DNA of 64,000 nt, taken from Spirogloea muscicola. Taxonomy: Eukaryota > Streptophyta > Zygnematophyceae > Spirogloeales > Spirogloeaceae. A program made the translations under genes and the position numbers. The notes beneath the pieces were generated by a model. The model saw nothing but the letters and a program-made list of their open reading frames with translations, searched no databases and was not told where the DNA came from. The stretch spans positions 442,027 to 506,026 of the forward strand of contig WELB01000010.1 of NCBI GenBank assembly GCA_009602725.1. The letters run 5' to 3'. Positions 1 through 64,000 of the stretch are shown here, piece after piece (position 1 is the stretch's first letter; each line of letters opens with the position of its first letter).

Positions 1-3000
1 GGCCTTCAAGATGGCGTAAGCACAGGCTTCTGGGCCGACCACCTTCGAGATGCTGTCGTGTGCGCCAGGCGGCAACTGGTCCAGCAATTGGAAGGAAGGC
101 ATGTCGTCCTTGAGTCGCCAATGGACGAGGCTGACCAAGCCACTGCAGTTGGAGTAGCTGTTTCCTGCAAAGGAGAACTTGCTGGCATACTCAGCAGGTC
201 ATTCATACACCCATAACATGTCATCAGAATTCCAAATATATTCCAGCTTCTAATGGAGAAGTCAATCTACGAAGAAGGTATACAGAATACAAAGAAGATA
301 TACTCATCACCATCACTAATTCATGCTAGAACTAATCACTGCCAGTCATAAAACATAACAATAAATAGATTACAAGCGCAGTCTATTCATTCATGGCTGT
401 TTTATCAGGGACTAATAGTGCACCTGAGGGGTCCAATGCCGTCACTGCTATAGGGAGCAAGTTACCCAGCGCTGTTGCCCACTGTAAATCGCGTGCCGGC
501 TCTAACTTGCCTGGGATAGAGACTTCAAGAGGTACCTGTTAAACCCAAGAGCACCATCTGTGAGGAATGCTGTAAAGCTGAAAGCACAGCCTTCTCATTA
601 GCACCTATCTGTTGACTTTTCTGTTGTGCATTACATACACTGCGCAAAGCAGAAAAAAGCTGCACTGAATGCTAAAACTTGTATTTCCACTGCAATGGCA
701 GAAACTAAGAACTCTTCCGCTGCGCAGCTCACGGTCTACTGGTTGCATATTCTGTGCCTCTTTAGAATACAATTGCCACAGACAACTCTCTCCCTCCTCA
801 GCGAAGAGTGGCCCTGTTATGGTCTACTGACCGAAGCAAAGTTAAGGGGATCATGGGTTGCGGTGGCTGTGATCAGGGTGCGTCCCGCTCCCTGCACCTT
901 GATAACACCGTCGGCCACCAATACAGCTACTGATGTTTTTTGAGAGGACCACAGGAAGTCCTGGGCCGAGACTCCACAACCTGCACCAAGTAGTCTGGAT
1001 TGACTGTTTTCCTTTTGACCCCAGCATTTGTTGATTGAAGAAGCATCCTGAGCAGACATTGGCAGTAACTTGCTTGCGGTAAGCAGGTCTTGTGAAGCTG
1101 AGAAGAATAGTACATGGGGCCCCAATAGATGTTACCTCCTCGTGCATTCAGTGCAAAGGTCTGCAGAATTCCAGGAACCCATGGAAGCCTGATGACTTGA
1201 GCAGTAGTGGCTGAAGAACTTGTTGCTTGTAAGTGAACTTGATGGCAGGCAATCACGCTTTGCTCCACCCGAAGAACCTAAGCATGAATGGAAAGCATGG
1301 AGCAGGTGGAAACTTGTACTGCTAGCAAGCACCAGGAATTCTGACGGGGTCGACAGGACATGCATAAGCTCTTCAGTATCCATGCCGCACTAACAAGCTT
1401 ACACAAAGCTATGACATTGGACAGCACTTCTGCATGCAGCAGAGGCCTTGTTGAAGCTGCAAGCTTTGCATGAAGCTTCCTGTCATGTCATACACACCTT
1501 CTCGTCCTCCTTCATCCACTGCCCAGCAGTAGTGTCAAATCGTAAGCTCCGGTACATGAGCCAAGCTAGCAAGGTACCCACTCCAGGCGCGACTGGCCTC
1601 AATGCTGTCGCATTCTGCCAGCCTTGTGTTGCAGCCACTTCCTCTGGGATGGGCAATGCCTCCCACACGGCCTCATTTGCCAACTTCAGGGTCAGATTAT
1701 CATGCTGCATGGCAAGATAAAACAGTCATGTAAGAGCTGCTTAAGATTCAATCTTGAGGCTACTTCACGACCAACAGCTAACATCGACTGTTGTGATGCA
1801 TACCAACTGCAGACCACCTGCTACATACAGACTAGTGCTATGGCGGCACAACAAGGTGGCTAGACACCAATGGTAAAGCCAAGGACGTTGCTGAGCGTGT
1901 CATCTACTCTTTGAATGATAGATTGATCAATGTAACAGTCGCTGATAGGTTTGACAAGCTGGAGGATAGTCCTCTACCTTGGTCAAGATGAGGGGCCGAG
2001 AGCCTGACTCCTTGGAGAACGAGAGCGCAGTGACCACATATGACCTCCCCACGACCACCTGCCATGGGGTGTCCAAGGACGCAGCAAAAGTGGTCGCCTG
2101 CTTGCTGTCCTGCAGGGCAGCAAGGTACAGCTGCAGCGACACAGGTGTCACCACGTTGATGACGCACAGCTGTGTGTGGCCCTGCACGCGCATGTCTTCG
2201 GCGATGACCTGGGCAGACCCTGGAGAGTAGCCAAACACGTGTCCAGTCCGGGCATCGACGTGGGCAATGCTCTCATTCATGGAGGAGAACCGGTAGTGTG
2301 CCGTTGGCAGTCTGACCTCTGCAAAGCAACTCACAGAAAGCCAGTTCTTACTGAGTTGTCATTTGGAGTGAACACAAGTAACCCAGATATGGACATTTGC
2401 AAGTGTCTGTGCTGAGATGCCTGCTGCTGCCATTAACCATACCAGTTACTGAAGCTTGGTCTTCTCAGCGCCACAAGACTACAAGGTTACTATCAACAAG
2501 GTGATCATAACTGCTGCTCGCACCCGTTGCTCTGCCCTGGCCAAGGACCTTGAGAACAAGATGGAAGATGCCGCCTGGCATTAAGAAGATCGGAGAAGGC
2601 GGCTCGAGGAAGAACGCCTCTGCCACAGTAAGTGAGATGGAGTCTTGCAGGTCCTCGAGTGAAGGCTCCACAATGCGCACGGTCACTTTCTCCAGCCCGG
2701 CTGCAACTCCCCTGACAACCAGAAGATCCGACCGCAGCGCCTGCCACCATTCCATATCATTTTGAGATGAGCTCGAATAGCACGACTATTGTCACGGACT
2801 CGGCCATTACATTCTTTGGTGGTTGAATTTTCAACCTTGGCTAAGCTAAACAGCTTGCCACACTCGGCCTGTGCTGCAGGGCCAAAGCACAATGTGTTTG
2901 CAGAGCTCAAGTGCTGTGGCAAAGTGAACAACAATGTGCAACTGAGGCTCATATGTTTACAAGAGGACAGGTGATAAGTTGTATACTTTGGACCTATAGT

Positions 3001-4453
3001 GTCTGAGGTACATTGATAACGTACGGAATCGTTGAGGTCTATTTCGTCAGTCAGCTCGCTTCTGAGGTGGAGCGGCGTTTCTTGGAGAGGCATCTGCTCT
3101 AAGCGGTGCCGGTCCTCTTTGACTCCCAGGGGGTCAGCCGGATAAAGCTCCCAGAGGAACTGCACGCCCACGAGCGACGAAAAGACATTGTCTGCCAAAC
3201 AAAAGCAGCCGGCTCAGCCAGCGCACGCGCTCCTGATCATCCTTTTGTGAGTATACATTGTCCGTTGCACAAGCCAAGAGTTCTTGTCCTCCTAATTTTC
3301 TCACGCTTGCACTCCACCAATCATCAGGCAACAGCTCACAAGACCGGGTCGATGACTTGCATGACTTGCAGAGGCAGGGGCGAACAAGCACAATAACTAA
3401 GGTGCTGCAAGCAGCCTCCCTCCACACACCTTCCGAGTCGAATGCAAGCGCCTGGAGGCTGGCGAAGCTGCCAAGGTCAATCTTGGTGGAGTGATGGAAG
3501 ATGCGGAGCTGCGCTGGCGTGTCCACCGACACCTGGCACTGCAGCACCACCCCTGTGGTGGCATCCGTTGCCCGCACAGACGTGGTGCGCCGCCCAGCAT
3601 ATGGTGCAATGGACTTCACAATGGTGCTGGAAAAGCAGGGGCCGCCATGGTTGCCAGGTGCAGCATGGCTACTAGCCTCCGGCTCCAATGAGATAAGATC
3701 GTGATCGTCCCAGGCCCTGTGGAATGCCATAAGAATTAGGTGTTAAAGTTATGGGGTTCAGATTTCTAAGTTCCACAAGTAGGGGTCAGCATTTGGGCTT
3801 AAAGTCTATATCTCACGACTGAAGATACAATTCAAAGCTCTCAAACTCCAGTGACTCCCTAAACCCTGACCCTTAGATCCTAAACCCTTGATCCCTAAAA
3901 CCTAAACCTGAACCCCAACACCTAAACCCCGCACCCTAAACCCTAACCCTAGTTCTAAACCCTGGGGTTCAGCGTGAATCTCGCACAAACATGCAACCAA
4001 CATGGTGCGAGCTGCCAAAGGGCTCGGGTGCGCTAGCATCCTGCTGCTTCTTCTGAGCCTTTGCTCAGCTGCCGGGGATGTCCTCCGAATGTGGGCTGCA
4101 GCAGCGGGGTGGCAGCATCGCCTGCCCTGCATACATCTCGAAAGCACAAAGCTTCTTCTACAAGGGCGGGGCCATTGAAGAGGCCCAGCCCTGCAGGCCC
4201 TTCAGCGCGCCAGTTTGTAGGCTTCTCGCAGTGATCCTGCCGCTGAGCGAGCGCACGACGGCGATAGAAGACGGCGTGGAGGTCGTCACCAGGTGAAGCA
4301 GCCGTTGGAGGCGTGCAGGCGGTACTGGACGGGACGAGCGGCGAGAGGCGGCAGTAGCAAGTCCAGGTCGCTGATCTGCGGGCCGCCGGCGCCGTCGCAG
4401 CGGGCCGCCAGCGCCAGCAGCGCCGCCAGCAGCGCCGCCAGCGGCGCAGCCAT
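1..4453 (-). CDS. GP210: GP210/NUP210-like nuclear pore membrane glycoprotein, 5' part (partial at left edge)
   Basis: Single-pass membrane nucleoporin of the nuclear pore ring; most of the chain lies in the perinuclear lumen as Ig-like folds. Ten exons can be spliced in frame on the minus strand: 4453-4290, 3716-3430, 3191-3025, 2740-2524, 2318-1978, 1704-1498, 1277-1136, 980-832, 535-424 and 164 to the edge, about 650 residues. Exon 1 starts MAAPLAALLAALLALAARC, a signal peptide, then reaches QYRLHASNGCFTW. Exon 2 carries WAWDDHDLI and IVKSIAPYAGRRT, exon 3 NVFSSLVGVQFLWEL, exon 4 LTVAEAFFLEPPSPIF, exon 5 CVINVVTPVSLQLYL; these blocks follow plant GP210 (EMB3012) in order. All junctions are GT-AG and phases agree. 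Intron 1 holds degenerate telomere repeats. The C-terminal half, including the membrane anchor, lies outside the window. Head-to-head with the UNC93-like gene. Family assignment rests on remembered plant homologues, not an alignment run. Confidence 0.9.
3841..3970. repeat. Degenerate telomere-type repeat (CCCTAAA) in GP210 intron 1
   Basis: About a dozen diverged units of AACCCTAAA / CCTAAACCC sit between exons 1 and 2 of GP210. The best run is near 3930-3962. The units match the Arabidopsis-type telomere motif but are too degenerate and too internal to be a chromosome end. It is either an old interstitial telomeric insertion or an expanded telo-box region near the promoter. Confidence 0.75.
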
Positions 4454-4468
4454 CGTCGCGCCGCGAGG

Positions 4469-4494
4469 AAAAAAAAAAAAAAAAAAAAAAAAAN
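4469..4494. other. Assembly join: 25-base A run followed by one N
   Basis: A homopolymer of A followed by a single N lies between GP210 exon 1 (start codon at 4453) and the first readable codons of UNC93 exon 1 (4495). Only about 40 bases separate two divergent genes here, so promoter and 5' coding sequence are probably missing. The N marks a gap of unknown true size. Confidence 0.85.
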
Positions 4495-7400
4495 GGCGGC
4501 GGCGGGGGCGGCGAGGAGCTCGAGCCGGCTCTGGCGGAGAGCTCGGGCGCAGCGGCGAGCGAGGGCGGCCGGGCGGGCGCGCGCGCGCTGAGCGCCGCCT
4601 TCCTGCTCGTCTTCCTGGCCTTCGGCGCCGCCCAGAACCTCGAGAGCACGCTCAACCAGGTGCGCGCCCGCCTCGCAGGGGCTCAGGGCTCCTCTGGGTC
4701 CCTCCTTCTGACTTCCTGTTGCTTATCGCAGCCCTCCGCCCGCTTTGGGATTGTCGCGACGTTCTCTCATGCTGACTCGGGGGCACTAACGTCACACTGG
4801 TACCTTAGCCACCTTAGCATAGGGCTCCGCTTCATGTAGCCCCATTCTCTGCACTAGTTTCTGCCTGAACAATACAAAAGCAGCTGCCATCCTATCAATT
4901 CATGCGCACGGCGCGCCTTCTCTCTGGCCTGTGGCCCCGCTGATATAGTCATGTATACCCCTGCATGCACACCTGGCTGGCTCTTACAGCCGCTCTTCCA
5001 ATATCAGCAGCCGCATTCTTCCTTTGCTAATCCCCCAGAAAGCTGGTCGAGCCTTAGCTGGTGGCACAAGGGCTTGTCAATCTGCCGTCCGGTTGTTGGC
5101 CATTAGTTAGCACCCTCTATGTGCTGACTCGTGGTTACCGAGCGGGTCAGCTTAGCAGCGGGCGTTGTACACCTGTCAGTGCGCTTGCCTCTGTACTCGG
5201 CCACTCAAGCCCTCCATCACTCAGCACACACTCCATCTCCTCTTCCCCCTCCGTCCTCCCCGCATCCCAGCTGACCGCTGTGACGGCTTTTGGCGGCGGC
5301 GGCAGGACGCCGGCCTGGGCTCGGCGGCGCTGGGCCTCGTCTACTGCGCCCTCACGGCCTCATCGCTCGCCGCGCCCGCTGTCGTCGCGCGCCTGGGCGT
5401 CCGACGTGGCCTCCTCCTCGGCCTCGCCGGCTACTGGCTCTTCATGGCCGCCAACCTCCGCCCCTCCTGGTCCTCCCCGTCGCCCGCCTCGTCTCCACTC
5501 TCGGCTTTGCCACCACGGCAGTCGCCTCTGAGGACGATCCAAGTTGTGGGTCCCTGAGACGGCCGCCCAGCTGCTGGCGTGGGGGCACGGGCTCGCCATG
5601 CGGCCAAGGTACACCTTGCCGCCAGCGGCCCTGCTGCTGGGTTGCACAGCCTCCGTCCTTTGGGTGGCCCAGGTAGCCCCACTTCTTTCCGAAGAAAGAC
5701 TAGGGGTCAGGCTTTCGCAGTGCAGAGGTTAACTCACGCAAACTCATTAGACTGCTGCTGTGAATCTTGTACATAGTTGCAACTCTGCATTGGGTGGTAG
5801 GACGATGTGAAGTTGTTCTTGCTGCAGCCAACTCAGCCTTGTGGTCCTGTCTTCAGGGCACCTACCTGACGCTCTTAGCTAAGAGCCATGCAGCAGCCAG
5901 CGGCATCTCCGAGGCCACTGTGCTGGGGCAATTCAATGGGGAATTCTGGTCGATCATGGCCAGCAATCAGGTACACGACAGGAGATATGCGGTTGTCTCC
6001 TGCTTGCGTGCTCACAATGGATTGGCCAGCCAGCTCAATGCTGTCAGTTGTGCTTATACTGAAAGCAAAAGCGCAGTTCCGCTTTGATTGTACTTAACAT
6101 GAAAAGGTATCTGACGCACTAGCAAACGCTACTGGCTTTGACGTCCTTGCTTCTGTCCTTCCTGCAGCTACTTGGGAATCTGCTGGCCATGCTGATCCTT
6201 TCACACAATGCAAGTGCACTGACCTACCCATCCTTTAGCTTAATGCCATCCTTGGAGGCCATGGCACTTGCGTGCATCATTCTGAATCCAGTTCTCGTGA
6301 CTCTCAGCCACATCCTCGTTCAGCCTCCCGTACTTCCAGGATGATTTGCGCATTCATTATGACCTGATCTGATCAAATCGTATCTGCTTGCAAGCAGGGA
6401 AAAGCAGGTGACTTTCCGCCGGGCACACTGAGGCTGCTGTTCCTCGCTTTCCTTGTGTGCATGACATTTGGGACCATAATCATTTCCCTCCTCAGGGAAC
6501 CAGCAGCAAAGCAGCACCACTCACCGATTGACGATCTCAATGAGCGTGAGAGCACGTTCGTAACCATGCTGGGGCTGCTTCAATCAAGGAGGACCCAGCT
6601 GCTTCTCCCTGTAATGGTGTACACAGGACTGCAGCAGGCTTTTATCTGGTGCAACCCACTTCCTGCAACATTCTGTTAGCAAGTCCCTCAGACTACAATA
6701 ACTACAACACCCTTCATTTTCCAATTCATGTTGCTCATACTCCTTGACCCTATTCTGCGTTATCTTCTAGTAATAGTTGAACCTTCTGCCTCAAGGGCAC
6801 TCTGGTACTCACTTTGACTTGATTTAACACATCATATCTTGAACAATACCGGGAGAGTCGACCCATCGTTTACCAGTCCACGAGCTTTGCAGGGGTGATT
6901 TTACAAGGGATATCATTAGTCCCCACATGGGACTTGCTTGGGTTCCTGGTGTCATGGCCATCTATGGAGGATCGGACGCCATCGTGAGCCCACTTATTGC
7001 TGCCACTTAGTTGGCCAATTTATGTTGTACACAGCATCCTGGCTCATTGTTGATACAATATCAGAGCTGCACATAGATCACAATGAATGGTGGCTTTGTC
7101 TGCAGAGCTCTGCCGCAGCAGGATTCCTTGCATCAAGCATCAAATCCCTTCGTTGTGTTTTGGCTATTGGCATCACCGCACAGCTTGTGGTGGCGCTCCT
7201 CCTCTTCTGGCATCGGTAAGAGCATAGTCTCCTGTGTAGTGTCAAACCAAGTCATCTTGTCAGCTGGTCCATCACATCATACCCTGCGTGCCAATGCATA
7301 TACCACTGTATTGCTGAAGAAGTGGACTTTATAGTTTCTGGCTGCAGTTATTCAGATTGCAATCTCGTATTGTTTTGTATTGCCTGCCTGCTTTGCGCTG

Positions 7401-7946
7401 CGCTTAGCCTTTCTGGCACTCTTTCGTGACTCTGCTTGCAGCTCGGAACCGGTGTCCATTATCCTCTCTGCAGTCTTGTGGGGTATGGGTGATGCAGTTT
7501 GTAACACAAACATGAGTGCACTTCTAGGAGCACTTTACTCTGGCAAAATAGTATGCTCTTGTGCCCGCACTTGTGCTCGCATCGTGCACAAGACTTGTAT
7601 ATGAACTCCTGGAGTGATGGCACTATTTATCTGAGAGTGTCAAAAGCTCTGCCATCTCTATGTCCTCAGCAACTGGTTACTGTGCAGCTTGTTTTGTTCA
7701 CCAACCCCCAGTTGCTCCCAGCTAGTATCGCCGTCCTTACTCGATCTGATTATATCCACTGAACAGGAGGCAGCATTTGCCCAGTGGAGGACCTGGCAGA
7801 GTGCAGCTACATCTCTCGTCTTCTTCGCCAGCCCGCATATATTAATGCCTTGGAAGCTCCTGATGTTGGGGACGCTCGGTATTCTTTCCTTGGCAGCCCT
7901 CTTGGCATTAAGGGGTACGGATGATGACATGGCTGGGTCAGGCTGA
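4495..7946 (+). CDS. UNC93-like multi-pass membrane protein (N-terminus lost in gap)
   Basis: Plant UNC93-like proteins are 12-helix members of the major facilitator superfamily; one Arabidopsis member influences potassium homeostasis and stress responses through ABA signalling. Exons in frame: 4495-4659, 5306-5469, 5609-5672, 5857-5970, 6168-6213, 6408-6648, 6893-6983, 7106-7215, 7442-7550 and 7767-7946, giving 427 residues plus the missing start. Landmarks are FLLVFLAFGAAQNLESTLNQ in exon 1, GYWLFMAANLRPSW, TASVLWVAQGTYLT across exons 3-4, FNGEFWSIMASNQ, YTGLQQAFIW, GVMAIYGGSDAI and FAQWRTWQSAATSLVFF. All follow the plant protein in order. Introns are GT-AG and all phases agree. No ATG in the correct frame precedes the gap. 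Intron 1 has been invaded by two LINE tails. The exact transport role cannot be inferred. Confidence 0.9.
4915..5240 (+). mobile_element. Two LINE 3' tails nested in UNC93 intron 1
   Basis: About 4925-5030 matches the dispersed tail motif CTGGCTGG...CAGCCGCTCTT...ATATCAGCAGCCGCATTC (family D). It is followed directly, from about 5035, by a C-terminal coda reading QKAGRALAGG...LYVLTRGY and its tail GAGCGGGTCAGC...TACTCGGCCACT (family C). Both run in the gene's sense direction and both are 5'-truncated. They lie wholly inside the intron and do not affect coding. Confidence 0.75.
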
Positions 7947-9780
7947 GCAGACAAGCATGCCTCTTTTGTGATGACAGGCACCTGCAAGGTGAGATGGAGC
8001 TTTTTAGTCATTTTGGCTGGCTTAGGCTGCCATCTGCCTGCTCTTAGCTAGACAGAGTTGCCTCTTCTTTGGACTGTTTTAGCTGGGCACAAGAGGCCAA
8101 GAAAGTGAGCAAGCTTGCACAGCTGACTGCAACAACTTCTGGAATTAAGAGAGCGGTGACCTTCTGCTGCTTCAGCCTCATCAGCGCAACTCCTGAGAAA
8201 GATGACACTGCGATGAGCTGTTGCAGGCCAGGACGTGAGTACTCTGTGGGCAACCAAGCGCATCAGGCCTCTGAATGGACGTCAATCTGGATAGGCGCAC
8301 CTCCCACCTTGTTCCCAATTGTCGGCCAGCTCAGTGAGCTGCGGCAAGACAGCTTTACAAAGTGCTCTCGCCAGCTTGCCTGCATGGTCTTGGCATGAGA
8401 TTCGCGGTCTTTTCCTGGTACATGCGACAGGTTTTGGAATATTTCTGAGGGCTAGTGGACACAGGCACCATTCGATCTGGCTGCGGAAGGTGGGGTTCAT
8501 AATCAGAGTGAAAGTGACCAACCCACTATGAGGTGGCCGCTGACCCTCGAACTGCAACGAAGGTGGCCATGTGTGTCCCCGCCATGGCCTTGCGTCGTGA
8601 GGAGGGGTCTGCACTTGGTAGTTTACTGCTGCTTGTGCTTAATACATACTGGTGGCACTTGGGAGCAGATTTTTATTGGTAAGATTCACAACATTGGAGA
8701 GTTGTCTGGGTGGCCAGTGAAGGGCGCTCGTTGTTGGTCTGCCCTCATGTCGCATGCCTTTTGTGCGACACCTTCCTCCATTGTCATCAATTGAGGCTCA
8801 GCTCTTTGCTCTTTGATGACCAGCGCGGGACACAGTGGCAGAGCCACGTGGTCCAGCGAATCAGTTCCTGGATTTGAATCGTTTGTTGGCCAGCTACAAA
8901 AGACCATTCTCTCGGTGTTGCTTTGAATTCCTGAAGTCTCCTCGCAATGAGGATGGGGCTTGCTCATGTGTTGGTGATTTGTGCACCTTGCGTCTCAAGT
9001 CTTCCTTGTCAGCCATGCTCTTCTGTGCTTGGCCATGCCTGTAATAAGATCATAAGACGTGCAACTCGTTGCAACACGCTGCGCATGTTCTGTTTCCACG
9101 AATGACCAGCAAATCTAGGGTTGAGCGCCGAGCAACAGGTGTTAAAAGCGTCGACGCCATACAAATCATCATGCGCTTGTGCAACAATTTATGCATATTC
9201 TAAAATGTGTAATGGCCACAATGCGAAAGGGCTTGCAGAGCTCTTGGCAGACGAGATGTATTTACAGGCTCCCCTACTGTTGTCCATTCCTCTTGAGCTG
9301 GCCTCTCACAGTCATTGCCAACTCGGAAGAGGTTCTCTCGCCCAAGCAGCAGTAGAGCCACGAGCTCCCCTACTGACCTTGTTCCTTCCTTTCGGGCCGG
9401 CCTCTCACAGCCACAGAGCCAAACTGTAAAGAGCTGGATTCTATCCCATCATGCCGCAGGCAAGCTTAGAGACGTCTTGCTCCTGGACCACCAACCGTAG
9501 GCTGCAGGCAAAATGCAGCAATAATAGCAAATAGAAAGGGGCTCTTACAAAGGGGTGAGGGTTGTGAAAGCCATCCCAAAAACAGTTGGACAAGGTCCGA
9601 AGAGCCGAAAGGCGCTAAAACCGCAAAGCTACGCAATTGGGCACAGCAAATGTGAGCCTTTCCGTGCTTTTTGCGCATTCCGGCCCCTTTCAGGCCTAGT
9701 ACACTCCTGTGGGCTGGCCTCTCACAGCCACTTCTCATCACAGCCACTGCCTTACACTGGGAGAGCTCTTAGCTTTTTCA
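7947..9780. other. Intergenic, no gene recognised; short hairpin-tail repeats
   Basis: Downstream of UNC93 I see no conserved coding sequence; open frames are short and unlike known proteins. Between about 9290 and 9740 there are three copies of a GGC(T/C)GGCCTCTCACAG(T/C)C motif (near 9298, 9395 and 9713). The same hairpin core recurs across the window as retroelement tail debris. Confidence 0.6.
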
Positions 9781-9997
9781 TGTTATGAAGCGGCTGGCGA
9801 GCCAGCGAAGGCGAGGGCGGCCGACGCCGTTCCCGCGCGACGGTGAGCGCGTTGCCGCGCCGTCCCGTTCGACGAGCGTGGCGCGCGAAGGGAGGGGAGG
9901 GGCTCCTCGGGGTTTGGGGGCTCGTGAGGGCCACGGCCTGCCGTCCGATCGGCGGCTGTGCGGCGGGCGATGGGCGGGAGGCCTCGGGCGCCGTCGA

Positions 9998-10010
9998 GAA
10001 CCTTCCAGGC
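9998..10010 (+). promoter_or_regulatory. Heat-shock element-like site upstream of HSP90
   Basis: GAACCTTCCAG matches the alternating GAA/TTC pattern bound by heat-shock factor (two clear units and a weak third). It lies about 130 bases before the HSP90 start codon in a GC-rich leader. The position suits heat induction, but a two-unit match can occur by chance. Confidence 0.4.
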
Positions 10011-10129
10011 CCGCGGCGGAGGGGACCGGCGCCGCCCGTCCCGCCGGCCCTCCGGCGCCGCGCAGCCCGCCCCGACGCTCCTGCTTCGCTCCTACCACTG
10101 TTGGCTGCCGCCGCCGCCGGCGCTGCTGA

Positions 10130-13835
<3,706 letters not shown>

Positions 13836-15070
13836 ATTCATCGCTGCCATGATTATTTAGTTGCCTCTAGCACCTCGCTCTCTTCATGACTTTTACTTCA
13901 TTAGTAAAGTTGGCTCCTCCTACTACCGAGAGTGTCAAGTGTTGAGAACATGGTGGCACCTGACTGGGCCGCCTAATTGAACTAGTTTGAAAAGCTCTGG
14001 CCTTGCCTTAAGACCCTTCAGACTTTCCTTCTTTCGCCTCTGCTACATCATGCACTTGTAAGCAGCCACATGACAGATTTCGAAGGATTTGGGTTCTGCT
14101 GGTTGTTCACGCCCAGCAACAGTGAAGTGCCTAGTTCCTCTCACTTGTCCAGCAGTTGCGCATATGCTCTTTGGGGGCTCTTATATGTTTTCGTGACCCA
14201 TGGTTCCAAGTACGGTGCAGCTTGATGGTAAGAGTCGGTAAGGGGTAGTGCCAATACAGAATTAGACCAGATGACCATACGATCATGGGAGTACTTTCTA
14301 GAAAGTAGAAGGTGGTTTACAAGGGGGGACTAGTCAGCAATTAGCTTTCTTGGCCATCCAGAAGCACGAGAAACCAACATTCCTTTCTTGCCTACTTAAT
14401 GGCAATGGTTGTGAGGAGGTCGGATGACAAAACTTGCTAGGATGTACCGGCCCGCCACCACAAGTACATTATACTATCACTAGCAATGCAGCCAGGACGC
14501 ACCTTAGATTAGCATCACCAATGTGTTATTAGCAATACTGCATCCGGGACGTGCTTGAGCCTGGCATCGTCAATGAGCTAAATATGGACAGCAGAGTGAT
14601 GCCTGCCTCGGAGGATGCCATAAATGTATCAAAGGTTAGTCCTGCATTCATGGATTACTAAAGCAACCAAGGCGGTCCATCATGTCCAAGCTGGTGTGTA
14701 AATTGTGTGACTCTCACTGGAGTATGGCAAACTTGCGGCGGCTGCCAAGAGGTGGACGGACATGTGGTATCATTGCACAAACTACAGAGCAGCCTAGAGT
14801 CAAAACGCCTAGTATCTGCTGTACTTCAGTGAGATTCTAGAGAAAAGGGGGGGGGGGGATTTGGAGGGTGCTTGGGTGGAACACTGGCGCAGAAGCTAAA
14901 TAGTGCGTTAAGGTATGTCTGAAGAAGTGTGCCTTACACCTAAGTGTGCATGTGCGCGCCTCCCCCTCCCCCAGCCAATCTTTAATACCAGGTGGTTATT
15001 CAGACATGCCTTCTTGCACAACTTTGCATCTGTAGTGCACAGTGTTGTCCTAGGCATGTCTGCAATTTGA
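13836..15070. other. HSP90 3' flank, no gene recognised
   Basis: Probably 3' UTR and intergenic sequence. No long open frame or conserved motif is visible. A 12-base G run lies at about 14847-14858, a typical site of length error in assemblies. Confidence 0.6.
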
Positions 15071-17340
15071 GGGTGTTTTACAGCCGCAAGTGACAATCAA
15101 GAGGACAGATCAGATATAGAGACATAGAGTCAAGCCTAGCTCTGCTCCACAGCCGCCACAACTTGTGCAGCTTGTCAGAAGCAACATGGCCTGCCTCGTC
15201 GAGGTAGCTACTAGCTACACTGCAACCCAAAATCGACTGTGCCCGCTTGTTCAGAAAGGATCCTAGCGACTTGCACCACTCCTGCTTGTTTTGGAAAGGG
15301 TATGGGGTCACAACCATTGCGAAGGGCGAGAGACGATGACTGCAAAGGTGATGTTCTGCAACAGTGGTCACAAGGCCTGAAAGATGCAGCGGCTGTGAGC
15401 GATGCAGCAAAACAGAGCAGTAGCTGCAAGGGCTGCGCAGCTACCAAAGTAGGGGTGCCGGCAAACTCGTACAAGAGCCTGACATTTTGCCCCTGCCTTA
15501 CAGTTTGGCCCTGCCTATGGTGGAGGACAACCTGAGAGGGATAGCAACGCGGCACATTAGGAGGGCCGGGTGGTGACGCCCAGATAGCCAATTCCTCGAG
15601 CAAGTCACTGTAAGGCGGGAGGACAAGGTGGGTGAAGCTGACAAGGTTGTCGATGAAATGTTGGAGGACGATGCCAGCACATGACAGCAGTGGCCCAGTC
15701 GGCCTGGAGGTGCACGAAGGCTGAGCATAAGCCGGCAGCAGGTTCTTCTAGCCATGTGCCTGTGGCTTTGGCAAGGCCAACACACTGCACGCTTCATGCC
15801 GCTACTTAGGTGCGCTAGTCTTGCCGTACATCGCTCGGAAGAATGAGACAGTTGACAAGGAGGCGCAGAGCTCCACCAGCATAGCGCCAGCATAATAGAA
15901 GGTAATAAGAGCACCACAGACAATAGAAGGCCACCCAACCACTCAGATCGTGCTTCCACTCAGTCCCATATGCTATAAAGGCCGCCTCCCCTCAACTCTC
16001 ACTGGTGCTCAAACGAGAACCAGTGAGAGCGGAGCGTTGAGTGCAAGTGGTCGCCATGTGACCGTGGAGCACGCCTGACGGCTAGAAGATGACCTCCACT
16101 GTAGTGAGTCCTAGTAGGGCTGATGCACGCCACGCCCAACTGGGTGTCTGCAGGCACGTCGAAGGCTGGTAGCAAGTACCTAGAGTATGTCCAAGGGCAG
16201 GTGCCCAGGCATCAAGTATAAGCAGACCCGCAAGAAGGTGGTGATCTTTGCCGCGTTGCCTCCAAGGTCCGTGAGAGCATACCACAAGCATAGCACAAGC
16301 GGACCACCAATGACCCCTCCTCTTGCTGCATTGCAGGACTCCTTGTCGCATGTCGGCTTCCATGTCACCTACTTTCAGATGCGGCTGGGTGTTTGCATTT
16401 GGAGCTCCTATAGAGCCAGTTAAGTGTCGGAGTCCTCCAAATAGGAAGACCACGGAGCTTGCTGGCGTGGGCGAAGCTGAAGCACGCCTGAGAGAGGCAC
16501 CGCTAGTGAATTTGCTGCTGCCTGGCGGCCCAAACGGCGGCGTTCCCAAAGTGGTCCGTTGGCAGCCGGATCGTTGTGGTCAGTCAAGAGCTTGTTCTAA
16601 CGCCGGCCTTGACCACTATTCGTGCCTGAGCTGCCGACCTGGACCTTCTAGCCTCTCTGCAGGAATCAGTTGCCCCTCAGGAGCAATACTCCTCGGTGGG
16701 CATGGCTGCATTTGCGCCGTGATCTATGCCCAGTGGGGACAGGATCGAAGACAAAAGCCAGGACGAGAGTAGCTGGAACACTACGTCCTATTCGGCCGCC
16801 TTGACTCGGCAGCCCCAATCAGGAAGTGCTGGCCGCTCCAAACAGGAAGTCAGTGCAAGCCTGCTACTATGTCACGGTGCGCGGAGCTCCGCTGGGCGTG
16901 CGACCGCGGGGGAGGAAGGGGAGGGGGGGTGACCCAAGCTATCGGCTATTGTGGCGGTTCGGCTACTCCTGCGGCGTGTTGGTGGCGCAGCTGGAGTGCC
17001 GCGGAGCGGGCGGCGGTGGCGGCGGCGGCGGCAAGAGCGGCCATGGTCGCGAGGACGGGGGCGAGCGGCCGCCCGGGAGGTGCAATCATGAGGATCGTGG
17101 TTGGCGAGGGGCCTCTCGGCGACGATGCCTTCTAGTTGACTTACCCCGACTGTTGAGGCTGTGGAGCTATCAACGCGTGTCCATGGGCGGCGACTTTCAC
17201 GGCCTCTGCCACCTGGCTTCGTGGTAGCCACCTGAGATGGAGTCCATTGACTTCCTGATGGGGTGCGGAAAAGAAGGTGGCGAGGTCCACAGTGCATTTC
17301 CCCCCGTATTGCGGCGCCCATGTCACCTCGCGCGCACCAA
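15071..17340. other. Unassigned region with short minus and plus frames
   Basis: A minus-strand frame at 15603-15211 (130 codons, containing LLCFAASLTAAASFRPCDHCC) and overlapping frames at 15959-15498 and 16549-16082 are open but match no family I know. A plus-strand GC-rich stretch around 16880-17135 encodes mainly alanine and glycine runs. I cannot support a gene here; the composition resembles old, shuffled element sequence. Confidence 0.35.
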
Positions 17341-17350
17341 TGCGGCACTT

Positions 17351-17432
17351 CTTTCTTTGGCTATGGACATTGTCCATTCTTTTTGGGGTTGGCTTTGCCA
17401 GCCCCTCTTCTTTATGGGCGAGCTCTTCTACA
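17351..17432 (+). repeat. LINE tail hairpin repeat, family A (variant with GGTTGGCTTTGCCAGCC)
   Basis: Carries the tail CATTGTCCATTCTTTTTGG, then GGTTGGCTTTGCCAGCC, then ATGGGCGAGC. Other copies of this variant are at about 56594-56685 (plus) and 44206-44280 (minus). The two halves of the core can pair as a small stem. Confidence 0.75.
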
Positions 17433-17644
17433 ATGCAGCCACGCGAGTCGAGGTTCTCGCGGAATAGTGAGTCTGCGCCGTCCGCTACGCTGTCGCGAGA
17501 CTTCCCATCGGTGGCCGATTGATGTCAATTCGACAAGGCATGTGAGGTGGCTACACACACGTGGACATCTGGGGCACGTCAACTATCAGTTTAACTTTGG
17601 GAAAACTCACGAAAACGGCACCTCCAGCTCAGCTCCGGTCAGGA

Positions 17645-17830
17645 AAGCTGCGTATCTGCCGCTGAGCCGTAGATCTGGTATAAGAGGGGCAGGCACCATC
17701 CTGCCGCCCAAAGCGCTCGAAAAGTCAAGAAGAAGGCGCATCTGCCGCCGGGCCGAAGTCTGGCATCGGCGGCGGGCTGACCTCATCCTACCGCCCGAGC
17801 CGCTCAAAGAAGCCCGAAGAGAAGCCGAAA
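17645..17830 (+). repeat. Two-unit diverged tandem duplication, unit about 90 bases
   Basis: Unit 1 starts near 17648 (GCGTATCTGCCGCTGAGCCG) and unit 2 near 17738 (GCGCATCTGCCGCCGGGCCG). Both then contain CATCCTRCCGCCC and end in GCTCRAARAAG-type sequence. The similarity is clear but imperfect. No function is apparent. Confidence 0.6.
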
Positions 17831-17869
17831 AGCCCTATCCGATGCCCGCTTCGATGCGTGTGACCCACA

Positions 17870-18015
17870 TTAACGAGTGATTGGGGGTACCGGCCAGGCT
17901 TGCGGCGGGTAAGGTAGGTAGTGGGAGAATGATTGATTCAAGCTTACACTGGCCTTGGGGATCAAGGGTGGAGGGGGAACCAAAATGGGCCAAAAAGCCC
18001 GTTCTAACAAAACAA
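17870..18015 (-). repeat. Dispersed repeat shared with 29175-29320
   Basis: Read on the minus strand this gives a run of GGCCCATTTTGGTTCCCC, then AGTGTA, then CCCACTACCTACC, closely paralleling the plus strand at 29175-29320 (GGCCCATTTGGGTTCCCC ... CCACTACCTACC). It is likely a further retroelement remnant. Confidence 0.55.
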
Positions 18016-18094
18016 TTCCATTCTTTCTGACTGAGGAGAAGCGAGCGGAGAGCTGGGACCGAGCACTTCGACTCTGTCCAGTCTCTTCCCTTCA

Positions 18095-18200
18095 GCAGAT
18101 TCGCCGCCGCCGCCGCCGCCGCCGTCGCTGCTGTCGTCGTCGCTGCCGCTCTTGCCGCCGCCGTCGTCGCTGCCGCTGCCGCGCCGCCGCCGCCACCGCT
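18095..18200 (+). repeat. GCC/GTC trinucleotide microsatellite
   Basis: A run of GCC interleaved with GTC and CTG triplets over about 100 bases. Open frames on both strands here (polyarginine, polyalanine) are by-products of the repeat. Flanking sequence has no recognisable gene. Confidence 0.8.
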
Positions 18201-18464
18201 GATTAACCAGCGGGCATCGAGCGCGCCACCCGGACGTGCCAAGAAGGCACGGGCAGGCGAACTGGACCAGACTGCTGCTAAAGAGCCTGCTACTGACGAA
18301 CCTCGTTGACCGGTACGTAAACCGGCACGTTGGCAAGGAACACTTGTTCTTGCTCGACTTGACGCTCCGAACATAGTCTCGGAAGCCGTCTATTTTGTGG
18401 TACTCACATCAGTACTTTGTGCGGTGGTTATATTGAGTGCATCCTTGCAAACCTCCGTACTAAG

Positions 18465-18645
18465 GATGACTCTTCATTGGGCGTCACTCGAGTTTCCGGG
18501 CACTAAGACCCTCAAGTGGGCGAACCTTGGTTGTTGGGGACTAAGACCCTCAATTGAGCAAACATTGGTTACCATGACTGAGACCCTTAATTGGGCGAAC
18601 TCGACTTACCATGCACCAGACCCTTTGGGGATCGTTATCTAGTTC
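18465..18645 (+). repeat. Minisatellite, about four units of 37-39 bases
   Basis: Units begin GACCCTCAAGTGGGCGAAC, GACCCTCAATTGAGCAAAC, GACCCTTAATTGGGCGAAC and GACCCTTTGGGG, each ending in an ACTAA / ACTGA / ACCA block. A weaker unit precedes them at about 18470. It is an imperfect tandem array in non-coding sequence. Confidence 0.7.
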
Positions 18646-18649
18646 TGGA

Positions 18650-20135
18650 TCTGGTTCATTGCATTGCTTGGTTGATTGCTTGGTGTCTCCACCGACTTAC
18701 CACTAATCTGAAATCATCCATCACAAGGTCGAGTTATCTTATCATGCCGTTTCTAGGCTGTCTATCTGTACATGTTCCTGATTCCAAACAAAGGACTACC
18801 TCATTTTCTCGCTTTTCACTTCCATTTACAATGTGTTGCGTTGCCGGCCTCTGACGTCTCACCTGTATTCCATACATATCTGCCATATCGACCTGCCGAT
18901 CACTACTGTGTGGCACGACAACGCCCCCCCAAAGCCGCCGCCTCCGCCGCGGCTGCGCTCGCGCACCATGGCTTCCGCGAGCCTCACGGCCATGACCCCG
19001 CCCGCCTGTGCTCGCATTGCACCAGCGCCTGCTCCCTATTGACACCAATATATATGGCACGCAAGAACACTTCACTGCGCTCATGCAGATAGATGTGATA
19101 CACAGCACATTGCGAGGTCCTTGCTGAGCACCATATAAGGACCCAAGAGCTGAGTATGACTGTCTGTCCACTTGCACAGGAGCTAGAGGACTGGTGGAGG
19201 ACGGTTCTCGTTGTTGGAGCGCATTCTGCTGGAAATTGGTGATAGTGCCCAAGGTCGCTGATAACTGCCCACGCGACAATGGAGTAGGGCAGAGTGCCGG
19301 CATGTCCTGAGGTCCGTCCTTCACAGGTTGCCGGCTAGCTTTGTCGTGGTGGCCGCTCAACAGACGGATGGGTCACCCGTACCGAAGGGGGCGGCACGCT
19401 CACAGGCTGCAGGTCGTTAGTAGGGCGCGTGCTGGCACCACCTTCCGGAGCCGAGGAGCTTGCGTGCCCCTCGCAGGCAATAGGCAGGCATGGGGGGGTG
19501 CAAAGAAGGACTCTCTGAGGAGGCGATGGCTGTGAAAGGGAAGAAGAGAAGGAAGCACAATTGCCACGGGCGAAGGCCTCAAAGGGCCAGCCTAAATACG
19601 ACAATGTCCAGAGAGGAGAGGGCAGGCCACGAAACATTGGAGAAAGGTCGGGGGTTGGAGCAGGCACGGGGTGCCTTGTCTGGGGCATGGCTACTGTCCG
19701 ATGCCAGGCACACGTCTCAGTCTCCGCGAGTGAACGGAGAGTTGCGTTAGATCGAGAAAAGAAAGGACGCTTCCAGGAGAAGGCGGTGGCTGTGAAAGGC
19801 CAGCCCAGTAAAAGAGTAAACGAAGTCTGAAGGGTCCAGAGAAAAGCGCTAGAGCACAAGGGATCAAACAGCTACGAAGCACTTAGTGACCCCTCTGAGC
19901 AGCCGCAGGTCGGAGAAACTAATCTCCGGGTAGCGGGGAAGACTCATCCAGAAGAGCGCGATGGCAATAATTGGCCAGCCCAGAAAAAGAACGAAAGAAA
20001 GATATAAGGGGCCAGAAAAGCGCTAGGCACACGGCGACTCTAAGTGGCCACTGGGTGCCTGGTATCCCCTACTGAGCAGCTACAAAGAAACCAGTCTCTG
20101 GGTAGCGGGAAAACGTGTGTAATAAGAGATGGGGA
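18650..20135. other. Intergenic, retroelement tail debris
   Basis: No conserved gene is visible. Minus-strand copies of the hairpin core (GGCTGTGAAAGGCCAGCCC near 19790; related sequences near 19530, 19580 and 19970) and CTACGAAGCACTNAGTGACC-type blocks near 19875 belong to the 3' tails of the LINE families described elsewhere. A possible TATA-like ATATAAGG lies near 19133 without an obvious downstream gene. Confidence 0.5.
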
Positions 20136-20470
20136 AGCCATGTGTGGCCAAGTACGAAGGCAAGCACATTGACAAGTGTACGTCACCTGCTGCTAAGCTG
20201 ACCCGCTCAGTAACCACGAGTCAGCACATAGAGGTCGCTAACTGATGCTCGAATACCGGACGGCAATCGACAAGCTCTTGAACTACCAGCCAAGGCTCGA
20301 CCAGCTTTCTGATGCAACGCATGAGCCTGAGCTCGCTGTAGCGGGTAGCGGGGTGCCCGGTCCATAGCGCGAGGCAATCAAAGCGCGGACAGCACGCAGA
20401 TGCGACGCGTGTGCCATTTGACCGCTCAGCGAGACTGACAGGCGAATGGATGCGATACACCTGGGATCCG
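20136..20470 (-). mobile_element. 5'-truncated LINE fragment, family C coda and tail
   Basis: Minus-strand reading, with frame shifts, gives YRIRLSVSL, then ALHQKAGRALAG, then SDLYVLTRGY-like sequence, then the tail GAGCGGGTCAGC...GCTTGCCTTCGTACTTGGCC. This is the C-terminal end and 3' UTR of the same RLE-type non-LTR family seen at 41225-42680 and 48830-51660. It is decayed and non-functional. Confidence 0.7.
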
Positions 20471-20656
20471 TCGCGCCGCGGGCCGAGTCTCCGTATCTTC
20501 CGCCCGTCACCCCTACTCCCCGAAACACCGAAACCCCCACCCGGACGCCGCCCCGCGCCGCCTGCAAGCCGCCGCCGCCGCCTGCAGCGCGCGCGCTCGG
20601 TGGCCTGGCCGCGTCGCAGCCAGCCCGGCGTTCGGAGGGCGCGCCGCTTCTCCCTC

Positions 20657-20716
20657 CGTATGCACCTGGCTGGCTTTCACAACCGCTCGTTTACTATCGG
20701 CAGCCGCATTCTTCGT
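20657..20716 (+). repeat. LINE family D tail (CTGGCTGGCTTTCACAACCGCTC)
   Basis: Matches the dispersed TATGCACCTGGCTGG...CCGCTC...ATCGGCAGCCGCATTC tail. It lies about 180 bases upstream of the receptor-kinase start codon, so it may be in that gene's leader or promoter. Confidence 0.65.
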
Positions 20717-20894
20717 CTTGCCGGCCCTGCCCCATCACCCCGCCGCCTTCGACGCCATTGCCATCAAAACTGCATCTCGCCGCCCCTGCCGCCGCGTCGC
20801 CTTCCACTCGCGAGGGCGCCCGCTGCTCTCCTAGGCTGCCCCGCTGTCGAGCCACCCTGGTTGCCGCAGCCGGCGTCGCGGGAGGCAACGGGCC

Positions 20895-23800
20895 ATGAAG
20901 TCTCGGTGCCTCCTGTTGGCTACATTGCTGGCCGTGATGGCCGCCCAGGGGCTCGCGGATCCTGGTCTGTAAGAGCATCCTATGTTGTAGTAGGAGTGCA
21001 TCCTATCCCTCGCGGTCGCAAGTCAAGCTGATGTCAACTGGCTGGGGCAATCCATGGAACAACACTGTCATTGCCATACTGCTCGCGCTGCCATTGAATC
21101 GAAGAGCGGCAGGACGGCATAGGACGGCACGGCACTGCTGTTTACGTAGCTCCTCTTTTCTTCGTCACATTGGCACGGTGCTGATTCGCTTGCTGCCTTG
21201 ACCACCCGCCTACAGCAGGGAGCACGCTCATCAATTGCGGAGGGCCAGACTTCACAGACGTAGCACCCTATGCTCGCAACTGGACTGCTGACAGTAATTA
21301 TTCTGGCATCTCAGAGAAGACTGTTGTCTCGAACATCACCAACCTGGTCTTTGCAGGCTTGGAGCTGTACCAAACGGCCAAATATACTGACGCCTCCGTC
21401 CCTCTTTCGGTGCTTCCACATTCTATCCCCCCACACCTAATGCCTGAAGCTTCATGCTTGATCATTGCGGCCTCGCCATTGGCCCCGCGTGTGAATCTGA
21501 TGTCAAGGTCCCTACTTGGCACCACAATGCTAGCGCTCCATGATGTTTCTCAGTTGTTTTGATTCTTATAACTGGACATTTCATGTTCTTCACTATCACA
21601 CGCTTTGGTGCTGGGAGTGACCATGTTGGTTGTGTGCCAAGTGCAGGGCCAGACCTAGCCGTAGGATATGTTCCCAGACTGTAAATACAGTATATTCACG
21701 TACTTAGTCATTTCCAAGTCGAAGCTACCACAGAGCGACTCATCTCAGGCACCTCTTACATGTGCTTGCCTGCAGTATGCTATCTTCACCGATTTCGATC
21801 TGCAAACTTCCACCTTTTTGAGGAGCATTACTGAGGACCGCTACTTCATTCGCTTGCACTTTGCTGCTATCCAGCCCCAATCTGGAGCTTTCCCTGATCC
21901 CTCCAAGGCCCTTTTAACGTCACTGCCACCTATCCCAGCCATGAGAGTGGTTCCTACATCACAATGCCCTTGCTCAGCTATTATAATGTCACTCAGCAAG
22001 CATCTGCGCAGGTAAGCTCGTGAGAGATTGCCCTGCGCTGGACCAAGTGCCTCTATCACTTTGCTTGCTGCTCCTGGCTCCTGTCCTGAAGATACTACTT
22101 GCCGGTGTTACAGTCCAACGGAGACGCGCTGGCAGTGGCCATCATGGAGGAATTTTCCCTTCCCCTGGGTGTCCATATTGTTCGCAATGGATTATTAGTC
22201 ACTTCAAGCCAGATGCTCAATATCACTTTCACTCCCATCGCTGACTCCTTCGCCTTTGTGAATGGCATCGAGCTGGTGCCTTCTGATAAAGACCTCTATA
22301 ATCAGCAACCCCGTCTTGCATCCAACCACAGACGTACAAAAGAGATCAGTGGCAAGGTTTGTGCTGATCATTCACGCACTGAGTTTACGAGGTTGGAATG
22401 TGCTGCACGACATTCAGTAGCATGGTGGCCTGCAATCTCCGCAAGTTTGTGCATGTCCTGTACCCTTAATGTCAGCCGTCTGTGTTAGCCTGGGTGGTCG
22501 AAGAAGGTGACGCTGATGAGGAGGACTTCTGCGTTCCTCCCTTTCCTTCACTGTGTCCAGCCATTGAAGCGTGAATACAGGCTAAATTGCGGTGGACTTA
22601 GTGTATCTTCTACTTCCGACAAGTTGTACCGAACATGGACAAAGAATGATGCGGACTTCCTCGACCCTCTTCCGGATATAGTCTTCCTTGAAGGTGGTAT
22701 TGGTGGAGCTATTCCACTTCCACAACTTGGGCGTCAAATTGGTGCGGCGAATATGACGGCAAATCGCTCTACCACGACATCACGAGACCACAACACCACG
22801 CTACCACAACACTTGATAGTGACCACTCCAATACGCAACACGGACGCTCCTCCGTATTACACGCCGTTGTAAGCTTCCTATGATGGGCATTTTATGAATC
22901 ATCATGCCATGCTCAGATGGATAACTAAGAATGTGAGCAAGTTATGCTGACATTACAACTCACAATAATTGCAAAATTTCACGCTGGTATGGCTAGCCAT
23001 CTGAAGGTCCCCATACTACATCCCTTGACATCTGCAGAGCTGTCGCCCAGAGTGACCGCAGCTTTCCAGCACTTGATGCGTCCCAGCTCACCTACAGATT
23101 CCCTCTTGACGATGGCTGGCATTATCTTGTCCGAATTATCTTCAGCGAGAATGTGTATTCATTGCCAAATCAGCGCGTGATGAATGTCTTCCTTGATAAG
23201 GTCTTTGTTGGAGAAGTAAGTGCCTGCAGTCAATGTGAAGTTGATCAGAAATAGTTGTTCCTTCTATGCTCTTGCTTGCCATCATCGGAGTAGCTGGTGA
23301 AGATGGATGGAGGACGATAGAAATAGAACATGGCATTGCTACTGCATACAGTTGCTCTTGTTTTGTACTTCAGATTGGCTTTGCAGCCAATTCTGACACC
23401 TCATCAACCAGTCCTCCCGCAGTTTGACATTGCCAAATTGGCGGGGAAGAACAGCGTCTATGTGAGAGATTTTGTTGTTAGCCTTCCTGTGGGACAGAGT
23501 TCCATGCGACTTGATATTCGCATTTCTAATAAGTCCATGGTGCGCAAAAGCCAGGTTGCGTCTGCTTCGTGAATTTGACATGCAAGAAGTGAAGCTTGTT
23601 CTGATGACACTCGAACCTAGCTTATGAATCATACCTACTGCTTGTGTACACCACTGCTTTCTGCAATTTGCTGCAGGTGAATGATGTGGCGGTATCGGGC
23701 ATCGAAATTATGAGGCTTGATACAGGGAGACCGGATAAGGACTATATCAGCACACCCCCTCCTCTTGGCACACCAGCTCCATCTCCAAGTGGCCCCCCCC

Positions 23801-26800
23801 CCACTAGGCGGACCAGCTCCATCTATTGCAACGGCCCCTCCTCCTGGCACGCCCGCTCCTTTAGCCAGTGCCCCAGCTCCTGGCTCACCCGCTCTTCATC
23901 CTGCGGCCCCTCCTCATACCTCATTTGCCCCTTCGATACCAAGCGCCAATCCTCCTGCTGAGACACCAGCTTCTCCTACTCGAACCTCTCCTCCTCCTGC
24001 GGGCACACCGGCTCCTCCTAAAGGGCCGCAGGGGAAGAGCTCTAGCTCAGCAGCCGTGATTGGGGGGGCGATTGGAGGAGTGGCAGTGGCGCTTATTCTC
24101 GCCACACTTTCATATTACTGCTGCATCAGAAAGCGCAAGCAGGATAAGCATTCACTTTCTGAACTCTCAAAGCCATCAACCTCCAGAAGGACCCCCCCCT
24201 CCTTTCCTGGCAAAGGGCACAAGACGCTGCCTGGTGAGCTCTGGTCAGCGCAAACCAAATGTGATTTGCGTGCAGGATTGATTCAGAGCAAGCATTCACA
24301 TGTCAAGTATGTGCCTGTGGTGTGAAGTCCGACATTTTTATAAAATGTGACAGAAGTGCATCAAGGCCAACTATACAAGATGCAGCCATTGTAGGTACAG
24401 GCTTATGGCAAGGCCTGATGGGGTTGCATAAGCATGCTAGTGACCTGTGGTTGGAATTGCATCCTTCCTGCAAGCTTGTCTGGCCACTTTTACAGAGATG
24501 GACGTAGAAACTTTGTTATGCAAACAGGACAGCTTCATGTGCTAACTGGAACTTGCGCGGGTATAGAGACAGGCAAGCAAATTGGGAGAGAGTTCTTGCT
24601 CCAGGAGCTAGTTCTGGCTACCAATGACTTCGCCGACGATTTGTTGCTCGGTGTTGGCGGGTTTGGCAAGGTTTTCAAGGTAAGGGTGTGCTCATGACGT
24701 TGCAGATCTTTGTCAAGGCAACGTCCAACCTGTTGCTATAAAGACTGGCTCCTTAGCAGCTTATGCACTAGCCGCTTACGATCCGTAGCACTAGCAGCAC
24801 TAGCAGCTTATGTTCCACCCCACCCCAATTGACCATCGCTCACTTTGAAGGGCCACCATGCTGCAGGGTGTTCTAGAAGATGGCACAAAGGTTGCCGTGA
24901 AAAGGTGCAGCCCTGATTCTCGCCAGGGCATTGTGGAGTTCCATACAGAAATCAAGCTGCTCTCCCAGCTAAGGCACCGTCACCTTGTGTCTCTGATTGG
25001 CTATTGCGAGGAGGGTTTGGAGAAGTTACTTGTGTACGACTTCATGTCGAATGGCGTCCTACGGTCTCACCTTTATGGTAAGTATTTGTTGGTTGACTGT
25101 TACCCTGCTTGTTGCAGTCTTCAACTACAGGGCAAGACTTGAGCGTCCTTCGTCCCAAGCAGCAGACTTCTTGACAGAAGAAAACACTGCATCTAGCTAG
25201 ATTCACCCATCCATGTATCTTGGGACTGGCAGGCACGGATGCGGTCTTACACAACGTCCTTTCCTGGAAGCAGCGCCTTGAGATCTGCATTGGGGCTGCC
25301 CGTGGTCTTCACTACCTTCACACTGGTGCTGCTCAGAGCATCATCCATCGTGACATCAAGGTGTTGCTTCTCAATTTCAATGTTTTGCCGTCTGGGCTCT
25401 CATGTACCCAGTGCTTTGGAGCATAGCTGTGGATCTACGTGATTCACCAGTATGTAGACAGTGGCGCTTTCTCTTACCTAGTCATCCACGACTTGAGGAA
25501 GCAGGCTGCACAGCTTTGCAAGTTCAGAACAAGGTTGAGTAACCCCTTTGTCTTTTGGGGGGCTGGCAAAGCAGAGCACAAATATCCTACTGGATGACAA
25601 CTTTGTGGCAAAGGTCGCTGATTTTGGTCTCTCGCGTATTGGACCCGGCTTGGGCAATCCCAATGTAATGTCCTATATATCCAACTCTCGAAGAGGTGGG
25701 TTGCAGTTGTGGTGCCCATTCGTCACACCATGGGGCTTGATCATGATGAGGCATGCTGGTAATCAATGTTAACTTACTAAGAGTCTGCATATAGTTGATA
25801 CATCAATTCGCCTTCTTTGCTTCACCCGTCAATGCCCAGGTGAGCACAGTCGTGGCAGGCAGTGTGGGATACCTCGATCCCGAATACTTGTGCAGGTATT
25901 CATTATGGAGCTCAGTAAGCCTGAAAAGCTGCATATGTATATACAATCTTGTACAGTACAGGTTCCCGTGTAGGGACAGCATTCATAGGAATGATCATAG
26001 CTTTGTAGGAAATATATGCACCTCAGCTGGCGACGTGACCAGGCAATGGTTGCTCACAATGATAAGCAATCCCTGCTTGGTTTGTTTTTCTGGTCTCATT
26101 GCAGTCTTCTGTTAAATGAGAAGTCAGACGTGTACAGCTTTGGAGTTGTGCTGCTGGAAGTCATCTGTGCAAGGGCACCAATCAACACCGAGATTTCAGA
26201 TCAGCTTACACTTGTCAAATCAGTAAAGCCATGAACTCAAACTGACATTTTCACGACTACCAGTAGCAAAGTGAAGGCAGGGGCAGAATTTTGGTTTTGC
26301 TCTGGTGTGGCGAAGCATCTGTCAGTGGACTTCAAGGCTGTCCCTCAGAACACTCCTCAATTTTGCAGGTCCAGAACCTCATGAAGCACAAAATGCTGGA
26401 CCAGATGCCAGATACCAAGATGGCTGGCACTTATCAGTGGGCGTCCATGAAGAAAGTGGTGGAGCTGGCGCTCAAGTGCGTCTCCTATGACAGCTCAAAT
26501 CGTCCACCCATGAGTGACGTCCTTTGGAACTTGGAGAGTGCGCTCTTGCTGCAGGTAACAGGACAGGAACTATTGGCCATTAGCGTGCTTTCTTTGTGCT
26601 CGCCCTTTGTCAACTGGAGTGCTTGCCTTTTGTCAATGTGAAAGAAGTGCCAACACGTGGCAGGCTGGGTGAGTCAGACATTCAGTAAGATAAGGAGTGT
26701 AAGTTAGTCACTAGAGATGTCCCTCTCAGTCCCTTGCCTTCAGGTGCTGATGATGTAACAACCAAGGACTGCACAGCAGCTCTGATGCAACAAAAATAGC

Positions 26801-27102
26801 TATCCTGATTGTGATAGATGCTGGACAGAAGGCAACTAGGTTGCCGCTTTTCTCTAATTTTCTTTAAAGTGTTGCTCAGTAAGGAAGTGTGGGTGGATTT
26901 GCAGGAGGCAGACAGCGCTGGCAATGAGTCGGAGCCTACGATCATCGTTAGGCAGGATGGCATGTGGCCGAAGTTCCAGGACGATCGCAGCACATACATT
27001 CAAGTAAGCTATGGCTCCGTCCCTGGCCGCCGTGACCCAGTCTCTGTAGACAACAGCAGGGTGTCTCTGGAGGACGTCAGCGTGATCCTCCATGGCAGAT
27101 AG
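20895..27102 (+). CDS. Malectin-like receptor kinase, CrRLK1L (FERONIA/THESEUS) type
   Basis: Plasma-membrane receptor kinase; CrRLK1L proteins sense cell-wall state and RALF peptides. Exon 1 (20895-20964) encodes signal peptide [19 protein letters not shown]. Malectin-like exons carry [13 protein letters not shown] (from 21219), [12 protein letters not shown] (21776-22011), [17 protein letters not shown] (from 22114), [24 protein letters not shown] (23037-23215) and GIEIMRL (from 23677). A proline-rich linker and membrane helix (near 24055-24130) follow. Kinase exons splice cleanly: 24573-24679 ([10 protein letters not shown]), 24867-25077 (VAVKR lysine), 25233-25360 (HRDIK), 25575-25664 (VADFGLS), 25840-25895 (GYLDPEY), 26105-26222, 26369-26554, 26905-27102. 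The catalytic Lys, HRD and DFG are all present. Oddities: the ectodomain frame slips near 21905 and at the C10 run 23793-23802, so several ectodomain boundaries are unresolved. A functional gene with sequencing indels is likelier than a pseudogene. Confidence 0.88.
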
Positions 27103-27980
27103 CTGGTGGCAGTCCAGCTCATCAGAATGCCCAAGCACCCGTCCCGCTACCCTGTCCTACTTCTGTATGGCCCTTGCCGATCACTTATTTCCAACCGCGA
27201 CATAAGCGCGGATGCTCGCTGTCCTACGTCTGCCAGATTGTGAATTGGCCTCAAGCCGGAAGAGGGCAGGGTCATCCTGTGTCACTATAGCTGCTCGCCT
27301 GCCTCAATCCTCTCTTCTTGCTGGGGCAGTATGTAACAAGGAGACTCAGGCCCTCACTGGAGTATAGCTTGCTCGATTTGCCGAGGCTGTGACAAGCCGC
27401 CAGCTGCTTTTGAGTTGCGCTCCCCTGCCACAGCCTGGCACTCCTCTTGTATTAGTGCGCGAAGTCACAGTTAGGGTTGTTATACGTCAGACACAACATC
27501 TCTGGTCCATGGCTTTATCTGAAAGTATCGATTCTACCCTTGATGCATTACAGTATTACTGCTTCATTATCGCTTCGCACCCTTGCTTGTTGGTGAGGGT
27601 GCTGGAAAGCGCAGCTTTTGACGGTCTCATGGCACCGGAGCTTAGGCACCGGAGCTGCGGACAAGCCGGCCTGATAAGAAATGCACTCGTCGACGCACCC
27701 AACGATGACGGAGCAGCTCCAGCAGCCCGCTTGTCCATACTGGTGGGCTGGCCATCTTGCTGCCACCCCTGAAACGCTTGTCCTTCAGAGTGGCACTCGT
27801 CCCTACCAGAAGGTGGTCGCCAAGCGAATCTGGCAAGCTTCCACTGATCGCGGCAATGGCAGCAACCTTCGTGCTGCAGCGCAAGCACGTCGGCCCGTCG
27901 CCTCTAGGGCTGCCCCGCAATCCAATAGTGGCACAAGGGCGAAGGGCTGTGCGAAACTGCCTCCAAGCCTAACCTTGGAC
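27103..27980. other. Receptor-kinase 3' flank, no gene recognised
   Basis: Probable 3' UTR then intergenic sequence. Overlapping short frames on both strands around 27550-27970 look like coincidental openings; none resembles a known domain. Confidence 0.5.
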
Positions 27981-27983
27981 CTT

Positions 27984-28890
27984 CGGAAAGAAGAAAGTGC
28001 TCGCCCATTGAGAATAGGGGCTGCAAAAACCAGCCCGAAATATAATGAATAGAGTACGAGAAGGGGGCCAGGGGAAGCGCTAAGAAACAGAAACAAAGCA
28101 GCTACGAATCACTCAGTAACCTCTGCTAAGCAGCCGCAGGTCGGAGATGCTAGGCTCGTTGAAGTGGGTCCCCTGGCCAGAGCCAGAAGAAAGGGCTCGC
28201 CCATTGAGGATAGGGGCTGGACAAGCCAGCCCAAAAAAGAATGAACAAAGAACGAGAAGGGGGCCAGAGGAAGCCAGAGGAAGCGCTAAGAAACCAAAGC
28301 ACACAAAGAAAGCCAGAGGCAGCAGCGAGGGCTCGGCCGGCACGAAGGTGCAACGCGCGGGCCATAGACCTCTGCAGCGAGACGGCCAGGCGCATTCGAT
28401 ACACTTGCGCCAGCGACCCGGCTGCAGGAAAGTCGACCGGCTCCCCATGGAAGCGACGGGCGATGGTGTGGCGGGCGAGCTGGGTGAGCAGCTCGAGCCA
28501 CCGAGCGCCCAGCGCCCCATGGGTATCAATGGCCAAAGGGAAGAACTCGTCTTCCCGCGGATGGTCTGCGCACTTCAGCTCCTTAGCCCGAGCAGCGCAG
28601 GCGACCGCATACCCAGCCTTTGTGGCACATTGAGCTGGGTGTGAGCGGTCGTAGGCATCAGTGTTCACCACGTCCAGGAGAAGACGTGGCCCGCCGGCCT
28701 GTCGGGTGGCCACCAGGTCAACACGCCGGGCGTGGAGACCGTTGGCCCTTTGCTGGATCGGCATGATGCCGGAGTGCTCCGCTGCCACGGAGAAGCCAGC
28801 CTCCAAAAGGATGCCATGCATCACATCGCGGAGGCGGTGGGCCGCTGTCCGCTCGGAAAGCCTTGGCGTATACACGCGAGCGAATCTCAT
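27984..28890 (-). mobile_element. 5'-truncated RLE-type LINE (family A), endonuclease end with duplicated 3' tail
   Basis: The minus-strand frame 28890-28150 retains the restriction-like endonuclease region: HARRVDLVATRQAGGPRLLL, then DVV, then KAGYAVACAARAKELK, then YRMRLAVSLQRS and LHLRAGRALAAASG. At about 28320 it passes into the 3' tail with its GGGCTGGCTTGTCCAGCCC hairpin. A second coda (GTCCCC...AGCCTAGCATCTCCGACCTG) and a second hairpin tail follow at 28186-27984. The 5' side breaks near 28865. It is closely related to the copy at 36300-33926, which shares the doubled tail. Confidence 0.85.
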
Positions 28891-29415
28891 TGTGTTTCAT
28901 TGCATCTACTGCATTGCGAGTTTGTTTCATTGGCATCTTGCCACTGTCACTCGATATTGCAAGTCTCTGGGCCGCTCCCTTGGTCCGAGTTCGCTGTTAC
29001 TCTGGGCCACTCCCTTAATCCAAGTCAGTGTTACTTTTGAAAGTCTCTTTGAGGGTACTTTTTTGGCTCGTTTTGGTTCCTTGTTTGCACGCTTTGCTTG
29101 TGACTTGTCCTTCCCGATCTCGTTTCACTAGGCCGAGCGAACTGCCCGGCCCCGGCCCCTACACATTCTTTATGCTTGGTCAGATAAAGAATGACATTGT
29201 TTGTTGGGGTGGGCCATTTGGCCCATTTGGGTTCCCCGGCCTCAAGGCTAGTGTAGCCCGAGACTCGCTTCTACCACTACCTACCATTTCCCCCACCACT
29301 GCCTAACCGATTCCTCACAGCCCATCGAGGCATATCACGCCTTCGACGTGCTTTCGTGAGCTTTCGCGGCCTAATCAATCAGGGGCTTTGTGTAGTGAAG
29401 GTGGCAAGAGAGCAA
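28891..29415. other. Non-coding, dispersed repeat at 29175-29320
   Basis: No gene. 29175-29320 parallels 17870-18015 on the opposite strand (GGCCCATTTGGGTTCCCC ... CCACTACCTACC). The remainder shows duplicated phrases such as GGCCGCTCCCTTGGTCCGAG and GGCCACTCCCTTAATCCAAG, a diverged local repeat near 28970-29025. Confidence 0.5.
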
Positions 29416-29417
29416 GG

Positions 29418-29612
29418 ACCCACTTCCACGAGCCTAGCATCTCCGTCCTGCGGCTGCTTAGCAGAGGTTGCTGAGTGATTCGTAGCTGCTTTGTTTCTCT
29501 GTGTGCTTGTTTTCCTTCGCGCTTCCCCTGGCCCCCTTCTCGTTCTCTGTTCATTCTTTTTTTGGGCTGGCTTTTCCAGCCCCTATTCTTCATGGGCGAG
29601 CACTTTCTTCTA
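29418..29612 (+). mobile_element. LINE family A 3' end (coda plus hairpin tail)
   Basis: Starts at the coda ACCCACTTCCACGAGCCTAG (encoding the SISVLRLLSRG-like end), then GTAGCTGCTTTGTTTCTCTG, then GGGCTGGCTTTTCCAGCCCC and ATGGGCGAGCACTTTCTTCT. It is the opposite orientation of the same tail at 27984-28186, heavily 5'-truncated. Confidence 0.8.
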
Positions 29613-30085
29613 ATGCGCTGCACGCCGAGGCACTGATTGACCATGGCGGCGGAGGAGCCTACGCACCGTTGATGGGCGAAGCGCTGGCGCCGGATCCAGA
29701 TGATGCTCCAATGCCGAGCCGGATTGAAACGTACCTTCTCTGACCGAAGCGGGTTGGAGATACCGCGCTCGCGACCCCACCTTCACACCAAATTGGAAAG
29801 TGACGAACCCTCGAATATCCACGTGAGCAGCCACCTTCGCATCCTTGTCAGCACCGACACCAATGAGCTACCGACGGGTTGTCGCACGACAGCCCTCTTG
29901 GGAGAGGTGGCAGGTGAAGCGCTACAAGTAGAGGGCAGAGGCCAGACCCAGAAGTCGGATCAGAGACGGCCCGAGAGAGGCACAGCCCTGCTGCTGCCTG
30001 CTGCTGCAGCCCGCCACCGCAGCCCTGCTGCTGGCTGCTGCATAGCTTAAGCCCGTCACTGCGGGCCTCGCCGGCTCTCTGCAAG

Positions 30086-30312
30086 TGCTGTGGCTGCGCC
30101 CCACGTGGGGACAGCTGCTAAGCTGCTAACCCTCCGCAACGTTACCACCTTCTGGCGGTGCCTCAGGGTAAGAATTCGCTGCGCTGGGCGCGTGTGCGCG
30201 GTGTGCGCTGGCATTCCACTCTGTAGGAGGGTTTTGTCTCAAAAACGTCCTATGTCCAAGCCGAAGGACGCTCTGACCCTGACTGTGTGTACAGGAACTG
30301 GAGCGTTACAAT
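30086..30312 (+). mobile_element. LTR fragment (3' part of a 5' LTR), copy A
   Basis: Aligns by eye with the minus-strand sequence at 33552-33321: GGCTGCGCCCCACGTGGGG, GCCTCAGGGTAAGA, CTGACCCTGACTGTGTGTAC and a final GTTACA. The sequence directly following is a primer-binding site in both copies, which identifies this as the 3' portion of a 5' LTR. I could not define the upstream edge. Confidence 0.7.
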
Positions 30313-30326
30313 GTTGGTAGAGGAGT
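30313..30326 (+). promoter_or_regulatory. Primer-binding site remnant, copy A (iMet tRNA)
   Basis: GTTGGTAGAGGAG equals the copy B site TTGGTATCAGAGGAG with three bases lost. TGGTATCAGAG is the classic plant retrotransposon site complementary to the 3' end of initiator methionine tRNA. Confidence 0.65.
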
Positions 30327-30867
30327 TCATGCATCTAGCCAGTCTCGTAGAGATTCGGCTGAGTGCAAGGATCTTTGTGAATTCTGAACTAATTTTCTCT
30401 TTCGACTTGAAAAACAATCAGGCTGTACATGGAACTTCATCAGCGAAGCGGCACGTGTGCCACCCTTTCGCCTTCGACATCCATGCACTGGGCCTTCAAG
30501 TTCCTAGTGGCTCTTCTTCTCGGCGGCAATCTGACTTGCCAGGTCAGTACTTGCCTGCTTCAAAACCCTGTGATGGCGGATTGCCGGCCTGTATGGAACA
30601 CAGGTGACATGGAAGTGAACCCGGTCGTCGTTGAGCGGCAAAGTTTGGCTGTTTGCCAGGAGCTGGTCGTTGTCCCACTCCTGGTCCCTCGCTCCTGCTG
30701 CTAGTACAGCTCTGTGATTTCGAGGTATGATGCACGTGCTGTTATGATTGCTTGTTTGTCTTAGGCAGAAGTCCTTCTGAGTATTATCTTGCCAACGTGG
30801 ATCCGCAATATGTCTGCCACCTGTGACTTGATCCGTCAAGGTATGGTGAGCATGAAGTCGCAAGGAG

Positions 30868-31770
30868 TTGCCGGACTCCAGCGCGTGTCCTAGCCCTACT
30901 CCACCGGTAGTACCACCTCTTAAAATCGAGGAGCTCGCTGACGATCTGGCGGAACTCCAGGCGCCAAGTGCGGCTTGCCTGACCTCCAACGACGCGCAGC
31001 GCACTGCGCGCCTTCTGGAGCTCCATGAGGCCGCGGTCCCGCGTGGGGACCCGGCAGTGGCCTCTTTCACGGGAGCGCTTCTGGAGGAAGTACAGACGCC
31101 CATCGCCCATGTGTGCAAGGGCGAGCGTCGTATTCGCAAGCTCAAGGCCAAAGTACGTGAGTAGCAGCTGGGCGTGCCCGGCCCGCCTCTCCGGCCAAGC
31201 TCAGCGAACAGACCTTCAAAGGCGGCCTCAATGCCTGGCTAGCACAGATACTAGCTTGGTTCGTGCGATGTAGCACGGGCATGCAACAACGCGTGGGTCT
31301 TGCAGCCACATATCTCTCCATCAATCCCGCACAGTGGTGGGACGGTGTAAAGGAGTCCTCCACCCCGGGGGTCTACAATAAATGGGACTTCTTTGTGCGG
31401 TCGTTGTTGAGTATGTATGGCGAAGTGCACGCCGAGCTGAACGCGCGGCATGAGTTGGACGTCATTCGCATGCGCAACAACGACTTTGAGGATTATGTCT
31501 GCCGCTTCATGCTGCTCTTCAAGCTCAAATGCAGGCCCATGGACAAGGCGAACCAATGTCAACGGTCCAAGGCGGGGCTGCCGGAGCATGTGGCTCTTTA
31601 GCTCAAATGGATGCAGTGACCATTCAGCCCATGGACACTTTAGACCCCCTCAATGAGCAGGCGTGCCTCACCTTTGCAATGTACCTGCGAAAGCGTCCAC
31701 GGGTTGAAGCTGTTATTGACCCGGCTGCGCCTTTGTCCTGAAGCGCAGGCCCAATAGTACGCGAAGCACG
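30868..31770 (+). pseudogene. Ty3-like retrotransposon gag, copy A (frameshifted)
   Basis: The reading frame jumps between 30868-31160 (LLELHEAAVPRGDPAVASFT; GERRIRKLKAKV) and 31263-31601 (VGLAATYLSINPAQWWDGV; NKWDFFVRSLLSMYGEVHAE; DVIRMRNNDFEDYVCRF), then 31611-31741 (RKRPRVEAVIDPAAP). The WW, WDFF and FEDYVCRF phrases follow the fold of plant retrotransposon gag proteins that form virus-like particles in the cytoplasm. No protease, RT or integrase follows. The frameshift near 31170-31260 makes it non-functional. It faces copy B. Confidence 0.8.
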
Positions 31771-31919
31771 AGTGCCAAGCTCTAATCTGGGGCAGGAGCG
31801 CCCAACCAAGGCAGTGGCCTTTGTCCTGGAGGAGGATCGAGCTCGTTACCGGTGTGGCCAAAAAATTGCTCCACATAGGGCTTGGCACTAGTACTTGGCA
31901 TACTACTGGGCCTGCAATT

Positions 31920-32660
31920 GGAGAGCGTGGCGCAGCCGGGTCGACAACAGCTTCAAGCAATGGACGCTTCCGCGGGTACATCGCGAAAGTAAGGCGCCTG
32001 CTCGATGAGGAGGTCCAATGTATCCACGGGCTTGGACGTCACTGCGTCCAGTTATGCCAGCAGAGCCACATGCTCCAGAAGCCCAGCTTCATATTGTTGA
32101 CACTGGTCCACGTAGTCCATCGGCCTGCAGTGACTTTAAATAGCAGCATATTGAATCGGCAGACATAATCCTTGAAGACGTTGTTGCGCATGCGGATCAC
32201 ATCCAACTCGTCCATGTTTCTGTTTAGCTCGGCGTGCACTTTGCTGTACATACTCGACAATGTTGCACGAAGAAGTCCCACTGGTTGTAGACCCCCGGGG
32301 TGGAGGACTTCTTGACACGGTCCCACCACTGTGCAAGATCACCGGAGAGGTATGTGGCTGCAAGACCCACTCGCGCCCGTGCTACGAACCAAGCCAATAT
32401 CTCCGCTAGCAAGGCGTTGAGGCCACCTTTGAAGGTCTGTCCACTGAAATTGGCTGGAGAAGGGGGCCGGGCATGCCCCAGCTGCAACTCCCCGTACTTT
32501 TGCCTTCAGTTTGTGGATCCAGCGCTCGTCCTTGCACATACGGGCCATGAGCGTCCGTACTTCCTCCAAAAGGGCTCTCGTAAGGGAGGATAGTGCCGGG
32601 TTCCCACGCAAGACCGCAGCCTCACACAGTTGAGGGGCACTGCGCAGCGCGTTATCGGAG
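31920..32660 (-). pseudogene. Ty3-like retrotransposon gag, copy B (frameshifted, inverted)
   Basis: Minus-strand pieces: 32611-32339 (LTRALLEEVRTLMARMCKDE; IHKLKAKVRG), 32487-32224 (RVGLAATYLSGDLAQWWDRV; SSTPGVYNQWDFF), 32329-32039 (MYSKVHAELNRNMDELDVIR; FKDYVCRFNMLLFKVTAGRW), 31981-31920 (RKRPLLEAVVDPAAPRSPIA). It is the same protein as copy A, again frameshifted several times. The 3' ends of A and B converge at about 31770-31920. Confidence 0.8.
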
Positions 32661-33307
32661 GTCAGGCTGTCTGAGCTTGGCGACTGGAATCCGCCAGTTC
32701 ATCAACGAGCTCCTTGACGTCGTGAGGTTGCAGCATTGGTGGAGGAGGGCCAGGACAAGTACTGGAGTCTGCAGACTCTACACCTTTACACCACACATTG
32801 ACGGATCAAGTCAGAGGTGGCAGACATATTGCGGATCCATACTGGCAAAACAATACTCAGAGGGATTGGTGTCCCAGACCAACAAGCAATACTGACGGCA
32901 TGTGTGCCATACCCCAAAACCACGAAGCTGAGAAAGCAGGACGAGGGAGGGACCAGAGCTGGATATCCGACCAGCTCCTGGCGTACAGCCAAACTTTGCT
33001 GCTCAACGGCGACCGCTTTCACCTGCGTGTCATACAGGCCGGCAGTCCAACGGTCACAGGTGGTTCATGCAGGCAAGTACGCACCTGGCAATATAGATTG
33101 CCGCTGGGGAGAAGAGTCACTCGCATCTTGAAGGCCCGGTGCGAGGATGTCGAAGGCGAAAGGGTGTGACATGGGCCCCTCTGCCAGCTCCACGTACTGT
33201 CTGAATTCACTAAATAGACCAAAATTAGTAGTCCAGTACTCACAAAGGTCCTTGCACTGCCAGCCGCAAAGCAGCATCTTCACGATACTGGCCAGATGCA
33301 AGAACTC

Positions 33308-33320
33308 CTCTGATACCAAT
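33308..33320 (-). promoter_or_regulatory. Primer-binding site, copy B (iMet tRNA)
   Basis: Minus-strand TTGGTATCAGAGG follows the LTR end GTTACA and is a full match to the initiator-Met tRNA primer-binding site of plant LTR retrotransposons. It fixes the element's orientation. Confidence 0.85.
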
Positions 33321-33552
33321 GTAACAACCGATCCCTGTACGCACAGTCAGGGTCAGAGCTCCTGTTTAAGGTTTGGACATGAGAGGTTCCTGAGACAAAC
33401 TTTCCTACAGAACAGAACGCCAGCGCACACACAGCGCATACACGCGCACAGAGCGCAGCGGAAGTCTTACCCTGAGGCGACGCCGGAAGGCGGTGGCTCT
33501 ACTGAGGGTCAGCAGCTTGCCGCTGTCCCCCCATGGGGCGCCGCCATAGCAT
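33321..33552 (-). mobile_element. LTR fragment (3' part of a 5' LTR), copy B
   Basis: Inverted counterpart of 30086-30312, ending at the primer-binding site. Just beyond its recognisable edge (33540-33590) the phrase GCCATAGCATAG occurs twice about 30 bases apart, a small direct repeat within or beside the LTR. Confidence 0.7.
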
Positions 33553-33599
33553 AGTGAATCGCGGCGCAGCCATAGCATAGCCAACGAGGCCGCAGCCCA

Positions 33600-33925
33600 A
33601 GGCACAGTGACCAAGCACGCCGTATGCGCCGGGCTCTACGCTTTCTGGGCGTGGGCGCAGACGCAGGTGCGGGTGGGCGCAGGCGCGGCAGGAGGGTAAG
33701 ACTCGCCAAGCGAACTGCTTGGCAGTGGCCGGCTGGCCTCGGCTTTTGGGCCGGTCACGCCGAAGATGCTAGCGCTGCCTGATAGGCCAGGTTCGGTCGT
33801 TGGCTGAAATGGTTGTGCCGATCCGATTACTGGTGGCGGGCTCCAGCGCGCCGTTTCCACCATCGCCTCGCCACCGCGTCTGTAGCGCCACCTGCACGGG
33901 GTGCTTGAGGTGCCTTCAGAAAAAC
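33600..33925. other. Non-coding flank of LTR copy B
   Basis: GC-rich; it may include the upstream portion of the LTR. Short GGCGCAG(G/A)CGC repeats occur near 33650-33695. I see no gene. Confidence 0.4.
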
Positions 33926-36330
33926 GAGAAAGTGCTCGCCCATTGAGAATAGGGGCTGGAAAAGCCAGCCCAAGAAAGAATCAACAAAGGACGAGAAGGA
34001 GGCCAGGTAAGCGCTAAGAAAACAAGCACACAAAGAAACAAAGCAGCTACGGATCACTCAGTGACCTCTGCTAAGCAGCCCCAGGTCAGAGACGCTAGGC
34101 TCCTGGAAGTGGGTCCCCCTGCCAGAGCCAGAGGCAGCAGCGAGGGCTCTGCCCTTCAGATGAAGAAAGGGCTCGCCCATTGAGGATAGGGGCTGGACAA
34201 GCCAGCCCAAAAAAGAATGAACAAAGAACGAGAAGGGGGCCAGAGGAAGCCAGAGGAAGCGCTAAGAAACCAAAGCACACAAAGAAAGAAAGCAGCTACA
34301 AATTACTCAGTAACCCCTGCTAAGCAGCCGCAAATCAGAGAGGCTAGGGTCCTGGAAGTGGGTCCCCTGGACAGAGCCAGAGGCAGCAGCGAGGGCTCTC
34401 CCGGCACGAAGGTGCAGCGCACGGGCCATGGACCTCTGCAGCGAGACGGCCAAGCGCATGCGATACACTTGCGCCAGCGACCCGGCTGCAGGAAAGTCTA
34501 CCGGTTCACCATGGAAGCGACGGGCGATTGCGTGGCGGGCGAGCTGGTTAAGTAGCTCAAGCCACCGAGCGCCCAGTGCCCCATGGATGTCAATTGCCAA
34601 CGGGAAGAACTCGTCTTCCGGTGGATGGTCGGCGTACTTGATCTCTTTTGCCCGAGCGGCGCAGGCGACCGCATACCCAGCCTTGGTGGCAGACTGGGCT
34701 GGGTGGGAGCGGTCAAATGCGTCGGTAGTCACCACATCCAGAAGCAGACGTGGCCCGCCGGCCTGTGGGGTGGCCACCAGGTCGACGCGACGAGCGTGGA
34801 GACCGTCGGCCCTGGCCTGGAGCGGCATGACGCCGGAGTGCTCCGCTGCCACCGCGAAGCCAGCCTCCACCAGGATGCTGTGCATCGCGTCCCGGAGGCG
34901 GTCGTGGGCCGCCGTCCTCTCGCCGCCATGGGAACAGCGCAGGACGTGAGCAGCCAGCTCGCCAGGCTTGGCCCCTCGCTCGCCACACTGGCATTGACGC
35001 ACGCCCTGGAGGCATGGAGGCGGCAGCCCCAGGAGCCGGTGGACGGCAGTGCGAAACACCTCATCTGGGAGGGTCAGGGCGTCAGTGATGGGGAGTGCCT
35101 GGAGCCACGCCGCTGCCCCCGGGGAGGAGGCCGAATGTAGTCTCGCGCGCCCGCGCAGGTCAGCCTCAGGAAGCTGCAGCACGGCGGTGGTGTAGGCGGC
35201 CTTGTCGACGACGGCCGCGAAGCGCGCTTGGACGCGCAGGTCAGCGGTGTGCGCGAGGTGCGCAAAGGAGACCGCCTGGCCGGCCATGTCGGGGTGCGCC
35301 GCGAGCAGCTCCTGGTGGGCGGTGCGAAGCGCCACCTGGAACGGCAGCGCGCCTTTGTCCACCTCCACCACCGCCTGCTCCAGTGCACGCCGGCCATGGA
35401 CCATGAAGCGCTGAGCCACGGAGGCGGCAGTCTGCGCCCAGCTGCCGAGGTATGCAGCCCGGCATGAGCGGACGAGCGGGCGCAGGCCGAGACCCCCGTG
35501 GCTGATGGGTAGCGCCGCCTGGTGGATAGCGGCTGGCGACTGGGGGAAGCCCTGGTGGCGGACCAGGGCCGCCAAGCTCGCCACCATGCCCGCGTCGAAA
35601 GTCGCGTACGCCGCCAATGCCTCTGGGGACGGCGGGGTGGCCCGCGTCAAGTACTGGGGCCGCTGCCCGATGGCCTTGGTCAGCATGGCCAAGGACAGCT
35701 GCATATCCTCCAGCTCGGGGAGCCGGGCCGCGGGCTGAAGGTGCTCCGCGAGGCGGGCTCGCAGCTGCCCCTCCACGAAGGCTGGCGTGCCGATGGGGAC
35801 TCCCAGGAGGGTGAAGCCGTCTGCCGGAGTCCGGCAGCCCGGGGGCAGCGCCAGGGTGGGTAGGATCACGCCAGGGGACCAAGCCGCGCACTTCGCCGGC
35901 CGGATGGTCAGGCCGAGGGTGGCCAGCTGCTGCGTGAAAGTAACGAAGGCCGCCGCCACGTCTTCCGGAGGGCCGACGATGGTGGTGTCGTCCGCGTAGG
36001 TGGGAAGAAGGACTCCTGGGTGGGCCGCAGCGGTAGCCTGCAGAGCCCGGTTGTGCGCGAGCGCAAAGAAGAAGCCGGCGAGGGGGTCCCCTTGCCGCGT
36101 GCCCGAGCGGGACTGCAGGACCTCCACCTGATCACCCCCTGTCCACCAGAGGAGGTCGCTGGGCTGACCGTACCCCAAGCGGAAAAAGGGGACCAGGGAG
36201 GGGAAGGAGGCCCGGAGCTCCTCCGCAATGCAGGCGCGCTCCACGGTGTTGAAGGCGTTTGCCACGTCGACGGCAAGCACCAGCCAGCTCGGATGGGTCT
36301 CCCTCGTTGCGCTTCCGGCGCCGTGCGTGG
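33926..36330 (-). mobile_element. RLE-type non-LTR retrotransposon, family A, with duplicated 3' tail
   Basis: Minus-strand element. Its 657-codon RT-endonuclease frame ends at 34307. A 3' tail with hairpin follows (34245-34158), then a second coda (ACCCACTTCCAGGAGCCTAG near 34115) and a second hairpin tail (about 34080-33926). The 5' side is lost near 36330 inside the RT domain, before motif A. The doubled tail matches that of 28890-27984. Confidence 0.85.
34307..36280 (-). CDS. Reverse transcriptase / restriction-like endonuclease ORF of a non-LTR element (5'-truncated)
   Basis: A 657-codon uninterrupted frame. RT motif A is AVDVANAFNTVE at the start, motif B SGTRQGDPLAGFFFALAHNR (about residues 57-76), motif C YADDT (about residue 95, minus 35999-35985). 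After the thumb, a knuckle CQCGERGAKPGELAAHVLRC (C-x-C-x12-H-x3-C) precedes the endonuclease stretch ARRVDLVATPQAGGPRLLLD, VVTTDAF and KAGYAVACAARAKEIK. This order, RT then CCHC-like knuckle then RLE, is that of R2/CRE/NeSL-group LINEs, which nick a target and prime cDNA on it. The nominal GTG start is an artefact; the frame stays open to about 36380, where sequence is unlike RT. The lack of stops suggests recent insertion, but the missing RT N-terminus makes it inactive. Confidence 0.9.
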   Translation of the reverse strand: MLAVDVANAFNTVERACIAEELRASFPSLVPFFRLGYGQPSDLLWWTGGDQVEVLQSRSGTRQGDPLAGFFFALAHNRALQATAAAHPGVLLPTYADDTTIVGPPEDVAAAFVTFTQQLATLGLTIRPAKCAAWSPGVILPTLALPPGCRTPADGFTLLGVPIGTPAFVEGQLRARLAEHLQPAARLPELEDMQLSLAMLTKAIGQRPQYLTRATPPSPEALAAYATFDAGMVASLAALVRHQGFPQSPAAIHQAALPISHGGLGLRPLVRSCRAAYLGSWAQTAASVAQRFMVHGRRALEQAVVEVDKGALPFQVALRTAHQELLAAHPDMAGQAVSFAHLAHTADLRVQARFAAVVDKAAYTTAVLQLPEADLRGRARLHSASSPGAAAWLQALPITDALTLPDEVFRTAVHRLLGLPPPCLQGVRQCQCGERGAKPGELAAHVLRCSHGGERTAAHDRLRDAMHSILVEAGFAVAAEHSGVMPLQARADGLHARRVDLVATPQAGGPRLLLDVVTTDAFDRSHPAQSATKAGYAVACAARAKEIKYADHPPEDEFFPLAIDIHGALGARWLELLNQLARHAIARRFHGEPVDFPAAGSLAQVYRMRLAVSLQRSMARALHLRAGRALAAASGSVQGTHFQDPSLSDLRLLSRGY

Positions 36331-37110
36331 GCTTTGGCCCTTGTAGTCGCTTCGTTCTTGTTGTCCTCCGACTTTAATGAGCAAATTTGATGAGCGGTCG
36401 CCTCGACCCCCGGTCTTGCAGATGTCCGCCTTCCCCGCTCGATCCACACCCAAAACTGTGTGATTCAGCCGCAGAGATTCACTTGTGTCAAGCCAGGTCG
36501 GCTGTCTGAGGCAGACCGACATGAATAAGCGGCGGTCGACTCACCTTCTCAATCTTTTCGGGCTGGCTGCTCACAGCCCTTGCTCTTCCTTCGGAAGAGC
36601 CACCTTCTTTCTGTTCATTCTTTTTTGCGCTGGCTTTTCCAGCCCCTATTCTCAATGGGCGAGCACTTTCTTCTTTCTCACAACCGGGCGGATCGGAGGG
36701 GCACACATGTCGGCCGCACCGACAGGTCGAGTAGGGACGGGCCCGGCCCGCCCTCCCGTCTGGCTAGCCTGTGGCTCCGCTAGCATGGTCATGAACACCG
36801 TCTGTAAGAACCTGGATGGCTTCTACAGCCGCTCTTCCACCATCAGCTGCATTCCCTCCCTGCCGCCCGCCGGCAGGCCACTGCCGCCGCTCGGCGTTGT
36901 GCGGGATGCCAATTCCCCGCTGGCACAACCTTGACACCTCACCGCCGCCACTACCGCCAGCAGCGCCAAGCGGGGCCGCTGGGGCGGCTCCGAGGCGCAG
37001 GCGGGAGTCGGCCTTCGGGCGCTGCTGCTCCTCGACGACGCCGGCGGTCGCGCCGCCAACGACGCCGGTGGGCGCCGCGCCGCCGACCCGCATTGTGGGC
37101 GCCCGCCTGG
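36331..37110. other. Intergenic with LINE tails at 36560-36850
   Basis: A family A hairpin tail lies at 36605-36680 (plus; GCTGGCTTTTCCAGCCCCTA, ATGGGCGAGC). A family D tail lies at about 36765-36850 (GCCTGTGGCTCCGC ... CTACAGCCGCTCTTCC ... ATCAGC). GC-rich alanine/proline frames around 36820-37090 are not convincing as a gene. Confidence 0.6.
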
Positions 37111-37440
37111 AGAGCCGATATGGGCTTTGGGTTTGGGGGTTTAGGGTCCTCGCCCAGAATCGCCGCCGGCCCTGTGGCGGCTACAGTGGCTCGTCTAGCC
37201 ACAAGCGGCGGCGCTCCACTGGCGCTTACAGCTGTCTCGGCTTCGAAGACGCATGGGTGCCACAACGCACTGCAGTCCTGTTTTTGCGCTTGGCTCCCGC
37301 GGAAGTGTGCGGGCGTGCCTTACGTTGGCCTCGTGGGCTTTGTGCGGCGCTTGGCTTTATAATGCTGTGGGGTGATAACGGCTGAGTGCCCCAGGGCTGC
37401 CTGCCCAGAAGCGCCGGCGCAGAGGAGGGCTGAGAGCTGA

Positions 37441-38196
37441 CGGAGCGCTGCTCTGCCTCGCGCAGGTGCTGCAGCCAATGCGGGCACCTCCACCTCGGTT
37501 GCCTCGTCATGCGCGACGAGCAGGGCATGCACTGAGGACTGGAGCTCTAGCCCAAGTTTCACGAGTGCAGCGAGCTCTTTCCTGCATTCGCTGGAGCCAC
37601 CAGGCATACTCTTGCGGCGGAGCTTCTCCGCTGCCCCGCTGGGCGAGGACACGGAAGCCAAGGCCCAAAAAGTGCCGGATGCAGTAGGCCGGAAGGATCA
37701 CGCTGCAAACACTTCCAAAGCGGGCGACTGTAGGCCACAGCTGCAGTCTGCTACCTCCTCCATTGAGGAAGGTGACGTTGCAATAACGGCATTGCCAGGT
37801 ATTGACGGCGTGGTAGTGGTCTTCACCGACCAGCTGCAGTCACCAAAGTCTGCAAAGAGCTTGTACGAGGATTGGCGAAGAGATTGTGCCGGTTCTGCTG
37901 GTGGGTCTGCCAGGCATCCTTGGCAAGAGGTGGAGGCCAGCAGACCAGCGAGCAGGGCCGAGGAGCTGCTGCCAAGTTGGCAGGCTGCAGAGGCAGCACC
38001 TGGCAAGTCGTCAAAAAGCCAACCACTTCTGCTTGTCTTCACGGTGCAATGTATACTGGTCGCCCTTTACTTGACCAGCGTAGCGCTCAAGGCTGCCGAG
38101 CTAACCTTCCGCCTCACGTTCTGGCCGGTCGTGCTCCTCATTGGAGGTCAAGTCTTCATTCAGATAGCCTTTCTTCGCGTTGACAACTCCGTCTAG
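37441..38196 (+). CDS. Unrecognised protein with two C-terminal membrane segments
   Basis: A long open frame runs from 37441 to the stop at 38196. An AG acceptor at 37464-37465 (GCAG then GTGCTGCAGCCAATG) suggests the visible part is the last exon. The middle is hydrophilic (EDTEAKAQKVPDAVGRKD, LYEDWRRDCAG). The end has two hydrophobic helices (LLLVFTVQCILVALYLTSVA and LTFWPVVLLIGGQVFIQIAF) and finishes RVDNSV. I do not recognise a family. An upstream frame from ATG 37119, rich in Gly, Ala and Ser, could be a targeting first exon, but I cannot prove the splice. It may be an organelle or endomembrane tail-anchored protein. Confidence 0.5.
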   Translation, partial: RSAALPRAGAAANAGTSTSVASSCATSRACTEDWSSSPSFTSAASSFLHSLEPPGILLRRSFSAAPLGEDTEAKAQKVPDAVGRKDHAANTSKAGDCRPQLQSATSSIEEGDVAITALPGIDGVVVVFTDQLQSPKSAKSLYEDWRRDCAGSAGGSARHPWQEVEASRPASRAEELLPSWQAAEAAPGKSSKSQPLLLVFTVQCILVALYLTSVALKAAELTFRLTFWPVVLLIGGQVFIQIAFLRVDNSV

Positions 38197-39000
38197 CATT
38201 AGCCACTTGCTGTGATGCTACTCACCTCCTTTTCAACCCCTTGTACTTATAGCTTCGTACTTCTATGGGCACGGCCCAGAGAAGTAACGAAGTGATAGTC
38301 CCTGCCACTGAGAGACCACCTTAGATCTTTACACTCCAAGATGTAAATCTATGATTGCGCACAGAAGCAGAAGTGAAGACGCGTGGTGCGCATGAACCGA
38401 AAGGGAGGTCAAAGCAAGCCAGTACACTGAAGGAGCAGAGCGCAGATCCACTACTTAGATATAGCTATCCGAAGTCGGCAGCATGGAGGAGCTAACTAGC
38501 CTTACTGCATATCGCGTATGGAAAAAAGCACCTCACTGAAGGCTGAAGTTACTCACGAGCAATAAGTGCTATGCAGTATGCTACAGTGTGCAATATTTAT
38601 CATGGATGTGCAACTTCAAGGTGCAAGCATTCTAGACACTGAACAACTGCGCACCAGCAGTATGCGTGCTGCTTGCATCACTCAGTGCAGGTCAGAAGAG
38701 CCCTTTGCACCCTGTGTCACAAATAAAAAGGTTGGTAGTAGGACAGCCACCCATCACCTGGTACCAAGTGCTGCAATCGCCCCCCCTAGGCACAGTGGCT
38801 GAGGACACAACTGTCCAACAGCCAATGCATACTTCAAAGGGGACTACAGCAAAGGACAGCACAGTGACTCATGCACGGCCTTAAGTGAGGTGCGCACTTA
38901 TTGGTTGTAAATCATGGTTGAGCAGGCAAAGCTGCTGTTTGTGAGGACTCATATCTCTCCATAGACTGCTCTCCACTAACTTGCATAACCAGGTGCTACC
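38197..39000. other. Intergenic, nothing recognised
   Basis: Between two gene 3' ends. No long frame, hairpin repeat or RNA gene is seen. The frame at 38566-38802 looks accidental. Confidence 0.55.
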
Positions 39001-40348
39001 CTATGACTCAGCCGGAGGAGGAGCGTCCGAGGTGGTAACTGTGGTGCCCCAGTTTGCAGGGGGGACTGTGACACGGCCAGCGATGCGGTCAAGATCACGC
39101 TGGCCATCCGACGTTATTCTCCGCCCGCTGCCACAGACAAGCATTCGGATGTCAAAAATGCAACCAGCAGGGACAGGTGTGCATCATCACACGCAGCCTT
39201 TGGCGGCCATTAAACAAGGAGCTCCACAGTCGTTTAGCAACGTAACAAAGCCACGTGCTTGACAGACCACTCACCCCTTGGTATCCAACTCCACGATCTT
39301 GATACGCTCCAGCTGCTGCAGCACGTGCCGCGCTATGGAACCACTGCTCTTGGCAAAGTGCGAAGGCTTGCTACCTCTCCGCTTCCGCCCGCCTGCGCCA
39401 AAGACAATGATAGATAGTTTGTGTGAATAGGAGTCCAGAATATGGAGCCCCAACATTCCCATCCCAAGCAAATCCTAGTCCCGACTTCCAAGACCTTTCT
39501 CGCTTACATCCATCATAATCAGGGTTGCTTTGCATTGGTGAAGCAACAAGAGCGTCTCATGAGCATAGATGCAATGAACAGCAGTGCAAGCGGTGCCAAG
39601 CGCGCATGTACCGCACGACCACACCAAGAGCGCCCCTTGTAAGCATAATTAAGCATAATACCAATCACGAGCACGGCCAAGCAGCGAGCATGTACCGTAT
39701 ATCTTCTTGAAAGCGCCCACGCCAATCCCCTGCCGCAGGTAAATCTTCCTCGCCATGGAGGCTGCAAGTACCACACCAAGCATCTTTAACACCTAATGAG
39801 CTTGAGGCCTCGCAGATGTGGCAACGTCAGTACTGCCGCATGAAATAGAGCAATGGCAAGGACGTCGCCTCAAGCAGCACGAGAGAGGCGTGCGTTTTCG
39901 GCTCACCGGCGCGGATGTAGAACCAGTCCGCGTCGTACGGGGCGAGCTCCTTGAAGGCAGCAGTCTTCACCAGGTCGCCCCATGACGGCACTTCAATCTG
40001 CCAACAGTGCGGCGCATGGTTCACGGTGTCAGCCGAGTAGAACCGCGGCTGTCACAGCACCCTCTTGCATCTCAACCAAACTCCATGGCGGACCGTACCG
40101 GCTACCTTTCCCTCCATACCCTCGAGTCAGGAAGCCCATAAGGAGTGCAATGCACAACCCGGCTGCCCCACTGACAGCAGCCAGGGCGGCTGCAGAGCTT
40201 GCGGTGAGCGACCGCCTCCGCCGCCACCACTGAGCTCAACGGGTACGGAACGCGCTGCTACCTTGCCGGTGCGCTTCAGATGCGCGGCGTAGGCCCGCAC
40301 GAAGTCGTGCGACGGCACGTCCTTCACCGTCTTGGCGGCTGCCGCCAT
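39001..40348 (-). CDS. RPS19: Small ribosomal subunit protein eS19
   Basis: Component of the 40S subunit head, needed for 18S rRNA maturation. Five exons in frame on the minus strand: 40348-40262, 39997-39907, 39761-39696, 39392-39275 and 39127-39001, 162 residues. Exon 1 reads [20 protein letters not shown]. Exon 2 has [20 protein letters not shown] and DADWFYIRA, exon 3 [20 protein letters not shown], exon 4 [20 protein letters not shown] and exon 5 [18 protein letters not shown]. Typical plant eS19 is about 143 residues; here the chain runs on for about 20 more (ending SDAPPPAES), an unusual C-terminal extension. All introns are GT-AG and phases match. A telo-box-like sequence lies upstream. 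Intact. Confidence 0.96.
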
Positions 40349-40530
40349 GGCCGCCGCCGCCGCCGCCGCCGCTGCCGCCGCGCTGGCGCGCCGCGCACAG
40401 ACGCCGCGGTTGACGCTACGCTCGCGAGCGCGACGCCGTTGCCGGAGGCGGCGCCTTCGGCGTCGGCGGCGGCGGCGGCGACGGCGGCGATGCCGCGGGC
40501 GGGAGGCCGCAGCTAGGTGAACGGGGCCTG
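40349..40530 (-). promoter_or_regulatory. GC-rich leader/promoter of eS19 with GCC repeats
   Basis: Upstream of the eS19 start codon, rich in GCC/GGC triplets (40340-40380 and 40440-40490). No TATA box is visible. Open frames in both directions here are repeat artefacts. Confidence 0.5.
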
Positions 40531-40548
40531 AGAGGGTTGGGGTTTTCG
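40531..40548 (-). promoter_or_regulatory. Telo-box-like site upstream of eS19
   Basis: Minus-strand CGAAAACCCCAACCC resembles the telo-box (AAACCCTAA) that is common in promoters of plant ribosomal protein genes. It lies about 190 bases before the start codon. The match is imperfect. Confidence 0.3.
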
Positions 40549-41224
40549 GGGGGGGGGTGTCTTAAACCCCGACGCTCGGCCGGGCCCTGCCAGCCGCCCG
40601 ATCGACTGAGCGCCATCGACGGCTTGCATCGCGGGGACCCGCGCTTTTTGAGGACCTTCCATCTGTCAATGTGCTTGCATTCGTACTCGGTCGCTCAGCC
40701 CTCCATCACTCAATACACACTCCGATTTCTTCCATCTGAAGGCTACACAAAGCGAAGCTGAATGCTGAAGGGGGTGTACAGTGGGGAAGCCGGGCTGAAT
40801 GGGAAAATAATACCTCCACAAGCGACCACCCACAGTTTCAAAATGCTAATTGTGGAAAAGACAAACGGCTTATCATCAGTCGCAGTCACAACAGGCGGGG
40901 CAGTGCCCCTTGCCGTCTCTTTGCAGCGTTCCTATACTTGATTCCCTCTGTGCCTTTAGCGCTTTTCCCTGGCCCCTTCGAACCTTGTTCAATTTATCTG
41001 CAGCTTTCTTCTCTTTTCTGGGCTGGCCTCTCACACTCCTTCGCACTCCGGCTCCTTCAGACCTTGTCCATACCTTTGGGCTGGCCTTTCCCAGCCACCA
41101 GTCAATCTGGCCGCGCTTTCTTTCCCGCCCTTTTGGTCCTTGTTCATTCCTTACGTACTTGGCCGTTTGGCCTTTGTTTGTGCCAAATACACCCAAAAAA
41201 ATAACCTTATAAGGGCTAGCCACT
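40549..41224. other. Intergenic with tail fragments
   Basis: Near 40660-40730 there is a family C tail remnant (GTCAATGTGCTTGCATTCG, ACTCGGTCGCTCAGCCCTCC) like 5170-5230. Near 41020-41100 are two hairpin-core copies (GGGCTGGCCTCTCACACTCC; GGGCTGGCCTTTCCCAGCC). No gene. Confidence 0.6.
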
Positions 41225-42680
41225 CACAGAAGATTCCGTGCATTAGAAAGAAATGTAGGCCAAATGGCCAAGTACAAAGGCAAGCACATCTAGAGATCTA
41301 CATAACCTACAGCACATTGACACGCTCAATAACACGGGTCAAAACATAAAGGTCACTACTCGATGCATGAATACCAGATGCCAGAAACGGAGCCCTTCTG
41401 CCACCAACTAGAGCTCGCCCAGCTTTCTGGTGCAAGGCACTAGCCTGAGCACGCTGCAAACAGGCCGAAACTCGTCGTCGCAAGAGCGACAGATAGGCAG
41501 CTGGCAAGCCCATGTCAGCCGGAACCACATCTGCACGTCGAGTGTAACCTAGATTGTCGATGTTTTGCAGGAGATTGTGGAAACGAGGATCCAGACAGCC
41601 AAAGGTGTCGATTGCCGCTGGCAGGAGCTGATCGCATTGGGGGTAATCGGAGTAATGCCGCAATTTTCGTTGTTCTGCGCCGCCCACTGCGTGCCCAGCG
41701 ATGTGTGTCGATGCTGGGCCTTTATATGCCTCCGTAACAACAACGTCGACCAGGGCCCGTGGTCCTCCACCAGGTTGCACGCCCACAATGTCAAGTGTGC
41801 GGCGATGATGACGTCCCTGGGCGTCCGTGGTGATAGGCATGATATTGTTGACTTCCACGACCGCACGGTAGCCTGCGTCGCGCATCAAGCCCGCCAGGGC
41901 ATGGCGAAGGAGGTTGTGAATGCCCACCACTTCTGGTCCAGTGGGACATCTCAGCATGTGAGTGGCGAGCACAGCACCCTCTGCACGGAAGCCGCACTCG
42001 CACTGGCGCACCCCAATCAGGCAGTTAGGTGGGAGGCCGAGGAAGAGTTGAAGCGACGTCCGAAAGGCCTCGGAGCTGATGCTGAAGGCGTTGGCGACGG
42101 GGGGAGAGGTGATCCAGTCAGTGGCACCAGGTGTGGCCAGAGAAGTAAGTCTTGCCAAGCTCCTTGGATTGTTCTGAATCTCTGGCAGCCTCACTCAACC
42201 TTCTGCGGCGTTCGCCTTCCACTGCCGTAACCAGTCTGGATTGTGCTCCTCTACTAGAAGCTTGGGCGAGGGCAGAGAATGGTGTGAGTAGGGGTTGGAG
42301 AGAGGGGAAAGAGCTGATGGCTGAGTCGCGGATGCTCCTCAGATCCGCTTGGAAGGGGAAGGAGCCTTTCTCCACATTGCGTACAGGGTCGTGGAGGCAA
42401 GGGAAGCGCATGGGGAGCAGGGAGGCGATCTCGTGCCAGCAGCCCAGGAAGGCTGCTTGCGCCGTCTGCTCCAACGACCGGCAGCCAGGGCCGCCCATGC
42501 GAGTAGGGAGGGAGGCCTGGAGGGAAGCTGAAGCTGAGGGAAAAGATGAAGAATGTAGCAAGGATGCCAGGGACTGCAGAATGGAGTTATCATATTCCTT
42601 GTAGAGCTCCGCCACCATGCCCAAGGGGGCGACTGTCCGTTGCAGATAGCAAGCCCGTTGGCCGATGCAGCGGGTGACGA
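41225..42680 (-). mobile_element. 5'-truncated RLE-type LINE, family C (near-twin of 50190-51660)
   Basis: Two overlapping minus-strand frames, 42624-42118 (MVAELYKEYDNSILQSLASL; GCWHEIASLLPMRFPCLHDP) and 42194-41307, cover the RT thumb to C-terminus. The knuckle is CECGFRAEGAVLATHMLRC (C-x-C-x11-H-x3-C). The endonuclease region reads HHRRTLDIVGVQPGGGPRAL and VDVVVTEAYKG, and the end is QKAGRALVGGRRAPFLASG. The 3' tail ends in the family C motif with TTGGCCATTTGGCC. One frameshift separates the two frames near 42150. The 5' break is at about 42680. The second copy, on the plus strand 9 kb away, is nearly identical by eye. Confidence 0.85.
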
Positions 42681-42719
42681 TTTAGGATCACAGCCGTCGC
42701 TGTATTGAATGAGCTGGTC

Positions 42720-42990
42720 CTAGGCGGGGGGGCATTCGCCAGCTATTCGCTCCTTTCCGGCGTTTCCCAGGCAATTGCTTTGCATCGCCGGGCTGGTCGC
42801 GCCCTTGCAGCAGCCACTGGTCTGCGCAGCGGGGTTGCTCTTCCTCCCCTAAGCTCATCTGACTTCCTACTGCTGACACGGGGTATTGAGGGCGCCCTGT
42901 CTGCCTACTCCGTCAAGAACACCTGTATGCATCTGGCTGGCAGGTTACAGCCGATTCTTTAATATCAGCAGCCGCATTTCTTTCCGGCGG
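42720..42990 (+). mobile_element. LINE family D coda and tail
   Basis: Reads ALHRRAGRALAAATGLRSGV, then SSSDFLLLTRG, then the tail CTGTATGCATCTGGCTGG...TACAGCCGATTCTTTAATATCAG...GCCGCATTTC. This links the short dispersed CTGGCTGG/CAGCCG repeat to the C-terminus of a third LINE family. It is 5'-truncated. Confidence 0.7.
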
Positions 42991-44690
42991 CTTACATTTT
43001 ACGACTTGCAAGTGGGAAAAGGCTTCTTTGAGCAGCCATCCTTTAGTGCTTTCCAGGGTGGTCTACAGCTTCCGACTCGTATCACTTTGTTCTCGTTTCA
43101 GACTTTGTTCTTTCTTCGGAAAGTAAGCTTCTAAGAGGGGCGAGGGGTGTGCGGCGCAAAAAAGAAAGGACGAATTTTCCTTTGTGGGCTGGCTTTTCAC
43201 AGTCTTCGCTTCCTCTCGGGAAAGGTGCTTCTCTTCCTCAGTCATGCCCCTATAATGATATCGTTTCTGAATTTTATCACTAACACTGCATTGTCAGGTC
43301 GGCTTGACCTCCCTTCTTTTCATGCGCACCGCGCCACCAGATTTACGAGATCTTTGGGGAAGAGCCTCAGGATGGAAGGGCGAAGAAGCTCCGTCAGAAT
43401 GGGGGCAATGGCTGTCACAGGCCAGCCCAAGAAGGAATGGCAAGATGAGATAACAAGTAGGCAAGATGAAAATACAATCCTGAACGAATTGATTGCTGGG
43501 AAAGGCCAGCCCAGAAAGAAGATTGTACGGAAGAGAGAAAGCGCGCGGAGCGCATGAAATGAAAGAGAGGCCAATACAAGCCAATACATTGTTTAGGCAG
43601 AGTCTAGGGCAAACCAAACAAGGCTACAGAATACGGAGACCTAAAGTAAGGTGCCTAAGGTGACATTAGTACCCACGGGGGAGCACAAACAAATCTGACA
43701 AGCTAAATGAGAAGCTGGAGCGCCGCCACGAAAGCTGGAGGCCTGACTTAGAGCGCGCCCTGCACGTTGAGAAGAACCAATGCTTGCGAGCGCTGCAAAC
43801 GAAGCGAGAGCCGCATTCTATGACATGCAACTAAGGCCTGCGGAATGCTGGAGTGGCCCAAACTGCCCCCCGAATTCGACGACGCGCATCAACCAGCCGG
43901 GCCAGATGCTGGATCAGGGAGGACCATTTCACGTAGTAGCCTCCGTAGACAGAAGAATGAGAGGAGCTCCGAGCTACTCTCTTCCAGCCACCGCCCTCTG
44001 CTGGAAGCGCTAGCCTTTGCCTCCGTCATGGACGCTTGTATGCATCTGGCTGGCGGTTTACAGCCGATTCTTTAATATCAGCAGCTGCAAGTCTTTTGCT
44101 GGAAGCGCCCACTACCGGAAGCCTCTAATTTTCCACGGGTTCTAGAGGACCCCCTTAGGCAAACACACGAGATTCTCCCCTTCGGCAGCTCATTGCCTCG
44201 TTACCAAAGAAGAAGGTGCTCGCCCATTGAGAAGAGGGGCTAGCAAAGCCAACCCAAAAAGAATGGACAATGTTCAAAGCCAAAGAAATAGGTGCTGAAA
44301 AAGGACTACACTACAAAGTGCAAGACGGTGCAGAGGGAGATGCAGATTACTGCCAGGACTTTGTAAGGCTCGGGTTGGCCTCGCTTTCGTTTCATGTGCA
44401 CCGGCGCGCCTTTCTTCAGCAGGTTACGCACTGCTACCTTATTAGCCCCCCCTTCCTACAGTTGCGTCATACAAAGCGAAACCCAACTCTCTTTGCTCTA
44501 GCTGAACAGCAGTTTTGGCTCGCATTGGCCTCCCTTTCACTCCATACACATCTGCGCCCGCGCCCGTCAAACCCTATTCATTCCCGTAGCAGGACAAGCA
44601 CCGTCCACAGTGCGGCCCCAGAAGTTGTACCTGCTTCAACCGGGTGGGGGGTTGGGAGGATCTAGCGGGCCGAAGCGGAGCGCGGCCTAG
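42991..44690. other. Repeat-rich intergenic region
   Basis: Contains a minus-strand hairpin core near 43416-43435 and 43497-43512 (GGCTGTCACAGGCCAGCCC; GGGAAAGGCCAGCCC), a family D tail at about 44037-44090 (plus), and a family A hairpin tail at 44206-44280 (minus; CTCGCCCATTGAGAAGAGGG). Short frames do not resemble proteins. No gene is supported. Confidence 0.6.
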
Positions 44691-45567
44691 AGCCGCCCGA
44701 TGACCGCACCCCAGGGGCGATCGACCGCCCACGGTGCGTCACATGGCGACCTCCACGTCGGACGGCGACCGGAGCGTGCCACATGGCGGAGTGCCGCCAG
44801 CGACGCGTGGGCGAAGTACGAAGGCATCCTCGGGGATGCCGGTCCCCGAGGGTCCGGCGGCGGCTTGGCGGCGGCTACCCACCACCAGCCCCCCCCCCCC
44901 CATCGCAGCAACTGTCCGGCGGGCCGGACCTACCTTGACTCTCACGCCGCTGGCCCCGCTCTCGCCGCAGGTTCTTGAGACGTCCCGCTCTTACAAATCT
45001 CCTGCAGCCTGTGTGCGCGAGACGCTCGTCTGAAGCCCACAACAACTGCCTCTGGACCGCTGAAAGACGCGCAATGCATCGCGGCGTGCGGTCAAGCGGC
45101 CAGCCGGCCTGGCAGGCATTTGCAGCTGTGTCGTCCCACGTCCCCATCAAACGGCAACCACACCAGCAGATGTATGCTTGGAAGCGGGAAAAATGATTGA
45201 AGGTTCATACAGCGCGCCGCGGCAGGGCTAAATGCAGCCCGCTCTTGCGCTATCCCGCTCCTAGCGCGGCAAAATTGTCCTGGATGGAAGAAAGGGGCCC
45301 TTGCCCACTCTGTCATCAGCGACCACTCTCTCGGCTCATGCGCTCTCCAAAATCTGAAAGCTAAGGTCCTCAAGGCACAGACGTCAGGGCCTGCCATTTG
45401 ATGTGTCGCGTAAGCGAATTGCCTCCTGTGAAGGCTAGTCACATTGGCGATAAAGTTCGGCCACCTGCTGTACAGCTCTTCTTCAGGCTCCAAAGAGTGT
45501 GGCTGTGGCGTGAACAATCAGTGGCAGATTGCTGTCTTCAACTGAAGAAGGTCGTGGCCCGCTGGCC
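44691..45567. other. GC-rich non-coding region downstream of the bHLH gene
   Basis: No recognised coding sequence. 45100-45515 has a minus-strand open frame with no known motif, possibly bHLH 3' UTR. The proline run near 44890 comes from a C10 homopolymer. Confidence 0.45.
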
Positions 45568-46570
45568 TCAGGGCTGCGGCTTCAGGGCAATGGGGCGGTG
45601 CACAGCCTGGCCCAGCCTGTAGCTGTTGGAGCAGGAGTCGAAGGTCGAGCACCTCCGCCTCTTCGAGGGCTCCTGCAGTGCCTCTGCCCTTGCCAGTGCA
45701 AGGGCTGCCTGGCCCTGCTGGGCGAGAATCTTGATCTGAGCCTGCGCATCCAGCTGCATCTTGGCTTGCGCCTGCACGGGGGCATGAGCCTGACTGTACA
45801 CCTGGACCTGAGCCTGCGCCAAGCCCCAGGACCTGGCAGCAGCCGCGACATCTGTGATAGCCTGAGACGTCGCACACGGGTAGGGCGACATCTGCGCGGT
45901 GGTCGCAGGCGGTGGGAGGTTAAAGGCTGAAGAGCGGCACGTGCAATCGCCGCTGCCTGGGTTGTCGTTGCAATTGGTGGCAGGACTCTCCTCCGACTCC
46001 GTTTCCAACTCACTCTCCTCGTCGCAATTGCTGCTCCTGGAGCGCTTGTGGCCACCACGGCCGCTCGGTTGGTGCTGCTCGGCCAGCGCAGACGCTGACT
46101 CCTTGGCAGCAGACGCTGCCTCCTTGGCCTTCCCACCCTCGGTGGCGGCGATGTTGAGGTCAATCGAGCCGTCGCGCAGCTTGTCCAGCTGCTTGTGGAG
46201 GGAGGAGACGTAGTCGAACACCTCCGTCAAGAACGCCGCCGTGTTGGACCGCGCCGAGTGCGGCACGATGGTCCTCAGAGCATCCAGCCTGTGCCACACC
46301 GCCGAGGCCGCGGCAAATGAGCAGAGGCACACCTGTTGGCACAAATTAACGGCTTCACAGCGGTGGGAGACCAGCAGGCCTTGGCGAGCGGCTCTCACCG
46401 GTCATTGATGCGGGCCCGCCGGCGCTGCTCGGCGGCCATGTGACGGGAGGCGCACATGCCGCTGCGCGTGCCGCCGTTGCGGCCGCCGCCAACGGCGCCG
46501 CCACCGCCGCCNNNNNNNNNNNNNNNNNNNNNNNNNNNNNNNNNNNNNNNNNNNNNNNNNNNNNNNNNNG
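45568..46570 (-). CDS. bHLH transcription factor, BIM-like (N-terminus lost in N gap)
   Basis: Nuclear DNA-binding protein of the basic helix-loop-helix class. Exon 1 (gap edge to 46399) ends with the basic region SRHMAAEQRRRARINDR, carrying the H/E/R residues that contact an E-box. Exon 2 (46288-45568) completes helix 1, loop and helix 2: LDALRTIVPHSARSNTAAFL then TEVFDYVSSLHKQLDKL. The splice CG|G restores Arg and phase, with a GT-AG intron of 110 bases. This helix 1-loop-helix 2 is closest in my memory to the BIM1/2/3 family (partners of BES1 in brassinosteroid signalling). Downstream there is a serine/acidic segment, then a coiled, Gln/Ala-rich tail (QAQAKMQLDAQAQIKILAQQ). The 58-N gap at 46512-46569 removes the N-terminal region. 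The BIM subgroup is inferred; the bHLH call is firm. Confidence 0.82.
46512..46569. other. 58-N assembly gap in GC-rich bHLH exon 1
   Basis: Flanked on both sides by GCC/GGC triplet runs, a typical sequencing drop-out. Polyproline and polyalanine frames spanning it are meaningless. Confidence 0.95.
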
Positions 46571-48830
46571 CGGAGGCGGCGGCGGCGGCGGCGGAGGTGC
46601 CGCGACGGGCGGCGCGGCGGCGGGCGGGGCTGGCGCGGCGGGTGTGGCGGAGCAAGATGGGGGGAGCACGAAGCCTCCTCCCCCCGTGGCCCCCCCCCCC
46701 GGCCACATGCGCGCCACCCGGGACTTGGCCCCTGGCACATCGCAAGGGCCGCTTTCCCCCTTCTCGTACTCTGTTCATTCTTTTTCGGGCTGGTTGTTCC
46801 AGCCCCTATTCTCAATGGGCGAGCACTTTCTTCTTTCCCGCGCAAGGGGGTAGGCCCAGTCGGGCCCCACCCGGGGCAGGGCGCGCGGGCCCCCCCCCCG
46901 CCGAAAAAACCCCCCGCCACATCTGGCGGCTGCAGTTGGAAGGGGCTGAGAGGGGTGGATCCAGCTGTCAGTAAGAAGCGGCTTTTGCATCCGTCGGAAG
47001 AGCTTCTTCCTTGCTCCCCAAGTCACCTTGTCGGACGTGTATGTGCTCACCCGTGGGTACTCATGTCACACTGTTTCGTCAACCACCTTAGCATAGGGCT
47101 TCGTTTCATGTAGCCCCAAACTTTGCACTACTTTTGCCTGAACGATGAATTGGCTGGCATTGGCCGCCCTTGCCATCCATGCTCAGCGCGCGCCTTCTTT
47201 CTTTGGACATTGTTCATCCTTTCTTGGACTGGCTTTCACAGCCCTCGCCCCCTGTGGACTAGCTGGAAGAGCCTCTTAATGTGCTGCTGCTTCTTCTTCA
47301 CAGCTTGTTTCTGCGGGGTCACCAACCAATGTGTGCCGTATCCACCACTCCATCTTGCTCCAGCATTTTCAGGCATTCGTGGTGCGTTAGCAGACAGCCC
47401 GCGCCTTGGCTGCCGCCTCTGGGCCTCAGCATGGCGCCTCTTCTCCCAGCTACCAGCCACTTACCGACCTTCTGACTACGTATCACTGAGCACACAAACG
47501 TAGTGGCCATCTAAGTGGCTGTTGTGCGGCATAGTGGCCAATTGCGTGGCTTGCATTTCCCGGCCCCTTCGAACCTTGTTCAATCTCTTGGGGCTGGCCT
47601 TTCACATCCAGCGACCCCTTATATAAAAGCTTCTACTCTTTCTTTTGAAGCGCAGGGCGTGACTTGTGGGAGTGAAACGAGGCGGAGAAGCAGAGGACAC
47701 CTACTGCAGACGGTGTGGGCAGATACCTCCTCCATGCAAAACCTGTAGATGTGGTGGAACCCAGTCAAGCTCCCTGCTCAACCTTGCCTGTGCTTGAGTC
47801 AAGGTCAAGTATCACATCCCCACTCTGTTACATATATGCCTGATACACATGCTAAGCTGCCATACTGTGCATCATATGCCTGACAACATGCTAAGCTGCC
47901 AAGCAGAGGCCAATGCTTCGCAGAAGAAGCACACTGAACGGGGCGATGGCTGTGAAAGGCCAGCTCAGAGAAACTGCTCCCCCAGAAGACGGAAGGGCGC
48001 GCGGTGGCATGAAATGAGAGGAAGGCCAAGAAAAGCCAGAACTGTGTAAAGTAACAACTGTGCATGAGAGTGGACTGGGTGACAGACTGCACTAGGCTCG
48101 GACTCCTATCCTTCTTCTATCTTCGGCGCAACCGGCCCGCCAGAAGCGCTGGCGCTGGAATAGCGCCGCCCACCAGACTGGCGGATGGCTTGGCGGGCCG
48201 CCACATGGGGGCCAACCCTCCCCGCCTGCTGCCGACACTTCCGCCGCCCACGGGGGCCCGCCGACCCTCGTCGGAAGCACGCCACGTTGGCAAGCCGCAC
48301 GTGCCGCGGGAAGCCGCGCGCAATGATTCGGCAGGGTGGCCACGCCACGCCACGTGGCCTACCGGCACTCGTCACGTGGCCGCCCGGGCGCGGGCCCGTG
48401 GGCCACGGCCGTGCGGCCGCGTTCGGGGGTCACGTGGCGGGGGCCCACGCGCTGGCGCGTCAGGCTCAAGGTTTTGGCTGGGGCGGGGGCTTTTGACCAA
48501 CCGGGGTTTAAGGGGGCGGGGGGGGCTTTTTGCGTCCTTTTGTTGATTTCTTTTGGGCTGGCTTTTCCAGCCCCTATTCTCAATGGGCGAGCACTTTCTT
48601 CTTTTTGCCTGACGCTGGCCCGCCCACCCCCCACGGCAGCTGCCGTCACCTGGCCCAGGGGGATCGGCGGCCCAAACGTGAGCAGAAGTAAGAAGAAAGA
48701 AGATCGTAGGAAGAAGAAAGACGAAAGAAGAAAGAAGGAAGAAGAAAGAGCTCCTCCACTGTAAGAAAGAAGAATGTTAGCCGCTCTCATCATATCAGCA
48801 ACAGCACTCGCTTGTTCTTGGCCATCTTCC
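46571..48830. other. Intergenic with hairpin tails and a G-box cluster
   Basis: Family A hairpin tails lie at 46752-46838 and 48540-48606 (plus). Related hairpin cores lie near 47225-47245 and 47574-47592, and a minus-strand one near 47951-47968. 48298-48436 holds four CACGTG sites (listed separately). A purine-rich GAAGAAAG stretch fills 48680-48780. No gene recognised. Confidence 0.6.
48298..48436. promoter_or_regulatory. Cluster of four CACGTG (G-box) sites
   Basis: CACGTG occurs at 48298, 48351, 48373 and 48431, three of them as CACGTGGC. G-boxes bind bHLH and bZIP factors. The surrounding DNA is very GC-rich and I find no gene start next to it, so a regulatory role is only a possibility. 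Confidence 0.4.
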
Positions 48831-51660
48831 CTCTTTTGGCGTCGGAGGCCGCAAGACTTTCCAAGACAGGCTGGCTAAATTTACAAGTGGAAAATGGGAT
48901 GAGTTTGCTCAGCAGCGTTCAGCAGCTGCTCAGGTCACGCTCTCGCAGCGGCGGGCGCGCAATGGATCAGTCAACCAGCCCTCTCAACAGTTCACAGCTG
49001 GCAATCTAGCGCGGGCAAGACGCTTTGGCAGGGCAGGAGAACTTTCCCGGGCCGCTCAGGCCCTTTGTCCTGACCCCCTGGCTACTACCAACGACGCCAC
49101 AGAGGCTACCTTGCGACAGCTCCACCCCCCTCCACCACACCCACTTGAGCCCTGGGCTGGCGAGCTCCCCAACCCTCTTGACCTATCGGCAGAGGCGCTC
49201 CGTGTGGCCCTGACCAAAGCCCCCCGGATGGTGTCCAGAGGCCCTTCTGGGTGGCAATTTTAGCACCTACACGACCTATACTATTCCTTGATGGGGATGA
49301 GAGGAGCTTTCCCTGTTCCTGTCCACCTGCCGGCACATCGCCAGGGCTGCCATTCCACCACGCATTGCCGACGCCTTAAACTCCAGCCACCTGCTAGCCC
49401 TTGCTAAGCCAACAGGCGGTGTTAGACCCATTGCGATGACGGAGGTTGTCATGCGGCGGGTATCAAAGGCCGTGTGCAGCAAGCTGAAACCCCAGCTGAC
49501 CAGCCATCTATCACCCCACCAATTTGGTGCTGGCATGTCCTGCGGGGCGGAGGCCCTCGTCCACGGCATCCGTGCCGCTCTCGACGTGGACCCTTCATGA
49601 TGGTCCTTGGGCTGGATATCAGTAACGCCTTTAACACAGTGGAGTGGAGCGCAGCATCATCATGGAGGAGCTGCGCGATCACTTCCCTTCCCTTATACCC
49701 TATTTCCTCATGGCCTATGGCCGCCCAGGGCGGCTGCTGTGGCAAGCCGGAGAGTCGTGGAAGACGCTGTGGTCATCTTCTGGCACACGCCAGGGGGATC
49801 CCCTTAGCCCAAACCTGTTTGCGTTGGCACATTGCCGGGCTATTCGGCGCACTCAGAGCCAACACCCAGACCTCCTCTTCCCTTCCTACGCGGATGACAC
49901 ATACATCATTGGACCTCCAGCTGAAGTCATGGCGGCTTACCCCTTGCTCGTTCGCGAATTGGACCTGATGGGCCTGCGGGTTTGCCCGTCCGAGAGTGGT
50001 CCCCACGCGGTCTCCCTGCCAACCTTCAGCTCCCCCACGGCTGTTAGACCCCTGCCAATGGGCTGGCCTTCCTCAAGGTCCCCTTCGGTATACCAGCTCA
50101 CGTGGCGGTGGACTTGCGGGAACGCCTTCACAATTACCTCGCCCCCCTCCCTTCCCTTCCCCTCCTTGGGGACACGCAGCTGGCGTTGGTCATCCTCACC
50201 CGCTGCATCGGCCAACGGGCTTGCTACCTGCAACGGACAGTCGCCCCCTTGGGCATGGTGGCGGAGCTCTACAAGGAATATGATAACTCCATTCTGCAGT
50301 CCCTGGCATCCTTGCTAGATTCTTCATCTAGATTCTTCTTTTCCCTCAGCTTCAGCTTCCCTCCAGGCCTCCCTCCCTACTCGCATGGGCGGCCCTGGCT
50401 GCTGGTCGTTGGAGCAGACGGCGCAAGCAGCCTTCCTGGGCTGCTGGCGCCAGATCGCCTCCCTGCTCCCCATGCGCTTCCCTTGCCTCCACGACCCTGT
50501 ACGCAATGTGGAGGAAGGCTCCTTCCCCTTCCAAGCGGATCTGAGGAGCATCCGCGACTCAGCCATCAGCTCTTTCCCCTCTCTCCAACCCCTACTCACA
50601 CCATTCTCTGCCCTCGCCCAAGCTTCTGATAGAGGAGCACAATCCAGACTGTTTACGGCAGTGGAAGACGAACGCCGCAGAAGGTTGAGTGAGGCTGCCA
50701 GAGATTCAGAACAATCCAAGGAGCTTGGCAAGACTTACTTCTCTGGCCACACCTGGTGCCACTGACTGGATCACCTCTCCCCCCGTCGCCAACGCCTTCA
50801 GCATCAGCTCCGAGGCCTTTCGGACGTCACTTCAACTCTTCCTCGGCCTCCCACCTAACTGCCTGATTAGGGTGCGCCAGTGCGAGTGCGGCTTCCGTGC
50901 AGAGGGTGCTGAGCTCGCCACTCACATGCTGAGATGCCCCACTGGACCAGAAGTGGTGGGCATTCACATCCTCCATCGCGATGCCCTGGCGGGCTTGATG
51001 CGCGACGCCGGCTCTCGTGCGGTCGTGGAAGTCAACAATATCATGCCTATCACCACGGACGCCCAGGGACGTCATCATCGCCGCACACTTGACATTGTGG
51101 GCGTGCAACCTGGTGAGGGACCACGGGCCCTGGTCGACGTTGTTGTTACGGAGGCACATAAAGGCCCAGCATCGACACACATCGCTGGGCACGCAGTGGG
51201 CGGTGCAGAACAAAGAAAATTGCGGGACTACTCCGATTACCCCCAATGCGATCAGCTCCTGCCAGCGGCAATCGATATCTTTGGCTGTCTGGGTCCTCGT
51301 TTCCACACTCTCCTTCAAAACATTGCCAATCTAGGCTACACTCGACGTGCAGATGTGTTGCCGGCTGAGATGGGCTCGCCAGCTGCATATCTGTCGCTCT
51401 TGCGACGACGAGTTTCGCCCTTTTTGCAGCGTGCTCAGGCTAGTGCCTTGCACCAGAAAGCTGGACGAGCTTTAGTTGGTGGCAGAAGGGCTCCGTTTCT
51501 GGCATCTAGTATTCATGCATCAGTTAGTGACCTGTATGTTTTGACCCGTGGTTATTGAGCGGGTCAATCTGCTGTAGGTTATGTAGATCTTAAGATGTGA
51601 TTGCCTTTGTACTTGGCCATTTGGCCTACATTTGTTTCTAATACACGGAACTGGCTTCTT
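48830..51660 (+). mobile_element. RLE-type non-LTR retrotransposon, family C, most complete copy (inactivated)
   Basis: Spread over several frames on the plus strand. A pre-RT region (RARRFGRAGELSRAAQALCP; ALTKAPRMVSRGPSGWQF) is followed by a TAG where FEHL-type sequence is expected (near 49261). Then come the RT finger region (KPTGGVRPIAMTEVVMRRVS), motif A (LGLDISNAFNTVEW), motif B (SGTRQGDPLSPNLFALAHCR), motif C (YADDTYIIG, from 49887), thumb, knuckle and endonuclease. The last 289-codon frame (50689-51558) is intact and ends in the coda DLYVLTRGY. The tail with TTGGCCATTTGGCC ends near 51640. At least three frameshifts and one stop make it dead. Confidence 0.87.
50689..51558 (+). pseudogene. 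Knuckle and restriction-like endonuclease part of family C LINE protein
   Basis: A 289-codon frame. A zinc-knuckle-like CECGFRAEGAELATHMLRC is followed by HHRRTLDIVGVQPGEGPRAL, then VDVVVTEAHKGP. Conserved D/D/K-type residues fit an RLE core that nicks the target site. The C-terminal LSLLRRRVSPFLQRAQASAL and HQKAGRALVGG are shared with every truncated family C coda in the window. It is cut off from its RT by frameshifts upstream. Confidence 0.8.
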
Positions 51661-53399
51661 CAGTGGCTGTGAGAGGCCAGCCCAGGAGGAGTGCACAGGA
51701 CACAGGGGGAAGTGCGCGCCCTGCGCATGAAACCGCGAGGGAGCCAATTCAAGCGGATCGTGAAGTCCATCTTGAACAAGTTCTCGCAGGGCAACTTATC
51801 ATACGTACATTGTCCTTGTCAAAACAGCTGGAGCAGGCTCATCTTCGTGCTGCTTTGCACTAATTTGGTTCGCTCTGCCTGTCACATCACTCCTGTGCTA
51901 AGGGTGGCTGATGTGACTGGAGAAGCTGGACAGTCACATCACTCCCATGAAACAGCCCTTCCAAATTGACAGCAATGGCAGTGAGAAGCCAGTCCAAAGA
52001 AATGGACAAGGTCCTATGGACCCTGGTATCCTGCTTATGGCGCCATCCGGCCCTTTCAGAACTTGTGCACTCTCCAGCTGGCCTCTCACAGCCAATACCA
52101 TAAACCGGAAGAGCTGTTCCTATGCAAGGGGTCCACTCTTTCTGGGCTGGCCTTTCCCAGCCCTTGTCTTCTGAGAGAGCTCTTTCTTTTGAAGGGGGGA
52201 CTCCAGTAGCCACGATTGAGCAAATATACAATCGATAGGCTAATGTGGGGAGCTGGAGCACCGCCACGGAAGTCAGTGGCCTGGATTAGGTGCGCAATGC
52301 GCAACGTAGATAGAGACAAAGCCACCATCACACCTGGCTCGCACCCGGCTCGCACCCGATTCGTGCCCAGCTTGCGCCAGCTTCTGGCGGGCAGGGTCGT
52401 GCCCTGCTCGCAATACAATATGGCCATGGGGCTGAGGACCTCTCAAGCACCTGTGACGAGCGTTTGGTGCACCCCCACCTGGTGTCCTTATCTTTGTGCA
52501 CGCTCATTGGGTTGGCCAGTTGCACCACGCTCTTGTTGGAAGAGCTTCTCTCTTTTCAAATGCTCGAGGTCGACTCAAATTGCAGTCAAGCCATTCAGGT
52601 AGTCCGGGCTGAGCCCTTTGTTACTCTTGGACGTCTTTCCACCAGCTAGCTACTCGGATCTGCATCTCCTGTCTAGAGGTTACTGAGCGTTCCCTGGCTG
52701 ATGTCTTAGTCCTAGTCGTTCGCACTCAAGCTCCCTCAGACCCTGTCCATTCTTTTGGGCTGGCCTTCCCCAGCCACCAGTCAATCTGGCGGCGCTTTCC
52801 CTTTGTTACTTGTGCATCGCCTGTCCTTCTGGCCGTTCCAGATTCTCTCGAATGGTTCCTTGTATCATAAAGACGACGTGGAGCTTCAACAGAGGGGCCA
52901 CGTCTTTGAGTGCCACCCCCATTGGAAAACGTCCTCCTCTGCACTTTCATCCTCCCTAGATCTCCTGAGCAGGGCACAACAAACCCCAGCCCCGGGCCTT
53001 CACAATCCCCTACCAGTCATGCAGTATCTCCTTATGGCCAAGATGACAACCTGGGCACATTTAGCTTGACACAGCTCGCCAAGATTGAAGAACATGCGAC
53101 TGAGTGCCCACATTCCAAGATTGTCAAATCTACCTCTAATTTAACTGCGCTCAATATGTTTTTAGCTCAAATTGTTCTGATGGAGTCATATAAGCCCCAG
53201 TCGTTGCTAAGTCCCCTGTTGCAGGCATTCTTAATGTTCAATTACCCTGCGCTTGACATACTCACTACAAATTTTGTACAGATGTACAGCTATCTCCTGC
53301 CCCTAAGTAGGACCTGTGTGTGCTGCCTATCCAGGCCACCAAACATTGCCACTATCAGATGAGCATACCTAAACCTCGAATAAGAAGGACCTGTCCGCC
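51661..53399. other. Intergenic; hairpin cores and one unexplained ORF
   Basis: Hairpin cores near 51665 (GGCTGTGAGAGGCCAGCCC), 52077, 52143 (GGGCTGGCCTTTCCCAGCCC) and 52757 are tail debris. A plus-strand frame at 52910-53362 (150 codons, containing ALNMFLAQIVLMESYKPQSL) converges on the UPF0114 gene. I do not recognise it and cannot tell whether it is a gene. Confidence 0.5.
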
Positions 53400-55082
53400 T
53401 CAATGGTGCAACTTGGAGAGCAGGTACAGGCTTCCAGAGGCAACAAAGATTGAGCAGGAAAAGCCCAGGAGGTCGACACTACTGCGGATTATCACCTTCT
53501 TGCTTTTCTCGAACATCCCTACGAGTAGAATCATGACAATCACATGGCCGAGCTTTGTCTTGAGCTCATCAAGGGAAGTTATATTCAAAAACTTTGGTCG
53601 CTCCTGCAAAGAAAAGTCATGAAGAAGTCACCCATGAAAATTTAATGCTTAGCTCAAGGGCTCGGTGCTCCTCATAGCTGCTTGGCCTTCTATCTAGGCT
53701 AGCCCTTCGACAAGGTTGACATCAAACAGGACAATGCCTTTGCAAGAGGGAAATCGGAATGTATATAATTTGGCCAAACGTGCACGATCTGGACGGTGAG
53801 TCAAGCTGCTACAAATATGTGAAGTGTCTGTAATTGCCTTTGATGGACACTTTCAATGACTTTATCTAAGATCATGAGAAAGCACAAATCTGTGCATGAT
53901 AATTGCAGAAGCTCGAGCTTACCCGGAGGCGGAACAGGCCAAATAAGTTGGACCCACAGATCGGTCTGCCAGCGCTCAGCGGAACTCCGGCAGCTGCTAT
54001 AGGGACTTCGAAAGTGCTGACAAAAAGTTCATAGAGGCCCATCCCGAAGATGAGCATCACAGTGCCCATGAGGTACACATCTGCGGGAAAGGTGCTGCGA
54101 CAATAATCATCAACTTGCACCACGTTTGCAAAAAGCAGGCCAAGCTAGTAAGGAACTTCCTGGGCGTTTTGAGCATATCAATCTGTCCTTCACAAGAAGC
54201 CAAGCTTTTGTGTGGCCTGCCCATGCTGAAAGCAGCATGCAGGCAACGCAGTCGACTATCTAAATGAAGAAGAGGTCTCTGAGATAGCTGCCAACCCACC
54301 AACGGCTTCAACGAGAAGAAGGATCACCTTCCCTGTGCCAAATCCTTGCCAGCAGGAGGAGAAGTACTCCATGAAAGACTGTGCAACAAACAAAGAACCC
54401 TGCAGAAGAACAGGAGGGTTTGTTGAGGAACCAGACAGGGAACTTGCTGTTACCCTTCATCTCACCTCTCTTAGCCCACTCTATTTTCAAACACGCCAGC
54501 TACTTGCACTGCCAATATAGCCTCGCAACGGAAGATGGTGCAGGCTATGCTCCTTCTAGTGACCCTAGTAGAAGCTTGCAGCTGCTAGACATGCACTACC
54601 GGTAGAGTGCAATAGTGTGGCAAAGAGCCCAAGCAGCAAGAACAGCAACAGCAAGAAGTCAACTCCTGTCATTATTTACACCTCACCTTCAAGAAGCAAA
54701 GGAGAGAACCAGCAAGACTGCCAGCAACGGCAAAGAGAGTGAAGAACCTACAATCAAAAATGGCCTGCAAAATGGGCAAAGTATGGCAGCAGTGTGTTGA
54801 GACTGGAAACGGGTAAGGTCTACGGAGGCCTTGATTTGGCCGCATGACAGTACACACTGATGTCAGGGACTGCAGCGGCCCAAAAGAGAATGTGCTTTGA
54901 AAATTCGAGCAGAAGGAGCTTACCCGCTCGATGGATGACTCAAATTTTTGTATCCGCTCAGCCTGCTCAGCACTAACAGGAGTGCAGGCTCCTGCTCGAG
55001 CCCTCGCAGCGAGCACAGCTGTTCCATCATCATAGCCGTCCATGGCCCCAACCTCTATGTCGTTGGCGAGCAATTGCTGCAA
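53400..55082 (-). CDS. UPF0114 (YqhA-type) membrane protein, probably plastid (5' end unresolved)
   Basis: Small integral membrane protein family of unknown role found in bacteria and plant plastids. Minus-strand exons in frame: 55082-54924, 54764-54687, 54399-54300, 54080-53923 and 53603-53400, 232 residues. Exon 1 shown ends with ERIQKFESSIER. Then come CRFFTLFAVAGSLAGSLLCF, FMEYFSSCWQGFGTGKVILL and DVYLMGTVMLIFGMGLYELF. The last exon has LDELKTKLGHVIVMILLVGM and ends LYLLSKLHH. Four hydrophobic helices in this order, with DELKTKLGHVIVM, are diagnostic. All splice sites are GT-AG. An N-terminal exon with a transit peptide should lie around 55500-55700 (reading RRLVVRGSSDGAAAAG), but I find no in-frame ATG, so the start is unresolved. 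Confidence 0.85.
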
Positions 55083-55722
55083 CTGCAGGCAAACGCAGTG
55101 CCAGCTTGCATCAACATCGTCACAAGGCTGGACCCATACTTGGTTAGCCAGAACGGCTGCCAGATGCTTTATTAACATTGAAAAGAACATGTCTCAATGC
55201 TTGCTCAGAGGCACCAGACTTGCGTCTCTACTGCCTGCTCCAAAATGCTTGTAAACGACGTGCTGTCCAGGATTATCTAGCCAAGAGCTGCCCGAGCTGA
55301 GTGGGCATTGTCAGTGCGCGCTGCAAACTGAGTCGCCCGGTTTTCCCCAATGAGCCTGGACTACTCCATGCCCGCGAAGCTGGCGAGCCACAATGTGTCC
55401 TTGTTGTCATTCGTATCGTCAGGAACGCTACTTCGGTGGCAGACAACCAGCGGGGCCACTGGATTGAGGTCTTCAGAGGGCGCGAGAATCGTCCAATCGA
55501 AAGGGTGGGGGGGCGGGGGCTGCACCTGCACGGAGCCTGCAGCTGCGGCGCCGTCGGAGGAGCCGCGGACGACGAGACGGCGCGGGCTGCGCCGCCGATC
55601 CGCCGGCGCACGGCCCGCGCTGCCGCTCCGCCATCCCGGACGTCCCGTAGAGCTGCCGGCGCCGAATTGCCATCAATCGGCAGTCGCAGTCAGTGGTGGA
55701 AGCATCTCGAAGCGGCGAGACC

Positions 55723-55904
55723 ATGGCGCCGAAGACGAGGATCGAGGACCCGGAGCTTCGTTCCGGAGCCGTCGCGGGGTCAGCGGCGCGAGGGCCTGAC
55801 GCCCGCCGCTCGACGGCGCTGGCTGACCTGCAGTGCCGCAGCGGAATGGGACCGAGCCCGGTGCTGGCGGCGGCTCCGGGCGCGGCGGCGGCCCCGGCGG
55901 CCCC
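55723..55904 (+). CDS. First exon of an unknown gene, cut by an N
   Basis: ATG at 55723 opens MAPKTRIEDPELRSGAVAGS and continues in frame to the single N at 55905. It lies on the opposite strand to UPF0114 in a likely shared promoter. Beyond the N the sequence is an inverted LINE tail, so the rest of this gene is absent. No family recognised; it could also be a spurious GC-rich frame. Confidence 0.35.
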
Positions 55905-55905
55905 N

Positions 55906-56250
55906 ACAAATGTAGACCAAATGGCCAAGTACAAAGGCAAGCACATGTAAAGATGTACATAACCTACAGCAGATTGACCCGCTCAGTAACCACGGGTCAA
56001 AACTTCAAGGTCACTAATCGATGCATGAATACTAGATGCCCGAAACGGAGCCCTTCTGCCACCAACTAGAGCTCGCCCAGCTTTCTGGTGCAAGGCACTA
56101 GCCTGAGCACGCTGCAAACAGGCCGAAACTCGTCGTCGCAAGAGCGACAGATATGCAGCTGGCAAGCCCATCTCAGCCGGAAACACATCTGCACGTCGAG
56201 TGTAGCCTAGATTGGCAATGTTTTGAAGGAGAGTGTTAAAAGAGCGGCTG
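55906..56250 (-). mobile_element. 5'-truncated LINE, family C
   Basis: Minus-strand frame with LLQNIANLGYTRRADVFPAE, MGLPAAYLSLLRRRVSACLQ and GRALVGGRRAPF, ending LEVLTRGY, then the family C tail up to the N at 55905. The tail end abuts the N directly. The 5' side joins a family D tail near 56235. Confidence 0.85.
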
Positions 56251-56540
56251 TGAAAGCCAGCCAGATGCATACAGGTATATCGTGACGGAGCCACAGGCTA
56301 GGCTGCGAGGGCGCCCTTAGGGGCACTTCATACAGGGTCGGTCGGTTGCGGCCGAGAGGTACGTGTCGCGCGTTGTATGGATGTTTGGGGTCAACAACGC
56401 AGCCACCTCCAGGCCAAGACAAGGCAATCTGCGACCGACCGGCCCGGTATGAAGTGGCCCTTGGTACCCCCTTGTCAGCAGTAGGAAGTCAGATGAGCTG
56501 AGGGGAAGAAGGCGCGCAGGTGCGCATGAATTTGAAAGGG
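56235..56540 (-). mobile_element. LINE family D coda and tail (inverted)
   Basis: Minus-strand LLPLSSSDFLLLTRGYQGPL near 56515-56455. A spacer follows, then GCCTGTGGCTCCGTCACG and TGCATCTGGCTGGCTTTCAC with AGCCGCTCTTTTAA. The same coda-to-tail arrangement is found at 42720-42990. Confidence 0.75.
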
Positions 56541-56593
56541 AGGCCAATTCTAGCCTTGCAAATGTCCTGTTAACTGTAGTGTCGTCCTTTTTC

Positions 56594-56685
56594 AGCACCT
56601 CTTTCTTTGGCTTTGAACATTGTCCATTCTTTTTGGGTTGGCTTTGCCAGCCCCTCTTCTCAATGGGCGAGCACCTTCTTTGTTA
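56594..56685 (+). repeat. LINE tail hairpin repeat, family A variant
   Basis: CATTGTCCATTCTTTTTGGG, then GGTTGGCTTTGCCAGCCC, then ATGGGCGAGCACCTTC. Closest to the copies at 17351-17432 and 44206-44280. Confidence 0.8.
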
Positions 56686-57515
56686 ACTGGGGACTGAGCT
56701 GGCTAAGGGGGACACTAATATCCCACAGTGAGCACATGCATATCTGACAAGCTATTCTGAGGAGCCAAACCACCACCACGGAACCCACTAGCCTGGGCTA
56801 ATGCACAACCAGCAAGCACGCTGGTGAATCGCGAGTGCCTGGGAGCTCTGCAGACTCATCGATAGCCGCATTCTATAGCATGCAATGATGGCTTGCGAGA
56901 CGCTAGGATTGCCTAAGCTACCCGCTCGACTATGTCGGAGGGCACCATCACGCAGTGCCAGGCGATGGAGGAGGGAAGACCACTTCGTTCTGTAGCCGCA
57001 TGGGGAGGAAGAGCAACCCCGCTGCGCAAGCCAGAGGCTGCTGCAAGGGCGCGACCGGCGCGGCGGTGCAAAGCAAGCGCTTGGGAGCGCTGGAGTGACA
57101 TAGATAAAAGCATGCGGTAGCAGGACACAAGACCCAAAGGCACCAAAGGCTGCACCCTGTTCCTGGCGCCGCTGGTCAGCTTGAGATGCTAGCAGCAAAA
57201 GTAACGAGGACCACCGACCCCAGTAACACCACATGGATGACAAATGGAGTGTAATGGAGGGCCATTGGGCCGGTTGGCCGTTAGGCCCTCCATTACTTAA
57301 TGGCCACGAAGGCAAACAAAGGCAAGCACATCGACGAATGTACATCATCACCTGCTGCTAAGCTGACCCGCTCAGGGACAGCGCGGGGGGAAAAGGATGC
57401 GGCTGCTGTTTTAAGTTGTGCCGCTGGAATAGCCAGCCAGGTGCATTCAGGGGATGTTGATGACTTTTAAGCGGAGCCATAAGGCACAGGGGAGCGGAGC
57501 AGTGCAACTCCCGCT
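56686..57515. other. Repeat debris upstream of psbW
   Basis: Minus-strand remnants of LINE C-termini (YRMLLSMSLQRSQALALHRR near 57120-57050; GRALAAASGLRSGVALPP near 57050-56990) and a family C tail at about 57370-57290. A perfect inverted repeat CTCCATTAC...GTAATGGAG spans 57247-57294, with the smaller GGGCC/GGCCC pair inside. Confidence 0.55.
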
Positions 57516-58104
57516 ATGATCGCGGCGCGGGTCCTGTTCCTACTACTCACGCGGGCACTCTCGTTTGGGGCGCGAGTCTGGCAATTCTCGTCACACTGTG
57601 CGAATCAAGGAACCCCAGTGACCTTGTCCGGTTCACACGTCGTTGCTCGGGCGGGCCGGCTGTTGTGTCAGGGCGGTCTTCGCCTCAGCGGCCGCTGCCG
57701 GAGCGGGGACGGTGACGATCGCCCGATGTGTTTGGAGCGGACGGTTCCGATCCCTCGCACGCGTGGCCAACCCGGCGGCCACCCGCGAGCCCCGGGGCGG
57801 TGCTGCGCGCCGATTGGCGGGCGCCAGGATAAGGGCGGGGGAGGGGGCGGAAAGGTAGTCCCCTGCGCCTCAAAAGGGAGACTGATGGGACAGCCTCCAA
57901 GTGACGAAAGGGAAGCCCCTGCGCCTGTGAAGAGGAGGGAGGGGAGGCCAGGCCCACCCCTTCCCCCCCTCCTCCCTCCCTCCTCCCTCCCCTCCAATCC
58001 TCTGCCAGATACGGGCCGCGCAGTTGCAACCAATCCCATCGCCAAATTTTCCCACTGCCACCGCCGCCGCCGCCGACGCCGCCGCCGCCGCAGAGTCCGC
58101 CGCC
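57516..58104 (+). promoter_or_regulatory. GC-rich upstream region of psbW
   Basis: Immediately upstream of the psbW start codon. Overlapping GC-rich frames on both strands (57516-58208 plus; 58536-57685 minus) are composition artefacts. A C/T-rich tract CCCTCCTCCCTCC lies near 57965-58000, followed by a leader with GCC triplets. No TATA box identified. Confidence 0.45.
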
Positions 58105-59185
58105 ATGGCCGCCGCCGCCGCCACCGCCTCCTGCGCCGCAGCCGCCACTTGCCTCGTGCAGAAGGCCGCCGCCCCCAAGCAGGCGGCCGCCAAGGCCGTC
58201 CGCGGTGAGCCCCTTGCCCGCCCTGCCGCTTTCACACGACCAGTCGGCCTTCCTCCCAGTCGCTCCTTTGTGGCCCTCGTCCGGGTACTCTCCATTCGTT
58301 AGTGCTAAGCCTGTGGCAGCGGCGTCGTCGTCAGACGGCCCTCTGGGATTGCTGTGCGCCAGCAGCTGGCTTTGCAGACGGCTTGTGTTGCAGCCGCCTG
58401 CTTTGCCTGTCAGTGAGGTCTGACTCAAATAGGCACGACTCGGGGCCAACTTGGATGCGTTCCTAAGGCCTATTGTTGTTCGTAATTGCATAAAAAGCGG
58501 GACTGGATAATAGTCAACATGTTTAGGAGTCTTCATAGCATTTGATGCTAACTTTACTTGTCCTTAGCACCTGCGTAGACACCATTTCTTGACCCCCTCA
58601 TCCCCTCTAACCATTTCTTATCGTCGTATTCAAGTCTCCTGTTAAACATAAATAGAGTGAGTCTACCAACAAGAGGAGGCTACTCATGACAGGGTTGTCT
58701 TGTGGCATCAAGTCTTTGCACACTTTGCCCATTCTTACACGTACGGCGCCCTGTGACCATAGTCCAATCAATAAAGTTGTGAAGAGAAACTCCTGTCAGA
58801 TTTTCAAGGGGTTAGCAGAAATTAGCGTCTGTGCTATTACAGGAATCACTTGAACATGTGGAACTTATACAGCTTGTGCACTTATCCTGTACTGGCAGGC
58901 CTCCCGGTTCTGCGCATGCCGCGAGTTGTCTGCTCCGCTGAGCAGAAGCAGACGCAGAAGGTGAACCTTGCAGCCGCTGCCACTGCTGCTGCCACCTTTG
59001 CCTCAGCGCACCCTGCTCTTGCCCTTGTTGACGAACGGATGAACACTGAGGGGACCGGCCTTGCCCTTGGCCTGAGCAACGGCGGCCTTGTCTGGGTTAT
59101 TCTCGGTGTATTCGGCATCATCTGGGCCCTCTATGCTACCTCGGGCTTGCCCGAGGGCAATGATGACTCCGGCCTCTCGTTGTAG
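58105..59185 (+). CDS. psbW: Photosystem II reaction centre protein W precursor
   Basis: Nuclear-encoded small thylakoid membrane subunit that stabilises the photosystem II-LHCII supercomplex. Exon 1 (58105-58204) starts [20 protein letters not shown], an alanine-rich chloroplast transit peptide. Exon 2 (58899-59185) starts [17 protein letters not shown]; a second alanine-rich, hydrophobic segment ([19 protein letters not shown]) acts as a thylakoid signal. Mature protein: [20 protein letters not shown], one membrane helix ([18 protein letters not shown]) and the C-terminus [15 protein letters not shown]...EGTG and DDSGLSL are signature PsbW sequences. The length, 128 residues, matches precursors of land plants. 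The intron of 694 bases is GT-AG. Intact. Confidence 0.95.
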
Positions 59186-60300
59186 GCGGTTAGTGCAGTA
59201 GTGTGGCTGCACCCCCTCACAGAGAGTAAAGTTGTCGAGATGTTCAAACCTCCTCCCTTGTTGGAGTGGCGTCACTTCTATTAACAGACATTGGTCCTGA
59301 CGCTATCCAATTTGTATATTGCTTGCTTGCAACATGGTTCATTTCATTGTGGTGTTTATATGCTCTTGTAGTCTGTGTTGTGCCGCATGTTGAATGGTCA
59401 CCTCATCTTCCTCGCTGTAAAAGCTTACCCATAGCTGTCTGCAGCTGTTCAGGGATTATTCCTGTGTTCAGCGGGTGTGTGCACTTCAATGTGTTCTTTG
59501 TAAGCATGCCAGGTCTTAGCAGACAATCTCCATAGTTGCTGACCAGTCATAGAAGGTACTGGCTTGTTTGCCCTCGTGCGCTTGCAAGGACCTGAGGGTC
59601 AAGGTGCACTACTGTGTCCATATGGTGCTTGCACTGCTGGACTTTTGGCTGTGCAGGGTTTCTCAAGAGTCAGTATTGAAGCTTCCTGATGTGGCCATGG
59701 TAGCACGGGCCTTTGTTCAATTTGCCCTGTCCTCATTCATTGATACTACTGGGCCCAATAGGGCTCACACATGAAGCTGGTATACTGACCATAGGTGTCA
59801 GAGAGCTGGTAACTATCAGCTATCATGACTTCAAGCTAGAATATTACACCGCATGTGCAAAAAGTAAGCTGACAACGGCCTGCATTCACTGCGTAATTGC
59901 ATTCGCTGCTCTCTGAGGAATGACCGGGTGGATCTGAGGTGATAAGCCCGTCGCCTGCTGCATTGACAGTAGATGGCCAGCTTTGGTCGGGCGATATGTA
60001 CAAATGTAACAGAGTCGGCGTGTGCCATGGCATTGCAGCAGCTGCAGCCTGCCTTCATTGACCAAGCTCGCAACCTCTAGGCTGCATCTGAGTCACTGCT
60101 AGCCAGATGCGTGTCCACAAAGAAGTGGGTGCTGTCGCCGTCAATCATCTTGTCACTGCCAAGTGGGTGGGATGAACGTTAGAGAATGCAGAGGAAGACA
60201 CATGCACAAAATTGCATATGTGGATACTTGAGAAACAAGGCTGCTGCCAGTCAAACATTTCAACAAGACGCTCAATTGGAATCAGTCAATGATGTGGACT
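59186..60300. other. psbW 3' flank and intergenic, no gene recognised
   Basis: Convergent space between psbW and the Yippee-like gene. Short frames only, with no repeats of the LINE-tail type noticed; one of the cleaner stretches of the window. Confidence 0.6.
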
Positions 60301-61255
60301 TCAGTCCCTGCCAACTTGGTCAAGTAGGCACCGTTCCAGGATGACTTTGCCCTCCTTGTACTTCTGGTTCTTGTCAAATGCCTCTTCCTGCATGCCAGCC
60401 ATGGCAAGCAGGCTTAGGCCAATGTACAAGAACAGCAGAGCCAACTGGATCGATAACGTCAATGTGCACCCTTACCCTGGAGGCCATGGCTGACATTATC
60501 AATTGCAGCAAGCAGCTAGCATATTACAGTATTGCCCATTGCTGCCTGATCACTAGCCTTGAGCCGGCCTCAATAGGTGAAGTTGACCACTTTCCAAGTC
60601 TTCCTTGGCTTCAAAATCTGCGACATTGAGGCAGTGAAGCAAGGACGCTATCCTCCGCTGACCATAGGGCTTGGAGTGGGGCCTGAGCAGGGGTTACGCG
60701 CACGTATTTCCAGCCCACAACGCGCTGGCAGCAGTTGCAGTAGACGTCGGCGACCGTGTGGAGCCCGGTGGTCATGAGCCGGTCCTCCTTGGGGCCCAGC
60801 GACACGTTCACACTGCAGCCGCCATGCACCAGTGGAGCTTATCTCCTCACTGCACGTCGACTGCCCATGCCCAAGTGCCCACAACCCACAGCAGAATGCA
60901 ATTGCGGCAATGCTGTGCCAATGTGCGGATGCAGCCGCCTGAAAGCAGTGGGCGCTGGCCGCTCACACGCTGTTGAAGAGGTACGCCTTGCCCGCGCGGC
61001 AGTGGAACGACTGCGCCAGACCGCCGGACATGCCACAGCCAGAGGCCGCTGCCAGTGAGAGCCCTGCATTGCACGGCAACAATGGCCTTTGCAGGAAAGG
61101 GAAATGCCAATTGCTGCAACGGTGGCGCCGACGGCGGAGAGGGGCGCGGCGAGCGGTGCCTTGGAGACGAGCTCGCTGGCGTTGGCCAGGTGGCTGTGGC
61201 AGTTGCTGCAGCTGTAGATGCGGCCCTCGAGCTGGATGACAAAGAGGCGCCCCAT
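60301..61255 (-). CDS. Yippee-like zinc-binding protein
   Basis: Small zinc-binding protein of the Yippee/Mis18/cereblon fold; members associate with E3 ligase complexes (GID/CTLH) and the nucleus. Minus-strand exons: 61255-61160, 61010-60967, 60812-60704 and 60387-60301, 111 residues. Exon 1 reads [20 protein letters not shown] with the first CxxC, then [12 protein letters not shown]. Exon 2 gives [14 protein letters not shown]. Exon 3 gives [20 protein letters not shown] and [13 protein letters not shown] with the second CxxC. Exon 4 has [20 protein letters not shown]. It follows the family along its whole length. Introns 2 and 3 are GT-AG. Intron 1 appears to use a GC donor (AAG|GCACCG), since the only nearby GT would drop conserved VSK. 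The start at 61255 gives the canonical MGRLF rather than an upstream in-frame ATG (61300). Confidence 0.93.
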
Positions 61256-61420
61256 TGCCGCCGCCGCGGCAAGCGGCACTCGCCCCGCCGTCACCTCCAC
61301 TGCCGCGCCCTCGCAGCCATCTCACCTGTCGGCACGCGGGCACTCCGTGAGCCTAGGAGCGGCTCGGATACCGCCGCCGTCCGGAGCCCGTCGCTGGAGG
61401 CAGGGCCTCGGCGCTGGCCA

Positions 61421-61454
<34 letters not shown>

Positions 61455-61560
61455 AGGCGCGCGGCGGCGGCGGCGGCGGAGGCGGCGGCGGCGGGCGCGA
61501 GGACGCCTCGCCTCCAGCTGGTATCTGGTATGGCAGCTGACGCGGCGCCGGTGACGCTGA
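61256..61560. repeat. GC-rich promoter with facing GCC and GGC arrays
   Basis: About 61420-61455 is (CCG)n and 61462-61498 is (GGC)n on the same strand, an inverted triplet array able to fold into a long hairpin. It lies just upstream of the Yippee-like gene and could be part of its leader or promoter. Confidence 0.65.
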
Positions 61561-63004
61561 CGCAGGGAGGAGACCGGGCCGCGCCTACGCGACCCCCTTT
61601 TAAACCACGACTTAGTGATCTTTATTTGTGGTCCTCTCGGGCTCGTCACCGTGTGCGCCGCGTGCCTGAATCGCGTCAACGAGTGGCTTCACCGGTTTCC
61701 GCAACGTGGATCAGTGCTGCTCAGTGCACGGTACAGCCTCGAAGATGGATCCAGACTTCTGATATGCTCGGATGTTACAGCGGTCCATTAAATTGCACTT
61801 GCTGGGCTCGGGAAGATTCATGCGGTGCACGTGACCTTTACCAAGGACTGCCGTAGTTGTAGTTGGACTAATCACTACAGCAGTCGCCTGCTTCTCTCGT
61901 CTACTTTGCCACAACTTGCTCGAAATTGCAGTCGTCGGATGTGCACAATGTACCGGCCACTCTGCTTGCTGTGCTGCCTGCAGCTGGAAATTTTTGTGAG
62001 CATCTTGCGTGAACCTCATTGCTGCAACCCCTCTTTCATCTGTGGTAGCAGCTACTCGACTCTTCGAGGAAGCCAGTTCTCGTCCCTTGGGCTGGCATTG
62101 GCCCAGCCACCGTCCAAAGAGCCACAACCATCATATATTGCGCCTGACTGTATCTTGTTGTCATCTCGATGCAATTCTTTCTACTGCAAGTACCCTCGCA
62201 CTGCAGTTCGCCACAGGTGCAAGCCTGCCCCCCACGCGACTTGCACCTGAAAGTGGTTGACACCCTTGGCTGTTTACAGCAATGTTTACAGCAATGTAAA
62301 CAATAAATTCCAACTATGGAGGAGGCACAGCACTGTTTGCTTGGCCTGCACTGTGCTTATCAGGCGGGCCGAGTCACCTGCTGTGGAAGGAATAGAAGGA
62401 ATGGAGAGAAGAGGCATGCAGGATGAGCACCAGCCGCAAGTATTTGAACGCGATGCATGGCAAGAATACGATACCAGAGCAGCGTGCAGACAAAGTAGCC
62501 AAGGCTAAGCAGCCTTCCTTGGTCGTCTGTGCTGGCCTCGTGATGGTGGCCTCAAAGATCATGTGGATCCTTGATGTCAACAACTCGATCTTGCAAGCAT
62601 TTGAGCAGAGCAGTCCACATGCAACCTGCGCTATCCGCCAAGGCCATGAAATGCTAAAGGCCGCATGGTCAGGGAGTTATTGCGCAGGGTCATCACTCAT
62701 ATGCCCTGCCAGTTTGTCCAGGACAGGGTCAGAAAGACTCAAGACATGGTAAAAGGTCACACACCTGCAACATACATTGCGCATGGCTACTGCCACTGTC
62801 TACTGCAATACAAGGCTGGAACCGATTTTCAGTTTCGGTCAAGAACCGCTTCACACAGCCAGGCACAGCATGTCAGACGCAAAGGTTTCTTAGTAGCAGT
62901 AAGATGCCAACTCTTAAAAGACAACAAGCTGACCTGACGCAAGGTATGCACATGACAAGCTGACCAGACGCCAAGTCATGAAGACGATAAACTGACCTTT
63001 CTGT
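61561..63004. other. Intergenic, nothing recognised
   Basis: Short frames on both strands without recognisable domains. A duplicated GTTTACAGCAAT occurs at about 62271 and 62283. A GGGCTGGCATTGGCCCAGCC hairpin near 62090 is another member of the tail-hairpin family. Confidence 0.5.
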
Positions 63005-63715
63005 CTAGCTTGGCTTGGTCGCTTCGAGGCCATCTACTTGACGACCCTCGGACTGGAGATTATCACCCTCCATGCCATTGCTTGAAAGCGGCTGCTGGCC
63101 AGCCTTGAACCTATCCTTGAAGCCAGGTTGCCTCTGCAGCCAGTACATGTGCGCCTGCAAGCAAACAGTGTCAGCACGACGCCAACGGCGATACATACAG
63201 AAGGTCTCTAGCGCATGAATCCAACTCGAATATCAATTCGAGACTCGTCTGCATATGTAGTCCCGAAGGCAAATTTGACGACGAAAGACTCGCATCACTT
63301 ATCATTGCCGGCCGACAACAGAGAGCACGATGATGCATGAATTGCGCAAAGCCGTCAGCTGACCTGCAGAGCACCCGCCCAGCCAAGCAACAGCGTGGCG
63401 GCTAGCAGCCGCCGGTCTATCATACGTGACGCGTCAAGCTTTGCGCGATCGGCGTCGGACCGAAGCTGGCCAGACGCCGCGGGCTGCTGCCTCTTTGTCA
63501 AGTGGATGCCTGCTCGCAAGGAGGCGAGCTGGTCGACTGTGTCATCCGACGTCGCGGAGGTCGCGCGCAGAAGCACGACGAAGTGGAGCTCGCCGAGCTG
63601 TGTGGAGCCCGCCACCAGCGATGCGGCGCCAGGAACGGGACTAGGATGAGCGAAGGCCAGGGCGGCCGGCGGCCGCGGCGGCAGCGGTGGTTCCGACTGG
63701 CAGCCTGAGGTGCGA
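63005..63715 (-). CDS. Unrecognised two-exon protein
   Basis: Minus strand. The upstream exon, open from at least 63715 to 63364, reads GELHFVVLLRATSATSDDTV, GIHLTKRQQPAASGQLRSDA and a hydrophobic segment RRLLAATLLLGWAGALQ. The donor GT at 63363 and acceptor at 63155 join in phase to exon 63154-63005: AHMYWLQRQPGFKDRFKAGQ, then a hydrophilic end GLEATKPS. The hydrophobic segment may be a membrane anchor. The true start is uncertain because a family D LINE tail (63755-63790) interrupts the upstream side; sequence beyond it (minus strand, 63940-63800: MLATVLGLPFQVGTCVPSRD) may be the original N-terminus. No family recognised. Confidence 0.45.
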
Positions 63716-63754
63716 TGCTTCGGAGACGAAGGAAAGCGGCTGCTGATACTAAGA

Positions 63755-63792
63755 GAGCGGCTGTGGAAGGCAGCCAGATGCATACAGGACGA
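63755..63792 (-). repeat. LINE family D tail
   Basis: Minus-strand CTGTATGCATCTGGCTGCCT then CCACAGCCGCTCTCTTAGTATCAGCAGCCG. It is the same tail as at 42928, 44037 and 56270, here inside or just upstream of an open frame. Confidence 0.75.
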
Positions 63793-64000
63793 AGTGTGGG
63801 AGGCGGCGGCGCCAGACGGCATCGTCTACTGCAACGTCTCGAGACGGCACACAAGTGCCAACCTGGAACGGGAGCCCCAACACCGTCGCCAGCATTGGTC
63901 TCTCCCGCGAGGGGGCGGGGGGGACGAGCCCGCCGCCATGGCCGCCGTCGCTGCCGCCACGGATCGCGGGGGCGCCCGGCGCGGGCGCCGCGGGCGGCTC
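63793..64000. other. GC-rich right edge
   Basis: An ATG at 63938 (plus; MAAVAAATDRGGARRGRR) could start a gene extending beyond the window, and minus-strand frames are open too. There is not enough sequence to decide. Confidence 0.3.

Follow-up and report, generated by a model that had tools for sequence, protein, structure and literature searches.

Hairpin-bearing LINE tails in the window

The 64-kb stretch of algal DNA analysed here (the window) carries the pattern GGCTGG-N2-9-CAGCC 31 times, as opposed to about 1.4 times expected (100 dinucleotide shuffles, mean 1.39, largest 7, palindromic matches being counted on both strands), and genome-wide (153 Mb) hairpin-related patterns occur 6,230 and 8,208 times, with controls at 0. 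Comparison of the window with a library of nine LINE 3' tails gave 48 matches, 41 to GGCTGG-bearing types and seven to types Y and Y2 without GGCTGG, the weakest scoring about 33 bits and the hairpin being absent from some matched fragments. The features are listed below, the tail library being the evidence where none is given.

34307..36373, minus: part of the family A LINE ORF, reverse transcriptase and C-terminal region, ending ..SDLRLLSRGY-stop (Pfam RVT_1, E 4e-13)
34162..34312, minus: family A 3' tail downstream of the stop codon of the 34307..36373 ORF, hairpin 34191-34207 (library positions 1-141 of 141, 86%)
27990..28118, minus: family A tail extending up to the stop codon, with GGCTGGTTTTTGCAGCC as its hairpin (library positions 1-141 of 141)
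28186..28311, minus: tail-only family A insertion of 123 nt within an A copy, 7-nt target duplication (31 empty-site comparisons)
29471..29610, plus: family A tail extending up to the stop codon
33927..34062, minus: family A tail extending up to the stop codon
36546..36609, plus: G1-type tail, hairpin 36561-36578 (tail library, motif match)
36612..36673, plus: family A tail-only copy, directly adjoining the G1 tail (36546..36609) head-to-tail
46756..46833, plus: family A tail-only copy
48539..48601, plus: family A tail-only copy
17345..17427, plus: A2 tail-only copy with GGTTGGCTTTGCCAGCC
44209..44338, minus: A2 tail
56575..56680, plus: A2 tail-only insertion of 104 nt, 9-nt target duplication TGTTAACTG (four empty-site comparisons)
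4957..5021, plus: family D tail
20658..20714, plus: family D tail, broken stem ..CACAACC
42884..42978, plus: family D tail extending up to the stop codon
44010..44089, plus: family D tail
56236..56317, minus: family D tail
63732..63788, minus: family D tail
9377..9413, plus: F-type tail fragment with hairpin
9687..9730, plus: F-type tail fragment with hairpin
19759..19848, minus: G2-type tail downstream of decayed coding sequence resembling a LINE C-terminus
41037..41122, plus: FH-type tail-only copy
43404..43439, minus: F-like hairpin tail fragment
50689..51558, plus: family Y LINE C-terminal coding region, without GGCTGG hairpin (C-terminus reading)
51553..51647, plus: family Y tail, GGCC..GGCC type hairpin
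51661..51697, minus: F-type tail fragment facing the Y tail (tail library, neighbour table)
52053..52121, plus: F-type tail
52131..52188, plus: hairpin tail on the same strand as the F tail and 9 nt downstream of it, nearest to A2 (78%)
52681..52799, plus: FH-type tail reaching the stop codon, ..DLHLLSRGY-stop (library; read in L039, which overlaps the window)

The sequence-only reading had reported the hairpin from more than 20 places, and indeed the hairpin or a close variant lies within about 50 nt of all 22 positions that it listed, 9 of which are on the minus strand and some of which (20660, 36630, 52077 and 9395) have a damaged stem. The motif strings it quoted are exact at some of these sites, but are idealised with respect to the rest: GGGCTGGCTTTTCCAGCCC is exact at three of eight family A sites (29564 plus, 33971 minus, 48555 plus), the string of the A variant, A2, at two of three, the family D string at one of six (56264 minus) and the string termed free-standing at two of five (9711 plus, 51683 minus). 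Additional copies are found at 36561, 41079, 52145, 52758 and 62090 on the plus strand and at 43427 on the minus strand; the one at 62090 has no tail-like relatives in a 346-kb sample of the genome and may be unrelated to the others. A gathering-threshold Rfam scan of the window returned no match. Among 187 copies, a small hairpin lying upstream occurred 12 times as GGAC..GTCC and 4 times as GAAC..GTTC, and was dropped from consideration.

The sample just mentioned is deliberately LINE-rich, and the overlapping loci L005, L006, L009 and L039 were excluded from the tail-library, neighbour-orientation, duplication, empty-site, junction and C-terminal-identity analyses.

Relationship of the elements

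The elements are LINEs, having an RVT_1 domain, a fixed 3' end (copies are in agreement as far as ..GAGCACTTTCTTC and then diverge), a gradient of 5' truncation and target-site duplications. Longer relatives of the window ORF match R2 proteins in the PDB over the reverse transcriptase (RT), and the corresponding profile finds R2 proteins in its best three matches (E 2e-11, RT only; the PDB contains few LINEs), followed by 8c8j at 7e-5 and L1 ORF2 at about 1e-4. The C-terminal region of family A reads RRVDLV..LLLDVV..KELKY, the K and Y being kept in family Y. LINEs of the RLE type (the R2/R4/NeSL/HERO/CRE group) are described as having a C-terminal restriction-like endonuclease with D..D and a KX2KY motif (PMC5678591), of which KELKY is a reading. 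Pfam gave no match for this putative endonuclease region, and an AlphaFold model of the window ORF (pLDDT 37) was unusable and was set aside. The CCHC knuckle of RLE LINEs, CX2-3CX7-8HX4C, was not found; the invariant C949, C951, H964 and C968 instead give CX1CX12HX3C, which would at best be a variant of it, and because of this spacing we call the elements R2-like rather than filing them in the RLE group. Nor are they R2 proper, which inserts site-specifically in 28S rDNA, since the copies are dispersed over many contigs.

Compared with family A at the C-terminus, G2 reaches at best 71-75% identity (one copy), FH 60-62% (one copy) and D 51-52% (best copy), decayed D and FH copies scoring lower. 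The many bodies of the sequence-only reading are by these identities related ones, and descent plus constraint would be enough to account for the shared hairpin. The exception is family Y, which is abundant (49 of 122 distinct LINE C-termini in the sampled DNA) and less related (36-38% identity to family A), and which has no GGCTGG hairpin but carries GGCC-ATTT-GGCC at a similar place. One sampled locus, L035, combines a family A ORF with an A2 tail.

The 3'-terminal module

Seven tail types carry the hairpin (A, A2, D, F, FH, G1 and G2), and its start lies 45 (FH), 46 (A, A2), 47 (G1) or 48 nt (G2, D, F) from the 3' end of the element in the library tails, whose ends were placed where the consensus drops off, with the pyrimidine run adjusted for G2 and F. 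Beyond the hairpin come a spacer and then a motif that approximates TGGnnGAGC, except in D, where it differs; the element closes with a pyrimidine stretch close to CTTTCTTC. Where coding sequence survives, the hairpin is found some 55-120 nt past the stop codon of the single ORF, and its proposed position just 3' of LINE stop codons is upheld in the sample, the hairpin being at most 200 nt away in 67 of 124 LINE C-termini (overlapping loci included). We describe the hairpin as the core of a 3'-terminal module of 45-48 nt that ends the members of a clade of single-ORF R2-like LINEs, and a recognition signal would be the most economical reason for its near-constant placement. The near-fixed distance and the strict sequence conservation would also fit a hairpin that serves to form the 3' end of the LINE RNA or to terminate its transcription and is not directly involved in recognition by the RT; nothing speaks directly against this, but since the precedent is one of LINE proteins recognising 3' structures (PMC4176376, PMC12222951) we consider it unlikely.

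Covariation, by which the stem was to be checked, was not observed: GGCTG and CAGCC are almost invariant, and in 42 aligned tails RNAalifold kept five pairs with no both-sided changes. These tails were drawn from 89 usable ones (A 8 of 42, A2 8 of 13, FH 10 of 13, G1 10 of 13, G2 6 of 8), mostly by closeness to the library, six D tails being omitted and no F tail passing the filter. Since the core stem hardly varies, covariation cannot support the hairpin. A decayed copy outside this set (L007) has GGCCG/CGGCC, a both-sided change, but a single copy is no test. Single-sequence folds of A, A2 and G1 show an additional outer helix, which was rejected, as the alignment counts do not support it (78.3% paired cells versus 77.9% in shuffles, no excess). 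Folding z-scores were -3.84 for A, -3.06 for A2, -2.38 for G2 and -2.08 for Y, then -1.08 for G1, -1.01 for Y2 and -0.84 for FH, and poorest for the window G2 variant (-0.65), D (-0.09) and F (+0.17), so about half of the tail types fold no better than shuffled sequence.

The relatedness of the families and the lack of covariation would both be expected if the hairpin were simply inherited by related LINEs and functionless today. However, hairpin and spacing persist in D, whose other 3' UTR sequence aligns poorly, and 10 of 12 invariant columns in the 42 tails (five types) fall within the hairpin, a figure inflated by the copies having first been located via the hairpin, and plain ancestry is thus quite unlikely.

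Tail-only copies

Genome-wide, the number of family A markers declines steadily towards the 5' end, from 7,260 close to the 3' end and 4,161 at the stop codon to 1,400 at about 275 nt and 76 at about 2.2 kb. Several tail-only copies of 46-123 nt are furthermore true insertions with target-site duplications, the 46-nt one (L065:2362-2407) having a 12-nt duplication (29 empty-site comparisons), and duplications of at least 8 nt surround 19 of 111 solo tails against 1.2 expected. An insert in L044, read as about 28 nt from two empty-site comparisons, ends short of the hairpin, and is compatible with the signal model because its RNA would still carry the hairpin.

The sequence-only reading spoke of parasitism by non-coding copies, which suggests SINEs: independent non-coding elements with their own promoter and a borrowed LINE 3' hairpin, moved by the LINE RT. 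In favour of SINEs, LINE coding sequence is detectable within 250 nt in only 39 of 187 sampled hairpin copies (18 of the 187 lack a tail-like partner and may be chance hairpins), and SINE-LINE tail sharing is known from other LINE clades (PMC4176376). The break points of the non-coding copies examined are however scattered, with no common foreign body: a set of 168 tails, truncated but complete at the 3' end and having 150 nt of upstream sequence, gave 28 pairs that share sequence over the 5' junction, and the junction-sharing groups were read, though not checked singly, as repeated nesting or library edges. Neither a SINE body with a fixed 5' end nor a partner SINE sharing the tail was found in the 346 kb sampled, the marker gradient being that of family A only. 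A rare SINE could escape a sample this small and LINE-rich by choice, but with no shared body and with the family A gradient the SINE reading was rejected as highly improbable; those free copies that were examined resemble LINE insertions 5'-truncated to very short lengths.

End-to-end template jumping, giving head-to-tail mosaics of tails of different families in one insertion, would agree with the orientation of neighbours within -10 to 10 nt in the sampled DNA (63 tandem, 21 convergent, 4 divergent) and with L067:3580-3699, where a short tail fragment and a family A tail share one outer duplication (38 comparisons). Outer duplications of composites are however little if at all enriched (at least 6 nt, 5 of 26 versus 2.4 expected; at least 8 nt, 1 versus 0.3, that one being in a local tandem array), and L055:387-669 reads as an A copy nested in an A2 tail, the inner insertion having a 7-nt duplication of its own (CTTCTCA). 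Template jumping was set aside as very unlikely on the strength of this empty site and of the duplication test, although the L067 composite still fits it.

Comparison with known systems and proposed function

Most work on structured 3' tails appears to concern vertebrate L2-type LINEs and the R2 elements of animals. A stem-loop near the 3' end, as present here, is a feature of stringent-type LINE tails such as those of ZfL2-1, ZfL2-2 and UnaL2, and R2Bm and R2Dm are also counted as stringent since their 3' UTR is needed (PMC4176376). ZfL2-1 and ZfL2-2 are however L2-clade elements with strict cognate recognition, whereas one stem sequence here serves several R2-like families, and partner SINEs accompany stringent LINEs in several, though not all, clades. 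R2 shares the single ORF with RT, and a compact 3' UTR structure starts its target-primed reverse transcription (PMC12222951), but its RNA element is pseudoknotted (R2Tg) or two-hairpin (R2Bm), and it sits in 28S rDNA, whereas the present elements are dispersed and their binding function is putative. The non-site-specific BLAG and R2NS are alike in their R2-like protein and insertions beyond rDNA, but have animal hosts, and their description in PMC7650587 includes no family-shared hairpin as far as its text was available. The open-access papers searched, as distinct from subscription papers, yielded nothing on green-algal restriction-like-endonuclease non-LTR retrotransposons or Chlorophyta SINE/LINE stem-loop tails.

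The original interpretation is thus retained with respect to one hairpin core at several LINE 3' ends at near-constant distance, but not with respect to covariation and SINE parasitism. We consider it probable that the module serves a clade of LINEs as a conserved recognition signal at the 3' terminus, and that early RT abortion often leaves it copied alone. The element's protein would most likely bind the module, whereupon target-primed reverse transcription starts; judging from the truncation gradient, synthesis would often abort within the first few hundred nt, which would be why many genomic copies are the tail alone. New copies often insert in or beside older tails. Several families presumably keep the same hairpin because of one common ancestor and a signal under constraint.

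A compact conserved tail on dispersed R2-like algal LINEs offers many natural variants of one short RNA for testing template choice by LINE proteins, and tail-only insertions, which can be as short as 46 nt and still show clear target duplications, offer a gauge of RT abortion points in vivo. It is conceivable, if doubtful, that one near-invariant 3' signal of 48 nt makes LINE RNAs interchangeable between the proteins of at least seven tail types, as a shared pool, with cross-family mobilisation and tail exchange, in which case the A ORF with an A2 tail in L035 would be a product of such exchange.

Hairpin abundance and position

The GGCTGG..CAGCC hairpin, which the sequence-only reading had placed at the 3' tails of several LINE families, is real, strongly over-represented and rightly placed at LINE 3' ends. 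In the window (C10:442027-506026, G+C 55.8%) the core pattern is observed 31 times against 1.39 expected (100 shuffles; largest shuffle count 7), and the hairpin or a close variant lies within about 50 nt of all 22 positions listed in that reading, although the exact string quoted is found at only 8 of the 22. Across the genome (153 Mb, 471 contigs) GGGCTGGCTTTTCCAGCCC occurs at 6,230 places with at most one mismatch, GGGCTGGCNNNTCACAGCC at 8,208 exact places, and the form of the hairpin found in tail type FH at 3,190 places (at most one mismatch), a count that may overlap in copies with that of GGGCTGGCNNNTCACAGCC; reversed control patterns occur at 0 places in the genome.

LINE copies agree in their 3' UTR as far as ..GAGCACTTTCTTC and diverge beyond it. 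Detectable coding sequence ends at most 250 nt upstream of 39 of 187 oriented hairpins, for which the stop-to-hairpin distance is estimated at a median of 102 nt (5-95% range 43-214), while a further 42 have LINE coding farther upstream and 106 have none within 900 nt. Seven types in our library of consensus tails (A, A2, D, F, FH, G1 and G2) bear GGCTGG, and in these the distance from hairpin start to 3' end is 45-48 nt, a constancy that is partly of our own making for G2 and F, since the tail ends were set by us from the consensus. The hairpin is tied directly to LINE coding in A, A2, D and FH, and through a small number of decayed copies in G1, G2 and F. A second large cluster of C-termini (49 of 122), family Y, lacks the GGCTGG hairpin in its tails and carries GGCCATTTGGCC about 43 nt before the end. 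The hairpin is quite probably a 3'-terminal module of an R2-like LINE clade, most likely acting as template signal for their reverse transcriptase (RT).

The LINE protein and its relatives

A family A LINE frame in the window:
34307-36373, minus strand, reverse transcriptase ORF

Among its relatives in the genome are many whose open frames are long, including a sizeable set at identical score. In translations of these long-frame relatives one can read a cysteine/histidine finger towards the N-terminus, the RT, a C-C-H-C knuckle of variant form and a C-terminal region that contains KELKY. A profile of six such proteins matches R2 proteins (E 2e-11), 8c8j (7e-5) and human L1 ORF2 (about 1e-4), the match being limited to the RT. 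The LINEs are termed R2-like rather than filed as R2, since their knuckle, spaced CX1CX12HX3C, deviates from the CX2-3CX7-8HX4C given in PMC5678591, and since their insertions, unlike those of R2, are dispersed.

Over the C-terminal region (up to 160 residues), identity to family A copies is 71-75% for G2 (one copy), 60-62% for the FH-type L029 (one copy) and 51-52% for the best D copy, and 38-39% and 36-38% for Y2 and Y, the types without the hairpin. Lower values are seen for other D copies (41-43% and 29-31%) and for the FH copy at L061 (25-28%); these low-scoring copies are taken as probably decayed or frame-shifted, and, judged on the better copies, the hairpin appears to mark the nearer relatives of family A. 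In one copy (L035:3529-3660) the ORF and the early 3' UTR are of family A and the tail is of type A2, a possible tail exchange. Family Y includes groups of copies at identical score (603 and 505.7 bits), which suggests that two subfamilies underwent recent bursts.

Stem structure

Compensatory changes in the stem, to which the sequence-only reading had looked for evidence of a structured 3' end, are in effect missing, as none of the stem pairs shows a both-sided change in 42 aligned tails of five types. RNAalifold predicts GGCTG/CAGCC as the sole helix in these tails; its inner two pairs are invariant, and U-G replaces C-G at the middle pair in three of the 42. A both-sided change, GGCCG/CGGCC, is found in L007, a decayed copy outside this set. 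An added ten-pair outer helix, taken from single folds, gives 78.3% paired cells versus 77.9% in shuffles and no covariation excess over these, and its register beats slid versions (28-53% paired cells), as is expected because the structure was taken from some of the same sequences. Folding z-scores of the tails range from -3.84 (A) to +0.17 (F). The invariant stem says little either way, and its invariance points to recognition of sequence in addition to shape.

Origin of non-coding copies

With four overlapping loci removed, the nine-tail library gives 476 matches in 346 kb, of which 48 lie in the window; frequencies in the sampled loci are biased upward, since these were picked for LINE or hairpin content. 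Six of the 20 3'-complete A, A2, FH and D tails in the window extend to the stop codon and 14 end within the 3' UTR; break points are scattered. Markers of family A (22 bases, at most one mismatch) are found genome-wide at 7,260 places about 15-36 nt from the 3' end, 4,161 at the stop codon, 1,400 at 135 nt before the stop and 76 at 2,110 nt before it, ratios that are approximate, since diverged copies are undercounted at every marker and since marker choice was uneven, both coding markers having been picked for conservation (19 of 19 open copies) and the tail and stop markers without that check. Such counts form a truncation gradient unlike the step of a SINE, and the free hairpin copies examined in the sample look like truncated LINEs and not like the SINE-like parasitic copies earlier proposed.

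Among candidate empty-site events of at most 700 nt, 15 of 69 end at a tail 3' end (two of the 15 rows being one event), the clearest inserts measuring 46 nt (12-nt duplication, 29 comparisons), 123 nt (31), 120 nt (38), 57 nt (30) and 104 nt (4). Flanking duplications of at least 8 nt surround 19 of 111 solo tails versus 1.2 expected. Elements of this kind are already known; judged by the open-access literature searched, what is new is the host, the constancy of the hairpin from family to family and how short the insertions can be.

Clustering of tails

Neighbouring tails within -10 to 10 nt of each other are tandem in 63, convergent in 21 and divergent in 4 cases, where chance predicts 2:1:1 (window only: 3, 0 and 0). 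Template jumping was at first taken as the cause of this tandem excess, and two tail pieces inside one duplication (L067:3580-3699) are still compatible with it, but it seems unlikely, since duplications around composites are barely, if at all, enriched (5 of 26 versus 2.4 expected) and L055:387-669 reads as a family A insertion within an A2 tail. A recurrent nesting point is seen where FH remnants start inside the hairpin, at library positions 85-87, each directly after the 3' end of another tail (L004:1394, L032:331 and L008:334). Repeated start points of this sort agree with insertion into CTTTC-like stretches matching the end of the element itself, where pairing may play a role. Five A2 tails in one orientation, about 100 nt apart, at L032:602-1114 are apparently a local tandem array.

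At L069 a family A tail runs straight into a 5.8S gene at an N, probably a scaffold join and not an rDNA insertion. The 5.8S and ITS sequence at this locus resembles that of a trebouxiophyte green alga, a tentative placement on which no other result here rests. The window also holds an HSP90 gene fragment at 10555-11196 (Pfam E 3.9e-15), a host gene among LINE copies, and, at 3857-3951, a degenerate CCCTAAA-like telomere-type repeat that is contig-internal.
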